Positions 1 through 64,000 of a stretch of DNA of 64,000 bases are shown here, piece after piece. Where the stretch lies: assembly GCA_003249955.1 (NCBI GenBank), contig QKHS01000017.1, positions 1 through 64,000 of the forward strand. Direction: 5' to 3'. This DNA comes from Bacteroidales bacterium (GTDB taxonomy: Bacteria; Bacteroidota; Bacteroidia; Bacteroidales; ML635J-15). The notes beneath the pieces were generated by a model. That model was not told where the DNA came from. It made no database searches and saw only the letters and a program-made list of their open reading frames with translations. Both the position numbers and the translations under genes were made by a program. Every line of letters starts with the position of its first letter. Positions within the stretch are counted from its first letter, which is position 1.

Positions 1-163
1 AACTTTCTGACACGCAGAAACAGTAACAAATTTTCTTGCAAATCCTGATAAATATCACAATTTTTCCTGCATTATCCGGGGATTCTCAATTTATAAACAA
101 TTTAAATTTCGCTGCAATTATTTCCTGATTTTAAACAGTTTTATCCCATCTGTTTTTAAACTA

Positions 164-194
164 TTGTTATTTAGACCGAATTATTGTAATTTTG
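164..194 (+). promoter_or_regulatory. Bacteroidota-type promoter of fabG
   Basis: TTG at 164-166, a 20-bp gap, then TAATTTTG at 187-194 match the Bacteroidota primary-sigma consensus (TTTG, about 20 bp, TAnnTTTG). The -7 box lies 20 nt before the ATG at 215. This supports starting fabG at 215 and not at the in-frame TTG at 164, which is part of the promoter. The preceding bases 1-163 show nothing recognisable. Confidence 0.6.
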
Positions 195-214
195 CACAAT
201 TAAAAATTAAAAAT

Positions 215-961
215 ATGAAATTATTAGAAGGAAAAGTTGTATTGGTGACCGGAGCTGCCAGAGGCATCGGAAAATCAATTGCCATTGCTTGTGCCAATGC
301 AGGAGCTGCTGTTGCATTTACTGACATTGCACGTGACGATAATTTTGTTGCATTGGAAAATGAACTTAAATCTATAGGTGTAAAAGCTATGGGCTTTGTT
401 TCAAATGCTGCTGATCTTAACTCTTCTTCACAAACAGTTGACGAAGTTGTTGCAGAATTTGAAAGAATAGATGTTCTGGTAAACAATGCTGGTATTACCC
501 GTGACACTCTGCTCATGAGAATGACAGAAGAGCAATGGGATCTTGTAATAAATGTAAACCTGAAATCAGTATTTAACCTTACTAAAGCGGTTCAGAAAAC
601 CATGCTCAAACAACGTAGCGGTTCTATTATCAACATGAGTTCTGTAGTAGGGGTTTCCGGAAATGCAGGTCAGGCAAACTATTCTGCTTCCAAAGCAGGT
701 ATAATCGGATTTACAAAATCTATGGCAAGAGAATTAGGCCCGCGCAATATTCGTTGTAATGCTATTGCTCCGGGATTTATCGAAACCGAAATGACTAAAG
801 CAATTCCTGAAGAAGCAAGAAAAGAATGGGCTGAAAAAATTCCGCTTAAACGTGCCGGACAACCTGAAGATGTTGCTAATCTTGTGATTTTCCTCGGTTC
901 CGATATGTCTTCATACATTTCGGGTCAGGTTATTAATGTTTGTGGTGCAATGCTTACATAG
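215..961 (+). CDS. fabG: 3-oxoacyl-[acyl-carrier-protein] reductase FabG
   Basis: NADPH-dependent short-chain dehydrogenase that reduces 3-oxoacyl-ACP in cytoplasmic fatty acid elongation. The 248-residue protein has the glycine-rich nucleotide motif TGAARGIG near residue 14, the NNAG motif, the catalytic Ser in NMSSVVG, and YSASK (Y-x3-K). The C-terminal part is FabG-like (AIAPGFIETEMT, then SGQVINVCG). Length is normal for the family. I chose the ATG at 215 because the upstream in-frame TTG falls inside the promoter. The next gene starts about 8 nt downstream and is probably cotranscribed. This could supply the ketoreductase step that the acyl-chain locus at 47.9-59.2 kb lacks, but that is only inference. 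Confidence 0.93.
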   Translation: MKLLEGKVVLVTGAARGIGKSIAIACANAGAAVAFTDIARDDNFVALENELKSIGVKAMGFVSNAADLNSSSQTVDEVVAEFERIDVLVNNAGITRDTLLMRMTEEQWDLVINVNLKSVFNLTKAVQKTMLKQRSGSIINMSSVVGVSGNAGQANYSASKAGIIGFTKSMARELGPRNIRCNAIAPGFIETEMTKAIPEEARKEWAEKIPLKRAGQPEDVANLVIFLGSDMSSYISGQVINVCGAMLT

Positions 962-969
962 TTCACAAA

Positions 970-3051
970 TTGGAAATACATTTCGAATATCCGTCATATC
1001 TTATAATAGTGGCTGCATTAATTGCAGCCTCTGTTTCTTTTTTACTTTATTATAAAGACAGACTCTTCGCAGATTTACAAAAATGGAAAAAGAATCTGAT
1101 GACTGCTTTGAGGTTTGTTTTTATATTTATTATTTTACTGCTTTTGCTTAATCCGGTTTTTAAAAGTACCGGTACCGTAATTCAAAAACCTGTTGTTGTT
1201 TTTGTGCAGGATAATTCAAAATCCTTAATTTTAAACCGCGATTCTTCGTACTATAAAAATCAATATAAAAAAGATATTGACGCACTGCTCGAAAAATTAC
1301 GGAACAGCTACGACCTTAAATATCTTCAGTTTTCTGAATCCACGACAACAGACTCTGTTTTGGATTACAGCGGCAGCACAACAGACATTTCATCCATATT
1401 CCCTGAAGTTATTTCGCGTTTTTCGGGAATGAATCTGGGTGCTGTTATCATTGCTACCGACGGCATTTATAATCGTGGGGTAAATCCGGGTTACAGTAAC
1501 AATCTGAATTTTCCCGTTTACTCAATAGCTCTGGGAGACACTATAACCCAGAAAGATCTGGTTCTTAAAGACATTATGCACAACCGTATTGCGTTTCTGG
1601 GGAACAAATTTCCGCTGAAAGTTTTTATAAATGCCGAGAAATGCCCGGAGAAAGAATCGGAAATAATAATACGCCGGGATGAAAAGATTGTTTACTCGGC
1701 AAAATTTTCCTTACCTGAGAATACTCCTTCAACAACTTTGGAAATAGAACTTACGGCAGACAAAAGCGGAGTGCAACAATATGAAACAGAGCTAAGACAT
1801 TTAAAAGATGAAATAAGTTACGAGAATAACCACAGTACTTTTGTTGTTAATGTTATTGACAACCGTAACAAAATATTGCTTCTGGCAAATGCTCCTCATC
1901 CCGATTTGGGAGCAATAAAATCTGCTTTAAAGGATAATCCTGATTTTGAGCTTAGCGTTAAATACATAAATGATATTAACGTAAACATAAAAGATTATGA
2001 CCTTGTAATTTTGCATCAATTACCATCTTTGCAAAACAAAGCAACAAACGTATTATCAGAGATTGAAAAAAATTCAATTCCGGCTCTGTACATTTTAGGG
2101 ACATCAAGTTCTTTACAGGCTTTTAATTCACTGGGAACAGGACTTGAAATTACAAATATGAGCAACAAGACCGACGACGCATCACCTGTTGCAAACCCGT
2201 CTTTCCTGTCTTTTGACCCCGGAGTGGATGCATCTGTATTCTACAAAAATCTATCACCGTTAAAAGTATTTTTCGGAGAATATAAGTTTAGCGGCGATAC
2301 CAGAATTTTTCTTTATCAGTCCGTTAACGGGGTTAAAACTCAAAAACCGCTTATAGCTTTTACAGAACAAAACAAATCAAAAAACGGATTCATTACCGGA
2401 GAAGGCATCTGGAGATGGAGAATTGACGATTACAAATACAATTCGGAACATACGGGATTTAACACCTTAATAAACCGTCTGGTTCAGTATCTGATGGTAA
2501 GGCGTGTTCAGGATAAATTAACCGTTGAATCGAAACAGGTTTTCAGCGAAAACGAACAGGTTGTTTTAAATGCTTCTTTTTATAATGAGGCTTATGAGCT
2601 TGTGCCGAATCTTGAGATTGTTATTAACTTAAAAAATGAATCAGGGAAAGAATTCAGGTATATTTCAGGTAATTTCGGCAACTCATACAGAACAGACATT
2701 GGCCGTTTACCTGCAGGTACATATCAATATACTGCAAAAACCTTATTTGACAATAAAGAATACACGGCAAGCGGAGAATTTATAGTTCAGAAAATAAATA
2801 TTGAAGCTCTTGTTACTACAGCCAGACACAATGTATTGTACCAACTTGCCGAGTTAACAGGGGGGAAAGTTTTTTATCCTGACAACATGATGCAAATACC
2901 TGAAACTCTTAAACAAAACTCAGGAGTTACGGACATTGCATACACTGACGAAAAGCTACATACCATAACAGATCTTTATCTCATATTCTTTGTAATCCTT
3001 CTCTTTGCAGCAGCAGAATGGATTCTAAGAAAATATTGGGGAGGGTATTAG
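970..3051 (+). CDS. VWA-like membrane protein, Bacteroidota type
   Basis: Large inner-membrane protein of a family common in Bacteroidota with no established function. Visible parts: two N-terminal membrane segments (about residues 8-26 and 42-62), then a von Willebrand factor A-like fold with a MIDAS-like DNSKSL and a later ATDGIYNRG. A long beta-rich periplasmic or cytoplasmic part follows, then a C-terminal membrane segment (LYLIFFVILLFAAAEWI). The architecture resembles BatA/BatB-type VWA proteins but lacks the short N-terminal BatA domain. No ATG is available near the start. The TTG at 970, 8 nt after the fabG stop, gives a sensible N terminus (EIHFEYPSY then TM1). A TTG at 940 inside fabG is possible but less likely. 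Confidence 0.65.
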   Translation: MEIHFEYPSYLIIVAALIAASVSFLLYYKDRLFADLQKWKKNLMTALRFVFIFIILLLLLNPVFKSTGTVIQKPVVVFVQDNSKSLILNRDSSYYKNQYKKDIDALLEKLRNSYDLKYLQFSESTTTDSVLDYSGSTTDISSIFPEVISRFSGMNLGAVIIATDGIYNRGVNPGYSNNLNFPVYSIALGDTITQKDLVLKDIMHNRIAFLGNKFPLKVFINAEKCPEKESEIIIRRDEKIVYSAKFSLPENTPSTTLEIELTADKSGVQQYETELRHLKDEISYENNHSTFVVNVIDNRNKILLLANAPHPDLGAIKSALKDNPDFELSVKYINDINVNIKDYDLVILHQLPSLQNKATNVLSEIEKNSIPALYILGTSSSLQAFNSLGTGLEITNMSNKTDDASPVANPSFLSFDPGVDASVFYKNLSPLKVFFGEYKFSGDTRIFLYQSVNGVKTQKPLIAFTEQNKSKNGFITGEGIWRWRIDDYKYNSEHTGFNTLINRLVQYLMVRRVQDKLTVESKQVFSENEQVVLNASFYNEAYELVPNLEIVINLKNESGKEFRYISGNFGNSYRTDIGRLPAGTYQYTAKTLFDNKEYTASGEFIVQKINIEALVTTARHNVLYQLAELTGGKVFYPDNMMQIPETLKQNSGVTDIAYTDEKLHTITDLYLIFFVILLFAAAEWILRKYWGGY

Positions 3052-3108
3052 GATCTGATTATCTGTTCCCGGTTTTTTAATCATTAATCATTGGTTTATT
3101 TTTTCAAT

Positions 3109-3134
3109 AAAAAAAGCCCCCGTTTCCGGAGGCT
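3109..3134 (-). terminator. Intrinsic terminator of the glutamine synthetase gene
   Basis: On the minus strand the arms AGCCTCC and GGGGGCT (3115-3121 with 3128-3134, one G-U pair) close a 6-nt loop and are followed by a run of seven T (complement of 3109-3115). It lies just downstream of the gene ending at 3154. Confidence 0.75.
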
Positions 3135-3153
3135 TATGTATAAACAAAGTTTA

Positions 3154-4665
3154 TTACATGCAATGCAAATATTTCATTACAAGTTTATAAATTTCATCAT
3201 GTTTGCCATAAAGCTGTTCGCTAAGTTTTTCGTCATCATATGCTTTAAGCTTGGCAACTACGCTATCAATAAGTCCTGCAGGGAAAACATCTGATTTCTC
3301 AAACATTTTTCTTTTGCTATTCAGCGCAAGTGCAGATTCGTAACAAGACAACGGAAGATTTTTAAGAGTCGAAAGTTTTTCTTTATTCTCATCTGCAAAA
3401 ATATTCACATTGACATATAATTTTTCTGCCAGTTCAAGCGAGTCGGGCATCTGAAGTCCGTGCTGCGAAGCCACGATTAATGATGCCACATACAAATAAA
3501 CATCTGCAGAACCATCACCGCTTCGTATTTCAACAGTTTGTTTGCTTTGTCCAAAGTTCATTTCTGACTTATCCTGAGGATTTGCATCATAAATCATCTT
3601 AACGTTTCCGGTCCATCCCAAAGGAACTCTCACAAGAACACTTCTGTTTCTGTCACCCCAGCAAATATTTGTTGGAGCTTCCTGATGCGGAACAAGTCTG
3701 AGATAAGATGTAGGAATTGTATTACCGAAAGCAGTAAGGGCATCTGCCATATCAAGAATACCTGCAATCATTTTCTTTGCATCCTTACTCAGTTTATCAT
3801 CCTCAATCATCATATTTTTGCCGTCTTTTTCCAGCATCATATGAATATGAAGGCCGCTTCCTGCTTTTCCTACGGTAATTTTCGGAGCAAAGCTTATATT
3901 AACTTCATAATCACTGCAAAGTTTACGAAGAATCCATTTGGCAATTATCATCTGGTCTGCTGCAGACTCTGCATTACAAGGCAGAAATTCTATTTCCTGC
4001 TGTTCGTAATAACATTTATCGTCAGTAAAATTGCCAACTTCAGAATGACCGTATTTTATTTTACCACCGCACATTGCAATTAAACGCATTGCTTCTTTAC
4101 GGATAAATTCGAAATTTGCAAACGGATCAGACGCATGATAACCTTTCTGGTCAACTGCCGGGAACAGTTTATTTTCATCTTTATCTGCAATAATATAATA
4201 TTCGAGTTCTCCCAATGCTTTAAAAGTATAACCTGTTGTCTTTTTAAATTCTTCGTGAGCTTTTCTCAGAATATATTCAGGAGATGATTCAAGTGGTTTT
4301 CCTTCGTTGTTATAGTATGAGCAAAGAATATCCAGACTCGGAACTTCTTCAAAAGGATTTACAAATGCAGTGCTGTAACGCGGAACAACATATAAATCGC
4401 TTGAATCTGCTCCTATAAATTTAAAAAGGCTTGACCCGTCAACTCTTTCACCTGTTGTAAGCACCAAATCCAGATGCTCCATACTGTTAATAACAAAATT
4501 AAGAGTCTTTAATCTGCCATCGTCTGCTACATACCGAAAATTGAGCATTTCGATATCATTCCCGATAATAAAATCAATAATATCCTTTTTGGTAAAATCT
4601 TTGGAATGTTTTTTAAGATAACGCTCCAACACATGCGGATTTAAATCAAATTGTGTGTTTCCCAT
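3154..4665 (-). CDS. Glutamine synthetase family protein
   Basis: Predicted to be a GlnA-family ligase (glutamate + ammonia + ATP to glutamine). The 503-residue protein has an N-terminal beta-Grasp region ending in VDGSS, then the catalytic domain. That domain has GELEYYI (metal-binding Glu), YYEQQEIEFLP, GSGLHIHM (GAGxHxH-like), the ATP-binding NRSVLVRVP stretch and VEIRSGDGSADVYLY (the family's E-x-R-x-x-D near the active site). It is slightly longer than typical GSI (about 470) and lacks the canonical adenylylation-loop signature, so a GS-like ligase with another amine substrate is possible. It is monocistronic, with its own terminator at 3109-3134. Confidence 0.85.
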   Translation of the reverse strand: MGNTQFDLNPHVLERYLKKHSKDFTKKDIIDFIIGNDIEMLNFRYVADDGRLKTLNFVINSMEHLDLVLTTGERVDGSSLFKFIGADSSDLYVVPRYSTAFVNPFEEVPSLDILCSYYNNEGKPLESSPEYILRKAHEEFKKTTGYTFKALGELEYYIIADKDENKLFPAVDQKGYHASDPFANFEFIRKEAMRLIAMCGGKIKYGHSEVGNFTDDKCYYEQQEIEFLPCNAESAADQMIIAKWILRKLCSDYEVNISFAPKITVGKAGSGLHIHMMLEKDGKNMMIEDDKLSKDAKKMIAGILDMADALTAFGNTIPTSYLRLVPHQEAPTNICWGDRNRSVLVRVPLGWTGNVKMIYDANPQDKSEMNFGQSKQTVEIRSGDGSADVYLYVASLIVASQHGLQMPDSLELAEKLYVNVNIFADENKEKLSTLKNLPLSCYESALALNSKRKMFEKSDVFPAGLIDSVVAKLKAYDDEKLSEQLYGKHDEIYKLVMKYLHCM

Positions 4666-4775
4666 GTCTTATCTTTTTTTATTAATTAGTTTCTGTATCA
4701 AATTTCGCTAAAAATAAATATTTTTGTTCACGTAACAATGAGTTTAGGCTAAAATATATTTTAAAGCATCTGTAT

Positions 4776-5537
4776 ATGTTTTTTTATTTGTCAAAAATAT
4801 TTCAATATTTGTTTTCTCCTACAATCTGGATAATTGTTCTTTTTGCAATTTCACTTATACTTAAGGAAGAAAAAACAGCTAAAAACCTCAGGATCATCGC
4901 TTTTGTAATGCTGTTGTTTTTCTCAAATCCTTTTATTTTTTACGAAATTATGCGTGCCTGGGAACCTGAAGCAAAACAAAAAACAGAGATAAAAGATCAT
5001 TACGATTATGGCATTGTGCTTACCGGAATGATGACTTATGATGCAAAATTTGAAAGGATTAATTTTAAATCTTCTTCTGACAGATTGCTACAGGCTTTGG
5101 AATTATATCAGGAAGGTCGAATAGACAAAATTTTCATTTCAGGAGGGTCTGGCGACGTATTTAACCAAAAAGATAAGGAATCGGCTATTCTTAAAGATTT
5201 TCTTCTTAAACTTGGATTTCCTGACGAGGACATCATTATTGAAACAGAATCGAAAAACACATACGGGAATGCTGTTGAAGCGGCAAAAATTCTTAAGCCT
5301 GGCGAAAGCAATGATACTTATCTCTTAATTACTTCAGCTTTTCACATGCGCCGCGCCGAAGGATGTTTCAAAAAACAGGGATTTATTTTCGATACTTATG
5401 TTACGGACAGGTATGCGGGTAAGCGTATTTTTACTCCCGATCTGTTTGTACCAAAACCCGAAATTCTTAACAACTGGACATTACTGGTGCACGAAGTATC
5501 AGGATATCTGATTTATGATGTAACAGGAAAACTGTAA
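4776..5537 (+). CDS. YdcF/DUF218 family membrane protein
   Basis: The 253-residue protein has two N-terminal membrane segments (about residues 8-28 and 38-57) and then a DUF218 domain (YdcF, ElyC and SanA family). Signatures are YDYGIVLTG, RLLQALELYQEGRIDKIFISGG, ESKNTYGNAVEAAKIL and LLITSAFHMRRAEGCFKKQG. Family members are linked to cell-envelope integrity or bind S-adenosylmethionine, but the reaction is not established. The ATG at 4776 is preceded by an AT-rich region. The gene stands alone and converges on rtcB. Confidence 0.85.
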   Translation: MFFYLSKIFQYLFSPTIWIIVLFAISLILKEEKTAKNLRIIAFVMLLFFSNPFIFYEIMRAWEPEAKQKTEIKDHYDYGIVLTGMMTYDAKFERINFKSSSDRLLQALELYQEGRIDKIFISGGSGDVFNQKDKESAILKDFLLKLGFPDEDIIIETESKNTYGNAVEAAKILKPGESNDTYLLITSAFHMRRAEGCFKKQGFIFDTYVTDRYAGKRIFTPDLFVPKPEILNNWTLLVHEVSGYLIYDVTGKL

Positions 5538-5564
5538 AATATTTTAAATAACTTTTAAAATATT
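5538..5564 (+). terminator. AT-rich hairpin after the YdcF-family gene
   Basis: Perfect 11-bp inverted repeat AATATTTTAAA (5538-5548) with TTTAAAATATT (5554-5564), immediately after the stop codon. It could act as a weak terminator in either direction. Confidence 0.4.
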
Positions 5565-5607
5565 CATTTTGATCAAACCGCACATAATTGACGGTCTGAC
5601 CAAAATG
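5565..5607 (-). terminator. 16-bp stem-loop downstream of rtcB
   Basis: Arms 5565-5580 and 5592-5607 around an 11-nt loop. Read as minus-strand RNA, all 16 positions pair, two of them as G-U. In plus-strand RNA the same two positions would be A-C mismatches, so the structure is directional and fits the minus-strand gene rtcB. The downstream sequence is AU-rich, not a clean U run. Confidence 0.55.
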
Positions 5608-5619
5608 GAGATTTCTTTA

Positions 5620-6792
5620 TCACCCTTTAATTACAGCCATAGGTGATAACTCTGTTTTAATTTTCACCAGATCTTTTTGAAAAGCCATAACCTGAGTAAT
5701 ATCTTTGTATGCTGATGCAGCTTCTTCAAGGTCGCTCTGACTACGAATTGCATGAATAACTCCAAGTTTATCAAGTTTAGCGATTTCTTCCTCAAGATTC
5801 AGATTTTTCTTTGCACTGCTCCTGCTCATTAAACGACCGGCCCCATGTGAACAACTCATAAAACTTTCACGATTACCAAGTCCTTCAACAATATAAGATT
5901 TTGTTCCCTGAGAACCCGGGATAATTCCGGTTTCGCCTTCTTTTGCCGAAGTGGCTCCTTTGCGATGTACAAGGACCTTTTCGCCATAGTGTTTTTCCCA
6001 GGCAGCATAATTGTGAGCAATATTTATCACAGGTTCAAATACTGTTTCCGGCATAGTGCTTACAAAAACATCCTGAATTCTGGTCATCATCAGCAAACGA
6101 TTTGCAAATGCGAAATCAACACAATATTTCATTTCCAGGTAATAATCTCTTGCTCCTTCTGTCTCGAACGGTAAAAATGCCAGATCGAATTTAGGATTTA
6201 TTGCAGAATGCCATAAAGCGTTAAGTTTTTTAGCCTTCGTATTATAGAATTCTGCCACTTTAAGCCCTATATTTCTACTTCCTGAATGTATCATAATCCA
6301 CACAAAGCCTTCATTATCTCTCTGAATTTCAATAAAATGATTTCCACCACCCAGAGTTCCTATTTGCTTAATCGCAGACATGTACTGCTGACGGACAACT
6401 GTAAGTTTTTCAACATCATGCCCCTGAGGCATTAAAGCCTCGTCCTGTTTTTCCTTGTGGTGCTCAAATCCCAAAGGAACAACACCCCTAATCAAAGAAA
6501 GCAATTTCTTCAGATTCTTATCCGTCATATCTTCCTGCCGGATATTAGTTTTCACGGCACACATTCCACAACCAATGTCAACACCAACTGCATTAGGAAT
6601 AACAACTCCACGCGTAGCCATAACTCCACCGATAGGCATACCATAGCCTACATGTGCATCAGGCATAAGAGCAATATGATCAAATGCAAATGGCAGAGAT
6701 GCAAGATTAATAGCCTGCTGAACAGCTCCTTCTTCAATTTCATCAAGCCACAACTTAATCGGCAGCTTTTCTGTTTCAATAATTCTTTGCAT
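5620..6792 (-). CDS. rtcB: RNA-splicing ligase RtcB family protein
   Basis: GTP- and Mn(II)-dependent RNA ligase that joins 2',3'-cyclic-phosphate or 3'-phosphate ends to 5'-OH ends, in RNA repair. The 390 residues carry the family motifs: ALMPDAHVGYGMPIGG (42-56), VGVDIGCGM with metal-binding Asp72 and Cys75, GGGNHFIEI (148-156), His169 in IMIHSGSRN, His260 in NIAHNYA, and SCSHGAGR with His316, the expected guanylylated histidine. Length fits the short bacterial form. No archease gene is adjacent. It is divergent from a WYL-domain regulator, with a palindromic site between them, so stress-dependent control by that regulator is likely. Confidence 0.92.
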   Translation of the reverse strand: MQRIIETEKLPIKLWLDEIEEGAVQQAINLASLPFAFDHIALMPDAHVGYGMPIGGVMATRGVVIPNAVGVDIGCGMCAVKTNIRQEDMTDKNLKKLLSLIRGVVPLGFEHHKEKQDEALMPQGHDVEKLTVVRQQYMSAIKQIGTLGGGNHFIEIQRDNEGFVWIMIHSGSRNIGLKVAEFYNTKAKKLNALWHSAINPKFDLAFLPFETEGARDYYLEMKYCVDFAFANRLLMMTRIQDVFVSTMPETVFEPVINIAHNYAAWEKHYGEKVLVHRKGATSAKEGETGIIPGSQGTKSYIVEGLGNRESFMSCSHGAGRLMSRSSAKKNLNLEEEIAKLDKLGVIHAIRSQSDLEEAASAYKDITQVMAFQKDLVKIKTELSPMAVIKG

Positions 6793-6824
6793 AATAAAAT
6801 AATTTGATGCAAAAATATAAACCT

Positions 6825-6847
6825 ACTACGCAACCATATTGCGTAGT
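6825..6847. promoter_or_regulatory. Perfect palindromic operator between rtcB and the WYL regulator
   Basis: ACTACGCAA (6825-6833), 5-nt spacer, TTGCGTAGT (6839-6847): a perfect 9-bp inverted repeat in the 87-bp divergent intergenic region. Its right arm contains the TTG (6839-6841) that sits 20 bp before a TATTTTTA -7-like box at 6862-6869 of the regulator gene. On the minus strand, TATTTTTG at 6817-6810 is a candidate -7 box for rtcB. A protein bound here could control both genes. Confidence 0.65.
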
Positions 6848-6879
6848 TAAAATTATTTAAATATTTTTACAAAAAAAAC

Positions 6880-7899
6880 ATGCCTGTAAACAGATTAGCA
6901 TTAATTCGCTACAAAACCATAGACAATTGTTTGAGAAACCGCTTTCGCAAATGGACAATTCACAACCTTGTTGAAGCCTGTTCAGATGCTTTATTCGAAT
7001 TTGAAGGAAAATATCAGGGAGTAAGTTTACGCACAGTTCAACTTGATATTCAGAATATGAGAAGTGAGAAACTGGGTTATAATGCCCCCATAGTTGTTGT
7101 TGACAAAAAATATTACACTTACGATGATCCTGATTACAGTATTACAAACATGCCTCTTACCCCGGATGACATTTCTGTAATATCTCAGATCACTCATACT
7201 TTACAACAATTTCAGGGTTTCTCTCAATTTGCAGATATGCATGATGTCTTAAAGAAAATTGAAAATAAAATCTTCGCAATCAACAATAAAAACAAAACTA
7301 TTATTGATTTCGAAAAAAACAATAATCTTAAAGGACTGGAATTTATAGATCCTGTTTATAATGCAATCAAAGAAAAAAAGAATCTCAAAGTTGTTTATCA
7401 GCCTTTTAGCGCAAAAAATCCTATAATAATACTCTTAAGTCCGTATCTGTTAAAAGAATACCGGAACAGATGGTTTGTTTTCGGGGCATGGAAAAAGAAC
7501 AGACATGCGACGCCATTGGCTCTGGACAGAATTTTAAGATTAACGTGTACTTCTGATTATCCTTTTGACACAAACAGCGAACCTGATTTTGAAAAATATT
7601 TTAATAATATCATCGGTGTAACAAAACACACTAACAGACCTATTGAAGAAATTGTGTTTCACGTTACGACAAACGAAGCTCCTTACGTAATAACAAAACC
7701 GTTCCACCACAGTCAAAAAATAATAAATACTGACGAAACCGGAACTACATTCAGCCTCAATCTTATTCTTAATTTTGAAGCCGAGCGTGAATTAATCGGG
7801 TTTGGAGAAAGCCTTACAATTCTCAAGCCTGATTGGTTCAGAAAAAGATTTAAAGAAAGAGTTACCAAAATGCTGGCAAATTACAACCAAACTGTCTAA
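6880..7899 (+). CDS. WYL-domain transcriptional regulator
   Basis: The 339-residue protein has an N-terminal helix-turn-helix region (about 1-70, with RYKTIDNCLRNRF and the recognition-like SLRTVQLDIQNMR). The WYL domain follows (about 150-250: LKVVYQPFSAK, YLLKEYRNRWFVFGAW, PLALDRILRL), then the C-terminal extension found in this family (ERELIGFGESLTILKP). WYL proteins sense nucleic acids or nucleotides and often control repair or defence genes. The divergent neighbour rtcB and the shared palindrome suggest it regulates RNA-end repair and itself. Target and ligand are inferred, not shown. Confidence 0.85.
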   Translation: MPVNRLALIRYKTIDNCLRNRFRKWTIHNLVEACSDALFEFEGKYQGVSLRTVQLDIQNMRSEKLGYNAPIVVVDKKYYTYDDPDYSITNMPLTPDDISVISQITHTLQQFQGFSQFADMHDVLKKIENKIFAINNKNKTIIDFEKNNNLKGLEFIDPVYNAIKEKKNLKVVYQPFSAKNPIIILLSPYLLKEYRNRWFVFGAWKKNRHATPLALDRILRLTCTSDYPFDTNSEPDFEKYFNNIIGVTKHTNRPIEEIVFHVTTNEAPYVITKPFHHSQKIINTDETGTTFSLNLILNFEAERELIGFGESLTILKPDWFRKRFKERVTKMLANYNQTV

Positions 7900-7913
7900 A
7901 AACCAGTTGCCTC

Positions 7914-8477
7914 TCATTCTGACTTTCTCAGACTATTAATAATTTCATCTTCATCGTCTGCCTTAAGCTCAGATACCGATTTTACTATACTGTTCGGAAT
8001 TGTCATCGACAACACATATTGCTGTATTTTCCACACATCTCCTTGTTTTGTAAGGACTCCCGAACCACGGCAAATTTTCATCTGAGTATCCAGCAATTCG
8101 TCAAACCATGCGACTTTGCCTGTTTTATCAAAGTATATGTTTCGTTCGAGTGACTTAAAATCCCAGGCTCTGCCATTATCGAAATATGGTTTTGCCCAAA
8201 CCATAAAGCTATCTTTGCTCCAGTTCTCTGTCGCATCTGTTCCCATAAAAACAGCGTCTTCGGCATAATAACTGAAATACAAATCATAATCAGCATTAGC
8301 CGCAGCAATATTAAAAGAATCAAGCATGTTGTTTATTTTATGTTTCTCGTTATCAATCTGAATTGAATCTTGTTTTTCTGCTTTTAGGCAATCATTTTTT
8401 ATTTCTGTTTTTTGTGCGCAGGAAAAAAATAAAACTGCCACTGTTATAACAAAAAAACCTAAGCCTGTTGTTTTCAT
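7914..8477 (-). CDS. SnoaL-like (NTF2-fold) lipoprotein
   Basis: The 187-residue protein begins with a lipoprotein signal (hydrophobic stretch, then LFFSC with Cys20 as the lipidation site). A SnoaL/DUF4440-like NTF2-fold domain follows: INNMLDSFNIAAANADYDLYFSYYAEDAVFMG, then WFDELLDTQMKICRGSGVLTKQGDVWKIQQYVLSM. Bacteroidota members are secreted or periplasmic proteins of unknown function. It is probably anchored in the envelope. It converges on the WYL gene (14 nt between stops) and lies downstream of the peptidase gene, from which a terminator separates it. Confidence 0.8.
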   Translation of the reverse strand: MKTTGLGFFVITVAVLFFSCAQKTEIKNDCLKAEKQDSIQIDNEKHKINNMLDSFNIAAANADYDLYFSYYAEDAVFMGTDATENWSKDSFMVWAKPYFDNGRAWDFKSLERNIYFDKTGKVAWFDELLDTQMKICRGSGVLTKQGDVWKIQQYVLSMTIPNSIVKSVSELKADDEDEIINSLRKSE

Positions 8478-8512
8478 AGTTTGTTATTTATTTTTATTAA
8501 TCTATATAATGC

Positions 8513-8536
8513 AAAAAGGGACAGTCTCCCTGCCCC
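8513..8536 (-). terminator. Terminator of the M49-type peptidase gene
   Basis: On the minus strand GGGGCAG, a 5-nt loop, then CTGTCCC (7 bp with one G-U) is followed by TTTTT (complement of 8513-8517). It lies 25 nt past the peptidase stop. Confidence 0.7.
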
Positions 8537-8560
8537 TTCTGAATTGTATTTGTTTAAGTC

Positions 8561-10219
8561 TTATAATCCCAAAATATCAACGCCCTGTTTAAAGACTATA
8601 TCTTTCGGAATTCCGGCTTCGCCTATTCTGTCAAGATCTTTTTGTAATTCTTCGCCGACATTGCTCTTTGCATCAATCCATTTTTTTGCAGAAGCTTTGT
8701 CTCCGTTACCCTGAATAACTATAATTTCATTTACCATATCAGAAACTGCAGCTTTCATCTTATCAAAGTTTACACTGTATTTCCCGGTTTCAGCATTACG
8801 TGTAAATGCGCCTTTTTCCTGCAAATAGTAAAACTCAAGCATATTGGCTTTACCGTGTGAACTGGCAACTCCAAAACGTACAGAACGGAAAATACCTGCA
8901 AGGAAAGTTACATAATTATCCATAAGGTCTTTTTCAGGGAATTCGCCCATTTCGTAAAGTTTTGTTACCATATATAATCCGGTAATATCTGCTTTTGCTT
9001 CTTCGAGCGGACTGTAATAATCTTCGAGTGCTTCACGGACAGACTGCTTGCCGTCAACAACAAATTTAACACCCAGACCATGAGCTACTTCGTGGAACAT
9101 TACATTCTGGAAAAATCCGTCCTCGAATTTAACATGTTTCATTTGAGATTCATCAATAAGCAACTCTGCAATAGGCACTAAAATAGTTTCGAATTTTGCC
9201 TGCATTGCATTTTTCAGTTGCAATTTACGTGAGCCCATTTTAGCCTGTACATTAGGATCATTAGGAAGGTTTATTGCAATGTTTTTGCTTCCGGAATTAC
9301 AGTCTCCCCCATAATATATTACGTAATAAACGTTCATATCGCCTGATGATGATGCCGATTCTTTTTTGTATTTTGCATCAACAGGAAGACTTGCCTGCAA
9401 GTCAGGTAAAACAGCATTAAAATGCTCAATGTTTTTACTCCAGACAAGATCTTTAACCAGCACCTGACCTGAATGAGCTGCTTTAATTCCCTTAAAAGCA
9501 TCTTCGTAACTTTCGATAGGACCAACAACAAAATCAACTAAATTATTTTTCATTTCCATCCATGCAATGTCACTTGCATAGTAGTCGTCAGTGCGCAAAG
9601 CTTCTGCTCTTAATTTAAGGTAATTTTTAAAACCTTCATCTTCTGCCAGTTCTGATGCTTCATCCAACAACTTTGCTGCACGTGCTATTTCTTCTGCATA
9701 TTCTTCGTGATACCATACACATTTTAAATTGCCCTCTTCATCACGGCGGATTAGTGTGTACCAGCTTGTTTTATTTGGGTCAGCAAAAGCGTCAAATTCT
9801 TCAACTGTAATATCCTGAGGATAATAGTTGGCACCCAAAGGTTTTTCTCCATAAGTATCAATAAATGGTTTATTGCCATCAAGTCTGTCCCAAGGGCCAT
9901 AATTAATCATTGCATATCTTTTGGCATCTTTATCTTCAACAGAATTTAAAAATGTTTCTTTATCTCCTATTGCATCTTTCCAGAACAATTGTTCCATAAT
10001 ATCAGCAACCTCGATAAGCTTTTTAACCATTTCTTTCTGATTGGCAGACAAATGACTAAGATCAGCCTTAAGCTCAACCTCTGCGTAGTTATTTACTAAT
10101 TTTTGCATTTCTGTAAGCTCTTCTGTTTTTACTTCTTCTTTTTTGGGAGTGTTGTTGCATGCAGTCAATAGAACTACTACTGACGCAAAAATCATAATGT
10201 TTAAAAATTTTGTTTTCAT
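8561..10219 (-). CDS. Dipeptidyl-peptidase III-like (M49) zinc metallopeptidase lipoprotein
   Basis: The 552-residue predicted envelope lipoprotein has signal peptide lipobox LLTAC with Cys21. The zinc motif HEVAH is at 376-380 and the second motif EEAKAD at 406-411. Both fit the DPP III-like clan, although classical DPP III has a six-residue HExxGH and this protein has a plain HExxH. Expected activity is zinc-dependent release of dipeptides from short peptides. Bacteroidota homologues are about this length. The gene upstream ends with its stop only 23 nt before this start, so the two are probably cotranscribed. Confidence 0.8.
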   Translation of the reverse strand: MKTKFLNIMIFASVVVLLTACNNTPKKEEVKTEELTEMQKLVNNYAEVELKADLSHLSANQKEMVKKLIEVADIMEQLFWKDAIGDKETFLNSVEDKDAKRYAMINYGPWDRLDGNKPFIDTYGEKPLGANYYPQDITVEEFDAFADPNKTSWYTLIRRDEEGNLKCVWYHEEYAEEIARAAKLLDEASELAEDEGFKNYLKLRAEALRTDDYYASDIAWMEMKNNLVDFVVGPIESYEDAFKGIKAAHSGQVLVKDLVWSKNIEHFNAVLPDLQASLPVDAKYKKESASSSGDMNVYYVIYYGGDCNSGSKNIAINLPNDPNVQAKMGSRKLQLKNAMQAKFETILVPIAELLIDESQMKHVKFEDGFFQNVMFHEVAHGLGVKFVVDGKQSVREALEDYYSPLEEAKADITGLYMVTKLYEMGEFPEKDLMDNYVTFLAGIFRSVRFGVASSHGKANMLEFYYLQEKGAFTRNAETGKYSVNFDKMKAAVSDMVNEIIVIQGNGDKASAKKWIDAKSNVGEELQKDLDRIGEAGIPKDIVFKQGVDILGL

Positions 10220-10242
10220 TTTATTCTATTGTTAATAATTTA

Positions 10243-11327
10243 CTACTGTCCTCCAAAATAAACCAATGCTCCGATAGCTCCGGCAATTGCAAGAACGAGC
10301 AATGCAATTTTCCACCAGCACCATGGTCTTTCTCCCTGAACCTTCCCTGTACGTCCGTTTACGATAAACCGGTAAACTTTATCTTTGAATCTGTAAGCAC
10401 TGATCCAGATAGGTAACAATGTATGCTTGAATGTTATTTTTGAGTATGTTGTCTGCATGGAAGTAATACGTTGATGGTCTCCACCAATCTGTCTGTTAAT
10501 TGCCTGACGGATACGCGGGTCCATTTTTACTTTTGCTGTATCAAAGCCATCTTTAAGACCAATTCCATAGCTTTCGGTTCTGAAACCTGAAAGAAATTTT
10601 TCATCGAACGGAATCAGGTTTTCAAGATCCCATGGTTCAAGTTTATCGGTTTTTGCCTGAGGCAATGATTTACTTGCCAGGACCAGAACATCGTCAAAGA
10701 AAAGACTCAGGCTTCCAGATACGCTTGTCCATCGTGTTTTTGTAACTGTACGTGTTTGAGATTTTCCATCACCGTCAGTGTATGATTCGGTAACAGTATA
10801 ATCATCGCCACGTTCCCCCCTGTAATGAGTAAAAGTATCAGAATCGTACGTCCAGTAAGGCAAATACATACCGGCAATTTTCTCTGCCTGAGAAGCATAT
10901 TTTTTAAGACCCGGAGGAGCAAACCACAATTTCTTTAGCCAACCTCTGAAAGACTCCAGAGCTTCCTTACCCGATATTTTGAATGGTAATAATGATTTAG
11001 GCTTAAGCTGCTTACTTGTGCTTTCGTTTTTAACAATAAGCTTATTACCGCAAAACGGACATTCACTTGAAACAACATTTTTATCAAGAGATGTAACCGC
11101 ACCACAGGCATCACAGGCAATTGTTGAAATCTCCTCAATATCACTTCCATGTTCGGCATCTTTTAGATACTGTTCAAAATCAAGCTCATCAATAGACTCC
11201 TGGCACAATAAGGACATGCCAGCGAAGTGGTTCCGGGTTCAAAAACCAACTTGGCCGCACAATTGGTACAAACAATATCTTTTTGATTGGTATCAGCTAA
11301 AGTGGGGTTTAAGTTCTGCTCTTCCAT
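10243..11327 (-). pseudogene. Zinc-ribbon membrane protein with a single-base frameshift
   Basis: From the ATG at 11327 (minus) the frame reads MEEQNLNPTLADTNQKDIVC and continues through a CxxC...CPYC zinc ribbon. It then runs into a stop unless one base is added near 11199-11205, where GCCAGG should be GCCCAGG. After that point the frame is open to 10243. The total span of 1085 nt plus one base is a multiple of three (361 residues). The rest shows a second zinc ribbon (CDACGAVTS...CPFCGNKL), a beta-rich middle (TYDSDTFTHYRG) and a C-terminal membrane helix (IALLVLAIAGAIGALVYF). The open downstream part alone would start at 11217. I do not know the function. The gene is broken, or the base call is wrong. 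Confidence 0.7.
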
Positions 11328-11611
11328 GTAAAATACAATTTTAGGTTAACATTAAAATTATCTGTGTAAAAATAGAAATTAATTTCGAGTTAGATTATTA
11401 ATTAAAAATGAATTTATCTATTTTTTGTAAAGCCTCCCGTCTTATTATAATAGTTTTCAACAGTATAATCATATTTTTGCATGATTATCAATACTTTAAA
11501 GAATGTTAATAACCTTAAAATCAAATTTTATAAAAAAAATTGCAAAAAAGTTTTGCTATTAAAATAAAAATAACGATTTTTGCAGTCCTAAAAAAATAAA
11601 GATATATTGTT
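11328..11611. other. Divergent intergenic region upstream of rpmB
   Basis: AT-rich spacer of 284 bp between two divergent genes. Apart from the rpmB promoter near its right end I see no gene or structured RNA. Confidence 0.5.
11552..11582 (+). promoter_or_regulatory. Candidate promoter of the rpmB operon
   Basis: TTTG (11552-11555), 19-bp gap, GATTTTTG (11575-11582): the Bacteroidota consensus with one mismatch in the -7 box. It lies 29 nt before the rpmB ATG. Confidence 0.5.
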
Positions 11612-11848
11612 ATGGCAAGAGCTTGTCAAATTACCGGAAAAACAGCAATGGTTGGGAACAATGTTTCTCACTCAAAGCGCAGAACTAAAAGAACTTTTGA
11701 AGTTAATTTAACAACCAAACGTTTTTTTGATGAAGAAACAAAAACCTGGATTACTTTAAAAGTATCTGCAAAAGGGATTAAGACCATATCAAAAAAAGGT
11801 TTGAGCGTAGCTTTAAAAGACGCTAAAGAAAAAGGATATATTAATTAA
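11612..11848 (+). CDS. rpmB: 50S ribosomal protein bL28
   Basis: The 78-residue basic protein begins [20 protein letters not shown] and has the family pattern [13 protein letters not shown]...VSAKGIKTI. It is a component of the large ribosomal subunit. It is the first gene of rpmB-rpmG-DUF4295, the standard order in Bacteroidota. The start is clear from the conserved N terminus. Confidence 0.97.
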
Positions 11849-11853
11849 TAGTC

Positions 11854-11859
11854 AGGAGG
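11854..11859 (+). promoter_or_regulatory. Strong Shine-Dalgarno site before rpmG
   Basis: AGGAGG, 7 nt before the rpmG ATG. Most genes in this window have no such purine box, as is usual in Bacteroidota. Confidence 0.7.
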
Positions 11860-11866
11860 ATTACAA

Positions 11867-12055
11867 ATGGCAAAGAAAGCTAAAGGAAACCGTATTCAGG
11901 TTATATTGGAATGTACTGAGCATAAAGAATCTGGAATGCCCGGAACATCAAGATATGTTACTGTAAAAAACAGAAAAAACACTCCCGACAGAATGGAGAG
12001 AAGAAAATACAATCCTATTTTGAAGAGAGTAACTGTTCACAAAGAAATCAAATAA
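11867..12055 (+). CDS. rpmG: 50S ribosomal protein bL33
   Basis: The 62-residue protein [20 protein letters not shown]... has the L33 pattern ([34 protein letters not shown]). Only one Cys is present, so this is the zinc-free (C-minus) form. It follows rpmB by 18 nt and has a consensus Shine-Dalgarno site. Confidence 0.97.
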
Positions 12056-12066
12056 AGACTTAAGTT

Positions 12067-12222
12067 ATGGCAAAGAAAGTAGTTGCTACTCTTAAAAAAG
12101 AGGGCGGACAAAATATAGCAAAATGCATTAAGATGGTAAAAAACCCTGAAACCGGATCTTACCAGTTTAAAGAAGCTATTATAGATAAAGAACTTGCTAA
12201 AGAATTTTTTAGCAAAAAGTAA
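12067..12222 (+). CDS. DUF4295 small basic protein
   Basis: A 51-residue Lys-rich protein (MAKKVVATLKKEGGQNIAKC..., ending KELAKEFFSKK), 11 nt after rpmG. It matches the DUF4295 family, which is restricted to Bacteroidota and constantly found between rpmG and ftsY. The location suggests a ribosome-associated role, but none is established. The terminator at 12245-12277 follows. Confidence 0.88.
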   Translation: MAKKVVATLKKEGGQNIAKCIKMVKNPETGSYQFKEAIIDKELAKEFFSKK

Positions 12223-12244
12223 TTAGACAACTTAACATAATCCG

Positions 12245-12277
12245 GCACCTTTCCTTTTTGGATAGGTGCTTTTTTTG
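12245..12277 (+). terminator. Terminator of the rpmB-rpmG-DUF4295 operon
   Basis: GCACCT (12245-12250) pairs with AGGTGC (12264-12269), followed by a run of T at 12270-12276. The tail of the T run also provides the TTTG of the ftsY promoter. Confidence 0.8.
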
Positions 12278-12304
12278 TTTTTCAGAATTTTAAAACTATA
12301 TTTG
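12274..12304 (+). promoter_or_regulatory. Consensus promoter of ftsY
   Basis: TTTG (12274-12277), 19 bp, TATATTTG (12297-12304): a full match to the Bacteroidota sigma consensus, 15 nt before the ATG at 12320. It overlaps the terminator of the preceding operon and argues against the longer in-frame start at 12266. Confidence 0.75.
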
Positions 12305-12319
12305 CAAAAAATTTGCGCT

Positions 12320-13273
12320 ATGGCCTTCTTCGGACTTTTCGGAAAAGAGAAAAAAGAAAAATTAGATCAGGGGTTGGAAAAAACCCGTACAAGTGTGTTC
12401 GACAAACTTAACCGTGTCATTTTCAGCAAATCAAAAGTGGATGACGAAGTTCTTGATGAACTCGAAGAAGTATTGCTTACATCTGATGTCGGTGTTGAGA
12501 CAACAATGCGTATTATCGACAGAATCGAACAAAGAGTGAAACGCGAAAAATATGTCGGCACAGAAGAATTAAACGAATTATTACGGGACACAATAGCCTC
12601 GTTACTGGAAGAAAACCACGCTAATGTGCTTAATGATGACAGTATTTTTGAAAATCACAAGCCATACGTAATTATGGTTGTTGGCGTTAACGGCGTAGGA
12701 AAAACCACAACAATAGGAAAGCTTGCAAACAAATTCAAACAGGCAGGAAAATCTGTTTACATAGGTGCTGCTGATACTTTTCGTGCTGCAGCAATAGACC
12801 AGTTACAGATTTGGGCCGACCGTGTAGGGGTACCTATGATAAGACAAAACATGGGTTCCGACCCGGCTTCAGTTGCTTACGACACTGTTAACTCGGCAAA
12901 AAATGCCGGTGCGGATGTTGTAATTATTGATACTGCCGGCCGTTTGCATAACAAAGTTAACTTAATGAACGAATTGTCAAAGATTAAACGTGTTATGCAA
13001 AAAGTAATTCCTGATGCTCCGCACGAAGTATTACTGGTTCTGGATGGTTCTACCGGTCAAAATGCCTACGAACAGGCTAAACACTTCACTATTGCTACCG
13101 AGGTATCGGCACTTGCTGTAACCAAACTTGACGGAACAGCAAAAGGCGGTGTGGTAATCGGAGTTTCTGACCAGTTTAAAATACCGGTAAAATATATAGG
13201 AATCGGCGAAGGTATTGAAGACTTACAGGTTTTTGACAAAAGAGAATTTGTAGATTCTTTATTCAAGAAGTAA
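12320..13273 (+). CDS. ftsY: Signal recognition particle receptor FtsY
   Basis: SRP GTPase that docks ribosome-nascent-chain-SRP complexes at the membrane. The 317 residues hold an N domain (about 20-90) and a G domain with [15 protein letters not shown] (P-loop), [26 protein letters not shown] and a C-terminal [13 protein letters not shown]. The acidic A domain of E. coli FtsY is missing, as in other Bacteroidota. Start 12320 is chosen from the promoter position and the typical [15 protein letters not shown] terminus. Confidence 0.96.
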
Positions 13274-13336
13274 AAGACAGGTTCAAAGCCCCTGACTCAT
13301 CAGTTATTTCTGCTGCGACAAATCAGGTTTTGAATT

Positions 13337-13373
13337 ATATGATTAAACTAAACCCTGCTCAGTTTAATCATAT
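13337..13373. terminator. Perfect 13-bp inverted repeat at the end of pyk
   Basis: ATATGATTAAACT (13337-13349) and AGTTTAATCATAT (13361-13373) around an 11-nt loop. The repeat overlaps the pyk stop codon (13348-13350). No U run follows on either strand, so it may be a bidirectional terminator between convergent ftsY and pyk, or an mRNA 3'-end structure. Confidence 0.5.
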
Positions 13374-14772
13374 TAGTTCTATCCTTTGCAGTTATAGGAG
13401 TACTGGCAACATGAATAACCATGTCTCCTTTTTCGAGCAATCCTTTTTCGACCAAATGCTTTATCGAATATTCGACAGCTTTATCAATCGAATCAAAAAG
13501 CGGAAAATAAAAAGTCGAAACTCCCCATAAAAGAGGCAACTGTTTCAACAATTCTTTATTAGCAGTAAATGCAAATATTTCGGCTTTAGGCCTGTGACTG
13601 GACAACCGGATTGCTGTGTTTCCCGAAAATGTAAACGGTATTATTGCTTTTGCATTTGTTTGCTGTGCCATGAGACAAGCATTATAACAAAGAGAATCCG
13701 GCAGAAAATCGGAACTGAACTGGTCAGGGACATGATTTTTATAATATATATCCCGGCTGTTTTCCGTAAAGTCAATAATGCTCTGCATTGCTTCAATGGT
13801 TTCGACAGGGAATTGTCCTACAGACGTTTCTCCGCTGAGCATAAGAGCATCTGCCCCATCCAGTACTGCGTTGGCTACGTCATTAGCTTCGGCACGTGTT
13901 GGCCTGAAATTGACGATCATACTTTCAAGCATCTGAGTCGCAATTATCACAGGTTTGGATAAATCTATACACTTCTCCACAATCATCTTTTGTATTACCG
14001 GAACTCTGTCAAAATTCATTTCAACACCCAGATCTCCACGGGCTACCATAATTCCGTCTGCAAGCCTGATAATTGAATCAATATTTTTTACGGCTTCAGG
14101 CTTTTCAATCTTAGCAATAATATTAATTTCCTTTTTAAAATTCGAGATGTACTCACGCAAATAAATAATATCTTCAGGTTCTCTCACAAAAGAAAGAGCA
14201 ATCCAGTCCACATCATTATTCAGGGCAAACAAAAGATCTTCTTTATCTTTATCTGTAAGGCTGGGTAAACTTGTTTTTGTATCAGGCAAATTCACTCCTT
14301 TTCTGGAAAATAAAGGGCCACCATATACCACTTTGGCAGAAACAATTGATTTTTTATCTGATTTTATTGCTTCAAGTTTTAATTTGCCATCATCAATCAG
14401 GATTACATTTCCCGGTTTCACATCTTTTGGAAAATCAGGATAACTCATGTAATATGTGTCCGGTTTTGACACTGATTTATCGGTACAAAAATTAATAACA
14501 TCACCTTCTTTAAGAATCACCGGTTCGTTTTCTACAACTCCGATTCTCAATTTTGGCCCCTGTAAATCGACCAAAATAGCAACATTCACACAAAGTTCCT
14601 TTTCCAGTTCACGGATAATTTCAATGATTTTAGTTTTATCCTCATGGCTTCCATGCGAGAAATTAAGACGGAATACATCCAACCCTGCCATAATCATCTT
14701 TTTAAGGACTTCTTTATCATTTGTTGCCGGACCTAAAGTGGCAATAATTTTTGTTTTTGATCCAATATTCAT
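13348..14772 (-). CDS. pyk: Pyruvate kinase
   Basis: Last step of glycolysis: phosphoenolpyruvate + ADP to pyruvate + ATP. The 474-residue protein has all main blocks: MNIGSKTKIIATLGPATN, FRLNFSHGSHE, VDLQGPKLRIG, the B-domain lid, DVDWIALSFVR, IAKIEKPEAV with catalytic Lys, MVARGDLGVE, and the signature ATQMLESMI...PTRAEANDVANAVLDGADALMLSGETSVG. A C-terminal allosteric domain follows. I start at 14772, where the conserved N terminus begins. A longer in-frame extension to 14823 would run through the promoter. Confidence 0.96.
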   Translation of the reverse strand: MNIGSKTKIIATLGPATNDKEVLKKMIMAGLDVFRLNFSHGSHEDKTKIIEIIRELEKELCVNVAILVDLQGPKLRIGVVENEPVILKEGDVINFCTDKSVSKPDTYYMSYPDFPKDVKPGNVILIDDGKLKLEAIKSDKKSIVSAKVVYGGPLFSRKGVNLPDTKTSLPSLTDKDKEDLLFALNNDVDWIALSFVREPEDIIYLREYISNFKKEINIIAKIEKPEAVKNIDSIIRLADGIMVARGDLGVEMNFDRVPVIQKMIVEKCIDLSKPVIIATQMLESMIVNFRPTRAEANDVANAVLDGADALMLSGETSVGQFPVETIEAMQSIIDFTENSRDIYYKNHVPDQFSSDFLPDSLCYNACLMAQQTNAKAIIPFTFSGNTAIRLSSHRPKAEIFAFTANKELLKQLPLLWGVSTFYFPLFDSIDKAVEYSIKHLVEKGLLEKGDMVIHVASTPITAKDRTNMIKLSRV

Positions 14773-14792
14773 ACTTAGTTTTTTAATTATTA

Positions 14793-14824
14793 CAAACTTA
14801 ACCCAATTATTTATAATTATCAAA
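14793..14824 (-). promoter_or_regulatory. Promoter of pyk
   Basis: On the minus strand TTTG (14824-14821), 20 bp, then TAAGTTTG (14800-14793): a full Bacteroidota consensus, about 20 nt before the pyk ATG. Confidence 0.65.
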
Positions 14825-15021
14825 TTATGAGTATCAAATTATCTTTAAATAAAAATGATGTGAAGCAATTATATTTAAACTATTCTGGAATTCAGCAATG
14901 CTAATAATGAATAATCTGAATTAAACCATGAAAAATATTTTTTTAATTCAGAAAAACAATTTTCTGCTTATATTATTCATTCAATCAAAAAAATTACTAA
15001 TTTTGAGTTTTAATTTTTATT

Positions 15022-15558
15022 GTGAGGAACAGATTAACAATATTGTTATTATGTGTACTGGTATTGCCTTTTATCAGTATTATGTCCTATACTGTCCTCA
15101 AAAATATCGAAATTGACAATTATTTCAGGTTGAAAATAAACTCAGGTTCAATAAATTCTGAACTTGTTGAAATGACATTTTCGCATAAACAACTCTCAAG
15201 TGATATAAACTGGGTAAGCGACAGGGAATTTATTTTTACGGATTATATTTATAAAATTGTAAAAGTAAAATACTCGGGCAATGATGTTATTTATTATTGC
15301 TGGCGTGACTTAAAGAAAACCGAGTTAAACAAGAACCTGAGTAATTATTATAATAAATTAAACGGGAATTCCCCTGTTAATAAGACAACAACCGAAACAG
15401 TTTCGAGATTTTTCCAGATGGTATTTTCTTTACCGGAAAAATTCTGCATTACAATAAATATTGAATTTCTTAAAGCAAAGTTCAGAGAATACAGTTTCTC
15501 TTTTCCCGAGCTTGTTGACATAAGTATTGAACACCCGCCCAAGATAAATATTTGTTAA
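15022..15558 (+). CDS. Hypothetical membrane-anchored protein
   Basis: The 178-residue protein starts with GTG. It has one N-terminal hydrophobic segment (residues 5-24, signal anchor or signal peptide) and a soluble part of about 150 residues that is rich in aromatic and charged residues. It has no motif I recognise. The phrase NINSELVEMTFSHKQL-like region and WVSDREFIFTDYIYKIVK suggest a small secreted or periplasmic domain. It precedes the first C10 peptidase by 43 nt and may be in its operon. No function is assigned. Confidence 0.6.
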   Translation: MRNRLTILLLCVLVLPFISIMSYTVLKNIEIDNYFRLKINSGSINSELVEMTFSHKQLSSDINWVSDREFIFTDYIYKIVKVKYSGNDVIYYCWRDLKKTELNKNLSNYYNKLNGNSPVNKTTTETVSRFFQMVFSLPEKFCITINIEFLKAKFREYSFSFPELVDISIEHPPKINIC

Positions 15559-15601
15559 CAGAAAACAAATAATTAATAAATAATCAAATAATTTAAGTTT
15601 T

Positions 15602-17362
15602 ATGAAAAACACAGGTTTGTTTTTGAGCCTGGTTGTATTTTTAGCTATGCTGAACATTCAATCAGGATTTTGCCAGACAGGCAATGTATTTAGTGTAAGT
15701 AAAGAAGATGCCTTAAAAGTTGGTACAAACTTCTACAGCAATATGTTGAAGAGTACTGACAATCCAAAGCAAAGTTTAAGCGTAAAAGAAAGCTTCTCTG
15801 TAAAAAGCACCAATGGAACAGATTGCATTTATGCTTTTAATTTTAACGAAGGAGGATTTGTATTGGTAAGTGCAGATTCAAGATCGGTTCCGGTTTTGGC
15901 ATATTCGGACGAAGACGGATTCTACTATTCTGACATGGCTCCGGCAACGCGTTTATGGATTGATAAATACATGGAGCAATTCGATCTTATCAAAGAAAAA
16001 GATTTACCTCAGTCTGAACAGGTACAGCAAATGTGGTATAATTATTCCAAAGGAATTTTCACTGGCAGTAAAGAAACAGAAGCGGTAAGCAAATTGGTTC
16101 TTACTAAATGGAATCAGGATTATCCTTATAATTACTTTTGTCCGGTACATTCACAAGGTCCGGGCGGACACGTTTATGCAGGATGCGTAGCCACAGCAAT
16201 GGCTCAGATAATGAAATACTGGAATTACCCGGAACACGGACGCGGAACAAAAGAATACTTCTGGGGAGATTATTTTGATGTGGATCTGGAAGCAGCAACT
16301 TATGACTGGGATCTTATGCCTAACACCATAGCTTTCAACACAACTCAGGAGGCAAAAGAAGAAATCGCCGAGATTATATTCCACAGTGGGATTACTGTTG
16401 ACATGAACTATGGTTATGACGGATCAAGTGCATCAATTTCTTCTGCATGGTGGGCTTTTAAACAGTATTTTAAATACAGATCCGGAGTTTACGAACAAAG
16501 TAAAGATACTACTCCGAATGCAGAATGGAAATTTAAATTAAAACAGGATCTCGACATGTCCCGTCCAATATTATATCGTGGAACCGACGATGGCGGAAAC
16601 GGCCACGCTTTTGTTTGCGACGGCTATCAGGACACCTCATACTTCCATTTCAACTGGGGATGGAGCGGCTACAATGACGGGTACTACTATCTGGACGCTA
16701 TCGACCCGCAGATTGAATTCTACTGGAGTCAGGCAGCACTGTTTAATCTTGCTCCAAACTATGCTGATTACTGTAGCAGCGCATCTTACACCCTGCCTCA
16801 ATGGAGCTTCGGAGATGGCAGCGGTCCAAACTATTATTTCAATGAAACTGACTGTAACTGGATTATAGCGCCTGATGTTGAAGATTTTGATTATATAAAG
16901 CTGACTTTTTCAAAATATGATTTGCTTGAAGGCGACACTTTAAAAATATATGAAGGCTTTGCTGATGTTCAGACATTAAATCTTATCGGTAGTTTCAGCG
17001 CGTCAAATAATCCGGGAGAAATAACAACCGAAGGGAACAAATTTTATCTGGAATTTAAAACAAACAGCCAGGGACAGGCAGATGGTTGGGAAGCTACTTA
17101 CGAAACTGTTACATTAGGAGTTAATGAAGAAAATGCCGAAAATATTAATATATTCCCGAATCCTGCCGGAGATTGTTTTTATGTTGCAGGAGTAAACTCT
17201 GCTTATAATCTGGAAATATTGGATATCTCGGGTAAACTGATTTATGAACAGCCTGCAACAACAGAAGCAAAAACAGACATTTCATTCCTTAGTACAGGTA
17301 TTTACATAATTAAAATTACAGATAATAAAAATACTTATTTAGAAAAACTAATAAAAAAATAA
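15602..17362 (+). CDS. C10 family (streptopain-like) cysteine peptidase with T9SS sorting domain
   Basis: Secreted cysteine protease. The 586 residues comprise a signal peptide (1-24, cleavage after FCQ) and a Spi/C10 prodomain (about 25-160, with CIYAFNFNEGGFVLVSADSR). The C10 catalytic domain follows (about 165-385) with Cys195 in AGCVATAMAQIMKYW, His335 in GHAFVCDGY and the FHFNWGWSG block. Next is a CUB-like domain (about 390-505, starting YCSSASYTL), and last a type A T9SS sorting domain (about 515-586: NIFPNPAG...IYIIKITDN...LEKLIKK). It should be exported through the outer membrane by the type IX system and be surface bound or released. A paralogue follows directly. Confidence 0.9.
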   Translation: MKNTGLFLSLVVFLAMLNIQSGFCQTGNVFSVSKEDALKVGTNFYSNMLKSTDNPKQSLSVKESFSVKSTNGTDCIYAFNFNEGGFVLVSADSRSVPVLAYSDEDGFYYSDMAPATRLWIDKYMEQFDLIKEKDLPQSEQVQQMWYNYSKGIFTGSKETEAVSKLVLTKWNQDYPYNYFCPVHSQGPGGHVYAGCVATAMAQIMKYWNYPEHGRGTKEYFWGDYFDVDLEAATYDWDLMPNTIAFNTTQEAKEEIAEIIFHSGITVDMNYGYDGSSASISSAWWAFKQYFKYRSGVYEQSKDTTPNAEWKFKLKQDLDMSRPILYRGTDDGGNGHAFVCDGYQDTSYFHFNWGWSGYNDGYYYLDAIDPQIEFYWSQAALFNLAPNYADYCSSASYTLPQWSFGDGSGPNYYFNETDCNWIIAPDVEDFDYIKLTFSKYDLLEGDTLKIYEGFADVQTLNLIGSFSASNNPGEITTEGNKFYLEFKTNSQGQADGWEATYETVTLGVNEENAENINIFPNPAGDCFYVAGVNSAYNLEILDISGKLIYEQPATTEAKTDISFLSTGIYIIKITDNKNTYLEKLIKK

Positions 17363-17405
17363 TCTTCACTTTTCGGAAACAATGCTAAAATTTCAATGAA
17401 GATTT

Positions 17406-17441
17406 GCCGGTTACAGAAACCTATGTAACCGGCTTTTTTTT
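17406..17441 (+). terminator. Terminator of the first C10 peptidase gene
   Basis: Perfect 10-bp stem GCCGGTTACA (17406-17415) with TGTAACCGGC (17424-17433), 8-nt loop, followed by eight T. It shows that the two C10 genes are separate transcription units. Confidence 0.9.
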
Positions 17442-17614
17442 GTATTATTTGTAAGTTTGTAAATTATCTTCATTTTTAAATTATCAACGTATAACGTTAC
17501 AGAAATATTTAACTACACAAACTACCAGTTGTATAAATTTCAACATTAAATGATTCGTTTTGCCAATTATTTAAGTCCTAATCTTAATTTTACGCCATTA
17601 AATACATTGTTATT

Positions 17615-19330
17615 ATGAAATATCTGATTTTTACATTTGCATTAAGTTTACTGTTTTTATTTTCGAATGCTCAAAACGTTTCCAGAGATGAAGCGCTGCA
17701 AACAGGTACCAATTTTTATAAACAACATGCTTCTGCATTCAGCATAAACAAGTCTGATGTTTCTGTTGAATCAGAAAGTTTGATAAAATCGGTCTCCGGT
17801 AAAGATTGCATATATGCATTTGAATTCACAGGCGGGGGTTTTGTTCTTGTCAGTGCTGATAAAAGAGCATATCCGGTTTTGGCCTATTCGTTTGATGACG
17901 GATTTGACATTAATAATATGGCTCCTGCAAATCGTTTGTGGCTTGACAAATACCTTGAGCAATTTGACATTATTGAAGCAAATTCAATTGAAGTCACCGA
18001 AAACATAAATACCGCATGGAAAACATACAAAGAAAACGGTTTGTCCAACACAACAGATATAAAAGGAGTCTCCACTTTGCTTACTACAAAATGGAATCAG
18101 GATTACCCGTATAATTATTATTGTCCGTTACATACTGCAGGCCCGGGCGGCAGAGTTTATGCAGGCTGTGTTGCGACAGCAATGGCTCAGATAATGAAAT
18201 ACTGGAATTATCCTGAAACAGGCCGTGGTACTGCAGACTATTTCTGGGGTGATTACTTTACTGTTGACTTCGGAGCAACTACTTACAAATGGGATGAGAT
18301 GACAAATACCATAAACACAAATGATCCTGATGCAATTGCCGAATTAATTTTTCATTGTGCAGTTTCTGTTGATATGAATTTCAGTCACACCGGCTCTTCT
18401 GCATCAATTACCAGTTCTTATTTTGCACTTAAACAAAACTTCCGTTATCGTGCAGGGATTTCCGAAACAGATAAAAATGATGTTGAAGACTTTGAATGGA
18501 AACTTATGTTAAAAGAAGACCTTGACAAAGGACACCCTGTTTTATACCGCGGAACTGATGATAACGGAGACGGACATGCTTTTGTATGTGACGGATATCA
18601 GGACACTTCATATTTCCATTTTAACTGGGGTTGGGGTGGTTACGGAAACGGTAATTATTACCTTGATAATATAAATCCGCAAATGGATTTTCATTGGGGA
18701 CAAGGTGCTTTGTTTAATATCACTCCTAATGATGCCGAATATTGCAGCAGCATGGTTTACGATCAACCTGCATGGTCATTTGGTGACGGAAGCGGACCTA
18801 ATTACTATTTTAACAATACCAATTGCGAATGGCTTATTGATCTTACAGGACACGAGCATGACTTTGTAAAAATAAATTTTACAAAATATGATTTACTGGA
18901 AAATGATATTCTTAAAATTTATGAAGGAAACAACACCGGTTCTCCGCTTATCGGAACCTATACTGCTGCCGGAGCTCCTTCTGAAATTATCACTGAAGCT
19001 GACCAGATACTTATAACATTCACATCCGACTCCGAAGGTCAGGCAGACGGTTGGGAATTGACATACGAAGCTGTTTTACTCGGAGTAAATGATAATAATG
19101 CTGATGATAAAATTTCTGTTTTCCCTAACCCTGCAGATAACATTATTACTGTTTACGGGCTTAGCCAGGAATCTGATGTAAGTATATCTGATATGAGCGG
19201 CAGAGTTATGTACTCAAATCCTGCATTCGTTAACGGGACTATAGATATTTCTGAATTAGCACAGGGAATATATTTTGTAAAAGTCAAAAAAGACATGCAA
19301 ACACAAACATTTAAAATTATCAAAAAATAA
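17615..19330 (+). CDS. Second C10 family cysteine peptidase with T9SS sorting domain
   Basis: Paralogue of the preceding gene with the same order of parts over 571 residues: signal peptide (1-20), C10 prodomain, and catalytic domain with Cys185 (AGCVATAMAQ) and His321 (GHAFVCDGY). A CUB-like domain (YCSSMVYDQPAWSFGDGSG) and a type A sorting domain (ISVFPNPADN...IYFVKVKKD...FKIIKK) follow. Long identical blocks (for example TKWNQDYPYNY and DTSYFHFNWGW) point to a tandem duplication. The prodomains and sorting domains diverge more, which suggests different processing or substrates. Confidence 0.9.
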   Translation: MKYLIFTFALSLLFLFSNAQNVSRDEALQTGTNFYKQHASAFSINKSDVSVESESLIKSVSGKDCIYAFEFTGGGFVLVSADKRAYPVLAYSFDDGFDINNMAPANRLWLDKYLEQFDIIEANSIEVTENINTAWKTYKENGLSNTTDIKGVSTLLTTKWNQDYPYNYYCPLHTAGPGGRVYAGCVATAMAQIMKYWNYPETGRGTADYFWGDYFTVDFGATTYKWDEMTNTINTNDPDAIAELIFHCAVSVDMNFSHTGSSASITSSYFALKQNFRYRAGISETDKNDVEDFEWKLMLKEDLDKGHPVLYRGTDDNGDGHAFVCDGYQDTSYFHFNWGWGGYGNGNYYLDNINPQMDFHWGQGALFNITPNDAEYCSSMVYDQPAWSFGDGSGPNYYFNNTNCEWLIDLTGHEHDFVKINFTKYDLLENDILKIYEGNNTGSPLIGTYTAAGAPSEIITEADQILITFTSDSEGQADGWELTYEAVLLGVNDNNADDKISVFPNPADNIITVYGLSQESDVSISDMSGRVMYSNPAFVNGTIDISELAQGIYFVKVKKDMQTQTFKIIKK

Positions 19331-19351
19331 CTTATTATTTATTCATAATAA

Positions 19352-19386
19352 AAAAAGGGAATTTTCATTTTGATCATTCCCTTTTT
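19352..19386. terminator. Bidirectional terminator between convergent peptidase genes
   Basis: AAAAAGGGAAT (19352-19362) pairs perfectly with ATTCCCTTTTT (19376-19386). The A and T tracts on the two sides allow termination in both directions. Confidence 0.8.
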
Positions 19387-19443
19387 AATTTTTACAAAAA
19401 CAAACCTGCCGTTTTTTCAGTTCATCAGTATTTCGTTGTTTTT

Positions 19444-21171
19444 TTATTCCATCAAAAACTTATTTCCTGTTTTCTCAACAACGTTTTTCTTCCATTCTTC
19501 TGAATATCCGGGGAACATCGGAGACTTAGGATACCCCCATGTATTCCTTAAAAATTCCCCGTCTTTTTCATGCTTAACGTTACCGTCAAGATATTTAACA
19601 AGTAGAAAATTTCCAAACTCTTTCCAGTAATCAACTACATAATTTGCCATATTACATGAGTAGTCCGTTAAGAATTGTCTACACAAAGCAGGATCCTTCT
19701 TATATAATTCCAAAGCCGCACCTTCAATTTCAGGTTGATACTCCGCAAATTTATTTTCAAGTTCCGACTGATGCTTTAAAATATCGACCATTACACGGTC
19801 ATAAAACAAATATTTAAAATGCGCGACTCTGTTAAAAACCCAGAATGCAGCATCGTCCTTATATGTTAACATATCTCCATAGCCTTCTGCCCATTTCTCA
19901 GCCGGTTTGGTAATACCCATATAAAACGGAACATAAACGCATGAGCCGGCATCATCAACTCCAAACCAATATATTCCGCCGATCTGATCGGGTAACCACG
20001 AACGCATCTGGGCAATAAAAGAAAAACCTGTTTGCTGTGTAACAGTTACCCGTTCGTTGAAATATTCTTCTCCATCAACCTCCCACGTAAGCGGCCTCCA
20101 ACGATACGGAGACCCGAATGAACCTGCTCCTGCATCTTTACTCATATCCAGTTCTGTTCCCTGAAGATAGTTCCGCTTAAACGAGAATAAATCCTGAGGT
20201 GTTAGTTTACGGTTTGGCTTAACATATAAAGGCATTCTTATAGTCAGATCTTTTCCGCATGCATGATCCCAATATTTTGCCATATCATCATTTACAGCAT
20301 TAAACATTGCCCAGACTCTTAATTCACAAAAACGGGCTGCTTCAAAATTTATAGGGGCATAAGCCTCTGAAAAGGAAAAGTCTTCATCATTACCTTCAAA
20401 ATATTTTTTACTTCTTGCAAATGAAATAACATCATCAGCATAAATAACCTCAACCTCAGGATTAAATATTTTATCCATCTCCTTGCTGCTGATTGATGTT
20501 CTGCCATCACTTAATTTAAAATTTGTTATTCTGGAATGATTTGCATGAGCAGAAACATAACCGTCAGGAATTTTCACAGCAACCCAGACTGCACCTTTGT
20601 TTTTATTGATATACTTTTTCTGTTTCTTGTCATAAACCATATCCGTTCCTTTGCTCACCATTTCCAGAATCCACACTTCGTCAGGATCGCCTATTGAAAA
20701 AGACTCTCCGCTACTGGCATAACCGTACTCATCCAGAAGTTCTGTCATAACTTTGATAGCTTCACGGGCATTCTTCGATCTTTGCAATGCTAAAAACATA
20801 AGACTGCCATAGTCAATAATTGCTGTTGTATCGTTTAATTCCGATCTTCCTCCAAATGTAGTTTCGCCTATGGCCACCTGGAATTCATTCATAAAACCTA
20901 CAACCTGATATGTGTGTGCCACCTGAGGAATCTGCCCCAAAGGTTTGGCAGATCCGCGGTCATACAATGTTGTCATGCTTCCTGCCGGCCAGTTTGTGGC
21001 AGGTCGCCAGTATAATTCTCCGTATCTTATGTGCGAATCTGCAGCATAACTTATCATTGTACTTCCGTCTGCAGATGCGGATTTTGTAACAAGATAGTTA
21101 GTGCAGGCTACAGGATATAATGAACTCAGACAAAATAATGTTGTTGTAATTAAAAATAATTTCGTTCTCAT
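19444..21171 (-). CDS. C69 family dipeptidase (PepD-like, Ntn hydrolase)
   Basis: The 575-residue secreted protein has a signal peptide (1-22) ending just before Cys23 in VACTNYLVTKSASADGS. In the C69/U34 family such a cysteine becomes the N-terminal nucleophile after processing. Other family blocks are DSHIRYGELYWRPA, FSIGDPDEVWILEMV, VSAHANHSRI and QIGGIYWFGVDDAGS. It probably hydrolyses dipeptides in the periplasm or at the surface, complementing the secreted endopeptidases nearby. It shares a bidirectional terminator with the C10 gene. Confidence 0.88.
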   Translation of the reverse strand: MRTKLFLITTTLFCLSSLYPVACTNYLVTKSASADGSTMISYAADSHIRYGELYWRPATNWPAGSMTTLYDRGSAKPLGQIPQVAHTYQVVGFMNEFQVAIGETTFGGRSELNDTTAIIDYGSLMFLALQRSKNAREAIKVMTELLDEYGYASSGESFSIGDPDEVWILEMVSKGTDMVYDKKQKKYINKNKGAVWVAVKIPDGYVSAHANHSRITNFKLSDGRTSISSKEMDKIFNPEVEVIYADDVISFARSKKYFEGNDEDFSFSEAYAPINFEAARFCELRVWAMFNAVNDDMAKYWDHACGKDLTIRMPLYVKPNRKLTPQDLFSFKRNYLQGTELDMSKDAGAGSFGSPYRWRPLTWEVDGEEYFNERVTVTQQTGFSFIAQMRSWLPDQIGGIYWFGVDDAGSCVYVPFYMGITKPAEKWAEGYGDMLTYKDDAAFWVFNRVAHFKYLFYDRVMVDILKHQSELENKFAEYQPEIEGAALELYKKDPALCRQFLTDYSCNMANYVVDYWKEFGNFLLVKYLDGNVKHEKDGEFLRNTWGYPKSPMFPGYSEEWKKNVVEKTGNKFLME

Positions 21172-21251
21172 TTTAAGTTGTATTAATTTTCCCTGCTAAG
21201 ATAATTATTTACCGGCAAATAAAAAATGTTCTGAAAAAAGTAAGTCAGCAT

Positions 21252-21277
21252 AAAAAAAAGCTGCCCCTGGAGACAGC
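21252..21277 (-). terminator. Terminator of the C25 peptidase gene
   Basis: On the minus strand GCTGTC (21277-21272) pairs with GGCAGC (21265-21260, one G-U) and is followed by a run of T (complement of 21252-21259). Confidence 0.7.
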
Positions 21278-21306
21278 CTTTTCATCAAACTATGTAAAAA
21301 AAACAA

Positions 21307-24300
21307 CTATTTTATTTTGTTAAGTTTCAACATCACAGATTTGTCTGTTCCGCTAAGGCGAACCATATAAACACCATCTGCAAATGAAGAAATATCCACA
21401 ATCATTCTTTCTGATGTTATTCCCTGCTCAAGAACGACTTTACCATCAAAGCAAATAATTTGCAAAGAAGTGTATTTAACATTCGGGTCATCTAAAACCA
21501 ATTCCATGTATTCACCTGCGGGGTTCGGGAATAACGAAATTCCTGATTCCTGATTTAGCCCGCTGATTCCGGTAACATATTCAAACTCGGCATTAATAGT
21601 TGCATCACCGGCAACATTTGTAAAATTATAAGAAGATATTGCTCCTTGATTAGCTCCGTCAATATAAACTGCAAGTATTTCATAGTTTTCAGAAGGAGTT
21701 ATTGTAAAAAGCTGACTTCCATTACAATCAACCGAAACACTTCCTGACGGACTTATTGAACCTCCTGTTCCGGCTGTTGCCGATATTGTATAACTTATCT
21801 GGCTGAATGTTGCAGCTATTGTAGTATTTGAAGACACATTATTTATTGTATAACTATTGCCTGTCAGACTTACCGGAGACCCGTTTACAGTAACGGCAGC
21901 AATCGAATAACACGCTTCAGGAGTTACTGTAAATGTTACTGATGATCCGCAGACAGCCGAATTTCCGGCACCGCTTATTGAACCGCCCGTTCCTGCATCG
22001 GAAACTACCGTGTATGAAATCTGACTGAATGTTGCAGAGATTGTGTGGTTTGCCGTAACATTTGAGAATGTGTACGAAGCAACTGCACCAACACTTACCC
22101 CGTCAACAAGCACATTCTCAACCTGATAGCAGGAATTCGGAATAATTGTATATGTCTGTCCGCTTCCTTCGCTTACTGTTGTTGTACCAGCAGGGCTAAT
22201 ATTTCCGTTACTTCCGGCAGAAGCTGAAATTGTATATGTCACTGTTCCTGTACCTATTGTTGCACATACCTTAGGCGAAATGCAATTATCGGCATAAACA
22301 GCTTCTACGCAATATTCATGATATCCGTCTGTTGCTTCTGCATTTGTAAAACCTGTACTTGTAGCAGTACCCAGAAAAACATCATCGCAATAAACATTAT
22401 AACCTGTAAGTGCGGCTCCCGGCATTGTTCCGTCCCCGATATAAATATCATCTACACAGAAATAATACATATCGTCAGAGTTACAGTTTATTGCAACATA
22501 TTTTGCATTTGCAGGAATTGTATATGAGTATTCTGTCCATGCAAACGGAGCAGATGCAATTGTTGCTACAACATTTGTAAAACTTGCCTGAGCATTGGTT
22601 GTTGTAGAATATGCCACTTTAAAAGATTCGGGATATGCTGTTTTATGACCGCTACGGGCATAAAATGAAAACTCAAACGGAGCAGTATATGATAAAAGAG
22701 GACTTATAATCCAGTCATTGGTAACAACACTTCCTGAATTAAAACAGGCAAAGAACTGATCTCCGGAATGTGCTGTAAACGGAACCCCATCTGTAGTTTG
22801 TGTTAACGGAGTATTATCATTATTATTAGTAACCAGTTCAGGATCAAAAACTATGAACGCCATAGCTGATCCATTATTTGTAAATGTGTAATTTGAAATA
22901 GAATAAGTTGTTGTACCATCTCCGTCAATATATGTCCACGGAACATCGCCGGCAGAGTTAATTGTAAAAGCAGTATGAGATTCCACATCGTCAAATATTG
23001 AATTTGAAACCTCCGGTGCTGTCCATGTAAGATTATGCACTCCGGCACTTACTTCATCAATTTCCAACAGGCCTGGGGACTCACAATTGCTGTTGCTTCC
23101 GTCATTAATCAGAACTTCGGCACATTCCTGTACATAGCATTCAGTACCATCAAAAACTGCCGCAACACAATATTCATAAGTACCGTTAGCCAAAGAATTC
23201 TGAGAATACGTAAGAGCAGTAACTGTCCCTTGCAAGACACCGTCCCTGTATATTTTGTACCCTGTCACATTACCTTCGGCAGGAGCTGTCCAACTAAGAT
23301 TTGCCGTTGTTCCTGCGGCAATTGCAGTAAAATCAGATACTGCAGAACATGGATCAGAGTCAATTACAGTAACGGTTTCATAAATAGTTGTAGAATTAAA
23401 AGCAGATGCAACCAACAATGCACTGCCGGCAGTAAGACTATGTGCAATAGAATATGCCCCGGATGCATTTGTAAGCCCGCTGTAATACTGGCCACCGGCA
23501 GATATACAAATAAGTACATTTTCGGCAGGAGTACCTCCGATGTAAGCAGTTCCTGTAAACGGGGCTCCTACGACAGGTGATGAATTTGATAATGTCAGAG
23601 TTGCAGGGACTTTTGTACGCAGTTGCAATGAGGCATCGCCAAAAGTTGTCCATGTTTTTACAGTTTCAATATCATCAGAAGCAGAAGATTGTGTAAGCAT
23701 CAGCACCGATGAGTTTACAACAATTGATCCCCAATGTGTGCGCTGTTCTGTTGTATTATAACCGGCTGTACCCGAAATGCCGTCAGTATCATAATTAAAA
23801 CCGCCTATTAAAATATCATAAAAATAATCCTGTCCACGTTGCGGAGGTGTCCATGGTTGATTAATTGTTGACATCAATGTTACAACTGCTCCTCCTCCCG
23901 ATTTCCTCAACCATGCTTCGGCAAAACAGTTGGAAGAATAATGAAAAGTCCCGTTTACACAAGCCACAGAGACAATAAAAGGCAATTTATCTCCATTTGT
24001 GAGGCTGTTTACATTTGTATTACTGAAACCGGTTGTTACAAAAGTGGTTTCCGAACCATGACCGCAATAAGCAATTGTTGAAGCTCCGGTGTTTATGTGT
24101 CCGGCCAAAATTGTTGCCGAAGCTCCGGGATCGTAATTTTGTCTGTGTGTGTCATAGGTAAACGGATCAAGTCTTGATGTAAATATTCGCTGAATATGTG
24201 TGTAGTCTATTTCTCCGTCATCACCTATTCCGCTTCCTTCACTTGAACCGATACCTATAAAAGTCTCTCTCCATCCGGCAGTCATATCAGGAGTTTTCTC

Positions 24301-25347
24301 ATAATTAATTGCCTTGTTAATCTGTATCAGCAGATCAGCACTCCCTGAGCATGAGAAACGTCCTACAGAAATATCAGGATAATTATCACTACCCGAGACA
24401 CAACCCATATAAGGATCAACAGGATCTGCACTGGTAGTGACATTAATAGTCGGCGACTTTATATCTGCCCAATCGCCTGCCAACTGAACAAACATCAGGT
24501 TCGGGTTAGAAGCATAAGCATTCGCTATTGTTGTAGCGACATTTGTTCCTGCCGTAACAATTGTTTTTGTAACATTATACCCTTTTTCTTTCTTCCACTG
24601 TATATAGGTGTCCATTGTTGTTGAATATGCTGATGTGGTTATAACAAGTATATCTCCATACTCATCCATTGTAAGGTTTGCAGATAATTTTGAAGCATCA
24701 TAGTTGAGAAAAATATTCTGATATATTCCCTCTACTTCACGTATATTGGAAGTTCTTTCCAGAAGCATCGGATTTGTAGGAGGATTATCGTTTTCTGCAA
24801 GTTCCACCCTGATAGTTTTATAATGTCTCAGCGTTCCTGTTACCGCATTATATTGAAACGGAAAAACTCTTACTGTAACCCCACGCACCTCTCTGAAAAT
24901 GAACGGGTCTTCTACAACAGAAACCTGCTGTGGATAAAACTCATCGACTACTGATTGAGGGTCTGTTTCGTAAGGAATCTGAGATGGGTCCTGATTACGG
25001 TAAATTGTCCCTCTCGATGGTAATAACGGATAGTCAAGATGAATGTCCTCATAATCTGTATAAACAATGTTTAAATCAACATCCTTATCTGCCGGCAACT
25101 CAACTGATGCACTTATAAACGGCAACTCTGCCCAGCCTTTTTCATTTAACATTGTTGAAACTCCCATATTCACATATTGATATGTGATACCATCGGATGT
25201 TAACTCTTCAATATTAAAATTTTTTGAGTTAAAAGTGATTTCATAAATACCTTCGGAAGGTTGATTAAATAAAGTTTCATAGGTTTTCTGTGAATACACC
25301 CATACAAAACAAAGCATCATTACAATACTTAATAAAAGTTTTCTCAT
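21307..25347 (-). CDS. Gingipain-like C25 cysteine protease with adhesin, repeat and T9SS domains
   Basis: The 1346-residue secreted protease has these parts in order. Signal peptide 1-19; C25 propeptide about 20-220; C25 catalytic domain about 225-580 with His430 (YCGHGSE) and Cys463 (VSVACVNGTF); an Ig/CarboxypepD-like segment about 582-660; Fn3-like domain about 667-748; cleaved-adhesin-type domain about 785-975 inside a second Fn3-like frame. Then come three approximately 73-residue Listeria/InlB-like beta repeats (about 1037-1109, 1110-1184, 1185-1256) and a type A sorting domain (LFPNPAG onward, about 1272-1346). The start is supported by an AGGAG site 7 nt upstream (25355-25359). It is probably a cell-surface endopeptidase with adhesive domains. 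Confidence 0.92.
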   Translation of the reverse strand: MRKLLLSIVMMLCFVWVYSQKTYETLFNQPSEGIYEITFNSKNFNIEELTSDGITYQYVNMGVSTMLNEKGWAELPFISASVELPADKDVDLNIVYTDYEDIHLDYPLLPSRGTIYRNQDPSQIPYETDPQSVVDEFYPQQVSVVEDPFIFREVRGVTVRVFPFQYNAVTGTLRHYKTIRVELAENDNPPTNPMLLERTSNIREVEGIYQNIFLNYDASKLSANLTMDEYGDILVITTSAYSTTMDTYIQWKKEKGYNVTKTIVTAGTNVATTIANAYASNPNLMFVQLAGDWADIKSPTINVTTSADPVDPYMGCVSGSDNYPDISVGRFSCSGSADLLIQINKAINYEKTPDMTAGWRETFIGIGSSEGSGIGDDGEIDYTHIQRIFTSRLDPFTYDTHRQNYDPGASATILAGHINTGASTIAYCGHGSETTFVTTGFSNTNVNSLTNGDKLPFIVSVACVNGTFHYSSNCFAEAWLRKSGGGAVVTLMSTINQPWTPPQRGQDYFYDILIGGFNYDTDGISGTAGYNTTEQRTHWGSIVVNSSVLMLTQSSASDDIETVKTWTTFGDASLQLRTKVPATLTLSNSSPVVGAPFTGTAYIGGTPAENVLICISAGGQYYSGLTNASGAYSIAHSLTAGSALLVASAFNSTTIYETVTVIDSDPCSAVSDFTAIAAGTTANLSWTAPAEGNVTGYKIYRDGVLQGTVTALTYSQNSLANGTYEYCVAAVFDGTECYVQECAEVLINDGSNSNCESPGLLEIDEVSAGVHNLTWTAPEVSNSIFDDVESHTAFTINSAGDVPWTYIDGDGTTTYSISNYTFTNNGSAMAFIVFDPELVTNNNDNTPLTQTTDGVPFTAHSGDQFFACFNSGSVVTNDWIISPLLSYTAPFEFSFYARSGHKTAYPESFKVAYSTTTNAQASFTNVVATIASAPFAWTEYSYTIPANAKYVAINCNSDDMYYFCVDDIYIGDGTMPGAALTGYNVYCDDVFLGTATSTGFTNAEATDGYHEYCVEAVYADNCISPKVCATIGTGTVTYTISASAGSNGNISPAGTTTVSEGSGQTYTIIPNSCYQVENVLVDGVSVGAVASYTFSNVTANHTISATFSQISYTVVSDAGTGGSISGAGNSAVCGSSVTFTVTPEACYSIAAVTVNGSPVSLTGNSYTINNVSSNTTIAATFSQISYTISATAGTGGSISPSGSVSVDCNGSQLFTITPSENYEILAVYIDGANQGAISSYNFTNVAGDATINAEFEYVTGISGLNQESGISLFPNPAGEYMELVLDDPNVKYTSLQIICFDGKVVLEQGITSERMIVDISSFADGVYMVRLSGTDKSVMLKLNKIK

Positions 25348-25597
25348 AACATTACTCCTTTAAATGAAACAATAACCTTAAAACTATGTGTCTGAATATT
25401 AGGTTGCACCAAAATTAATTAAAATATTATTTATTTTTCAACTTATGGCTGTTTTGTTTTTAACAACAGTTAATAACCTGCTATTTAAATTTCCCGGGTT
25501 GTTTTGTTTTCGCACATCATTTTTACATAGACCATAATTTATTGTCATTAAGAGCAATCCTTTTCAGATTTTTTAAAAAATTATTATGTAAAACTTT

Positions 25598-25605
25598 TAT
25601 CTTTG
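25598..25605 (+). promoter_or_regulatory. -7 box of the M16 peptidase operon
   Basis: TATCTTTG fits TAnnTTTG, 17 nt before the ATG at 25623. It supports the shorter start over the in-frame start at 25542. No clear TTTG is seen 20 bp upstream. Confidence 0.45.
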
Positions 25606-25622
25606 ACAATAAAAAGTTAAAA

Positions 25623-26861
25623 ATGATAAAATTTGACAGATTCACATTAAAAAACGGACTCAGAGTGCTTGTATATCATGATAAAACGACACCAATGGTT
25701 GCATTTAACCTGCTCTATGATGTCGGTGCCAGAGACGAGGCTCCTGAAAGAACCGGTTTTGCACATCTTTTCGAGCATCTTATGTTCGGCGGCTCTAAAA
25801 ACATTAAGAATTTTGATACTGTTTTACAAAAAGCCGGCGGCGAGAACAATGCGTTTACCAATAATGACCATACAAACTACTACATAACCGTACCAAAACA
25901 AAATATAGAAACCGCATTTTATCTCGAATCCGACAGAATGCTTGAGCTTGCTTTCTCAAAAAAAAGTCTTGATGTACAGAGAAATGTAGTATCTGAAGAA
26001 TTTCGCCAGAGATACTATAACCAACCTTACGGAGATGTATCTTTATATTTAAGGCCATTGGCTTACAAATCTCATCCGTATCAATGGTCAACTATCGGAA
26101 AAGAGATTAAACACATTACCGAAGCAAGCCTTGATGATGTAAAGAACTTCTTTTACAAACATTATGCACCTAATAATGCAATTCTTGTAATAGGCGGCGA
26201 TGTGGAAACATCCAAAATGGAAAGCTTGTGTAACAAATGGTTCGGCGACATTCCCTGCCGCGAAGTTCCCGAAAGAAACCTTCCGGTTGAGCCGGTTCAA
26301 ACGGGAAAACGCACTCTGACACTGGAAAGAGACGTGCCTAATGATGCTATTTACATGGCATATCACATGTGTTCAAGAACAGACAAAGATTATTATGCAA
26401 CGGATTTAATTTCAGATCTTCTGTCAAACGGAAGATCTTCGCTTTTCGATCTGAACCTTATTAAGACAAAAAAGCTCTTTCCCGAAGTAGATGCATATAT
26501 TCAGGGTAGTCTTGACCCGGGATTATTTATGATAAACGGAAAAATGTATCCGGGAGTTGACTTTGTCACCGCAGAAGATGCTATAAAAACTGAAATTGAC
26601 AAAATCATAAACGGAAATTTTACAGAAAGAGAGCTTAATAAAGTAAAAAACAAATCACTCTCGACTCAGTTATTCTCTAAAATAGGGGTATTAAACGTCG
26701 CTATGGAACTGGCATATTACGAATGGCTGGGAGATGCTGAAATGATAAATCTTACAGAAGAAAAAATTCTGAATGTCAGCAAATCCGACATTACCGGAGT
26801 TGCATCAAAAATTTTCACTGACAGCAATTTATCTTGTGTGTATTACAAATCAAAAAACTAA
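25623..26861 (+). CDS. M16 family zinc metallopeptidase, catalytic subunit
   Basis: Pitrilysin-family peptidase of 412 residues. The inverted zinc motif HxxEH is present as HLFEH (48-52) in GFAHLFEHLMFGGS. The family's downstream metal-ligand region is NVVSEEFRQRY. The protein lacks a clear signal peptide. It is cotranscribed with the next gene, a non-catalytic M16 homologue, and the two probably form the heterodimer typical of this family, degrading small peptides. The start at 25623 is taken from MIKFDRFTLKNGLRVLV, the usual N terminus. Confidence 0.9.
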   Translation: MIKFDRFTLKNGLRVLVYHDKTTPMVAFNLLYDVGARDEAPERTGFAHLFEHLMFGGSKNIKNFDTVLQKAGGENNAFTNNDHTNYYITVPKQNIETAFYLESDRMLELAFSKKSLDVQRNVVSEEFRQRYYNQPYGDVSLYLRPLAYKSHPYQWSTIGKEIKHITEASLDDVKNFFYKHYAPNNAILVIGGDVETSKMESLCNKWFGDIPCREVPERNLPVEPVQTGKRTLTLERDVPNDAIYMAYHMCSRTDKDYYATDLISDLLSNGRSSLFDLNLIKTKKLFPEVDAYIQGSLDPGLFMINGKMYPGVDFVTAEDAIKTEIDKIINGNFTERELNKVKNKSLSTQLFSKIGVLNVAMELAYYEWLGDAEMINLTEEKILNVSKSDITGVASKIFTDSNLSCVYYKSKN

Positions 26862-26865
26862 GATC

Positions 26866-28143
26866 ATGATTAATAGAAATATTGCTCCGGCAGTAAAAGA
26901 AATTTCAAAAATAAATTTGGTTAAGCCACAAAAACATATATTATCAAACGGGGTAAACTTATATTCTTTTCGTTCTGACAACTCCCCTGTTATAAAACTT
27001 GATGTAATTTTTAATGCCGGCATTGAATACGAATCGGAAAAGATGCAGGCAGTTTTTGCAAATGCATTGCTAAAAGAAGCACCTAAAGGGATGACACCTG
27101 ACGAGACATCCGAATATTTTGATTACTACGGAAGTTTCCCCGAAGGTTTTACAGGTAACGACAGCGCAGGCCTAAGACTATATGTTCCTAAAAGATACCT
27201 CTCCGAAGTGCTGCCGGTTTTTGCAGATCTTTTTAAGAACCCGTCTTTACCTGAAAATGAATTTGAAATTCTTAAGAGCAAACATACCGAATCGCTGAGG
27301 AACAATTTAAAAAAGACTAAATATGTGGCTATGAAGGGGCTAAATTCCGAACTTTTTGGCAGCGGACACCCACGTGGCAATATGGCAATGCCTGAAGATG
27401 TTGAATCTATCAGACTCAATGGAATAAAAGACTTTGTTAACAAAAACTACCAGCTTCAAAATTGCTTTATGCAAATATCCGGAATGGCAGATGATGAATC
27501 AATTGAACTTTGCAACAGATATTTCGGAAAAACCGCGGATAAAAAAAGTATTGTTAAAAAACCGGGACATGAAATTATCGAATCGTCAGAAAAATTCAGG
27601 TTTTTCGATATGGATAACGCTGTACAATCAAGTATTTACGTAGGCAAAAACTTTGGAAAAATAACAGAAGATGAATTAATTGATCTTAGCATTTTAAATA
27701 CTGTCCTTGGCGGATACTTCGGATCGAGATTAATGAAAAACATACGCGAAGACAAAGGATACACATATGGGATAGGCTCTTTTTTATCAGAATATAATGA
27801 CTGTACGGTACTTAAAATAACAACTGATGTCGGTATTAATGTAACTCAAAATGCTATTGACGAAATTTTTAAAGAAATTGATACCCTAAGCAAAAAAAGA
27901 ATACACTTTTCAGAGTTAAACCTTGTCCGCAATTTCATGTTGGGGGATATGCTTTCCTCCTTCGACGGAGTATTTCAAACATCTGCCATCTGGGAAAAGC
28001 TGATAAGCACCGGAAAAAGCAGCAGCTTTATTAACAAACAGATTACAAGAGTAAAAAACATTACGGCTTCTGAACTTCAGGATTTATCTGTACGTTTTTT
28101 TCAAAATTCCGGTTTTCATACTGTAGTTGCAGGAAAAATATGA
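26866..28143 (+). CDS. M16 family homologue without zinc motif (partner subunit)
   Basis: The 425-residue M16-fold protein begins MINRNIAPAVKEISK. Where the catalytic subunit has HxxEH this one reads FANALLKEAPKG, so it cannot bind zinc in the same way. It keeps the R...Y substrate-binding motif of the beta subunit (REDKGYTYGIGSFL). The gene starts 4 nt after the catalytic subunit gene ends. In known M16B pairs this subunit binds the C-terminal part of the substrate. Confidence 0.88.
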   Translation: MINRNIAPAVKEISKINLVKPQKHILSNGVNLYSFRSDNSPVIKLDVIFNAGIEYESEKMQAVFANALLKEAPKGMTPDETSEYFDYYGSFPEGFTGNDSAGLRLYVPKRYLSEVLPVFADLFKNPSLPENEFEILKSKHTESLRNNLKKTKYVAMKGLNSELFGSGHPRGNMAMPEDVESIRLNGIKDFVNKNYQLQNCFMQISGMADDESIELCNRYFGKTADKKSIVKKPGHEIIESSEKFRFFDMDNAVQSSIYVGKNFGKITEDELIDLSILNTVLGGYFGSRLMKNIREDKGYTYGIGSFLSEYNDCTVLKITTDVGINVTQNAIDEIFKEIDTLSKKRIHFSELNLVRNFMLGDMLSSFDGVFQTSAIWEKLISTGKSSSFINKQITRVKNITASELQDLSVRFFQNSGFHTVVAGKI

Positions 28144-28392
28144 AAACATCTCCATTATGGTTATTTTTCATTACTGATATTAATACATTTTACCCTTAAT
28201 TTATACATATTGTATAATTTCAGGCAGTGGTTTTCAACACAACAGCAAAATTGTTAATAATTTTTACCATACATAAACTACTGATTACCAATAACTTACA
28301 AACAGGGTTACATTTCTACTAAACTTTTTTTTGTTTTTTTTGTTCTATGTAAAAAGTAGTTTGTATATTTGTACAGAATTTAGAAAATTGAG

Positions 28393-28791
28393 ATGAAAAA
28401 GTTCGCTGTTTTAATAATTACTCTTTTTGCTTCATGCCTTTATGTTTTGGCTCAGCAACCGGAACCTGTTTTATTGTGCAGTGCTGGAAATATCGCAATT
28501 AATGATAAAGACGGAAACAAAAGCTCTAAAGCTACAACGGTTCAAACTTTTGAGGTTACTGCAAATCCTGTTAATGAAAGCATTAGCGTTAAATTCAATG
28601 TAAATGCAAACATTGAAAGTGTTAAGATGATTAACAATAATTCAACTGTTGTGTTTGAAACAGGAAAATCAAGAGGAACTACAGGATCAGTACTGGACAT
28701 TCCTGTTGATGATATGGAGCCGGGAACTTATTTTGTTCGTGTACAGACAGAAAAAGGAACTCAGGTTCAACGGATTATAATCTCCAAGTAA
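28393..28791 (+). CDS. Very small secreted protein with a T9SS sorting domain
   Basis: The 132-residue protein has a signal peptide (1-20, ...YVLA before QQPEP), about 35 residues of low-complexity mature sequence, then a type A sorting domain (about 55-132: VTANPVNESISVKFN...PGTYFVRVQTEKGTQVQRIIISK). Little remains for a functional domain, so the exported part is nearly only the sorting domain. The sorting domain is closely similar to that of the next gene. The promoter is TTTG (28339-28342), 21 bp, TATATTTG (28364-28371). A terminator follows. Confidence 0.75.
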   Translation: MKKFAVLIITLFASCLYVLAQQPEPVLLCSAGNIAINDKDGNKSSKATTVQTFEVTANPVNESISVKFNVNANIESVKMINNNSTVVFETGKSRGTTGSVLDIPVDDMEPGTYFVRVQTEKGTQVQRIIISK

Positions 28792-28813
28792 AAACAATTT
28801 AACAAAAATATTT

Positions 28814-28839
28814 AAGACGGTGTAAGCCGTCTTTTTTTT
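28814..28839 (+). terminator. Terminator after the small sorting-domain gene
   Basis: AAGACGG (28814-28820), 6-nt loop, CCGTCTT (28827-28833), then a T run. Confidence 0.8.
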
Positions 28840-29009
28840 ATCCACAAACAGCATGTTTTTCACATTTTACGCAATTAGTATAAACACACTACTTAAAACT
28901 GCAAAACAGCTCTTAATAGCACAACTCACCAACACCATCTCTAACAATCTACAACACAACAACTTACAGCAAACAATTCACATAAAACCATTAATAAAAA
29001 TTAATTAAA

Positions 29010-29040
29010 TTGTATTAATCAGATTAATTTAGTATATTTG
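29010..29040 (+). promoter_or_regulatory. Promoter of the second sorting-domain gene
   Basis: TTG (29010-29012), 20 bp, TATATTTG (29033-29040), 27 nt before the ATG at 29068. Confidence 0.6.
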
Positions 29041-29067
29041 CTCAACAGCATTAGCATCAACCATCTA

Positions 29068-29874
29068 ATGAAAAGGAGCTTAATTATTTTTATCGTAACA
29101 TTTCTGTCATTAATCAGTGTAACAATGGCACAACACGAAAGCCTGAACCTTGGTGTCATAGTTATGTGGGAAGGAGGTAAAACCGACAGTTTTTACTATG
29201 CAGACGATTTTAACAATCATGATTTCGGCATACTTACATCTGAGAACAGCTTTTTCCTTAAATCCGGCAGGACATTAATTTCCAAAGACACTTCAGGAGA
29301 GATTATTGATGCTGATATGTTTTATCGTATTTATAAAAACGGAGAACCACCCGGGAAATTTATAAATGTAAATCTTCCATTGCATTCTGAATGGGTTGAA
29401 AGTGGATTTACCAATCAACTCTGGTGGAATGATGCTCCTGACGAAACATATCTTAATATTCTTACAGGCTTAACAGACGGAACATATTCTATAGAAATTT
29501 ATTTCTCCGCAGAAACCGGTGAAAACATTTTGCTTTACCTTAACAATGCCACTTTTAACTACATCGCACAATTTTCATATTCCGGTTCTGCACAAACAGC
29601 AAAATCAAGAGGGCTTACAAATTCTGACATTTTTGATATTTGCCCTAACCCTGCTGACGAAAAACTATGCATAAAATTTAACTCTGTAACAAATGTTGAA
29701 AGTATTAAAATGATTGATGCACAATCATCAGTAATTTATGAGGGCGGAAGATCCAGAGGTATTCCCGGAACTCCGGTTGACATTCCCATTGACAATGTAG
29801 ATGCCGGAACATACTTCGTAAGAGTACAAACCGAAAACGGAGTATCAGTACAAAGGATTATCATCACGAAATAA
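29068..29874 (+). CDS. Secreted hypothetical protein with a T9SS sorting domain
   Basis: The 268-residue protein has a signal peptide (1-22, cleaved near TMAQ), a beta-rich central domain of about 165 residues (LNLGVIVMWEGGKTDSFYYADD..., TYSIEIYFSAETGENILLYLNN) that I do not recognise, and a type A sorting domain (ICPNPADEKLCIKFN to QRIIITK). The last 70 residues match the previous gene's sorting domain closely (SVKM/SIKMI, GTYFVRVQTE, VQRIII), so the two share ancestry in that part. Start 29068 is preferred over 29038 because the signal peptide begins there and the upstream start lies in the promoter. Confidence 0.75.
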   Translation: MKRSLIIFIVTFLSLISVTMAQHESLNLGVIVMWEGGKTDSFYYADDFNNHDFGILTSENSFFLKSGRTLISKDTSGEIIDADMFYRIYKNGEPPGKFINVNLPLHSEWVESGFTNQLWWNDAPDETYLNILTGLTDGTYSIEIYFSAETGENILLYLNNATFNYIAQFSYSGSAQTAKSRGLTNSDIFDICPNPADEKLCIKFNSVTNVESIKMIDAQSSVIYEGGRSRGIPGTPVDIPIDNVDAGTYFVRVQTENGVSVQRIIITK

Positions 29875-30094
29875 CAAACACACACAATTTCAACCGTAAG
29901 ATCCTTGTAAAAACGGTTATAACTATGTGATAATTAAAAACAACCGGAAAAACACGAATTCGTCAACAGAACAAAAGCAAATCTTCTGAGACAGTTCCGG
30001 CACAACTTCCAATAAGTACAAATACTTATTCAGCCAAGTAAATCTACTACAAAAATGCAGTATTTACAGTCTGTTACACCATATTAATACAATG

Positions 30095-30102
30095 TAATTT
30101 TG
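30095..30102 (+). promoter_or_regulatory. -7 box of the Hdr-like operon
   Basis: TAATTTTG fits TAnnTTTG, 18 nt before the ATG at 30121. It argues against the TTG start at 30100, which lies inside the box. Confidence 0.5.
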
Positions 30103-30120
30103 GGCAAACAAAATTTAAGC

Positions 30121-30831
30121 ATGACTGGTTACTATGATTTATTAATGCAGGATGTTCGTTTTCGTGAAGGTCTGACAGCCTGCATGAACTGTGGAGTTTG
30201 TACAGCAATATGTCCGGCTGCTGAATTTTACAAATATGATCCGAGGCAAATTTGTAATTTGGTACAAACCCGTGATGACAACAAGATAGAAGAATTACTC
30301 AAAAGTGATACTATTTGGTACTGCGGACAATGTATGTCGTGCAAAACCCGTTGTCCGAGAGGTAATGTGCCGGCATTAATAATTTCTGTTTTAAGGAAAG
30401 TCTCACAAGAGCTTGGTTATTTCACACAAAGTGAAAAAGGCCGTCAGCAATTTGCAATTAAAAGAACAGTGGGAGATAATATTATTAATACCGGCTATTG
30501 TGTACACGTAGATCATGTAAACCCAAAGCTTCACCCCGAGCAAGGACCTGTATGGAAATGGTATGTGGAAAATGCCGAAGAAGTTGCCGACAGACTGGGA
30601 GCAAACTACAACAAAGAAGGAGGCGGAGCATTGCGTAAGATTTCACAAAAGAACCTTGACGAAGTAAAAAAAATATTTGATGTTACCGGCGGGTCAGAAC
30701 TGTACGGAGATATCGAAAAATTTTCAAAAGAAGTTGCAGACAAATTCAAAATGAGTTTCGAGAAAGAAGGAATAAACAACGAATACTTTTTTCACACTTA
30801 TATAGAAAATTCAAATAATCATCAGAAATAA
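30121..30831 (+). CDS. HdrC-like 4Fe-4S ferredoxin subunit
   Basis: The 236-residue protein has two CxxCxxCxxxC clusters (CMNCGVCTAICP and CGQCMSCKTRCPRG), each binding a 4Fe-4S cluster. It has the helical C-terminal extension typical of HdrC-like electron-transfer subunits. It is first in a five-gene operon (HdrC, HdrB, HdrA, HdrC, membrane HdrD-like), with 3 nt before the next gene. It is expected to pass electrons between the flavin subunit and the HdrB-like subunit. I use the ATG at 30121. Confidence 0.85.
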   Translation: MTGYYDLLMQDVRFREGLTACMNCGVCTAICPAAEFYKYDPRQICNLVQTRDDNKIEELLKSDTIWYCGQCMSCKTRCPRGNVPALIISVLRKVSQELGYFTQSEKGRQQFAIKRTVGDNIINTGYCVHVDHVNPKLHPEQGPVWKWYVENAEEVADRLGANYNKEGGGALRKISQKNLDEVKKIFDVTGGSELYGDIEKFSKEVADKFKMSFEKEGINNEYFFHTYIENSNNHQK

Positions 30832-30834
30832 AAA

Positions 30835-31911
30835 ATGACAGAGACAAAAAAGCATTTTTGGAACGAATATCAGAAAGAAATTGCAGAAGATAATTTTTTT
30901 TATGAACGTAGTTGTATCCGCCAATCTTTCTTCCCGGGTTCCGAAACAATATTTTTAAAAATTCTGACTGACGATCTGGGTAAAAATATTATTGACGATC
31001 CCAACCAGCATACCTGTACAGGAATCGGATATCATTCCGATGTAGTACCTTTCGACACCACAATGACTGTTGTAGGACGATTGTTCTCTCTCATGAAAGA
31101 TTCAGGAGTCAGGAATTACGTTCCATCCTGCGTTACTTCTTTCGGAGTTTTTACCGAAGTTGTGGAAACCTGGAAACATTTTCCTGAAGAACTGGAAAAA
31201 ACACGCGATAATTTAAGAAAAGCAACAGGAAGAGAATTCGACATTCCTGAAAACATTGCACACCCTTCTGATATTATTTATAAGTACCGTAAGGAGCTTA
31301 AAGAAAAAATGAAATATCAACTGGTTAACCGCCACACAGGTAAACCGCTAAAAGTTGTTGAACATATAGGTTGTCATTATGGTAAAATATTCTCAAAACA
31401 TGCCGTCGGAGGAGCTGAGTTCCCTCAGGTTCTTGCAGGTATGATTGAAGAATGGGGAGGCGAAGTTGTTGATTATCCTGAACGCAGACATTGCTGTGGC
31501 TTTGGATTCAGACAATACCTTGTTATGGCAAACAGAGGGTATTCTGTTGCCAATACCAAGAAAAAATTTGAATCAATGAAGCCATACAAACCAGATTTTA
31601 TAGTTGCCAACTGCCCTGGTTGTGCAATGTTTATGGACAGATGGCAATATACAATTGCTGAAATGGAAGGGATAACTTATGACGACAATAAAATGGGGAT
31701 TCCTGTTCTGACTTATGAAGAAATGGCCGGAATGTTACTCGGATACAATCCCTGGGATCTTGGATTACAAATTCATCAGGTACAGGTTGAGCAACTTTTG
31801 GACAAAATAGGTATTGAATATAACCCTGACGATAAATTTATTGGTAAATCCGGAAAGTATCTGGGCGAACCTGAAAAACCCGAAAATCTTGTAGTTGATT
31901 ATGGAAAGTAA
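30835..31911 (+). CDS. HdrB-like CCG-domain subunit
   Basis: The 358-residue protein is related to heterodisulfide reductase subunit B. The C-terminal CCG motif is intact (IGCHYGK, HCCGFGF, NCPGCAMF), the pattern that binds a special 4Fe-4S cluster. The N-terminal CCG motif is degenerate (RSCIRQSFFPGSE, HTCTGIG, PSCVTSFG), so only one cluster may form. Real HdrB reduces a heterodisulfide of methanogens. This bacterium lacks that context, so the substrate is unknown and could be a thiol, quinone or sulfur compound. The end overlaps the next gene by 11 nt. Confidence 0.82.
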   Translation: MTETKKHFWNEYQKEIAEDNFFYERSCIRQSFFPGSETIFLKILTDDLGKNIIDDPNQHTCTGIGYHSDVVPFDTTMTVVGRLFSLMKDSGVRNYVPSCVTSFGVFTEVVETWKHFPEELEKTRDNLRKATGREFDIPENIAHPSDIIYKYRKELKEKMKYQLVNRHTGKPLKVVEHIGCHYGKIFSKHAVGGAEFPQVLAGMIEEWGGEVVDYPERRHCCGFGFRQYLVMANRGYSVANTKKKFESMKPYKPDFIVANCPGCAMFMDRWQYTIAEMEGITYDDNKMGIPVLTYEEMAGMLLGYNPWDLGLQIHQVQVEQLLDKIGIEYNPDDKFIGKSGKYLGEPEKPENLVVDYGK

Positions 31912-32923
31912 AAGCATTTTGATTATTGGAGGAGGTCCTGCAGGACTTGAAGCAGCTTACAATATTGCTATAAATGGTTATAAAGTTACCATTCTGGAAA
32001 AAGATAATGAAATTGGCGGAAACATAAAAAAATGGGTTAAACTTTTCCCTGATTTCGGAGATGCAGCCGAAATCAGAAAAGCATTTGCTGACAAAGTTAA
32101 TAAAGGAAACATCGAAATCCAGACAGGTGTGGAAATCTCAGAACTATATAGTGAAAACGAAAAATGGTTTGCAAAAAACGGGAATAATGTTATCTATTCG
32201 GCAGATGCTGCCCTGCTGGCAACCGGATTTGAAGCTTTTGATGCCAGAAGAAAAGAAGAATTAGGATATGGTATTTACGATAATGTAATTACATCTGTCG
32301 ATTTTGAAGAGATGTACAAAACCGGCAAAATACTTACTGCACAAGGGACTGTTCCAAAACGAATAGCATTTTTAAATTGTGTAGGAAGCCGCGATGAAAA
32401 AGTAGGGAACCATTACTGTTCACGCGTTTGCTGCATAAATGCAGTTAAACAGGCTACCGAATTCAAAGAACTTGTGCCAGATGCAGAAGCATATTGCTTT
32501 TACATGGACATGAGAATGGCAGGACAGTTCTACGAAGAACTTTACCGCAAATCACAGGAGAAATACAACGTAAATTATATCCGAGGAAGAATCTCGGAAG
32601 CAGCAGCAACTTTTGACAAGCGTATTCAGATTAAATCCGAAGACACTTTAACAGGGCTTCCGATGAAAATGACTGTTGATATTCTCGTATTAATGGTAGG
32701 CATAGAGTCTTCTGCATCTACAACAGAGCTAAGCAGACAAAACGGAATAAACGGAGAATACGGCTTTGCTAAAAGTCTTGGACTCTACATTTCGGACAAC
32801 CTTACAAAAAAAGCAGGGCTGTTTTTGGCCGGTTCGTGCAAACGACCGCTTACTTTACCCGAAACAGTTGCAGATTCAAGAGCTGCGTCAGTACAAATTT
32901 TGAATTATTTAAAACTGAATTAA
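31901..32923 (+). CDS. HdrA-like FAD-dependent oxidoreductase
   Basis: The 340-residue flavoprotein has an N-terminal FAD-binding Rossmann motif (ILIIGGGPAGLEAAYNIA), the region VTILEKDNEIGGN, and the HdrA-specific Cys-rich segment FLNCVGSRDEKV...YCSRVCCINA that ligates a 4Fe-4S cluster. It ends with the FAD-contact motif (GLFLAGSCKRPLTLPETVADS). It is shorter than methanogen HdrA, closer to QmoA-type proteins. The ATG at 31901 is used, overlapping the previous gene by 11 nt. It stops in TAATG shared with the next start. Confidence 0.85.
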   Translation: MESKSILIIGGGPAGLEAAYNIAINGYKVTILEKDNEIGGNIKKWVKLFPDFGDAAEIRKAFADKVNKGNIEIQTGVEISELYSENEKWFAKNGNNVIYSADAALLATGFEAFDARRKEELGYGIYDNVITSVDFEEMYKTGKILTAQGTVPKRIAFLNCVGSRDEKVGNHYCSRVCCINAVKQATEFKELVPDAEAYCFYMDMRMAGQFYEELYRKSQEKYNVNYIRGRISEAAATFDKRIQIKSEDTLTGLPMKMTVDILVLMVGIESSASTTELSRQNGINGEYGFAKSLGLYISDNLTKKAGLFLAGSCKRPLTLPETVADSRAASVQILNYLKLN

Positions 32924-33273
32924 TGAAAAACTGGGGTTTTAAAATATCCAGGCCTCGTGCAATAGACTTTGATACTGCCGACCTTGCAGAGTATTCAAAA
33001 TTAGTGGAAAAAGTTCCGTCAGCAAAAAGATGTCTTATGTGCGGCGCGTGCACAGCTACATGTTCTGCAGGAAATCACACCGATTTTAATTTCAGACATT
33101 CACATTTAATGTATCGACGTGGTCAATTCGAAGGACTTGCCGAAGAGCTTGACAAATGTATGTTATGCGGAAAATGCAAAATGGTATGCCCCAGAGGTGT
33201 AAACACCAGGGCAATAATATATAATATGAGAATATTTTTAAATGATATGAACTATAAAAATATTGAATCATGA
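32923..33273 (+). CDS. Second HdrC-like 4Fe-4S subunit (small)
   Basis: The 116-residue protein has two clusters, CLMCGACTATCSAG and CMLCGKCKMVCPRG. The start shares one base with the HdrA-like stop (TAATG) and the end overlaps the next gene by 4 nt (ATGA), so translation is coupled. It is likely the second electron carrier between the flavoprotein and the membrane HdrD-like subunit. Confidence 0.82.
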   Translation: MKNWGFKISRPRAIDFDTADLAEYSKLVEKVPSAKRCLMCGACTATCSAGNHTDFNFRHSHLMYRRGQFEGLAEELDKCMLCGKCKMVCPRGVNTRAIIYNMRIFLNDMNYKNIES

Positions 33274-35096
33274 ATTATCATCCGTTCATAATCCCGTTTT
33301 CTGCCGGCGCAATATTCTTGTTTGCAGTTGTAATTTATAAATTTGTGAAATGGTTCAGAAATCTTGACCGTAAACAAATGTACTTTGTAAACAAAAATAT
33401 TTTCAGCTTCAAAACCATTGAAGCAATCGGAGAAACATTTCGGGAAGCTCTCATCCATCGTAATATTTACAAAAAGAATCCTTTGCTGGGTTACATGCAC
33501 ATGAGTCTGGCTTTCGGATGGTTTTTACTGATAGCTGTGGGGAAAACAGAATCTTCATTTTATGCAGGTACATTCTTCGAGGAACCATGGCTTGCAATAT
33601 TCTTTAAATACTTTGCAAAAGAGCAACACAGCTATTTTATGGCTGCAGAATTCTCGTTCATAATGGATTTATTACTTCTGATTGTCCTGAGCGGCGTAGC
33701 TCTTGCATTGTTCAAAAGAGTAAGATCAAATTTTCTGGGTATGAAAAAAGCTACCAAACACAGTAAATTCGATCGTATTGCATTAGCATCATTATGGTGG
33801 ATTTTCCCTTTACGCCTACTTGCCGAAAGCACAACCGCTGCTGTTGCCGGGAACGGTAATTTTTTAACCGGAACAGTCGGCAACTGGTTATCCGGTTTAC
33901 CGGTAGAAGCCATTGAGTTACCAATGTGGTGGGCATATTCTTTCTCGCTTTGTGCATTTTTTGTAAGCTTGCCGTTTTCAAGATATATGCATATCCCTAC
34001 CGAAGTTGCATTAATATTTTTGCGCAAATGGGGAGCTACTGCAGGGGAACAATACTCAGGCATGACAGATCTTCAGTTAAATTCATGCTCACGTTGCGGA
34101 ATCTGCATTGACTCATGTCAGCTAAATTTTGCAGCAGACATCAATCATGTTCAGTCTGTTTACTTTATCCGCGATACCCGCTATAAAAAATTAACCGATG
34201 AAGTTGCTAATAATTGTCTTATGTGCGGACGTTGTGTTGAAGCCTGCCCTGTAGGGCTTGAACTTACTGTAATACGCCAGCAGTTAAGAAACAAAGCTGA
34301 AATTCCGGGAAAACATTATTTTGAATACAATAAAGCTGAAGAAAGTAAAAATAAAACAGACGTTATTTATTTTGCCGGATGCATGACGCACCTCACACCA
34401 TCCATTATAATCTCGATGAAAAAGATTTTTAATGAAGCCGGAGAAAGATTCTGGTTTATGGACGAAGACAAAGGTCTGTGCTGCGGACGGCCTATGCGCC
34501 AACAGGGATTTGTACAACAATCCAAAGACCTCATAAGCAAAAACATGAGACTTATTGCATCCTCAGGAGCAAAAATGATGGTTACCTCCTGCCCTATCTG
34601 CTACAAATCATTCACCGAAGAGTACGTTCTCGATATTCCTGTTATGCACCATACCGAATACATTAAAATGTTAATGGACAAGAAACGTATAAACGTTAAA
34701 AAATCGGACTTAAATATGGTTTATCATGATCCTTGCGAATTGGGACGCGGATCAGGTATTTTTGAGCAACCCCGTGATGTGCTGAGACAAACAGGAAATC
34801 TCAGAGTTTCTGAATTTGAAAAAGAAAATGCACTTTGTTGCGGAGGAAGTTTATCTAATACAGTAATAGAACTGGACACTCAGATAAAGATAAGAAATCA
34901 TGCTCTTGAAGTTCTTACAGAATCGAAGCCGGATGTATTGGCTACAGCATGTCCTTTGTGTAAAAAATCTTTCGTACACGGCAACAAAGCAAAAGTTATG
35001 GATATTGCAGAAATTGTCGCAGATTGTTTAAATTTGCAATCTGAAAAAAACGAAAAAAAATCAGTAAATAAAAAAGAATCTATAGAATTTATATAA
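33270..35096 (+). CDS. Membrane-bound HdrD-like iron-sulfur oxidoreductase (NarI/DsrM-type fusion)
   Basis: The 608-residue protein has an N-terminal membrane part (about 1-250, roughly five helices, with His residues such as in YMHMSLAFGWF and SRYMHIPTE that could bind haem). Two 4Fe-4S ferredoxin clusters follow (CSRCGICIDSCQ, CLMCGRCVEACPVG). Last are two CCG domains (AGCMTHL, GLCCGRP, SCPICYK and DPCELGRG, LCCGGS, ACPLCKK). This is the HdrDE/DsrMK-like layout fused in one chain, expected to link quinol oxidation or reduction with a cytoplasmic redox substrate. The next gene begins 25 nt downstream. Confidence 0.82.
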   Translation: MNYHPFIIPFSAGAIFLFAVVIYKFVKWFRNLDRKQMYFVNKNIFSFKTIEAIGETFREALIHRNIYKKNPLLGYMHMSLAFGWFLLIAVGKTESSFYAGTFFEEPWLAIFFKYFAKEQHSYFMAAEFSFIMDLLLLIVLSGVALALFKRVRSNFLGMKKATKHSKFDRIALASLWWIFPLRLLAESTTAAVAGNGNFLTGTVGNWLSGLPVEAIELPMWWAYSFSLCAFFVSLPFSRYMHIPTEVALIFLRKWGATAGEQYSGMTDLQLNSCSRCGICIDSCQLNFAADINHVQSVYFIRDTRYKKLTDEVANNCLMCGRCVEACPVGLELTVIRQQLRNKAEIPGKHYFEYNKAEESKNKTDVIYFAGCMTHLTPSIIISMKKIFNEAGERFWFMDEDKGLCCGRPMRQQGFVQQSKDLISKNMRLIASSGAKMMVTSCPICYKSFTEEYVLDIPVMHHTEYIKMLMDKKRINVKKSDLNMVYHDPCELGRGSGIFEQPRDVLRQTGNLRVSEFEKENALCCGGSLSNTVIELDTQIKIRNHALEVLTESKPDVLATACPLCKKSFVHGNKAKVMDIAEIVADCLNLQSEKNEKKSVNKKESIEFI

Positions 35097-35121
35097 TTTT
35101 AAAAACAATAAAAAAACTATC

Positions 35122-36384
35122 ATGGTAGATATTTTTGACAGGCTTAAAGAAGCTTTGGGGCCACTTGGACAGTATCAGCAAAAAGCTGAAGGTTATTTTA
35201 TGTTTCCTGAACTTGAAGGCGAAATCAAACCGAGAATGAAATTTCAGGGTAAAGAAGTTTTAAACTGGAGTTTAAATAATTATCTCGGCCTTGCCAATCA
35301 TCCCGAAGTAAGAAAAGCTGACGCTGATGCTGCGGCTCAGTTTGGGATGGCATACCCTATGGGTGCAAGAATGATGTCAGGTCAGACCAAATATCACAAA
35401 GAACTGGAAGACAAACTCGCTTCTTTTGTAAAAAGAGAATCTGCATATCTTCTCAATTTTGGATATCAGGGAATGATTTCAATAATTGATTCGCTGGTAA
35501 CAAGAAAAGACGTTATTGTTTACGACTCAGAATCTCATGCATGTATTATGGATGGTATTTTCCTTCATAAATCCAAAGGAGGAAAGAGTTTTGTATTTCC
35601 GCATAATGACATTGAACGTTGTGCAAAAATGCTGAAATTTGCCACAAAAAATGCAGAAGAAAACGGTGGCGGAGTTTTGGTTATCACCGAAGGTGTTTTC
35701 GGCATGGCAGGAGATCTTGGCAATTTGCCGGAAATCGTAAAACTGAAAAAAGATTTCAAATTCAGACTGATGATTGATGACGCTCATGGATTCGGGACTA
35801 TGGGAAAAACAGGAGCCGGAACAGACGAGCATTTTGACGTTCAGAAAGATGTGGATATTTATTTCTCTACATTTGCAAAAGCTATGGCTGGCATAGGTGC
35901 ATTTGTTGCTTCCGACAAATATGTTGTTGACTCTTTAAAATACAATATGCGTTCACAGATTTTTGCAAAATCATTGCCAATGCCTATGGTTTTCGGAGCT
36001 CTTAAACGTCTTGATATGTTGCAAAACGAACCGGAACACAAAGCTAAATTATGGGAAATAGCTACAGCTTTGCAAAACGGGCTTAAAGAAAACGGCTTTA
36101 ATATCGGGAATACACAGTCTCCTGTTACTCCTGTTTATTTCAGCGGCTCTGTTCCTGAGGGAACCAACGTTGTTGTTGATTTAAGAGAAAATCACAATAT
36201 TTTCTGCTCAGTTGTTGTTTATCCTGTAATTCCTAAAGACGTTCTGATGTTGAGAGTAATTCCTACAGCAGCACATACTATGGAAGATGTAGCAGAGACT
36301 ATAGAAGTTTTCAAAAAGATAAAATTAAATCTTGAAGCCGGAAAATACAATACAGCCGAAATGCAGTCAATGAAAATCGGTTAA
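35122..36384 (+). CDS. Alpha-oxoamine synthase, probable cysteate-fatty acyl transferase
   Basis: PLP enzyme of 420 residues in the family of serine palmitoyltransferase, KBL and BioF. Catalytic features are Lys253 in STFAKAMAG, His139 in SESHACIMDG, and D219-x-x-H222 in MIDDAHGFG. The Bacteroidota N-terminal block is present (LGQYQQKAEGYFMFPELEGE, ...NWSLNNYLGLA). A cysteate-synthase-like gene and an SDR follow. I therefore infer that it condenses cysteate with an acyl-ACP or acyl-CoA to give 3-ketocapnine, the first step of sulfonolipid synthesis (the CapB/SulA role). Serine palmitoyltransferase activity cannot be excluded from sequence. It follows the Hdr-like operon by only 25 nt. Confidence 0.78.
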   Translation: MVDIFDRLKEALGPLGQYQQKAEGYFMFPELEGEIKPRMKFQGKEVLNWSLNNYLGLANHPEVRKADADAAAQFGMAYPMGARMMSGQTKYHKELEDKLASFVKRESAYLLNFGYQGMISIIDSLVTRKDVIVYDSESHACIMDGIFLHKSKGGKSFVFPHNDIERCAKMLKFATKNAEENGGGVLVITEGVFGMAGDLGNLPEIVKLKKDFKFRLMIDDAHGFGTMGKTGAGTDEHFDVQKDVDIYFSTFAKAMAGIGAFVASDKYVVDSLKYNMRSQIFAKSLPMPMVFGALKRLDMLQNEPEHKAKLWEIATALQNGLKENGFNIGNTQSPVTPVYFSGSVPEGTNVVVDLRENHNIFCSVVVYPVIPKDVLMLRVIPTAAHTMEDVAETIEVFKKIKLNLEAGKYNTAEMQSMKIG

Positions 36385-36432
36385 TATTTATTGTCTTAAT
36401 CATTTATAAAATGATTAGAAAATATTTAGTAT

Positions 36433-36473
36433 GAAACGGAGCGGTTAGAGAAATACAAAAACCGCTTCGTTTC
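36433..36473 (+). terminator. Long stem-loop between the two PLP-enzyme genes
   Basis: Arms 36433-36446 and 36460-36473 pair over 14 bp (one G-U) around a 13-nt loop, followed by TTAAATTT, which is not a strong U run. A smaller perfect 8-bp hairpin (TAATCATT/AATGATTA, 36397-36404 with 36410-36417) lies just before it. It could terminate or reduce transcription into the cysteate-synthase-like gene. Confidence 0.55.
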
Positions 36474-36493
36474 TTAAATTTAAAAATACAGAC

Positions 36494-37810
36494 ATGAAAG
36501 AAAACAAGTATTATTTAAAATGCGTCAAGTGCGAACATATTACTCCAGATTTCGGAACATGGTTTGAACAAAACCAGATTTGTCCGGAATGCGGAAGCAA
36601 GCACTCTGAAGTTTGGTATAACAGCGACTACAAAGAATTACCTTTAATTATAAAGGGCAATCCCGAAAGTTTTTGGCAATATTTCTATTATTTGCCTTTA
36701 TCAAAAAGAGAAAATATTGTTTCGCGCAATGAGGGAGCAGTTTCGTTACAGAAATGGTGGTTCCTTGAAGATTTTGCAAAAGAAAAATACGGGCTTGATC
36801 TTGAAGTATTGGTTTACCGTAATGATTTAAACGGTGGTACAGGAACGTTTAAAGATGTAGCAGCATCCCTTGCGGCAAGTATATTTAAAGAGAACGACAT
36901 TAAGCAATACTGTGTAGCATCAACAGGTAATACTGCAACTGCATATTCAAGATATTTGTCAATTGCAGGTATCAACTGTTCTGTATTTATCCCCGACAAT
37001 GCATTAAGAGCTTCTGAAGCTATGATCAGTGCATTTGGACAACGTGTTTTCAGAGTAAAAGGCGATTATGCCAAAGCAAAAGAAATTGCTGCTGCATATT
37101 CTAAAAAACATAATATTCTTATTTCTTCCGGGAACATTGATCCTATTCGTGTAGAAGCAAAAAAGACAATGGTTTTTGAATGGCTTCGCCAAATCAACAA
37201 AATGCCGGATGTTTATATTCAGGCAATAAGTGGCGGAACCGGACCTATCGCAATAGACAAAGGTATAAGGGAAATAAAATCTGTTTATCCAGACCTTAAA
37301 AATCCGAGATTTATAATGGTTCAGCCCGATGGTTGTGATCCTATGGTTCAGGCCTGGGAAAAAGCAACTTCAAGCGGATTTCCCGATGGTCACGAAAATG
37401 ATTACCCGGTTATTGACAATCCTAAGACAGAAGTTCCGACTCTTGCAACCGGAAATCCTGCAACATATCCGATAATTGCAAAATTGGTTAAAGATTCCGA
37501 AGGAACATTTATCCGGATGAAAGAATGCAAATTAGTACCTATAGGAAAATTAATAGCATACGAACGTAAAGTAATTCTGGGTCCGGCATCTGCTGTATGT
37601 GTAGCCGGGTTTTTCGAGGCTCTGAAAAAAGGCCTTATCAAAAACGGGGAAACAGTATTGCTCAACACAGGTGAAGGAGTACGCAGAGCTCCCGACTTTG
37701 TAGATCAGATGATTTACACGACTAAAAATGTTGATAGCGTTGACGAATGCGAACCGCATAATATTGACAGTTTCAGAAAACAACTATGGGATGATGTTCT
37801 GTCAGAATAA
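36494..37810 (+). CDS. Cysteate synthase-like PLP enzyme (threonine synthase homologue)
   Basis: Fold-type II PLP enzyme of 438 residues. The N terminus has a zinc-ribbon-like pair (Cys10, Cys13, Cys30, Cys33: CVKCEHI...CPECGS). The PLP lysine is Lys120 in GGTGTFKDVAAS, followed by STGNTATAYSRY (phosphate and substrate loop). Cysteate synthases (O-phosphoserine + sulfite to L-cysteate) belong to this threonine-synthase-like branch. Neighbouring oxoamine synthase and SDR genes make that activity the most likely one, supplying cysteate for capnine-type sulfonolipids. Plain threonine synthase is the alternative. Confidence 0.75.
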   Translation: MKENKYYLKCVKCEHITPDFGTWFEQNQICPECGSKHSEVWYNSDYKELPLIIKGNPESFWQYFYYLPLSKRENIVSRNEGAVSLQKWWFLEDFAKEKYGLDLEVLVYRNDLNGGTGTFKDVAASLAASIFKENDIKQYCVASTGNTATAYSRYLSIAGINCSVFIPDNALRASEAMISAFGQRVFRVKGDYAKAKEIAAAYSKKHNILISSGNIDPIRVEAKKTMVFEWLRQINKMPDVYIQAISGGTGPIAIDKGIREIKSVYPDLKNPRFIMVQPDGCDPMVQAWEKATSSGFPDGHENDYPVIDNPKTEVPTLATGNPATYPIIAKLVKDSEGTFIRMKECKLVPIGKLIAYERKVILGPASAVCVAGFFEALKKGLIKNGETVLLNTGEGVRRAPDFVDQMIYTTKNVDSVDECEPHNIDSFRKQLWDDVLSE

Positions 37811-37850
37811 GCGATTATTCATCGTTACCGAATAAAAACGACAGTTTAAA

Positions 37851-38648
37851 ATGCAGGAAATAAATAATAAAACAATCTGGATCACAGGAGCTTCTTCGGG
37901 TATCGGAGAAGCTTGTGCTTACCTGTTTGCAAAAGAAAACGCCAATCTTATACTAACCGCGCTGGAAGAAGACAAACTTGAAGAAGTAAAACTCAAATGT
38001 CTTGGTCTGGGAGGTAAATGTGAGATTCTGCCATACAACCTTGCTGATATTGATGGAATTGACGAACTGGTGTCTAAAGCTTTTTCTTTCTTCGGCAGAA
38101 TTGACGTTATGTACAACAATGCCGGGATAAGCCAACGCGGACTTGCCGGAGAAACACTTTTTTCTGTCGATAGAAAAATTATGGAAGTTAATTTTTTTGC
38201 TCCGGTAAAAATCACAAAATTATTATTACCGAAAATGATAGAAAACGGTGGCGGAACAATTGCAGTTACTACAAGCATTAGTGGCAGATTCGGATTCCCG
38301 CTGCGTTCTGCTTATTCATCATCCAAACATGCATTGTACGGGTTTTTCGAGACATTACATGCAGAATATTATGATAAGAATATCAGGGTAGTAATTGTTT
38401 GTCCCGGTAGAGTAAAAACCAACATTTCTTTCTACGCACTTGAGCAGGACGGAAAACAACATTCAAAACTAGATGCAGGACAGGCCGGCGGAATAACAAC
38501 AGAAGCAGCCGCAAAAAAAATAGTTAATGCGATAAAAAAACAAAAACCGGAAGTTCTGGTAGGGAAAAAAGAATTATTAATGGTTTATATTAAAAGATTC
38601 TTCCCTAATGTAGCCAGAAAACTAGTCCGAAAAATTAAACCGGAATAA
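37851..38648 (+). CDS. Short-chain reductase, probable 3-ketocapnine reductase
   Basis: The 265-residue classical SDR has TGASSGIGEAC for NAD(P) binding, YNNAGISQRG, the catalytic Ser in TTSISGRFG and YSSSK (Y-x3-K). The C-terminal tail VYIKRFFPNVARKLVRKIKPE is basic and amphipathic and may associate with membrane lipid. It resembles 3-ketosphinganine-reductase-like SDRs. Downstream of the oxoamine synthase and the cysteate-synthase-like gene, the natural role is reduction of the 3-keto group of the new sulfonolipid base. Intergenic distance to the previous gene is 40 nt. Confidence 0.72.
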   Translation: MQEINNKTIWITGASSGIGEACAYLFAKENANLILTALEEDKLEEVKLKCLGLGGKCEILPYNLADIDGIDELVSKAFSFFGRIDVMYNNAGISQRGLAGETLFSVDRKIMEVNFFAPVKITKLLLPKMIENGGGTIAVTTSISGRFGFPLRSAYSSSKHALYGFFETLHAEYYDKNIRVVIVCPGRVKTNISFYALEQDGKQHSKLDAGQAGGITTEAAAKKIVNAIKKQKPEVLVGKKELLMVYIKRFFPNVARKLVRKIKPE

Positions 38649-38962
38649 ATGCTATGAAGGCACAAAAAAAAGAAAACCCCTTTTAGTGTTTTGGTGTCTT
38701 AGTGGCAACAAAAATAGAATAGTATAATATTGATAAAAAAAGTAGCCACAAAAGCACGAAAGCACGAAAAAAGGAATATCCATTTAGTGTTTTAGCTTCG
38801 CTGAGGGCTAAAGCCATTGGTGTCTTAGTGGCAGGCAAAAAGAAAGAAAAAACTTAGTGGCGTAGAAATAAAATTAATTCGCCACGAAAGCACGAAAGCA
38901 CAAAAAAAAGAAAAGTCCCTTTAGTGTTTTAGTGTCTTAGTGGCAATAAAAAAATAAAAAAT
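38649..38962. repeat. Three hairpin-forming intergenic repeats
   Basis: The 314-bp spacer holds no gene but three related units at about 38656-38707, 38745-38832 and 38881-38944. Each right half contains TTTAGTGTTTTAGTGTCTTAG or a variant, ending in GTGGC. Units 2 and 3 start with GCCAC followed by tandem AAAGCACG, so each can fold back imperfectly on itself (16 of 21 arm positions pair in unit 3). A half-unit (CTTAGTGGCG) is at 38853-38862. This resembles dispersed repeats seen between genes in Bacteroidota genomes. Confidence 0.75.
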
Positions 38963-40054
38963 ATGGAAAATTACATTATAAGCGGAGTACAACAAATAGG
39001 TATCGGAGTTGAAAAATTTGAAGAAGCATGGAAATACTATATTGATGTATTTAATATGGATTGCCGTATTCTTGAGGATGATACAGTTGCAGAATTGATG
39101 TTGCCATATACAGGGAACAGCCCTCAAAAACGCCATGCCTGTATTGCAATTAACATGCAGGGCGGCGGTGGATTTGAGATCTGGCAATACTCAAACCGCA
39201 AACCCAAAACCATAGATTTCGACATCAATATGGGCGATTTTGGGGTGCTGGTTGCAAAAATAAAAAGCCGCAATGTTAATCTTACATTTGACGAATTTAA
39301 GAAAAATCCGAAAGTTAAAATCCTCGGAGGCTTAAACAAATCTATTGACGGCAATTATACATTTTTCATGAAGGATCCTTTCGGAAATATTTTTCAGATT
39401 GTTCATGATGATTACATCCTGAGAGACGAAGGCAGAACTTCAGGCGGGCCGGTTGGTGCAATGATCGGAGTGTCTGACATTGAAAAATCAATGACTGTTT
39501 ACCGGGACATTCTGGGTTACGATAAAGTAATAGCTGATGTAACCGGGACATTTGAGGACATTTCTGCTCTTAACTCCGGGACTCAAAAATTCCGCAGACT
39601 TTTACTTACTCATTCTGAGCCAAGAAAAGGAAGTTTCAGCAAATTATTCGGACAGTCTTATGTGGAATTAATTCAGGCATTGGAACGCACTCCACGTAAA
39701 ATTTACGAAGGAAGATTCTGGGGCGATCCCGGATTTATTCAAATTTGTTTCGATATAAAAAACATGGACGGACTGAGAAAAAAATGTGAAAGTCTTGGTT
39801 ACCCGTTTACAGTTGACAGTTCGGTAAAACACAACGATGTAAACTCTTTCGACATGGGCGAAGCTGCAGGCCACTTCACTTATATCGAAGACCCGGACGG
39901 AAACCTGATAGAGTTTGTTGAAACTCACAAAATCCCGCTCATAAAAAAACTCGGAATAAACCTTAACCTTCGCAAACGCGATCCCGAAAAATCATTACCT
40001 ATGTGGATGCTTAAAGCTTTAAGGTTTGGCAGGGTAAAATCAGAAAGTTTATAA
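38963..40054 (+). CDS. Protein with two VOC (glyoxalase/dioxygenase-fold) domains
   Basis: The 363-residue protein has an N-terminal VOC domain (about 5-150, GVQQIGIGVEKFEEAWKYY ... FFMKDPFGNIFQIV) and a C-terminal one (about 165-330, GAMIGVSDIEKSMTVYRDILGY ... FTYIEDPDGNLIEFVE). Candidate metal residues include His and Glu at the ends of these blocks (for example EDPDGNLIEF). It resembles 4-hydroxyphenylpyruvate-dioxygenase/glyoxalase-fold proteins, but the substrate is unknown. It lies downstream of the sulfonolipid set behind repeat DNA, so cotranscription is uncertain. Confidence 0.75.
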   Translation: MENYIISGVQQIGIGVEKFEEAWKYYIDVFNMDCRILEDDTVAELMLPYTGNSPQKRHACIAINMQGGGGFEIWQYSNRKPKTIDFDINMGDFGVLVAKIKSRNVNLTFDEFKKNPKVKILGGLNKSIDGNYTFFMKDPFGNIFQIVHDDYILRDEGRTSGGPVGAMIGVSDIEKSMTVYRDILGYDKVIADVTGTFEDISALNSGTQKFRRLLLTHSEPRKGSFSKLFGQSYVELIQALERTPRKIYEGRFWGDPGFIQICFDIKNMDGLRKKCESLGYPFTVDSSVKHNDVNSFDMGEAAGHFTYIEDPDGNLIEFVETHKIPLIKKLGINLNLRKRDPEKSLPMWMLKALRFGRVKSESL

Positions 40055-40074
40055 AAATTACTTATAGATTTAAT

Positions 40075-41346
40075 TTATAATAATGCTGGTCTGTTTTGAT
40101 CAGCATTATTTATAAGAGACCAGTTCCAATAAGGAACTACAATAATTTTACCTGCTTCAGTTAGTATTTCTTCATGCTCATCATAAGTAATAATATAAGA
40201 TTCCTTAATGTTTAATTCCCGCATTGAATACAACAGAGATTTTATTTCCCGTTCACGTGTCTCATAATCCTTTATCGAAATACAAACCTGAATAAGTAAT
40301 AATTTCTCAGGAATAAAGAAATCAGTTTCATAAATTCTTTTAAAGAAAAAAATGTCCGATTGATATCGTCTGCGTAACTCAATATAAACCAGATTTTCCA
40401 GAAGTTTTGATTTCTGATCGTATAAGAACAAATTCAATATACCGGTATCTGCAAAATAAAACTTCTTTTTCGTCTCTTTTTCTGAAAATTTAGAAGTGTA
40501 ATTTGAAATGCTGAAAATTAAAAAAGACTCCTCCAGGTAACCAAAATACTCGATAAGAGTTCCTGTGCCAACTTTAGCATTTGCAGAATTAAGAATATTT
40601 TTAATTCTGTTAAAAGATGTTTCGTTATTAACTGACTCTGCAATCTTTTTAATTAACATTTTAAGTGCAAATTCATTTTTCAGTTTATATCTGGCGATAA
40701 TATCGCCAAAAAATACTTTCTGAAACACATTGCTTAGACAATTCCGTTTATCATTGTATTTTATACACTCCGGCAAGCCACCGAAGTGTAAATATTCATC
40801 CATCATCTTTACTATTTGAGTCTTTTGATTACCATATTCAAAGTTTTCAGCTAAAACTACATTATTAAAAACAAGAAATTCACGAAAAGATAATGCCTGT
40901 ATTTCCTTTACCAAAAATCTGCCTCCCAGCGTAGTGGCAATCTCTCTCGACAGCATATTGGCATTACTGCCTGTTATTGATATGCTATAACCTGAGTCTG
41001 CAAGCCGACGACAAAACTTTTCCCATCCGTAAATATTTTGAATCTCGTCAAAAAAAACAGCAGGTTTTTTATTAAATAACTGATTATATGCCTCAAGTAA
41101 AAGATCAAAATCAGAAACCGTAAATTCCATTAGCCTTTCATCTTCAAAATTGATGTACATATAATCCGTACTATTTCTGCTCTTGATTAAATTGTAAATC
41201 AGGAATGTTTTACCAGCACGTCGCATTCCTACAAACACATAGTTTGCTTTCTCTTCAAGCTCAATAATTCTGTCCTCAAAATCAAGAGACCGGATATATT
41301 CATGGCTCTCAATTATTATCTTTTTAATGTTTTCGATACTTATCAT
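40075..41346 (-). CDS. AAA_14/DUF4143 family ATPase
   Basis: The 423-residue protein has a Walker A motif GMRRAGKT (40-47), Walker B AVFFDEIQ (about 95-102), and sensor-like SITGSNANML. The DUF4143 C-terminal region follows (LIEYFGYLEESFLIFSISNYTSKFS, KKKFYFADTGILNL, ENLVYIELRRR). Such ATPases are abundant and often occur in variable regions of Bacteroidota genomes. Functions proposed include nucleic-acid handling or toxin-antitoxin-like roles, none proven. Upstream lie three 20-bp repeats that probably regulate it. The gene has no operon partner. Confidence 0.85.
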   Translation of the reverse strand: MISIENIKKIIIESHEYIRSLDFEDRIIELEEKANYVFVGMRRAGKTFLIYNLIKSRNSTDYMYINFEDERLMEFTVSDFDLLLEAYNQLFNKKPAVFFDEIQNIYGWEKFCRRLADSGYSISITGSNANMLSREIATTLGGRFLVKEIQALSFREFLVFNNVVLAENFEYGNQKTQIVKMMDEYLHFGGLPECIKYNDKRNCLSNVFQKVFFGDIIARYKLKNEFALKMLIKKIAESVNNETSFNRIKNILNSANAKVGTGTLIEYFGYLEESFLIFSISNYTSKFSEKETKKKFYFADTGILNLFLYDQKSKLLENLVYIELRRRYQSDIFFFKRIYETDFFIPEKLLLIQVCISIKDYETREREIKSLLYSMRELNIKESYIITYDEHEEILTEAGKIIVVPYWNWSLINNADQNRPALL

Positions 41347-41385
41347 AAGTCCTTAACTTTGTGTTATTATTTACAAAGATAACTA

Positions 41386-41469
41386 TTTTATTCTAATTAC
41401 AGAACATTTTTAAGCAATTTTATTCCACATACAGAACAAAATAGCTATTTTTTATTCTACAAGCAGAAT
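41386..41469. repeat. Three 20-bp direct repeats with an exact 32-bp period
   Basis: Copies at 41386-41405, 41418-41437 and 41450-41469, consensus TTTTATTCYAMNWRCAGAAY, separated by two 12-nt spacers of unrelated sequence. Each copy also contains a small dyad (TTCT/AGAA in copies 1 and 3). They lie 40-123 bp upstream of the minus-strand ATPase start. A period of 32 bp is about three helical turns, so sites would be on one DNA face, as for cooperative protein binding. The remaining 293-bp spacer (41347-41639) shows no gene. Confidence 0.75.
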
Positions 41470-41611
41470 GTTTTAACCAACTCAGTTCTTTACAATTCAT
41501 TTTCGTCAAACAAAAAGCTTCTGTAATAAACAAAAACATGTAAGCTAAACCACGGACTTTCTCTAATTTTTTTCTGACTATAAAAATTTTATCCCGTTAC
41601 ATTTTTTTTAC

Positions 41612-41619
41612 TAATTTTG
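41612..41619 (+). promoter_or_regulatory. -7 box of the surface-polysaccharide operon
   Basis: TAATTTTG fits TAnnTTTG, 20 nt before the GTG start at 41640. The -33 region is AT-rich without a clear TTTG. Confidence 0.45.
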
Positions 41620-41639
41620 TGTAAATCAACTTAAATAAG

Positions 41640-42590
41640 GTGGGTAAGAGGATTATAGTAACCGGAGGTGCAGGTTTTATTGGCAGTAATTTGTGTGATT
41701 ATCTGATAGCAAACAATCATGAGGTAGTTTGCATTGATAGTTTTGATGATTATTATGCTCCGAATATAAAGAGGCAAAACCTGACCAGAGCTTTGACCAA
41801 ACCGGGTTTTATCCTTCTGGAATCAGATATTAAGGATATTGATTTTATCTCAGGTAAACTTAAAGGCAATTTTGATGCAATAATACATCTGGCAGCCAAA
41901 GCAGGAGTAAGATATTCGTTAACACACCCGGTTGGTTATGAAGAAAGTAATGTCGCAGGAACTAAAAACATTCTTGAGCTTGCTGTAGAAAAAAAAATAA
42001 AACAATTTGTATTTGCCTCATCATCAAGCATATATGGCAATGCTCCCGCACCGTTTAACGAAGACTATAATGATTTACATCCTATAAGTCCATACGCGCA
42101 AACCAAGCTTTTTTCCGAAAAAACAGGTAAAGAGTTTTCAGAGAAATATGATATAAATTTTATATCTCTCAGGTTCTTTTCTGTTTACGGGCCAAGATTG
42201 CGTCCCGATCTGGTGATGAATAAGATTGCAGGTAGCATCTACAAAAATGAAAAACTGAAAATATTCGGAGATGGCAGCACTTCACGCGATTACACATATG
42301 TCGATGATATTATCTCCGGCATTATTAAAGCCATTAATTATAAAGAATCAAAATTTGAGACATTTAATCTCGGGAACGGAAACCCGATAAAACTTACCGA
42401 TATTATTTCTTTGTTTGAGCAGGAAACAGGAAAAAAAGTAAATATTGAATTCGTTGATTCTATAAAAGGAGAATCAGATATTACCTGGGCAGATAATTCC
42501 AAAGCAAAAAAAATGATAGGATTTGAACCACAAACAGATATCCGCAAAGGCATTAATAACTATCTGGAATGGTATAAAAGCAAGCTGTAG
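41640..42590 (+). CDS. NAD-dependent epimerase, UDP-glucuronate 4-epimerase-like
   Basis: Extended SDR of 316 residues: TGGAGFIGSN (NAD binding), then DSFDDYYAPNIK, AAKAGVRYSLTHP (a motif of UDP-glucuronate 4-epimerases), the catalytic Ser in ASSSSIYG and YAQTK. It probably interconverts a UDP-uronic acid for polysaccharide synthesis. It starts with GTG, as the promoter box and first conserved residues (GKRIIVTGG) require. It is the first gene of a six-gene operon: export ABC genes follow after 6 nt. Confidence 0.88.
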   Translation: MGKRIIVTGGAGFIGSNLCDYLIANNHEVVCIDSFDDYYAPNIKRQNLTRALTKPGFILLESDIKDIDFISGKLKGNFDAIIHLAAKAGVRYSLTHPVGYEESNVAGTKNILELAVEKKIKQFVFASSSSIYGNAPAPFNEDYNDLHPISPYAQTKLFSEKTGKEFSEKYDINFISLRFFSVYGPRLRPDLVMNKIAGSIYKNEKLKIFGDGSTSRDYTYVDDIISGIIKAINYKESKFETFNLGNGNPIKLTDIISLFEQETGKKVNIEFVDSIKGESDITWADNSKAKKMIGFEPQTDIRKGINNYLEWYKSKL

Positions 42591-42596
42591 TAACTT

Positions 42597-43415
42597 ATGG
42601 AACATAAACTGATAAGCCCGAAAAATAAAATTAGCCTTCACTCCTATTTAAGACTCATATGGGATTATCGCTACTTCTCGCATTCACTTGCAGTTGGTGA
42701 AATAAAGAACAAGCATGCCCGTACTTTTACAGGACTATTTCTTAGCGTAATTCAATCACTGATAGGACTGGCTGTTTACTGGCTGATATTTGGAATCGCG
42801 ATTAAAATTAATACCGGAGATATTCCATATCCGGTTTTTGCATTACCAGGAATAATTGTCTGGCAGTATTTTTCTTATCTTGTAGGAAACAGCAGCGGAG
42901 TTTTAACAAACTCCGAACATCTGATAAACAAACTTTATTTCCCGCGAATCAATCTGACTCTTGCCAAAATTTTGCCGGGACTACTGGATTTCGGAAGCGG
43001 ATTTTTGGTTTTTCTGGTAATATTCCTGATTTTCGGAGTCAGCTTTTCAATAACATGGCTGGCAATTCCACTGGTAGTAATTGTTTTAATTGTTTGTGGC
43101 CTTACTCTTGGGTTATGGACAAGCATTTTGTCACTTTACGTAAGGGATCTCAGCCAGATAATAATTCAGGTTACTAATTTTTTAATTTTCGTAACACCTG
43201 TTTTTTATCCCGGCACTATAGTTCCCGGCAATTTCCGGTTTATTTTGTATCTCAATCCGGTGGCCGGAGTTATAGAATACTTCCGAGCAATCTTATTTGG
43301 CAGTACTTTGCCTGACAATGGATATCTGATAGGATTTGCAATAATTTCGGTTCTGTTTGTTTCGGCAGTTATTGTTTATAAACGAATTGAAAAACAAATT
43401 ACAGATTTGTTATGA
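42597..43415 (+). CDS. ABC-2 type permease for polysaccharide export (Wzm/TagG-like)
   Basis: The 272-residue integral membrane protein has about six hydrophobic helices. It has the ABC-2 polysaccharide-exporter pattern: HSLAVGEIKNKHARTFTGLFLSVIQSLIGLAVYWLIFG, GNSSGVLTNSEHLINKLYFPR, and DLSQIIIQVTNFLIFVTPVFYPG before YLNPVAGVIEYFRAILFG. It pairs with the following ATPase gene (4-nt overlap) to move a lipid-linked glycan across the inner membrane. Confidence 0.88.
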   Translation: MEHKLISPKNKISLHSYLRLIWDYRYFSHSLAVGEIKNKHARTFTGLFLSVIQSLIGLAVYWLIFGIAIKINTGDIPYPVFALPGIIVWQYFSYLVGNSSGVLTNSEHLINKLYFPRINLTLAKILPGLLDFGSGFLVFLVIFLIFGVSFSITWLAIPLVVIVLIVCGLTLGLWTSILSLYVRDLSQIIIQVTNFLIFVTPVFYPGTIVPGNFRFILYLNPVAGVIEYFRAILFGSTLPDNGYLIGFAIISVLFVSAVIVYKRIEKQITDLL

Positions 43416-44662
43416 AAAGCGGGAAAGCCATAATAATAAAGGGATTAAGCAAAGAGTACTATAAAAAGGATTCTTCGACTTCAGGATTTTTTGACAAATT
43501 AAGGCCAAACAAATCAGGACAGTCCTTTTTTGCTCTCAAAGATATTAACCTCGAAATTAATCGCGGTGAAGTAATTGGCATTATTGGTTCAAATGGTGCC
43601 GGGAAAAGCACCCTTTTAAAAATTCTGGCAGAAGTAACTCCCCCAACTTCAGGAAGCGTAGAGGTTTTTGGCAAAGTTGCTTCAATACTCGAAATAGGGA
43701 TTGGATTCCAACCTGAATTATCAGGATATGAAAACATTTTTTTGTCGGGAAAACTTTATGGTCTGACAAAAAAACAGATAATCTCAAAACTGGACAAAAT
43801 AATCGAAATGTTCGGATTTCCTGATTTCATAAATACCGAAGTAAAACACTATTCATCGGGAATGTACATGAGACTGGCCTTTTCGATAATCATCAATATC
43901 GAAGCAGACATTTATTTATTTGACGAGATTTTAAGTGTCGGAGACTCTGTATTTCAGGGGAGAGCATTAAAAGAAATAGAAAAACTCAGAGAAACATCTG
44001 CCACAATTTGTATTGTAACCCATACTCCCAAAATCATATATCACTTATGTGACAGAATGATTTTATTAGACAAGGGAAGTCTTATTTTTAATGAAGATCC
44101 TAACTCCACAATCATAGAGTATCAAAAAGCCTCTTCTTTGAAACAGTCTGAGGTAATATCAAAAAACAATTTCGTTGATGTTAACACATTATCAAATCTT
44201 AAGAGATGTTTCATTGATCTTAACGGAGCTTCGTTTGATTTACTGAATTTTAAAATTTACAATCCCGATCATAATGAAGAAAAAATATGTGGAGATAAAG
44301 AAATAACCGTAGAATTAAATTTCAGTTACATTTCTTCTCAGGATTTCAGATTGATCTTACTTATTCAGGACCAGTACGGAACTGCTATTGTTACTCATTT
44401 TGCCGAAATTGAAAAATCACAGGTAAAAAATGACGTTAACTTATTAATGATTTTTCCTGAAAATTCTCTAAATGCATCAAGGTTTGTTTTTGACGTACTT
44501 ATTTCCGACACCAATAATAAAATAATTATAGGGTACAGAAATATTACCAAGGTCGATATTACTAATGATACCAATAAAATTTCAAGATTCATGGGATATG
44601 TAAATATTCCTGTTAAAAATATAGTTTCTGTAAATAAAAATAAAAATGGAAATACCATTTAA
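43412..44662 (+). CDS. ABC transporter ATPase for polysaccharide export (Wzt/TagH-like)
   Basis: The 416-residue protein has Walker A GSNGAGKS (59-66), the signature YSSGMYMRL, Walker B IYLFDEILSVGD and the H-loop THTPKI. The unusual glycine-poor signature is normal in Wzt/TagH ATPases. Residues from about 245 on form a beta-rich C-terminal domain (EKICGDKEITVELNFSYISS...), as in Wzt proteins that recognise the glycan end. It overlaps the permease by 4 nt and the next gene by 17 nt. Confidence 0.88.
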   Translation: MKSGKAIIIKGLSKEYYKKDSSTSGFFDKLRPNKSGQSFFALKDINLEINRGEVIGIIGSNGAGKSTLLKILAEVTPPTSGSVEVFGKVASILEIGIGFQPELSGYENIFLSGKLYGLTKKQIISKLDKIIEMFGFPDFINTEVKHYSSGMYMRLAFSIIINIEADIYLFDEILSVGDSVFQGRALKEIEKLRETSATICIVTHTPKIIYHLCDRMILLDKGSLIFNEDPNSTIIEYQKASSLKQSEVISKNNFVDVNTLSNLKRCFIDLNGASFDLLNFKIYNPDHNEEKICGDKEITVELNFSYISSQDFRLILLIQDQYGTAIVTHFAEIEKSQVKNDVNLLMIFPENSLNASRFVFDVLISDTNNKIIIGYRNITKVDITNDTNKISRFMGYVNIPVKNIVSVNKNKNGNTI

Positions 44663-45752
44663 TAAGTTCAACACTTTTTATGTAAAGAACAAAAAAGAAA
44701 TTCTTGAAGCTGCAGATAGTGTGCTTTCTTCAGGCGATTACATAAGAGGAGCCGAAATTGAAAAACTAGAGGCTAAGCTTTGCCGGATTTGCAATAGAAA
44801 ATATGCTGTCACAACGGCTTCATGCACAGATGCACTGTTCTTTTCTTTAAAAGCATCGGGAATAACAAAAGGTGACGAAGTTATTATTCCTGACTTTTCG
44901 TATATAGCAAGTCTTAGCCCGGTATTAATGTGCGGAGCTACTCCTGTTTTTGCCGACATAAATAAAGAAGACTTAACGCTCGACACCCGTAAGATTGAAG
45001 ACTTGATAACGGAAAGAACCCGAGCCATAATATTTGTCCAGTTATTCGGAAAATCAGTTGATTTAACCGAGTTAAAAAAAATAACAAAAGCAAATGACAT
45101 TGTATTAATTGAAGACTCTGCTCAGGCTCTTGGTTCGGAAACAAATGGTATTCCAGGTGGTAAAGGCGGAGATGTAAGCTGTATAAGTTTTGACCCGACT
45201 AAAATCGTATCTGCATTCGGTACGGGAGGTGTTTTACTTACTGATAACGAAAACATCTACAATAAGGCACTAAGGTTGGTTCATCATGGAAAAAATATTC
45301 AGAACCAATTTGAAACACTTGGGTATAACAGTAAAATCCCTGAGTTAAACGCTGCAATAATTAATATGCAGTTAACGGGACTTGCAAATATTATCTCAAG
45401 CCATAACGAAATTGCAGATAATTACTTCAACAGATTAAATTCTGTAAAACAAATAAGTCTTATTAAACCTGAAGAAAACCAGATTTCTTCATTTCACAAA
45501 TTTGTAATTAAAGCCGAAAACAGGAACGCTTTACAGAAACATCTTAAAGATTCGGGTATTGAAACAAAAATACACTACAATACTTTGCTGCATGAACATA
45601 AATTATTAAAAGATTTTCCGTTCTTCAGGCACGACACATCGAATGCGGAATATGCAAAATCAAAAGTTTTGAGTTTACCTGTTTTCGACAGTCTTGATTC
45701 GGGCAATATAGATTATATTTGTAACTGTATCATAAATTTTTATCAGCTATGA
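44646..45752 (+). CDS. DegT/DnrJ/EryC1/StrS family sugar aminotransferase
   Basis: PLP-dependent aminotransferase of 368 residues acting on keto-sugar nucleotides. Conserved blocks: ITKGDEVIIPDFSYIASLSPVLMCGATPVFADI, LIEDSAQALGSE, and CISFDPTKIVSAFGTGGVLLTDN with the PLP lysine. RLVHHGKNIQNQFETLGYNSKIPELNAA and the C-terminal small domain follow. It makes an amino sugar, probably acylated by the NeuD-like product next door. It overlaps both neighbours, so translation is coupled. Confidence 0.9.
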   Translation: MEIPFNKFNTFYVKNKKEILEAADSVLSSGDYIRGAEIEKLEAKLCRICNRKYAVTTASCTDALFFSLKASGITKGDEVIIPDFSYIASLSPVLMCGATPVFADINKEDLTLDTRKIEDLITERTRAIIFVQLFGKSVDLTELKKITKANDIVLIEDSAQALGSETNGIPGGKGGDVSCISFDPTKIVSAFGTGGVLLTDNENIYNKALRLVHHGKNIQNQFETLGYNSKIPELNAAIINMQLTGLANIISSHNEIADNYFNRLNSVKQISLIKPEENQISSFHKFVIKAENRNALQKHLKDSGIETKIHYNTLLHEHKLLKDFPFFRHDTSNAEYAKSKVLSLPVFDSLDSGNIDYICNCIINFYQL

Positions 45753-46336
45753 TAATCGTTGGAGCAGGTTCGGCAGGAAAAGAAATAATGGGAGTTTATA
45801 CCCTTGGCAAACCGCCAAAAGAAATTGTCTTCTATGACGACAATCCTGATTGTCCAGACCTCATAGATAATAAATACAAGATCATCAAGACTTTGGAAGA
45901 ACTTCAAAACGAGATAAATAGCAATCCTGAGTTTTGTATCGGCATCGGAAATCCGAGAAAAAGAAAAAAACTGTATGATAAACTGATATCTATGGGCGGA
46001 AAACCGAAAAATATCTGCTGGGAACCTATGCTCAGTTTATCGTCTGTTGAAGACAACGGATCTGTTTTTCAACCAGGTGTCGTAATGTCATTTGGTGTAA
46101 CAATAGGAAAATCATGCTTTATTCATGCAAATTCAAGCATTGGCCACAAAGTAAAAATCGGAGATTTCGTCAATATAAGTCCTCTCTGCTCAGTAATCGG
46201 TCCTTCTGAAATAGGCAATGAATCATATATCGGAGCGGGATCGACCATCCTGCCTGATATTACAATAGGCAACAATGTTTTTGTTAGTCCGGGAAGTGTT
46301 GTAAACAGAAATTTAAAAGATTTCGAAACATTTTAA
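45749..46336 (+). CDS. NeuD/PglD-like sugar O- or N-acyltransferase
   Basis: The 195-residue protein has an N-terminal Rossmann-like PglB_B domain (IIVGAGSAGKEIMG, FYDDNPDC) and a left-handed beta-helix of hexapeptide repeats (FQPGVVMSFGVTIGKSCFIHANSSIGHKVKIGDFVNISP...GAGSTILPDITIGNN). Such enzymes transfer acetyl or similar groups to amino sugars. The helix contains a catalytic-type His in HANSSIGH. The start overlaps the aminotransferase stop by 4 nt (ATGA), consistent with acylation of its product. Confidence 0.86.
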   Translation: MIIVGAGSAGKEIMGVYTLGKPPKEIVFYDDNPDCPDLIDNKYKIIKTLEELQNEINSNPEFCIGIGNPRKRKKLYDKLISMGGKPKNICWEPMLSLSSVEDNGSVFQPGVVMSFGVTIGKSCFIHANSSIGHKVKIGDFVNISPLCSVIGPSEIGNESYIGAGSTILPDITIGNNVFVSPGSVVNRNLKDFETF

Positions 46337-46348
46337 TATTATCTTCTG

Positions 46349-47890
46349 ATGTCGGATAAAAACACAATTATATTATTCTATCCTTTGGTTGATAAATATT
46401 CAATGATACCCAACCTGCCGTTTTCGATAATGAATCTTGAAAGAATGGTCAGGGATTTACCGGTAAGAACAATTTTAATTGACGAAAGAATACAGCCGGA
46501 TTATTTTTCTGAAATCGAAAAACATAAAGACAGCATACTGTTTGTTGGCGTAAGTGCCATGTGTGGTTATCAAATGATATCAGGCCGTAGTTTTTCAAAA
46601 AATGTCAGAGAAATCACAGATGCAAAAATTGTATGGGGCGGATGGTTCTCCAGCGTTTCGCCGGAACTTGCCATAAATGAGCCTTTTATCGATTATATAA
46701 TTTGTGGGCAGGGCGAAATTCCATTCAGAAAGGTTACTGAAGCATTGCTTTACAACACAGAATTAAAAACTATTGAAGGACTGGGTTTTAAAACGGATAA
46801 AGGGATTCATATTAACGAGCCGCCTCCTGTTGTAAATGATAAGACATTTCCTGAAATTAATTTTGAAGCTATTGATATTAATAAAATTATTGAGATAAAC
46901 GGCTGTACAGATTTGCATAGCAGAAGTCTCAATTATATTTCAAATTCAGGTTGCCCGTATAACTGCACTTTTTGTTGCTTACCATCGGTATGGGGCCAAA
47001 AATCATTTAGTAAAGATCTGGATATTGTTACTAATGATCTGAAAAAGCTAAATACAGAATATGAAGTTTTTAAGATTGGCTTTAATGATGACAATTTTTT
47101 CAGCAAGCATTCTTTTGTTATGTCTCTATGCCAGAATCTTATAAAAAACAAAACAAATTTTGAATGGGAAGCAAATGCACACATTGAGTATTTCCTGAAC
47201 AACTATTCAGTCGAAGACATAAATACTCTTTACGATGCCGGATGTCGTTCAATAAAGTTTGGAGTAGAATCAGGAGATCAGACAGTATTAGATAAAATAA
47301 ATAAAAAAACTTCTATCGGATCTTGCCTGAAAGTTGCAGAATTATTGTCGCATTTTAAAATCAAATGTGTTTTTTACATTATGATTGCATTCCCATGGAA
47401 TCCTGACAAAGACTTTAAACTTACATTAAACTTTTTAAGCAGGGCAAAACTAATAAACCCAAGACTTGAAACTGGTATAAATTTCTTTATTCCGCTTCCA
47501 AAAACTCCACTTTACGAAGAAGCTATAAATTATGGTTTCCCTCCATTTACAAGTTTTGACAACATGGTCGAATTTATATCAACTCCCTTTGTTGCCCCTT
47601 GGTGGAGAAAAAACTACAGAAACGAATTACATGATTTTTTATGGTTTTATTTTAAATATGCAAACCCGCATCATTATAAAATAAAAAATGTAAAAATCAG
47701 AAAACTGGATTTTATTGTAAATAAGTTTTTCTACCCTGTTTGCTGGCTAAGACTAAAAACAAAATGCCGGAAATTTAGATTAGATGCCAGATTATATTTT
47801 CTGGGCAAAAGAATTTTCGATAAAATTACAAACAACAAATTTGCTGATAATGCCGAAGTAATCGGAAGATGTAAATCGTGGAACAGATAA
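46349..47890 (+). CDS. B12-binding-domain radical SAM protein
   Basis: The 513-residue protein has an N-terminal B12-binding-like fold (about 30-140: FVGVSAMCGYQMISGRSF, IVWGGWFSSVSPELAIN, ICGQGEIPFRKVTEALL), which lacks the base-off DxHxxG motif. The radical SAM core follows, with Cys202, Cys206 and Cys209 in SGCPYNCTFCCLPSVWG, then a C-terminal extension of about 120 residues (KIKNVKIRKLDFIVNKFF). Such enzymes methylate or rearrange unactivated carbons. Its place at the end of the sugar operon suggests modification of the sugar or of an acyl product. Its stop abuts the convergent enoyl-reductase stop exactly. Confidence 0.85.
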   Translation: MSDKNTIILFYPLVDKYSMIPNLPFSIMNLERMVRDLPVRTILIDERIQPDYFSEIEKHKDSILFVGVSAMCGYQMISGRSFSKNVREITDAKIVWGGWFSSVSPELAINEPFIDYIICGQGEIPFRKVTEALLYNTELKTIEGLGFKTDKGIHINEPPPVVNDKTFPEINFEAIDINKIIEINGCTDLHSRSLNYISNSGCPYNCTFCCLPSVWGQKSFSKDLDIVTNDLKKLNTEYEVFKIGFNDDNFFSKHSFVMSLCQNLIKNKTNFEWEANAHIEYFLNNYSVEDINTLYDAGCRSIKFGVESGDQTVLDKINKKTSIGSCLKVAELLSHFKIKCVFYIMIAFPWNPDKDFKLTLNFLSRAKLINPRLETGINFFIPLPKTPLYEEAINYGFPPFTSFDNMVEFISTPFVAPWWRKNYRNELHDFLWFYFKYANPHHYKIKNVKIRKLDFIVNKFFYPVCWLRLKTKCRKFRLDARLYFLGKRIFDKITNNKFADNAEVIGRCKSWNR

Positions 47891-48658
47891 TTAAACAAGT
47901 TGTTCTCCCCCGTCCACCCGGATAATATCACCGGTTATCCATGATGCCTGATCAGAAATTAAATAAAGAACTGCTTTTGCAACATCCAATGGAACAGTAA
48001 GCCTGCCGGAAGGGTTTGCGGACTTCATTCCACTTATAAAGCTTTCATGTGAGCTAAAAACTCTTAATGCCAATGTATCTATCACTCCGGCATTAATAAG
48101 ATTAACAGTAATTCCCCTTGGAGCAAGTTCTATCGCCATATACTTACACGAAGCTTCAAGTGCTGCTTTTGCAATCCCCACAGCAGCATACTCTTTTAAT
48201 ACTTTTGTACTGCCCATGCTTGTAAAACCGATAATTCTGCCACCGGAATGCATAAATTCTTTTTGAACCAAAAACTGAGACCAGGATACAAAAGACGCGG
48301 CCATAGACTGAAAAGTATAAACCAGATTCTCATTATTCAGCACACGCTCTGTCCCGAATAAATTACCTACATTAGCATCTGCCGCTGCATGAATAAATAC
48401 TTTCACAATCCCCTTATTCTTTCCTTCAAGAAATTTTGAAACTGAGTCTATGGTTGAATCATCATTAACATTCATATTAAAAGCAACAACTTCAGTTCCA
48501 TTTGACCTCAACTCATCAAAACGCTTTTCAATCTCATGCATTTTTGACCTTCTGTCTTTATGAACAATAATCAAATCAAAATTATTTTCAGACAACAACT
48601 TTGCACATGAAAAACCTATTCCGCCTGTTCCGCCTGTAATTATTGCTATTGGTCTCAT
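47891..48658 (-). CDS. FabL-like enoyl-[ACP] reductase (SDR family)
   Basis: The 255-residue SDR has TGGTGGIGFSC for NADPH binding. Its active site is not the usual Y-x3-K but EYAAVGIAKAALEASCKYMA, which is Y-x6-K, the spacing of enoyl reductases. The next block GITVNLINAGVIDTLALRVF resembles FabL of Bacillus (Y-x6-K, then VNAVSGGAIDTDAL from memory). I therefore call it a FabL-like enoyl reductase, not a ketoreductase. It would complete the reductive cycle with the ketosynthases and dehydratase at 50.4-53.4 kb. Stops of this gene and the rSAM gene touch at 47890/47891. Confidence 0.68.
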   Translation of the reverse strand: MRPIAIITGGTGGIGFSCAKLLSENNFDLIIVHKDRRSKMHEIEKRFDELRSNGTEVVAFNMNVNDDSTIDSVSKFLEGKNKGIVKVFIHAAADANVGNLFGTERVLNNENLVYTFQSMAASFVSWSQFLVQKEFMHSGGRIIGFTSMGSTKVLKEYAAVGIAKAALEASCKYMAIELAPRGITVNLINAGVIDTLALRVFSSHESFISGMKSANPSGRLTVPLDVAKAVLYLISDQASWITGDIIRVDGGEQLV

Positions 48659-49182
48659 AGATAATCCCTTAAAAAATTAATTATTTTTAAAGTTAATATT
48701 TTTTCACTAACAAATTCAGGATCAATGATTATTTTTGATCAACCACCAAAGAACAAATTAAAAAATATGATAATTAACTTGTAATTATTTAGGTGGTTTT
48801 AGAAAACGATAGTTTAATAAGGTAATAAGGTTGAACTTGTTGTGTTAATTCTTGTGCTATTAAGGTTTAACATAAGAAAATAAGGTTTTTATTCCTTCTT
48901 AAACCTTATTATTTTTCGACCTTAACAGAAATATAAGACATCGTAGAAACAAACCTTATTACCTTATTTTTTGAAGAAAAGGAACTATTGATAAAATGTT
49001 GTAATATTCGATGTTTTACTCAAAGGAGATGACAATAATAAGAGAAACTCTGATAACACCTAAATATTTACATTAACTTTTTGAAAACAAGCCACGGATT
49101 TATAATAAACGATCTCAACAATCAGACATAAAAAACTTATTCAGGATTCAAAAAAGCAGTTTTTACTGCACAGTGCAGCATA
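48659..49182. repeat. Nested inverted repeats in a 524-bp intergenic spacer
   Basis: No gene visible. A perfect 17-bp inverted repeat (AATAAGGTAATAAGGTT at 48816-48832, complement at 48952-48968) encloses a second perfect 10-bp hairpin (AATAAGGTTT at 48879-48888, AAACCTTATT at 48901-48910). The AATAAGGT word recurs several times. It could be a transposable or dispersed intergenic element. The remainder (48969-49182) is AT-rich with nothing recognisable. Confidence 0.7.
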
Positions 49183-50304
49183 TTATTCCCTATCCTTTTC
49201 ATTTAACAGCAAATCTTTTATTTTATTCATTCTTAAATAATTCTTAAAGCTGCTGATTGTCTGATTTTCAATGTCTTTCAATTCAGAATCATTTAAATCT
49301 TCAATAAAGCAAGTTGGGTCTTCGGCAAAGACATTACCTGTTTTATAATACGACATTACCCTGCATCCGCCACAGGTGTTTGTAAACCTGCAACTACCGC
49401 ATTTCCCGTCAAGATTTTTTCTGTCAATAATTTTCACAAACAATTCCGATTCAAATAATATTTCCTTTAAAGGAGTTTCCATAACATTACCACCGCTGAC
49501 ATGGTCGGCAAAAAGCGGGCAAGGCGAGACTTCACCTTCAGGATTAATTGAATAATACGAACCTACCCAACATCCTACACTTGGATTCAGAGGTATCTGA
49601 TCCTCGCTAAAGTCCTGTCCGGTAAGCTCTGTATATACTTCGGGAGGTAACATATAGGGAACGTAACTTATCTGTCCGTTAAAGTATTTTCTTAATGCAG
49701 GATGAAAATATTCTTTCAGCGATTCCTTATTTATCATCAGGTTCTCTGCCGGACAATTACGCGGAACAAACGGGATACGGTTAAACGGGAGAGCAAGATC
49801 TTTGATACTTTTTACTGTATTTTCAAAAGAATGCTTGTTAAACTCCCCGATTGTAACACACATGTTTATTTTTATACCATACTTGTTAATTCTTTCAATC
49901 GCCTTTATTACGTTTTCTGTTTCCGTATCTCTTGTATTTTTGTTTTCCGGATCAAAAGAATTTATTCCCAACGAAATAATAAGATTATTGCCCAGAAGAG
50001 ACTTAAGTTCTGCCAGTTTACTATCCGACAAAGTGCTTCCGTTACTGACTACCCCGATTATAAAGCCAAGTTCATTTGCTTTTTTTAATATTTCAATATG
50101 ATCTTTCCTGAGCAAAAATTCGCCTCCTGAAAAATCAATAAATTTTGTACCCAGTTCCCGTGCAGGCTCAAGTATTTTTGAAACAACAGAATCGAAGTCA
50201 AGATCTGTGTATTTCTTCTCTTTTGACGAACCTGTTGAGCAGTATTGACAGGAAAAATTACAATTTCTTGTAGTTTCAAAATACAGAGTGTGAAATTTAT
50301 TCAT
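49183..50304 (-). CDS. Radical SAM/SPASM domain protein
   Basis: The 373-residue protein starts directly with the radical SAM motif: Cys15, Cys19 and Cys22 in TRNCNFSCQYCSTGSSKEKK, then IDFSGGEFLLRKDH and IISLGINSF. The C-terminal SPASM region has many cysteines (GCWVGSYYSINPEGEVSPCP, LDGKCGSCRFTNTCGGCR, then EDPTC) for extra 4Fe-4S clusters. SPASM enzymes modify peptides or small molecules such as sugars (dehydrogenation, thioether formation). No precursor-peptide gene is seen nearby, so a small-molecule or carrier-bound substrate is plausible. Confidence 0.86.
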   Translation of the reverse strand: MNKFHTLYFETTRNCNFSCQYCSTGSSKEKKYTDLDFDSVVSKILEPARELGTKFIDFSGGEFLLRKDHIEILKKANELGFIIGVVSNGSTLSDSKLAELKSLLGNNLIISLGINSFDPENKNTRDTETENVIKAIERINKYGIKINMCVTIGEFNKHSFENTVKSIKDLALPFNRIPFVPRNCPAENLMINKESLKEYFHPALRKYFNGQISYVPYMLPPEVYTELTGQDFSEDQIPLNPSVGCWVGSYYSINPEGEVSPCPLFADHVSGGNVMETPLKEILFESELFVKIIDRKNLDGKCGSCRFTNTCGGCRVMSYYKTGNVFAEDPTCFIEDLNDSELKDIENQTISSFKNYLRMNKIKDLLLNEKDRE

Positions 50305-50376
50305 TTTACAGCAAATTAATACATCGGCCCACTAAATCAATAATGGTTTGTATGTGCAAATTTACTTATTTTTTTG

Positions 50377-50384
50377 TATTTTTG
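50377..50384 (+). promoter_or_regulatory. -7 box upstream of the dehydratase-ketosynthase operon
   Basis: TATTTTTG fits TAnnTTTG, 35 nt before the dehydratase ATG. A -33 element at the usual distance is not clear. Confidence 0.4.
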
Positions 50385-50419
50385 CTTATCATTTACGTTT
50401 AGCCGGAAATTAGCATTAT

Positions 50420-50878
50420 ATGGATTCAGCAAATCAGCTACTGATAAAAAAAATAATTGAGACATTACCGTATGGCGAAGGTTTCAGATTTGTTGATGAT
50501 ATTTCATCAATTGATGAAAACAGTATAACAGGACACTTTACTTTTTCGGGAGAGGAAGAATTTTACAAGTCTCATTTTTTGCATAAACCCGAAACTCCCG
50601 GCGTAATTTTAATAGAAATGATAGGGCAAATAGGCATGGTTTGCCATTTGATTTATTTAAGCAGAATATACGAAAAAAATGTAAAGTTCCGGCCTCTCCT
50701 GTCCAATGTCGAAGCTTCTTTTTTTATGCAGGTTAAAGCCGGTGAAAAGCTCACGGTTAATTCGGAAAAAATATATTTCAGAAACGACATATTAAAATCC
50801 AATCTTACTTTACTTAATTCAAAAGGCGAAACCTGTGTTTTATGTAAAGCTCAATTACAACTGGTAACAGATTTATGA
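50420..50878 (+). CDS. FabZ/FabA-like 3-hydroxyacyl-ACP dehydratase
   Basis: The 152-residue hotdog-fold protein begins MDSANQLLIKKIIETLPYGEGFRFVDDI, the typical start of FabZ-like proteins (LPYRPPFLLVD). The active-site segment is SHFLHKPETPGVILIEMIGQ, with the catalytic His (HF) and the Glu (LIEMIGQ) kept. It dehydrates a 3-hydroxyacyl-ACP. It overlaps the next ketosynthase gene by 4 nt and heads a three-gene operon. Confidence 0.82.
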   Translation: MDSANQLLIKKIIETLPYGEGFRFVDDISSIDENSITGHFTFSGEEEFYKSHFLHKPETPGVILIEMIGQIGMVCHLIYLSRIYEKNVKFRPLLSNVEASFFMQVKAGEKLTVNSEKIYFRNDILKSNLTLLNSKGETCVLCKAQLQLVTDL

Positions 50879-52149
50879 AAAAGAGAAGAGCAGTAATTAC
50901 AGGAATGGGTATTGTAGCTCCAAACGGAACCGGGATAAAGGAATTCGGCAGTAGTTTGCGGTCTTCTTCATCGGGTATTACATGGATTAAAGAACTTTCT
51001 GATTTAAACTTCAACTGCCAGGTAGGCGGGTTATGCAAAATTGAAAACAGTTCAATTAAAGAAAAATATCAGGAACTTAATATCCCTATAATCAGCAGGA
51101 GTACTTTATTGCTTACTGAAAGCTGTCTCGAAGCACTTAAAGATGCCGGTTTATCCGGGAAAGACAATCATCTTGTTAAAAATGCAGATATAATAATCGG
51201 ATCTGTTGTCGGGCCTGCAGATATCTGGGGGGAGAAAGTAATTGATTATGTTGACAAAGGAAAGCATTTAAAACTTGGTAGCTATGCTTTTGAACAGATA
51301 ATAAATTCGAGTCCGGCAGCAATGTTATCAGGATTGTTAGGAACAACCGGCAGAGTAATATCTAATTCATTAGCCTGTGCCAGTTCTACAGAATCAATAA
51401 TAGAAGCCGCAAATAAAATAAGATTTGAAAATAAAGATATTATCATTGCCGGAGGGGTTGAAGCTTATTCAAAATACTACTGGGCAACAATGGATGCAAT
51501 GCGTATCACATGTTCAAATTTCAATAACGAACCGGAAAAAGCAAGCAGACCTATGAGTGCATCTGCACGTGGATTTATTCCTGCCGAAGGTAGTGCCGTT
51601 TTAATTATCGAAGAATACGAACATGCAAAAGCCCGGAATGCTCATATTTATGCCGAAATAGCCGGAAGCAATGTTAACTGCGGCGGGCAAAGAAACGGCG
51701 GCAGTATGACAGCTTCAAATTTTGAGCAACTTGAAAGATGCCTTTCCGGCGCAATATCAGATGCCGGAATTAATCCTGAAGCAATTGACTACATCTCGGG
51801 ACATCTGACAGGCACAAAAGCTGACGTTTCGGAAATAAAAGCATGGAAAAACTTAATGCCTGACGGAAATTTATTTCCTTACATAAATTCTGTAAAATCT
51901 CTCATAGGACACACTTTGGGAGCTTGCGGAGCTATCGAAGTAATTGCAATTGTAATTCAAATGAAAGAAAATTATATTCACGGAACATCAAATTGTGAAG
52001 ACCTGAATCCTGAAATAGAAAACCTGATATCCCGTGAGAAAGTTCCTGAAGAAGCTGTGTATAATTTCAGGATAAACTACGCGGCAAAAGCTAATTTTGG
52101 GTTTGGAGATGTAAATGCCTGTTTAATTTTAAAAAATTTAAATGAATAA
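50875..52149 (+). CDS. Beta-ketoacyl-ACP synthase (FabF-like), copy 1
   Basis: The 424-residue thiolase-fold condensing enzyme has catalytic Cys168 in SLACASSTE, His310 in SGHLTGTKAD and Lys341/His346 in SVKSLIGHTLGACG. The complete Cys-His-His set predicts condensing activity. The first His motif reads GHLTGTK where housekeeping FabF has AHGTSTP, a difference shared with the next gene. It is divergent from FabF, so probably not the housekeeping enzyme. It overlaps the next gene by 8 nt. Confidence 0.85.
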   Translation: MKKRRAVITGMGIVAPNGTGIKEFGSSLRSSSSGITWIKELSDLNFNCQVGGLCKIENSSIKEKYQELNIPIISRSTLLLTESCLEALKDAGLSGKDNHLVKNADIIIGSVVGPADIWGEKVIDYVDKGKHLKLGSYAFEQIINSSPAAMLSGLLGTTGRVISNSLACASSTESIIEAANKIRFENKDIIIAGGVEAYSKYYWATMDAMRITCSNFNNEPEKASRPMSASARGFIPAEGSAVLIIEEYEHAKARNAHIYAEIAGSNVNCGGQRNGGSMTASNFEQLERCLSGAISDAGINPEAIDYISGHLTGTKADVSEIKAWKNLMPDGNLFPYINSVKSLIGHTLGACGAIEVIAIVIQMKENYIHGTSNCEDLNPEIENLISREKVPEEAVYNFRINYAAKANFGFGDVNACLILKNLNE

Positions 52150-53419
52150 AAGAGTTGTAATAACAGGTCTTGGAATTGTTGCCCCCAACGGGACAGGTAT
52201 CCCGGCTTTTACACAGGCTATAAAACAGGGAAAGTCAGGAATCAGATATATACAGGAACTTGAGGATTGCAACTTTTCATGCAGGGTTGGCGGAGTGCCG
52301 GACATTAGTTCGGAAGAGTGCATGGCAATTCTTGAAAAATACCATCTTACCGAATCAGATATTGCAATAAAATACGCTGTTATTGCCGGGATTGAAGCAT
52401 GGCTTTCGGCATCGCTGGAAATTCCCGACTATTTTTCCGGTGAAACAAACGACAACTACGGGGCTGTAATAGGTACAACTTCGGGCGGAATGGAAATATT
52501 CGCGAGAAAACTTATCCCGTTTGTAACTGCCGGAAACATAAAAAAATTAGGCAGCCAGATAATTGAAAATATTATGCCAAGCGGTTCAACAGCCGTACTT
52601 TCACACATATTAGCCCTATCAAATCAGATTAACACGAACTCATCAGCTTGTGCAACCGGAACAGAAGCAGTTGCTATGGCTTACGAAAGAATAAAATCAG
52701 GGAAATCGGAGTTGATGCTTGCAGGCGGCACAGACCCGTATTCACCTTTTTGCTGGGCGGGATTCGACTCGATGAGAGTTTTATGCAGAAACTTTAATGA
52801 TGCTCCCGATAAAGCAAGCCGTCCGATGAGCGAATCAGCAGCAGGTTTTGTCCCCGCGGCAGGAGCCGGAATATTAATTCTGGAATCATTGGAGCATGCT
52901 CAAAAGAGAAATGCCCGAATATTTGCAGAAATTACAGGTTGTCATATTAATTCCGGCGGACAAAGAAACGGTGGCAGCATGACTCTTTTCAATCCCGAAA
53001 AAGCGGTAAAATGTATCGAATCTGCGATTTCTGATGCAGGCATAACAGGAAAAGACGCAGATCTTATTTGTGGACACCTGACAGGAACAAAAGCCGACCC
53101 TGACGAAATTAAAATATGGAAAAAAGCATTAATGCTTAACAACGATTTTCCATACATAAACTCTCTTAAATCTATGACAGGCCATTTAATAGGAGCTGCC
53201 GGAGCTGTCGAATTAATTGCTGCCGGACTTCAGCTATACCATGGTTTTATCCACCCAAGCCTTAACTGTGAAGATATTCACGAAGATATCGCAGACACAT
53301 GGCCATTGGATAAAATAGCTTCCGAACCTGATTTTGACTACAATCTGAAACACGTTGTAAAAGCAAGCTTCGGGTTTGGAGATGTTAATGCCTGTGTTGT
53401 GCTTAAAAAGTATGATTAA
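52142..53419 (+). CDS. Beta-ketoacyl-ACP synthase (FabF-like), copy 2
   Basis: The 425-residue paralogue of the preceding gene has Cys170 in NSSACATGTE, His312 in CGHLTGTKAD and His348 in SLKSMTGHLIGAAG. All catalytic residues are present, so this is not a chain-length factor, where the Cys is usually lost. The two may act as a heterodimer or on different chain lengths or starters. The stop region overlaps the convergent radical SAM gene by 4 nt. Confidence 0.85.
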   Translation: MNKRVVITGLGIVAPNGTGIPAFTQAIKQGKSGIRYIQELEDCNFSCRVGGVPDISSEECMAILEKYHLTESDIAIKYAVIAGIEAWLSASLEIPDYFSGETNDNYGAVIGTTSGGMEIFARKLIPFVTAGNIKKLGSQIIENIMPSGSTAVLSHILALSNQINTNSSACATGTEAVAMAYERIKSGKSELMLAGGTDPYSPFCWAGFDSMRVLCRNFNDAPDKASRPMSESAAGFVPAAGAGILILESLEHAQKRNARIFAEITGCHINSGGQRNGGSMTLFNPEKAVKCIESAISDAGITGKDADLICGHLTGTKADPDEIKIWKKALMLNNDFPYINSLKSMTGHLIGAAGAVELIAAGLQLYHGFIHPSLNCEDIHEDIADTWPLDKIASEPDFDYNLKHVVKASFGFGDVNACVVLKKYD

Positions 53420-54798
53420 AACCTGTCGGGTAAGAAAAACAGTTCGTGACATTTTTCGGCCATTACCTCGGGCGAATGATTTAAAACAGCCACTACTATT
53501 ACTGATGTGGATAATTTTTCAAGCTGTAAATAAAAATGATTGCTTTCAAAATAATCAGGAAGTTTATTCATGATTATTCCAAACTTCTCGTCAAATTCCT
53601 TTTTCTTTAAATTTGCCGTCTCTTCATCATCGTACATCATAATAAGTTTTGAATGCACATTACTGTTAATTCTCTTTTTGATTTCAGGTAAGATATTGCA
53701 TCCCAGATCAAACTGCTTTCTAAAATCTTCTCTCTTTTCCGCACCAACAATCCATTCATCAATTTTGCGGATTAACTCAAGAAATGCTTTATAATTTTGC
53801 TTATGAAGGTCTGAGCTGATATTAAAAACACAGCTATTATAAAAATCCTTTAAAGATTTTAACTCTGTACTGCCAAGCGACCACAATGCAGAATTAAAAG
53901 CCCCGGAAACATGTACAAAATTCAATGAATAATTTTTCTCATTGCAAAATTTTACCAGATCAGGAATTTCAAATCTGTTAATCTGCAAAGGACAAACCGG
54001 GATATGCAGTCTGCGGGATCGTTGGTTTAAATATTCTGCAAAATATTTCATATTTTGCTTTACTGTTTCAAAACCGGCATTAACTCTTATTGACTCATAC
54101 ACCTCTTTTGATACAGCATCGAATGACAGGTTTATTTTAAATTTCCCGCGACTGAGGATATCCTTAATTTTTTCGTTCAAAACGGTTCCGTTTGTAACCA
54201 GAGATATTTCACAATCAGGATTTATCTTTATTATGTCTTCCCAGATATCGTAATATAATTTAATCAAAAACGGTTCCCCGCCTGCAAAAACCACTTCCTG
54301 CAAATGCGGGATAAAACGTTTAAACTCTTCTCTAAAGCTATTCCCAAAAATTGATTCTACGGGAGGTAAATTCTCAATATTTTTCCGGATGCTGGAAGAA
54401 TGATTGCCGTCACACATAATACACTCAAGATTACAGGTATTTTCAAGAGCGAGCTCAATCATTCGCGGCATTTTTTTATTCAACCTGTAAACATCGTATT
54501 GTGGAATTTTTATACTCTCAAATTCTCCGTTCAGAAATGAATTTTCACAAGTTTTACATCCTGCCGGAAAAATATTCTTTTTTATTTGTTTCCGGTAACT
54601 TTTAAAAACCGCTCCTTCCCAGATATTCTGCAAATTACTGACCGGATACAAATCATCCATATCTTTGTTATAACAGCATGGAGAGACTCTTCCATCCATA
54701 CTTATCTTCATAGATACAAAAGGAGCATGACACAAATATTCCGGATTATTTCTAACCGAATTAAGAGCTTTCAACTTATTTTTTTCTGTTCGGGCCAT
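53416..54798 (-). CDS. Twitch-domain radical SAM protein with N-terminal SPASM-like clusters, copy 1
   Basis: The 460-residue protein first has a SPASM-like Cys region (Cys23, Cys41, Cys42, Cys81 and Cys84: CHAPF...GRVSPCCYN...GCKTC). The radical SAM core follows with Cys122, Cys126 and Cys129 in NTCNLECIMCDG, then VVFAGGEPFLIK and INLSFDAV. The order (auxiliary cluster before the core) is the twitch type. A long C-terminal extension (about 330-460) has no known motif. A close paralogue lies at 61941-63278. These enzymes commonly sit in glycan and secondary-metabolite loci with unknown substrates. Confidence 0.84.
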   Translation of the reverse strand: MARTEKNKLKALNSVRNNPEYLCHAPFVSMKISMDGRVSPCCYNKDMDDLYPVSNLQNIWEGAVFKSYRKQIKKNIFPAGCKTCENSFLNGEFESIKIPQYDVYRLNKKMPRMIELALENTCNLECIMCDGNHSSSIRKNIENLPPVESIFGNSFREEFKRFIPHLQEVVFAGGEPFLIKLYYDIWEDIIKINPDCEISLVTNGTVLNEKIKDILSRGKFKINLSFDAVSKEVYESIRVNAGFETVKQNMKYFAEYLNQRSRRLHIPVCPLQINRFEIPDLVKFCNEKNYSLNFVHVSGAFNSALWSLGSTELKSLKDFYNSCVFNISSDLHKQNYKAFLELIRKIDEWIVGAEKREDFRKQFDLGCNILPEIKKRINSNVHSKLIMMYDDEETANLKKKEFDEKFGIIMNKLPDYFESNHFYLQLEKLSTSVIVVAVLNHSPEVMAEKCHELFFLPDRF

Positions 54799-54837
54799 AC
54801 CTCTTTAGTATCTTTAAGCAAAGTTAAAATTATTAGT

Positions 54838-56325
54838 CTATTCCGACTTATAAAAATAACCCAGCACGATTTCCAGATCTTCGGGTTTAATCTGCTCCAT
54901 AACCAACAATATTGTTGCAAACAAATCGGTATCCCCAAGATTTTTATAAAACATTTTCTGAAAAGCAGTATCTCTGGATAACAGGCTATCCGTAATCGCG
55001 ATATTTCTGTGAATTGTTGCAGTATCAAAGCTTTTAACCTCATCCTTTAAAAACACACCGGTAGCTTTTATCATTTCTTCACGACCAGTAATATCAATCT
55101 GCTCATCCGCAACATAATGCTCATACAATTTGTGCATCAATTCTTTTTTCGCCAGCATTTTCTCAAACAAACCGCTGATTATAAAGAGAATATGTGTCTC
55201 CGGTTTTTGTACTTCTCCCAACAAAACTTTTGGCAAAACAGTATTGCCGGAATAATAATTAAATTTTATTTCATTTTCACTTACAAAAAGTGCAGGATTT
55301 ACATAAGCAAGAATTTCAATATTTTTCCCGCAAACCCATAGCTTATCAGACCAATACCCCACTCCTTTCCCCTTGCAATCTACTGTTGCTGTTGATTCAA
55401 AAACCGCGTTATTAGCTCCGGCAATAACCAGCGGAATCTGAACAAAACCGCAATAACTGTCCAGAATAGTTATTTTGCACACCGGAGAAATAAGGCTATC
55501 TGTAAAAACCGGAAATTCTACAATGCTATTTGGAGGAAGCTTAAAATTACCTGCCGGCCAGTTTACATTATCAAGCAATAAATTATCAAGACTGTCCGAA
55601 GCGGAACTTTTGTAAATATTTTCCAGATATGGAGAATATTCTTCAACAAAATTCTGAGAAATGCAAAAGTGCGGATATCTGGTTTCAATGCTGCAAACTG
55701 TCAACTGCCCCGAATCTTTTTTTATTTCTTCAACAGATGCTATCCTGTTATTACTGTTAACGAGACAAATCCCGAAGTCAGGGTCCAGCATCATCCATTT
55801 TTCTCCGTCATAAACTTCGGGAAACAGGTGAAAATCAAGCAGTTTATTAACTCTGGTTTTATAACCCATTTGCTGCCATATCATGCAAAGCGCGGCAGAT
55901 CTCACGTCACAAAGCCCATAACCAACTGAGTTAAACAACATACCGGGAGAATAGGTAATTTTCTCTCCTGCCGCATAAGAAGCATGATGAAAAGAAAAAT
56001 TACCGGCAAATATCCATGCCTGAATTATCTCTTTTTCTGTATTATAACAATCTTCGACAGGAATCTGCTGTATAAAGTTTATCATTGAATCAGGAGAAAA
56101 CCAGAATAAGTTATTGAGGCTGAATGTAAAATCAAGTCCTGCCCCGCTTGTATCTTCGATGTAAATATACGGCAAAACAGAATCCGGACCGGCTGACTGT
56201 GAAAGCTGTATTGATACCTGACTTTCTTCCTTTATAACCAGGCTATCTTTATTATGCCCACAGGCAATCAGAAGCTGTAAAGCTAAAGCAAAAAACAATA
56301 AAACCAGACCTCTGTTTCCTGACAT
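54838..56325 (-). CDS. Lipoprotein with a transglutaminase-like domain
   Basis: The 495-residue protein has a lipobox LLIAC with Cys22, so it is membrane anchored. Residues about 95-190 form a transglutaminase-like papain fold with Cys139 (GYGLCDVRSAAL), His166 (DFHLFPEVY) and Asp181 (MLDPDFGIC), a complete triad. The rest is beta-rich and unassigned, with a C-terminal helical part. It might hydrolyse or cross-link peptide or amide bonds in the envelope. It lies 39 nt upstream of the twitch rSAM gene on the same strand, so the two may be one operon. Confidence 0.75.
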   Translation of the reverse strand: MSGNRGLVLLFFALALQLLIACGHNKDSLVIKEESQVSIQLSQSAGPDSVLPYIYIEDTSGAGLDFTFSLNNLFWFSPDSMINFIQQIPVEDCYNTEKEIIQAWIFAGNFSFHHASYAAGEKITYSPGMLFNSVGYGLCDVRSAALCMIWQQMGYKTRVNKLLDFHLFPEVYDGEKWMMLDPDFGICLVNSNNRIASVEEIKKDSGQLTVCSIETRYPHFCISQNFVEEYSPYLENIYKSSASDSLDNLLLDNVNWPAGNFKLPPNSIVEFPVFTDSLISPVCKITILDSYCGFVQIPLVIAGANNAVFESTATVDCKGKGVGYWSDKLWVCGKNIEILAYVNPALFVSENEIKFNYYSGNTVLPKVLLGEVQKPETHILFIISGLFEKMLAKKELMHKLYEHYVADEQIDITGREEMIKATGVFLKDEVKSFDTATIHRNIAITDSLLSRDTAFQKMFYKNLGDTDLFATILLVMEQIKPEDLEIVLGYFYKSE

Positions 56326-56900
56326 TTCTGTAATGTTAAAGGATAATTTTATAAATATTCTTTAAACATGCAATTTATAAAAACATTATATATAATCGGC
56401 TAAAACTGTAAATAATTAAGAATGAACTCTACTTTATTGCAAACAGAAATTATTCACGGGAAATTCTGATTTGAAAATGCATAATAAAAATTCCAGAAAT
56501 AGTCTTTTTGCCCAATGACAAAATACAATTCATTACTCCTGATTTATTATTATGTCAGTAAAGCATAACAAATATTGCACTAATATCAGTACTGTCCGCA
56601 TAGCTTTCAAAAATCTCACTTGATTCGCAAAGACGTGTAAATTTGTTAATAACTCTTTTTAATACAACATTAGATAAATGATGAAATAAGTTATTTTTGA
56701 TACGTACTATTAACAGAAATTATGTCAACAGAAACAATCAATGAAAAGCTAAGGCTCATCATAAAAAAACAAAGGCTACCATTACGAAAAGTTTCAGTTT
56801 TATTTAACAATGATTTCGCAATTTTGATTAAAATATGAGATTGGACTATTGAAAAATCTCATGATAGCATAACATAATTCTATATTTAATAAAAAAGATA
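56326..56900. other. Gene-poor spacer of 575 bp with an HTH remnant
   Basis: AT-rich spacer between the divergent transglutaminase-like lipoprotein and the broken AlbA_2 gene. The only recognisable item is a 38-codon HTH-like reading frame (56722-56838). I see no structured RNA or repeat. Confidence 0.5.
56722..56838 (+). pseudogene. Truncated XRE-type HTH regulator remnant
   Basis: A 38-codon frame (MSTETINEKLRLIIKKQRLP, then LRKVSVLFNNDFAILIKI and a stop). It resembles the first half of Bacteroidota XRE regulators (pattern LPLRKVA..L.ID...LSKIERG). The frame stops where IERGE should follow the recognition helix. It may be a degraded regulator of the downstream gene. Confidence 0.45.
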
Positions 56901-58759
56901 ATGGCTCTACCCATTAATACAGATGAAATATTAAACGGGAATACGGTTGAATGGGAACGTATCGAATTAAAAAAAGGATGGAATCCGGAAGATATCATTC
57001 ATTCGTTGTGTGCTTTTGCCAATGATATTAATAACTGGGACGGTGGCTATATAATTATTGGAGTTGAAGAAGAAAACGGGAAAGCAAAACTCCCTCCGTT
57101 TGGATTAAACCCCGATCAATTAGATTCTATCCAGAAAAAAATAATTGAATTATCTTATAAAATAACACCAACCTACATTCCTGTCTTTCAACCTTATTTA
57201 AAGAATGGAAAACATATTCTTATTATTTTTTCTCCGGCAGGAGACAATCGTCCTTATAAGGCACCAATAAGTCTTAGTGAAAAGAAACCTGAAAAGGCAA
57301 TGTATGTTAAACGAGGGTCAAAAACTATCCGTGTCAAAGACGGATCTGATGATGAAAGAAGATTGATTGAACTTACTGCCCGTATTCCTTTTGACGACAG
57401 GATAAATCAGTTTGCAACTCTTAATGATTTGAGTTTACAACTGATTCAATCGCATTTGAAAGAAGTTATGAGTTCTTTATATGAAGAAAGTACTAAAATT
57501 TCTTTTCCTGATTTATGCAAACATATGCGGATCGCAAAAGGGTCAGATGAATTATTAAGGCCGACAAACGCCGGTTTATTACTGTTTAATGAACATATCC
57601 AGAACAGTTTTTTGCCGGAGCTAAAATTGAAGTTGTAATCCATAAAAATGAAGTTGGTAAAGATTATATAGAGAAAATATTTACCGGATCAATAGTACAT
57701 CAATTAAGGGATGTCCTGAACTATATCAAGAACAATATTATTCAGGAAGAAGTTTTCAAAACGTCAAGAAATGCAGAAGCAATAAGATTCTATAATTATC
57801 CTTATCAGGCCATTGAAGAAGCCGTTGTTAATTCAGTTTTTCACAGAAGTTACGAAAGAGAGAACCCTGTCGAAATACAAATTCATCCTGACAAAATTGA
57901 AATATTAAGTTTCCCCGGGCCATTACCTCCTGTTAATAAAGAGATGCTTAAAAAGGAACGGGTTGTAGCCAGAGAGTACCGCAATCGTAAAATAGGAGGA
58001 TTTTTAAAAGAGTTAAAATTAACCGAAGGACGCGGGACCGGGTTGCCGATCATTTACTCAAGTTTGGAAAAAAATGGTTCCCCACCACCGATATTTGAAA
58101 CCGATGACGATAATTCGTATTTTTTGAGTATCATAAAAATTCATCCTTTGTCTAAATCTTTGGCTCCTATTAGAGCCAAAGATGGAGCCAAAGATAAAAT
58201 ACTAACAATCAGCACTTTAGGTAAAAAAGACAATTATCTTAGGCCTTTTGAGAACCTAGAAGAGAACAAAGTTGAAGACAGTGTAAAAAACTATTTAAGT
58301 ACAACTACTTTAAACTTAAGCACTACAGATTTCAATATTTTATTGCATTGTATAAAACCCAGAACAAGGGAAGAGATATTCAAATTCATAGCATTATACA
58401 ACAACAGTAAAAATTTTAACAGACACATTAAACCAATTATTGATATTGGTTGGCTGCAATTAACCATACCCGAAAAGCCAACCAGTAAAAATCAAAAATA
58501 TGTAATTTCAGAATATGCCAAAAAGTTGATAGCCAACTCCAAAAACATAAATAAAAGGATTGCGGTTGATTCGCCAAATATTGCCTCAGTTGGATACGAC
58601 AGAGAAAACAGAATTCTTGAAATAGAGTTTCATCATGGAGATGTTTATCAATATTTTAATGTGCCGGGATATGTGTATAATGAGTTAATGAATGCAAGTT
58701 CTATCGGGAGTTATTTTATAAATGAAATTAAGAAAAAATATAATTACAAAAAAGAATAA
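56901..58759 (+). pseudogene. AlbA_2/HATPase-type ATP-binding protein with KTSC domain, frameshifted
   Basis: The N-terminal frame (from 56901) has an AlbA_2 DNA-binding domain (VEWERIELKKGWNPEDII, GGYIIIGVEEE, residues about 16-100) and runs to a stop at 57638. The continuing frame shows an HATPase-like part (AIEEAVVNSVFHR, PDKIEILSFPGPLPP, EGRGTGLPII) and a C-terminal KTSC domain (IASVGYDRENRILEIEFHHGDVYQYFNVP). One extra T in the run 57608-57613 restores a single frame of 619 residues over 1860 nt. AlbA_2 proteins are often regulators linked to mobile or defence genes. The break may be a homopolymer sequencing error or real decay. Confidence 0.75.
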
Positions 58760-58927
58760 TGTATTGAGAAATAATATTGTTCCGAAAAAATAATAAAATC
58801 TAACTTTTTAAACATCTTTGCCGGTAAGAATTACCCCTGAATATACACCAAATAGCTCCAACCTCTCCCGACAATTCCAAATCCCAACAATTAATAAGAT
58901 TAGTTTAAAAAGTTAACCTAATTTTTT

Positions 58928-58935
58928 TATTTTTG
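58928..58935 (+). promoter_or_regulatory. -7 box of the acyl carrier protein operon
   Basis: TATTTTTG fits TAnnTTTG, 17 nt before the ATG at 58953. A TTTA at 58904-58907, 20 bp upstream, may serve as the -33 element. Confidence 0.45.
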
Positions 58936-58952
58936 TTAAAAACAATTAATCA

Positions 58953-59195
58953 ATGAAAAACATCAGGGAAAACGTAATAGACGTATTGAAGAAATATACC
59001 TTCAATAAAGAAGTCTGGGTTGGATTTAACGACAATACAAATATTATCAGAGATTTAAAAATCAATTCTGCCAGATTAGTTGACATTGTTCTTGATCTTG
59101 AAGAGTTGTACGATATAGAAATTCCGGACAGCGATCTGGAAAAGCTCACATGTTTCAGCGATATTATTAAGCTCATAGAAGAGAAAACCAAATAA
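58953..59195 (+). CDS. Dedicated acyl carrier protein
   Basis: The 80-residue acidic helical protein has the carrier pattern: LKINSARLVDIVLDLEELYDIEIPDSDLEKL. The Ser in NSA corresponds to the phosphopantetheine attachment Ser of DSL in ordinary ACPs, so the usual DSL is changed to NSA. The change around the attachment site and the location away from housekeeping fatty-acid genes mark it as a specialised carrier, probably for the ketosynthase set at 50.4-53.4 kb. The gene is 4 nt before a glycosyltransferase. Confidence 0.8.
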   Translation: MKNIRENVIDVLKKYTFNKEVWVGFNDNTNIIRDLKINSARLVDIVLDLEELYDIEIPDSDLEKLTCFSDIIKLIEEKTK

Positions 59196-59199
59196 TATT

Positions 59200-60177
59200 A
59201 TGCAGGACAAAACCAATGATATCATTCTCGAAATTGCGGTACTCACTTATAACCACAAGGATTTTATTATTGACTCTCTTAACTCTGTTTTAAACCAGAC
59301 AACCTCATACAATTACAAAATAATTATTCTTGACGACTGTTCTTCTGACGGGAGTTCCGGTCTTATTCAAAGTCTGGCAAATCAGTATCCTGATAAAATA
59401 GATTATCACGTTAACGATAAAAACTCAGGTCCGGTAAAATCGGCAATAAAACTGGCGGGTTTGTTAACTGCAAAATATGCCTGCTTTATGGACGGAGATG
59501 ATTATTGGTGCAATGAATTAAAAATCCAGAATCAGATTGATTTTCTGGAAAACAACGAGGACTTTGCAGGCTGTTTTCACGATGCTAAAATAGAACAGAT
59601 AAACAGCAGCGATGATATCGACTTTCTTCACAGGACACAAACATACTGGAAGACATACTCACAGTTCAACAGATATTCCGGCATTTTTATGCCCTGGGCA
59701 TTAATCCAGAGAAATATTATTCCAACCGCGTCTCTTATTTTCAGAAATCCCGGGCTTTTAAACTTTTTAGAAAACTATAAAGCTTCTGAATTATCATTAA
59801 GCTGGGCTTTACATCTTGAAATTATAAAAAACAGCAAACTTAAATATTTCAACGAAATTTGGTCTGTGTATAATGACCACTCCGAAGGGATTTCAAAAAA
59901 GCACAAAATTTCAACATTCAAACTGAATAATATTTTAATACTTGAAAGTTTGCTTGAAGATAATTACTGGAAATATTATTCAGCAGATATTTACCGTAGT
60001 ATATGCACAGAATACAGGTTTTTGCTTAAATCTCAGGAGATTTTAAGTCTGGAAAAACCAGAATTTAACAGGCATCTGCGAAAATATAAAAGCTATTTAA
60101 AGCTCATGCTTAAATCAGATATAAAACAACTAAAAGAAGATCATATTAATGTGCGGAATAACGGGATGGTGGACTAA
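59200..60177 (+). CDS. Family 2 glycosyltransferase
   Basis: The 325-residue GT-A fold enzyme has AVLTYNHKDFIIDSLNSVLNQTT, KIIILDDCSSDGS (nucleotide-sugar binding) and the DxD motif in FMDGDDYW. It transfers a sugar from an activated donor to an acceptor in the cytoplasm. It is the second gene of the operon ACP-GT2-AsnB-rSAM, suggesting action on an ACP-borne or lipid-borne acceptor. It overlaps the asparagine-synthetase-like gene by 29 nt. Confidence 0.88.
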   Translation: MQDKTNDIILEIAVLTYNHKDFIIDSLNSVLNQTTSYNYKIIILDDCSSDGSSGLIQSLANQYPDKIDYHVNDKNSGPVKSAIKLAGLLTAKYACFMDGDDYWCNELKIQNQIDFLENNEDFAGCFHDAKIEQINSSDDIDFLHRTQTYWKTYSQFNRYSGIFMPWALIQRNIIPTASLIFRNPGLLNFLENYKASELSLSWALHLEIIKNSKLKYFNEIWSVYNDHSEGISKKHKISTFKLNNILILESLLEDNYWKYYSADIYRSICTEYRFLLKSQEILSLEKPEFNRHLRKYKSYLKLMLKSDIKQLKEDHINVRNNGMVD

Positions 60178-61957
60178 AGACTATCCCATTAACCGGGAGC
60201 TGTTTGACACGATGCGTGATACTCTGACACATCGTGGTCCTAATGGTTACGGCTCATATTTTTCCGAAAACAACAACATTGCACTGGGACACAGACGTTT
60301 ATCATTTCTGGATTTAAGCGAAAGCGGAAAACAACCGTTGTGCAACGAGGACAAAACAATATGGCTTACCATTAACGGAGAAATATACAATTACATTGAA
60401 TTACGTGAAATTCTTAAAGCTAAGAATCATATTTTCAAATCAGACACAGATTCCGAAGTCGTTATTCATGCTTATGAAGAATGGGGAACAGACATGATCA
60501 ACATGCTGGAAGGTATGTTTGCATTTGGCCTCTGGGACGAGAAAAATCAAAAGCTTATCCTTGCAAGAGATAAATTCGGAATAAAACCGATATATTATTT
60601 TATTGACAATCAACAGGTTATATTTGCTTCTGAAATAAAAGCAATAATTAAAAATCCTGATATTAAACGTGATATCGATTACAACTCGCTATGTGAATAT
60701 TTTATTTACAGATATGTTCCCTCTCCAAAAACTATTTTTAAAAGTATTTATAAAATTGAACCCGCACATTTTATTACGATATCCGCCGGATTAAAAGTTG
60801 ACAAAACAGAATATTACAGATTAAAAACTGACAATTGCAGCACAAATAGACGAACACTTGTAAAAGAAACCGACAAACTAATTAAAAAATCTGTAGGTAT
60901 TCATATCCGCAGCGATGTAAAAGTAGGATCATTTTTGAGCGGAGGTTACGACTCAACTTTATTGGTAAAATACTTTTCTGAATTTGAAAAAGGTTTCAAC
61001 ACCTTCTCTTTAGGTTTTGAAAACTGGGACAATTCCGAGCACCTTTTTGCAGAAACGGTTTCAAAAAAATTTAAAACGGTACAACATTCCGAAGTTCTCA
61101 AAGATTCAAGTCTGGAAATACTTAACGATTTGATGTATTTTTATGACGACCCTATTGCCGACATATCAATTATTCCGACATATCAGGTTTCCAGGCTGGC
61201 TTCAAAGTACAATAAAACTGTTTTATCGGGCGAAGGAGCCGACGAACTTTTTGCAGGTTACACATGGCACAGAGAATACCTGTGGCATATTGACCGCAAA
61301 ACTCTTAAAGATTCAAAAAAGTGGGGTTGGAATTTGCCGGTAAATAATTTTGATATTGATAGTTATTCCAAAGCAATGGCTATGGGCAATTTTGATACAG
61401 ATGGACTAAAAACATTGCTGAACCCGAATCTGCATTCATTTATTCCCGAAGATGTAACTGCCTTTTATGCCGGTTTCTACAACAAAAATATTCCGGCGCC
61501 AAAACGCTTTCAGATAATGGATATAAAATGCTTTATGGGAGAACTTGTTTTAACAAAAGTTGACCGGGCAAGCATGGCCAATTCTTTAGAAGTAAGAGTG
61601 CCTTTTCTTAACTCGGAGATTTGCGAAAAAATGTTAAGCCTTTCGCCTGAGGCATACTTTGACAAAAAAAAACAAAAAATAATTATTTACAAATTGTTAA
61701 AAAAAGACTTACCCAAATCAATTCTGAAACGTAAAAAACAAGGCTTTACAGGACCTGACAAATATTACATGAACTTTGACTGGTATTCCGCTACACTTAA
61801 AAATTCAAATCTGGTAAAAGCCGGAATAATTAACGCGGAGTCAATAAAAAAATACATAGAAGACAAGGATCATTGGAGATTGTGGAAGATTGTTGTATTA
61901 GAAAAATGGTTTGAAAAATGGATATGTAACACAGAAAAAAATGCTTTGGAAGAATAA
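60149..61957 (+). CDS. asnB: AsnB-like glutamine-dependent amidotransferase
   Basis: The 602-residue protein starts MCGITGWW, so Cys2 is the nucleophile of an Ntn glutaminase domain (about 1-190; THRGPNGYG, TINGEIYNY). The synthetase domain with PP-loop-like LSGGYDST (SGGxDS) follows, and also GEGADELFAGYTWHRE and KVDRASMANSLEVRVPFL. It can make asparagine, but AsnB homologues inside glycan clusters often amidate uronic acids or other carboxylates. Start at 60149 is required by Cys2. Confidence 0.88.
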   Translation: MCGITGWWTKDYPINRELFDTMRDTLTHRGPNGYGSYFSENNNIALGHRRLSFLDLSESGKQPLCNEDKTIWLTINGEIYNYIELREILKAKNHIFKSDTDSEVVIHAYEEWGTDMINMLEGMFAFGLWDEKNQKLILARDKFGIKPIYYFIDNQQVIFASEIKAIIKNPDIKRDIDYNSLCEYFIYRYVPSPKTIFKSIYKIEPAHFITISAGLKVDKTEYYRLKTDNCSTNRRTLVKETDKLIKKSVGIHIRSDVKVGSFLSGGYDSTLLVKYFSEFEKGFNTFSLGFENWDNSEHLFAETVSKKFKTVQHSEVLKDSSLEILNDLMYFYDDPIADISIIPTYQVSRLASKYNKTVLSGEGADELFAGYTWHREYLWHIDRKTLKDSKKWGWNLPVNNFDIDSYSKAMAMGNFDTDGLKTLLNPNLHSFIPEDVTAFYAGFYNKNIPAPKRFQIMDIKCFMGELVLTKVDRASMANSLEVRVPFLNSEICEKMLSLSPEAYFDKKKQKIIIYKLLKKDLPKSILKRKKQGFTGPDKYYMNFDWYSATLKNSNLVKAGIINAESIKKYIEDKDHWRLWKIVVLEKWFEKWICNTEKNALEE

Positions 61958-63278
61958 AATAAAACCAACTGTTGAGAAAGAAGTTATTGATAAATACCTT
62001 GAATTCAGTTCGGGGAAATTACCGGTTTGCAATGCTCCTTTTTCATCACTTTATTTTCATCCTGACGGAGAAGTCGGGTCATGCTGTTTGAACAAAACAT
62101 GGTATTCTCTCGGTAAGTATCCGGGACAAACACTTAGCGAAATTATTAATTCCAGAAACCGGAAATTACAACAAAGATACATTGCTAAAAATAACTTATC
62201 TCTGGGCTGCAACATTTGTAACGAAAATCTTAATTCCGGTAATTTCGCCGGAGTAATGGCCTTCGATTACAAAAATCTGAAACCGGATAATAAAATACGT
62301 AGAATCGACTTTGAACTGTCAGACTTTTGCAATTTTAACTGTGTTATGTGCGAAAGAGATAAATCGGACAAAAAAATAATTTATGATGATGCTTTCATTA
62401 AAGAATTGTACCAGTATCTTATAAAACTGAAATCGACAAACTTTCTGGGTGGTGAACCTTTTCTGATTAAGATATATTATAAAATATGGGATATCATAAT
62501 CAACGAAAACCCGGAATGCAATATTAATATTCAAACCAATGGCAGTGTTTACAACGAAAAGATAGCAGAACTTGCAAAAAACAAAAAAGTTTTCATTTCG
62601 TTATCAATTGATTCTGTAAAAAAAGAAACTTACGAATTTATCAGGAAGGGCAGCGACTTTAATTTAATAATGAAAAACTTCAGCCTCTTCAATTCTGCTA
62701 TGTCAGAAAAAAAACACAGCATGTATATCTCGGTCTGTCCTACAGTTTACAATTACAAAGAAATTCCCGACATCGTAAAGTTTGCAAATGACAATAAATG
62801 TCGTATATTTTTTAACAGGGTAATGTCTCCTTTAAACATAAGCCTCGAGAGCAGAACAACAGAAGAGTACGATAAAATCTTAAATATTTATGAATCAGCG
62901 TATGAGAATATGCCTTCCGATAAATTAGCAGGCATTACCAACAAAAGGACATTCAACGATTTTATCAACTTAATCCGATCGCTCCGGCAAAAATCTGCTA
63001 CTGACAATAAAGTTTCCATTTCGTGTGACTATGTAAGAAACATTATTAAAAACAGAAAAAACGAAACCAATAAAAATAAAATAGAATTAATCGAAGATGT
63101 CCTGGCCGAATATTATAACGACTGGAAAATATCTCCGCGAAAAACCGGATTATTAGCCAGCGATTTCTTCTGGCAGGATTATGAAAACCTGTTCGAAACA
63201 GACAAGTCTGCTACTGAAATTATTTCAATAATTAAAAACTTTCTTGAACTGGAGAACAACAATGTTCCGCTGGAATAA
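61941..63278 (+). CDS. Twitch-domain radical SAM protein with N-terminal SPASM-like clusters, copy 2
   Basis: The 445-residue protein has Cys30, Cys48, Cys49, Cys90 and Cys93 as the auxiliary-cluster region (VCNAPFSS...GEVGSCCLN...GCNIC). The radical SAM core has Cys130, Cys134 and Cys137 in SDFCNFNCVMCE, then TNFLGGEPFLIKIYY and ISLSIDSV. It is a clear paralogue of the protein at 53416-54798 (GGEPFLIK.YY.IW, NP.C.I, TNG.V.NEKI). The ATG at 61941 overlaps the AsnB gene by 17 nt. A longer in-frame start at 61911 is possible. Confidence 0.84.
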   Translation: MLWKNKIKPTVEKEVIDKYLEFSSGKLPVCNAPFSSLYFHPDGEVGSCCLNKTWYSLGKYPGQTLSEIINSRNRKLQQRYIAKNNLSLGCNICNENLNSGNFAGVMAFDYKNLKPDNKIRRIDFELSDFCNFNCVMCERDKSDKKIIYDDAFIKELYQYLIKLKSTNFLGGEPFLIKIYYKIWDIIINENPECNINIQTNGSVYNEKIAELAKNKKVFISLSIDSVKKETYEFIRKGSDFNLIMKNFSLFNSAMSEKKHSMYISVCPTVYNYKEIPDIVKFANDNKCRIFFNRVMSPLNISLESRTTEEYDKILNIYESAYENMPSDKLAGITNKRTFNDFINLIRSLRQKSATDNKVSISCDYVRNIIKNRKNETNKNKIELIEDVLAEYYNDWKISPRKTGLLASDFFWQDYENLFETDKSATEIISIIKNFLELENNNVPLE

Positions 63279-63320
63279 AAAATTAAATAATATTTGTATT
63301 TTTAGAGCTAAATTTTTAGA

Positions 63321-64000
63321 ATGAACACTTTTGTTTTTGTCGTATGCGGAGGCCGGGAACATATCGAAGAATTAAATTTTTCGCTGAAATTTTTACGCCA
63401 TTACTCAAAAAACAAGATAGTTGTAATAACAGACTCCGGACGTAACGAAATAAAAATTGATCATAACAATATTATTGACATAGAAACCCCGCGGGAATTT
63501 AACAACCATCAGGCAAGTATTTATCTTAAGACTTCTATAAACAAATTTCTGGAAAAGGGCAATAACTACTGTTATCTTGATGGCGACATTGTTGCTGTTG
63601 ACCCAAAAGTTGATGAAATATTTAATCACTTTGTAAGCCCTGTTTCTTTTGGCTCAGATCACTGTAAAATAAACGAGTTCAGTCCGCATGCAATAAACTG
63701 CAGTTGCGAAGAAGAAGTAATTGAAAAAGAAAAATTCTTCAATTCAAAACTGGCTGAACTATTCGGAAAAATAAATCTATCTGATGAAATAATAAAAAAA
63801 CAATCCGAAGAACTTCTTTCTGTTTTCAAGAAGTACAGTGCAAAACCTGTAAAGCATTTGTTTAAAACCACCAGCTATTTATTGAAAAGATATATTATTC
63901 CTTTGAAATCGTTTAAATTACAAGGATATAAATTCAATAAAAAGAACAGATGCTGGTACAACAACAATGGTAATATCATATTGTTTGACTATGGATTTTA
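63321..64000 (+). CDS. Glycosyltransferase-like protein, incomplete at the window end
   Basis: A frame of 226 codons starts at the ATG 63321 (MNTFVFVVCGGREHIEELN) and is open to the last base. It has an alpha/beta beginning (VVITDSGRNEIKI) and a DxD-like motif in YCYLDGDIVAVDPKVDEIF (about residues 90-110), as in GT-A glycosyltransferases of the GT8 type. The remainder is Lys-rich and unassigned. It follows the twitch rSAM gene by 42 nt and probably continues the operon. Confidence 0.72.
   Translation, partial: MNTFVFVVCGGREHIEELNFSLKFLRHYSKNKIVVITDSGRNEIKIDHNNIIDIETPREFNNHQASIYLKTSINKFLEKGNNYCYLDGDIVAVDPKVDEIFNHFVSPVSFGSDHCKINEFSPHAINCSCEEEVIEKEKFFNSKLAELFGKINLSDEIIKKQSEELLSVFKKYSAKPVKHLFKTTSYLLKRYIIPLKSFKLQGYKFNKKNRCWYNNNGNIILFDYGF

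Follow-up and report, generated by a model that had tools for sequence, protein, structure and literature searches.

Amino sugars are N-acetylated by aminotransferase/N-acyltransferase pairs such as VioA/VioB and PglE/PglD, which use acetyl-CoA, and in aryl polyene and flexirubin pathways the partner of the ketosynthase is a chain-length factor without the active cysteine. The described pathway nearest to the locus reported here is that of the Flavobacterium psychrophilum O-antigen R-group, whose genes wfpC-wfpG include a dedicated acyl carrier protein (ACP) and two ketosynthases, together with a PglD homologue whose predicted role is to place an ACP-made 3,5-dihydroxyhexanoyl group on a 4-amino sugar (PMC6519341). 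A ketoreductase is present in that pathway, Wzx/Wzy are expected, and the word 'radical' does not occur in the main text (PMC6519341). The candidate ladderane clusters of Kuenenia, as set out in part of PMC2649909, contain fatty-acid enzymes, several FabF paralogues, some of them with altered active sites, phytoene-desaturase-like genes and four radical SAM enzymes.

Acyl-chain, glycan, export and radical SAM genes lie together at 41,640-64,000 of the window, the whole 64-kb stretch of DNA that was analysed, and each was confirmed individually; every gene named there by the original prediction is present, including four radical SAM enzymes that divide by Pfam domains into one B12-binding, one SPASM and two N-terminal-twitch proteins. 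Compared by description with the published portions cited above, the locus shares with wfpC-wfpG a dedicated ACP, two ketosynthases and a PglD-homologue acyltransferase with a sugar aminotransferase alongside. It differs in its enoyl reductase and dehydratase, in its export by an ABC system, in its radical SAM enzymes, and in that the cassette has no dedicated ketoreductase, an enzyme that wfp does have. With the ladderane candidates, on the same partial basis, it shares fatty-acid genes and four radical SAM enzymes, but its ketosynthases are intact, it has genes for glycan synthesis and export, and no phytoene desaturase is among the 55 contig proteins scanned. The view that no named cluster matches this combination holds for the whole set in the literature searched, but the acyl half has a close parallel in wfpC-wfpG, and the ladderane candidates are an already described case of fatty-acid genes accompanied by four radical SAM enzymes.

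The sugar and export genes begin with a GalE-like NAD-dependent sugar epimerase (41640..42590, + strand; PF01370/PF16363), which reached no NCBIfam cut-off among the 25 families listed, has 5u4q and 6zl6 as nearest solved chains, and which we take to be UDP-glucuronate 4-epimerase-like. A Wzm-like ABC-2 permease (42597..43415, +; PF01061, ABC2_membrane, 4.1e-11) and a Wzt-like ATPase with a C-terminal extension (43412..44662, +; PF00005, ABC_tran; 163.4 bits against NF050108, under the cut-off of 400) form a pair of the kind used in ABC-transporter-dependent glycan export; relatives of the permease that are 71-83% identical in G001, G003, G011 and G015 are adjoined by the same epimerase and Wzt genes. 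The DegT-type sugar aminotransferase (44646..45752, +; PF01041, 1.8e-93), with QdtB and WbpE among its solved relatives, adjoins a NeuD/PglD/VioB-type acyltransferase (45749..46336, +; PglD_N plus hexapeptide), as in VioA/VioB and PglE/PglD; unlike those pairs, a dedicated ACP line is co-inherited in this gene set. The acyltransferase scores 139.5 bits against TIGR03570, under the cut-off of 160.8, and has VioB (7txp) as its best solved relative; its listed relatives also include PglD, perosamine N-acetyltransferase and LpxD. The enzyme may have an acetyl-CoA-type function instead of using acyl-ACP.

Further glycan genes lie downstream: a GT2 glycosyltransferase (59200..60177, +; PF00535), an AsnB-like glutamine amidotransferase (60149..61957, +; PF00733, PF13537) and NT63, labelled by eye as a GT8-like protein with a YLDGD motif (63321..64000, +, continuing to 64,556 of the contig), for which there was no Pfam hit and which was compared in a nine-row alignment. 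The AsnB-like protein satisfies the plain asparagine synthase model (TIGR01536, 447.8 bits, above the cut-off of 267.1), which counts against the single-system reading preferred below. Beyond 64,000 the contig, which terminates at 67,241, holds the remainder of the GT8-like protein, followed by a GIY-YIG gene and, on the reverse strand, a group of genes that includes a GT2. Neither a phosphopantetheinyl transferase (PPTase) nor a recognised glycan polymerase was found among the 55 contig proteins scanned with Pfam, a lack that was originally noted for the genes in view and that also counts against that reading; no initiating or chain-terminating glycan enzyme was recognised among the 55. Rfam and tRNA scans of the 64-kb window gave no hits.

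The proposed acyl module includes ketosynthases KS1 (50875..52149, +) and KS2 (52142..53419, +; both PF00109/PF02801), and both are intact as predicted, retaining Cys-His-Lys-His in invariant columns of an 11-row alignment; in this they are unlike the aryl polyene and flexirubin pairs, since both keep the cysteine. In a tree, 18 cassette ketosynthases fall on one side of a 100/100 branch and 14 other ketosynthases opposite, and the identification of the cassette proteins with housekeeping FabF was rejected, as they do not group with the other ketosynthases of their own genome. L005 and L006, 30% identical to KS1, were treated as ordinary ketosynthases and left out (L005 was annotated once). 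The FabZ-like dehydratase (50420..50878, +; PF07977, 2.6e-8) has invariant His52 and Glu66 in an eight-row alignment. The FabL-like short-chain dehydrogenase/reductase (SDR; 47891..48658, -) is, by sequence, of the enoyl-reductase type originally proposed: its best solved relative is the enoyl-ACP reductase 3oic (E 2.7e-32), it has Y-x6-K spacing, and it scores 101.8 bits against FlxB (cut-off 340). The cassette SDR lies nearest FabL/FabI and is not classed as a dedicated 3-ketoacyl-ACP reductase; Y-x3-K spacing was seen in one of 11 cassette SDRs compared, that of G029, and, outside the cassette, in the SDRs at 164-961 (ketoreductase type) and 37851-38648. The dedicated ACP (58953..59195, +; PF00550) carries a DLKINSAR motif that is exact in six of eight cassette ACPs compared and near-identical in the remaining two. 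In G119, G220, G029 and G027 the ACP and GT2 genes are separated by a PPTase-like gene, and in G056 such a gene adjoins the ACP; that of G119, the sole one run against Pfam, scores 26.7 bits with PF01648 (cut-off 25).

Two other genes lie among these. Downstream of the ketosynthases and ahead of the ACP sits a Schlafen/AlbA-like gene broken into two pieces (56901..58759, +; PF04326; PF13619, PF21247, PF13749), which the original prediction did not mention; locus L004 has no such gene at this position, and it is probably an insertion and not part of the pathway. The lipoprotein-like protein at 54838..56325 (-), weakly transglutaminase-like, has no Pfam hit of its own, and one of four relatives aligned from other pieces has a sub-threshold PF01841 match.

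Homologues of these genes do not occur only separately elsewhere. Profiles of the SPASM enzyme, the NeuD/PglD-type acyltransferase and NT63 matched an identical ten of 247 order genomes, and GT2 (nine), Twi, the twitch family (nine, at E<=1e-50), and the cassette ketosynthase (eight) were never found outside the ten; Fisher values were given for co-occurrence in this sample. The SPASM, ketosynthase and NeuD profiles were built from family f1 sequences only, hence their matches in other families are not circular, but the GT2, Twi and NT63 counts are partly so because sequences of some of these ten genomes had gone into those profiles. Synteny is also retained. G003 carries one run of GalE-Wzm-Wzt-DegT-NeuD, FabL/SPASM, FabZ-KS and GT2-AsnB-NT63, and in G011 the same four blocks recur on several contigs. 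Separate contigs also carry the modules in some of the ten genomes, and in G056 and G093 each module is kept together, though on different contigs. The FabL and SPASM genes adjoin in 11 of 13 genomes with both, the window included, and in G003, G006, G011, G021 and G024 they lie on the same strand and overlap. Judged from sequence, the recurrence of the same genes in scattered relatives supports one joint pathway, and co-inheritance, synteny and the ketosynthase tree together give good support to the earlier claim that the genes act jointly.

The association is not absolute. Among 31 family genomes the cassette ketosynthase occurs in 17 and the SPASM enzyme in 11; the latter is absent (E<=1e-70) from six of the 17, which counts against one obligate pathway. 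Strict pairing of SPASM and enoyl reductase fitted the first 11 cassette SDRs and was then rejected: G018 and G019 retain the reductase without SPASM, and the two are therefore not obligate partners. The fetched pieces of the SPASM genomes L004, G001, G027, G057, G264 and G077 showed no FabL-like gene. DegT was missing from the pieces in six of 17 rows compiled, and ACP from five of 17; the rows were picked for cassette hits, and counts are lower bounds that depend on the pieces fetched, except that AsnB, Twi2 and NT63 were counted twice for G000, from two overlapping pieces (L004, the name used in these rows, denotes the same genome as G015).

The B12-binding radical SAM protein (46349..47890, +; PF04055 and PF02310) had 23 NCBIfam matches, none at or above its own cut-off; among them is TIGR04072, a lipid biosynthesis B12/radical SAM family. 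This match favours an explanation in which the acyl module, by a ladderane-like logic, makes a lipid such as an unusual fatty acyl chain or lipid anchor, the glycan genes glycosylate it, and NeuD only acetylates a sugar. Fatty-acid genes with radical SAM enzymes do resemble the ladderane candidates in the published portions cited above, and a gene beside ACP/FabZ in G264 looks, on inspection by eye, like a 1-acyl-glycerophosphate acyltransferase. Such a gene came to light in a single locus, however, the phytoene-desaturase family is absent from the 55 contig proteins scanned, and NeuD and SPASM occur in identical order genomes; we consider this explanation unlikely.

The SPASM enzyme (49183..50304, -; PF04055 and PF13186) had a profile match in just one genome among 395 of the phylum, namely that of the window itself, and no relative was found in viral contigs; its structure model was discarded (mean pLDDT 45.5, alignment of two sequences). 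Peptides are the substrates of most SPASM enzymes characterised so far, from which it could be supposed that the SPASM and twitch proteins mature a peptide in a RiPP system, and matches of the Twi1 model include SkfB, anSME and SuiB. The 524-bp gap adjoining SPASM, the only gap searched systematically for precursors, nevertheless holds just four frames, each 21-24 aa long (starts at ATG, GTG or TTG; minimum 20 aa), and in the five genomes named above SPASM overlaps FabL; a RiPP system is very improbable.

Twi1 (53416..54798, -) and Twi2 (61911..63278, +) have PF04055 and PF13186, with the SPASM/twitch domain N-terminal. They share this arrangement and a CxxxCxxC core with NF033640, although their scores (153.8 and 141.8 bits) are under its cut-off of 170; the N-terminal cluster cysteines of that family are present, and Cys23, 41, 81, 84, 122, 126 and 129 are invariant across 16 rows. 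We know of no assigned substrate for NF033640. An AlphaFold2 model of Twi1 (pLDDT 84.3, good for the core) names no substrate, because the best 50 Foldseek matches listed belong to radical SAM enzymes at large (SkfB, viperin, anSME, MoaA, BlsE and others). PADLOC matches of SPASM and Twi1 to prokaryotic viperin were read as superfamily-level similarity.

Twi genes are also found outside the cassette, a further point against one obligate pathway; one of the 31 family genomes has up to 11 matches, and at E<=1e-30 the twitch family reaches 21 of the 31, compared with 17 for the ketosynthase and 11 for SPASM. Together with G220, which lacks Twi at E<=1e-50, this would suit two adjacent pathways, one for an acylated sugar and an independent one of twitch radical SAM enzymes and glycosyltransferase, that merely share surface-glycan islands. 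Against this, all nine Twi order genomes are cassette genomes (the profile held members of four), and Twi genes occupying the AsnB-NT63 slot form slot-specific clades within the genus, Twi2 belonging to a same-slot clade of five genus members (SH-aLRT 99). Two separate pathways seem to us improbable.

The reading we prefer, to which we give an even chance, is of one biosynthetic system with acyl, sugar-and-export, and assembly modules. KS1/KS2, FabZ and the FabL-like enoyl reductase, helped by a ketoreductase drawn from the general pool (the window has an SDR of that type at 164-961), would use the dedicated ACP as the carrier on which a short acyl group is built; DegT would supply an amino sugar nucleotide, which the NeuD/PglD-type enzyme would N-acylate from acyl-ACP. 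GT2, the GT8-like protein, AsnB (perhaps forming a uronamide) and the twitch enzymes would assemble and tailor the glycan, and Wzm/Wzt would export it when complete. Radical SAM enzymes would tailor the acyl chain or the sugar, the most likely SPASM substrate being the reduced acyl chain, or else the amino sugar receiving it; the N-acyl-sugar product, the order of steps and each radical SAM substrate are what we infer from these genes, whereas their content, synteny and co-inheritance, the catalytic motifs and the enoyl-reductase type are seen directly in the sequences. A narrower proposal, offered tentatively and as the less probable, is that the KS/FabZ/enoyl-reductase line makes a short, saturated acyl chain which SPASM functionalises at an unactivated position while the chain is bound to ACP, that NeuD transfers this chain to an amino sugar and that each slot-specific Twi paralogue makes its own, separate change to the glycan.

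If true, a SPASM-altered acyl group on a Twi-tailored glycan would represent a new route to bacterial surface sugar diversity. The set is co-inherited and patchily distributed, and links radical SAM chemistry, acyl-ACP synthesis and surface-glycan assembly; for the twitch radical SAM enzymes, which are abundant in the family, it provides a defined context for substrate assignment.

We consider it very likely that the genes from 41,640 to 64,000 of the window serve one joint pathway, as the original prediction proposed, although the exact product model, in which a short ACP-made acyl group is placed by the NeuD/PglD-type acyltransferase (NeuD) on a DegT-made amino sugar of an exported glycan, has only an even chance of being right. 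Beginning at 41,640, a GalE-like epimerase, Wzm, Wzt, DegT, NeuD and a B12 radical SAM gene lie on the forward strand, followed by a FabL-like SDR and a SPASM radical SAM gene on the reverse strand, FabZ and two ketosynthases (KS1, KS2) on the forward strand, and the twitch-type radical SAM gene Twi1 with a lipoprotein-like gene on the reverse strand. A broken Schlafen/AlbA-like gene in two ORFs (56901-58759) separates these from forward-strand ACP, GT2, AsnB-like, Twi2 radical SAM and GT8-like NT63 genes; nothing like it occupies the equivalent position in L004, a locus from another Bacteroidota genome. Many same-strand neighbours overlap or are at most 12 bases apart. All genes named by the original prediction are present, and a Pfam scan of 55 proteins of the parent contig (67,241 bases, the first 64,000 of which are the window; one of 101 contigs in a 4.70 Mb genome) agreed with it in finding no phosphopantetheinyl transferase (PPTase) and no recognised glycan polymerase. 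A ketoreductase-type SDR (Y-x3-K) lies outside the locus, at 164-961.

The same gene set recurs elsewhere. L004 (MAG USDE_maxbin.100, the same genome as G015), where a KS1 relative is 62% identical, carries DegT, NeuD, a B12 radical SAM gene (product 26% identical), three Twi, SPASM, FabZ, KS1, KS2, ACP, GT2, AsnB, Twi2 and NT63 in a single run, and closely similar runs occur in genomes G001, G025 and G004. G003 carries GalE-Wzm-Wzt-DegT-NeuD, FabL/SPASM, FabZ-KS and GT2-AsnB-NT63 beside ThrC-like and AOS-like genes 79% and 87% identical to those of the window, so the two sets occupy the same chromosomal site. The ThrC-like gene of G003 has the epimerase immediately after it; in the window an SDR, a glyoxalase-type gene and a low-GC AAA_14/DUF4143 ATPase intervene (37851-41346), a stretch that may be an insertion. 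Two genomes of the same genus have short versions between era-like and rpsP-like genes (labels by eye), FabZ-KS-FabL-SPASM-NeuD-Twi-Twi in G024 and FabZ-KS-FabL-SPASM-NeuD-Twi plus GT2 and NT63 in G006, with no exporter seen in the pieces of either. Outside the family, a single contig of G119 carries almost all of the set and has a PPTase gene placed between those for ACP and GT2, whereas G056 and G093 have the SPASM-NeuD pair on a different contig from the acyl genes. In a 17-row presence table, FabZ was present in at least 16; KS, SPASM, NeuD and GT2 in at least 15 each; Twi in at least 13, ACP 12, DegT and NT63 11, FabL 10, AsnB 9, Wzm and Wzt 6 each and PPTase 5, to which Wzm and Wzt of G001, G003, G011 and G015 are additional. 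In G021 a GT2-NT63 pair (L116:9824-11982) adjoins plsX (label by eye), about 70 kb from the cassette ketosynthase on the same contig, and L207:471-7438 (G027) holds three cassette-type ketosynthases and two ACPs within about 7 kb.

Among 247 genomes of the order, the same sample for every profile, strict thresholds gave matches in ten genomes for SPASM (E<=1e-70), NeuD (E<=1e-45) and NT63 (E<=1e-50), nine for GT2 (E<=1e-60) and Twi (E<=1e-50) and eight for KS (E<=1e-120). Together these fall in ten genomes of six families, with partial matches for KS in G264 and NT63 in G077; the remaining genomes matched none. The SPASM, KS and NeuD profiles were built from sequences of the window's own family only; those for GT2, Twi and NT63 included sequences from some of the matched genomes. 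Scoring was confined to each genome's best first-look candidates, so the copy numbers are minima. The SPASM-NeuD association has a Fisher p of 5.2e-18, or 3.5e-15 without G000 and G021, shared ancestry being ignored in both. In a phylum sample of 395 genomes, SPASM was found in the window's own genome only.

Within the family, the 11 of 31 genomes with SPASM all fall among the 17 with cassette KS (p 1.5e-4). Six (G008, G009, G010, G018, G019, G029) have KS without SPASM, and so some versions of the set can do without the SPASM step; the enoyl reductase is retained in G018 and G019, and in G008 and G010 neither gene adjoins the ketosynthase. Reductase and SPASM are both present in 13 genomes including the window's, as neighbours in 11 and on separate contigs in G056 and G093. 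The pieces examined of L004, G001, G027, G057, G264 and G077, all of which have SPASM, showed no FabL-like gene.

Whether the ketosynthases group with others was checked in a tree, where a 100/100 branch splits 18 cassette copies from 14 others drawn from six of the genomes with cassette copies. KS1 and KS2 form separate starred clades, each shared by the window, G001 and L004, and the pair therefore predates the parting of these genomes. The catalytic Cys, both His and Lys are invariant in an 11-row alignment of cassette ketosynthases and present in both window copies, which are thus intact, as predicted, and neither is a chain-length factor. FabZ His52 and Glu66 are kept in 8/8 rows, and DLKINSAR is exact in six of eight cassette ACPs compared. 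The closest solved match of the FabL-like SDR is the enoyl-ACP reductase 3oic, with FabI entries second; it and 10 of 11 cassette SDRs examined have the enoyl-reductase spacing Y-x6-K, the exception being G029 (Y-x3-K).

CxxxCxxC and four N-terminal cysteines are kept in all 16 aligned Twi proteins. In a tree of 67 Twi proteins from locus pieces, those in the AsnB-Twi-NT63 slot of five genus members group as a single clade with SH-aLRT 99. Another three groups, drawing members from four or five genus genomes apiece, are supported at 99-100. The simplest reading assigns each group a dedicated step of its own. Outside the genus, the AsnB slots of G119 and G197 hold Twi of other groups, so slot and clade agree within the genus only. 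The cassette is not the only setting of Twi proteins: one clade (G000, G014, G005) is a single gene near lipA and a lipoate ligase (labels by eye; L048:10390-11895, L054:15009-16499, L055:10266-11756), found in the window's genome and two without cassette KS matches. Twitch relatives also occur on contigs classed as viral (L118-L149; 32 of 80 IMG/VR loci annotated), some with phage-like genes by eye, some with tandem arrays of about four relatives alongside a B12 radical SAM-like gene and small proteins judged GDSL-like by eye, and some with an apparent split form, a short Cys-rich protein and a separate radical SAM protein.

The DegT-NeuD pair resembles the aminotransferase/N-acyltransferase pairs known for 4-amino sugars; among the solved structures related to DegT are QdtB and WbpE, and among those related to NeuD are VioB, PglD and perosamine N-acetyltransferase. 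Because the ACP, ketosynthases, dehydratase and enoyl reductase are co-inherited with NeuD, NeuD probably takes its acyl group from the dedicated ACP, a putative transfer resembling that predicted for F. psychrophilum WfpG (PMC6519341), whose acyl group would likewise come from an ACP. The adjacency of enoyl reductase and radical SAM genes suggests that radical chemistry may functionalise the reduced chain. The occurrence of AsnB with the epimerase, which we take to be UDP-glucuronate-epimerase-like, suggests that AsnB may form a uronamide; the AsnB-like protein scores above the cut-off for plain asparagine synthase too. Titles and abstract openings of mainly open-access work showed no publication that links a glycan locus with both radical SAM enzymes and acyl-ACP synthesis, which is no proof of absence from print, subscription journals and preprints being mostly outside that scope.

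The lipoprotein-like family (window 54838-56325; L037:11165-13147; L004:20252-21268; L079:489-2024; L084:3795-5294) has a weak transglutaminase-like signal; its target might be the exported glycan or the carrier of that glycan. Por_Secre_tail sorting domains occur on two C10 peptidases, one C25 peptidase and two small proteins (window 15602-29874), and the host therefore probably has type IX secretion; the exported glycan might conceivably anchor Por_Secre_tail cargo.
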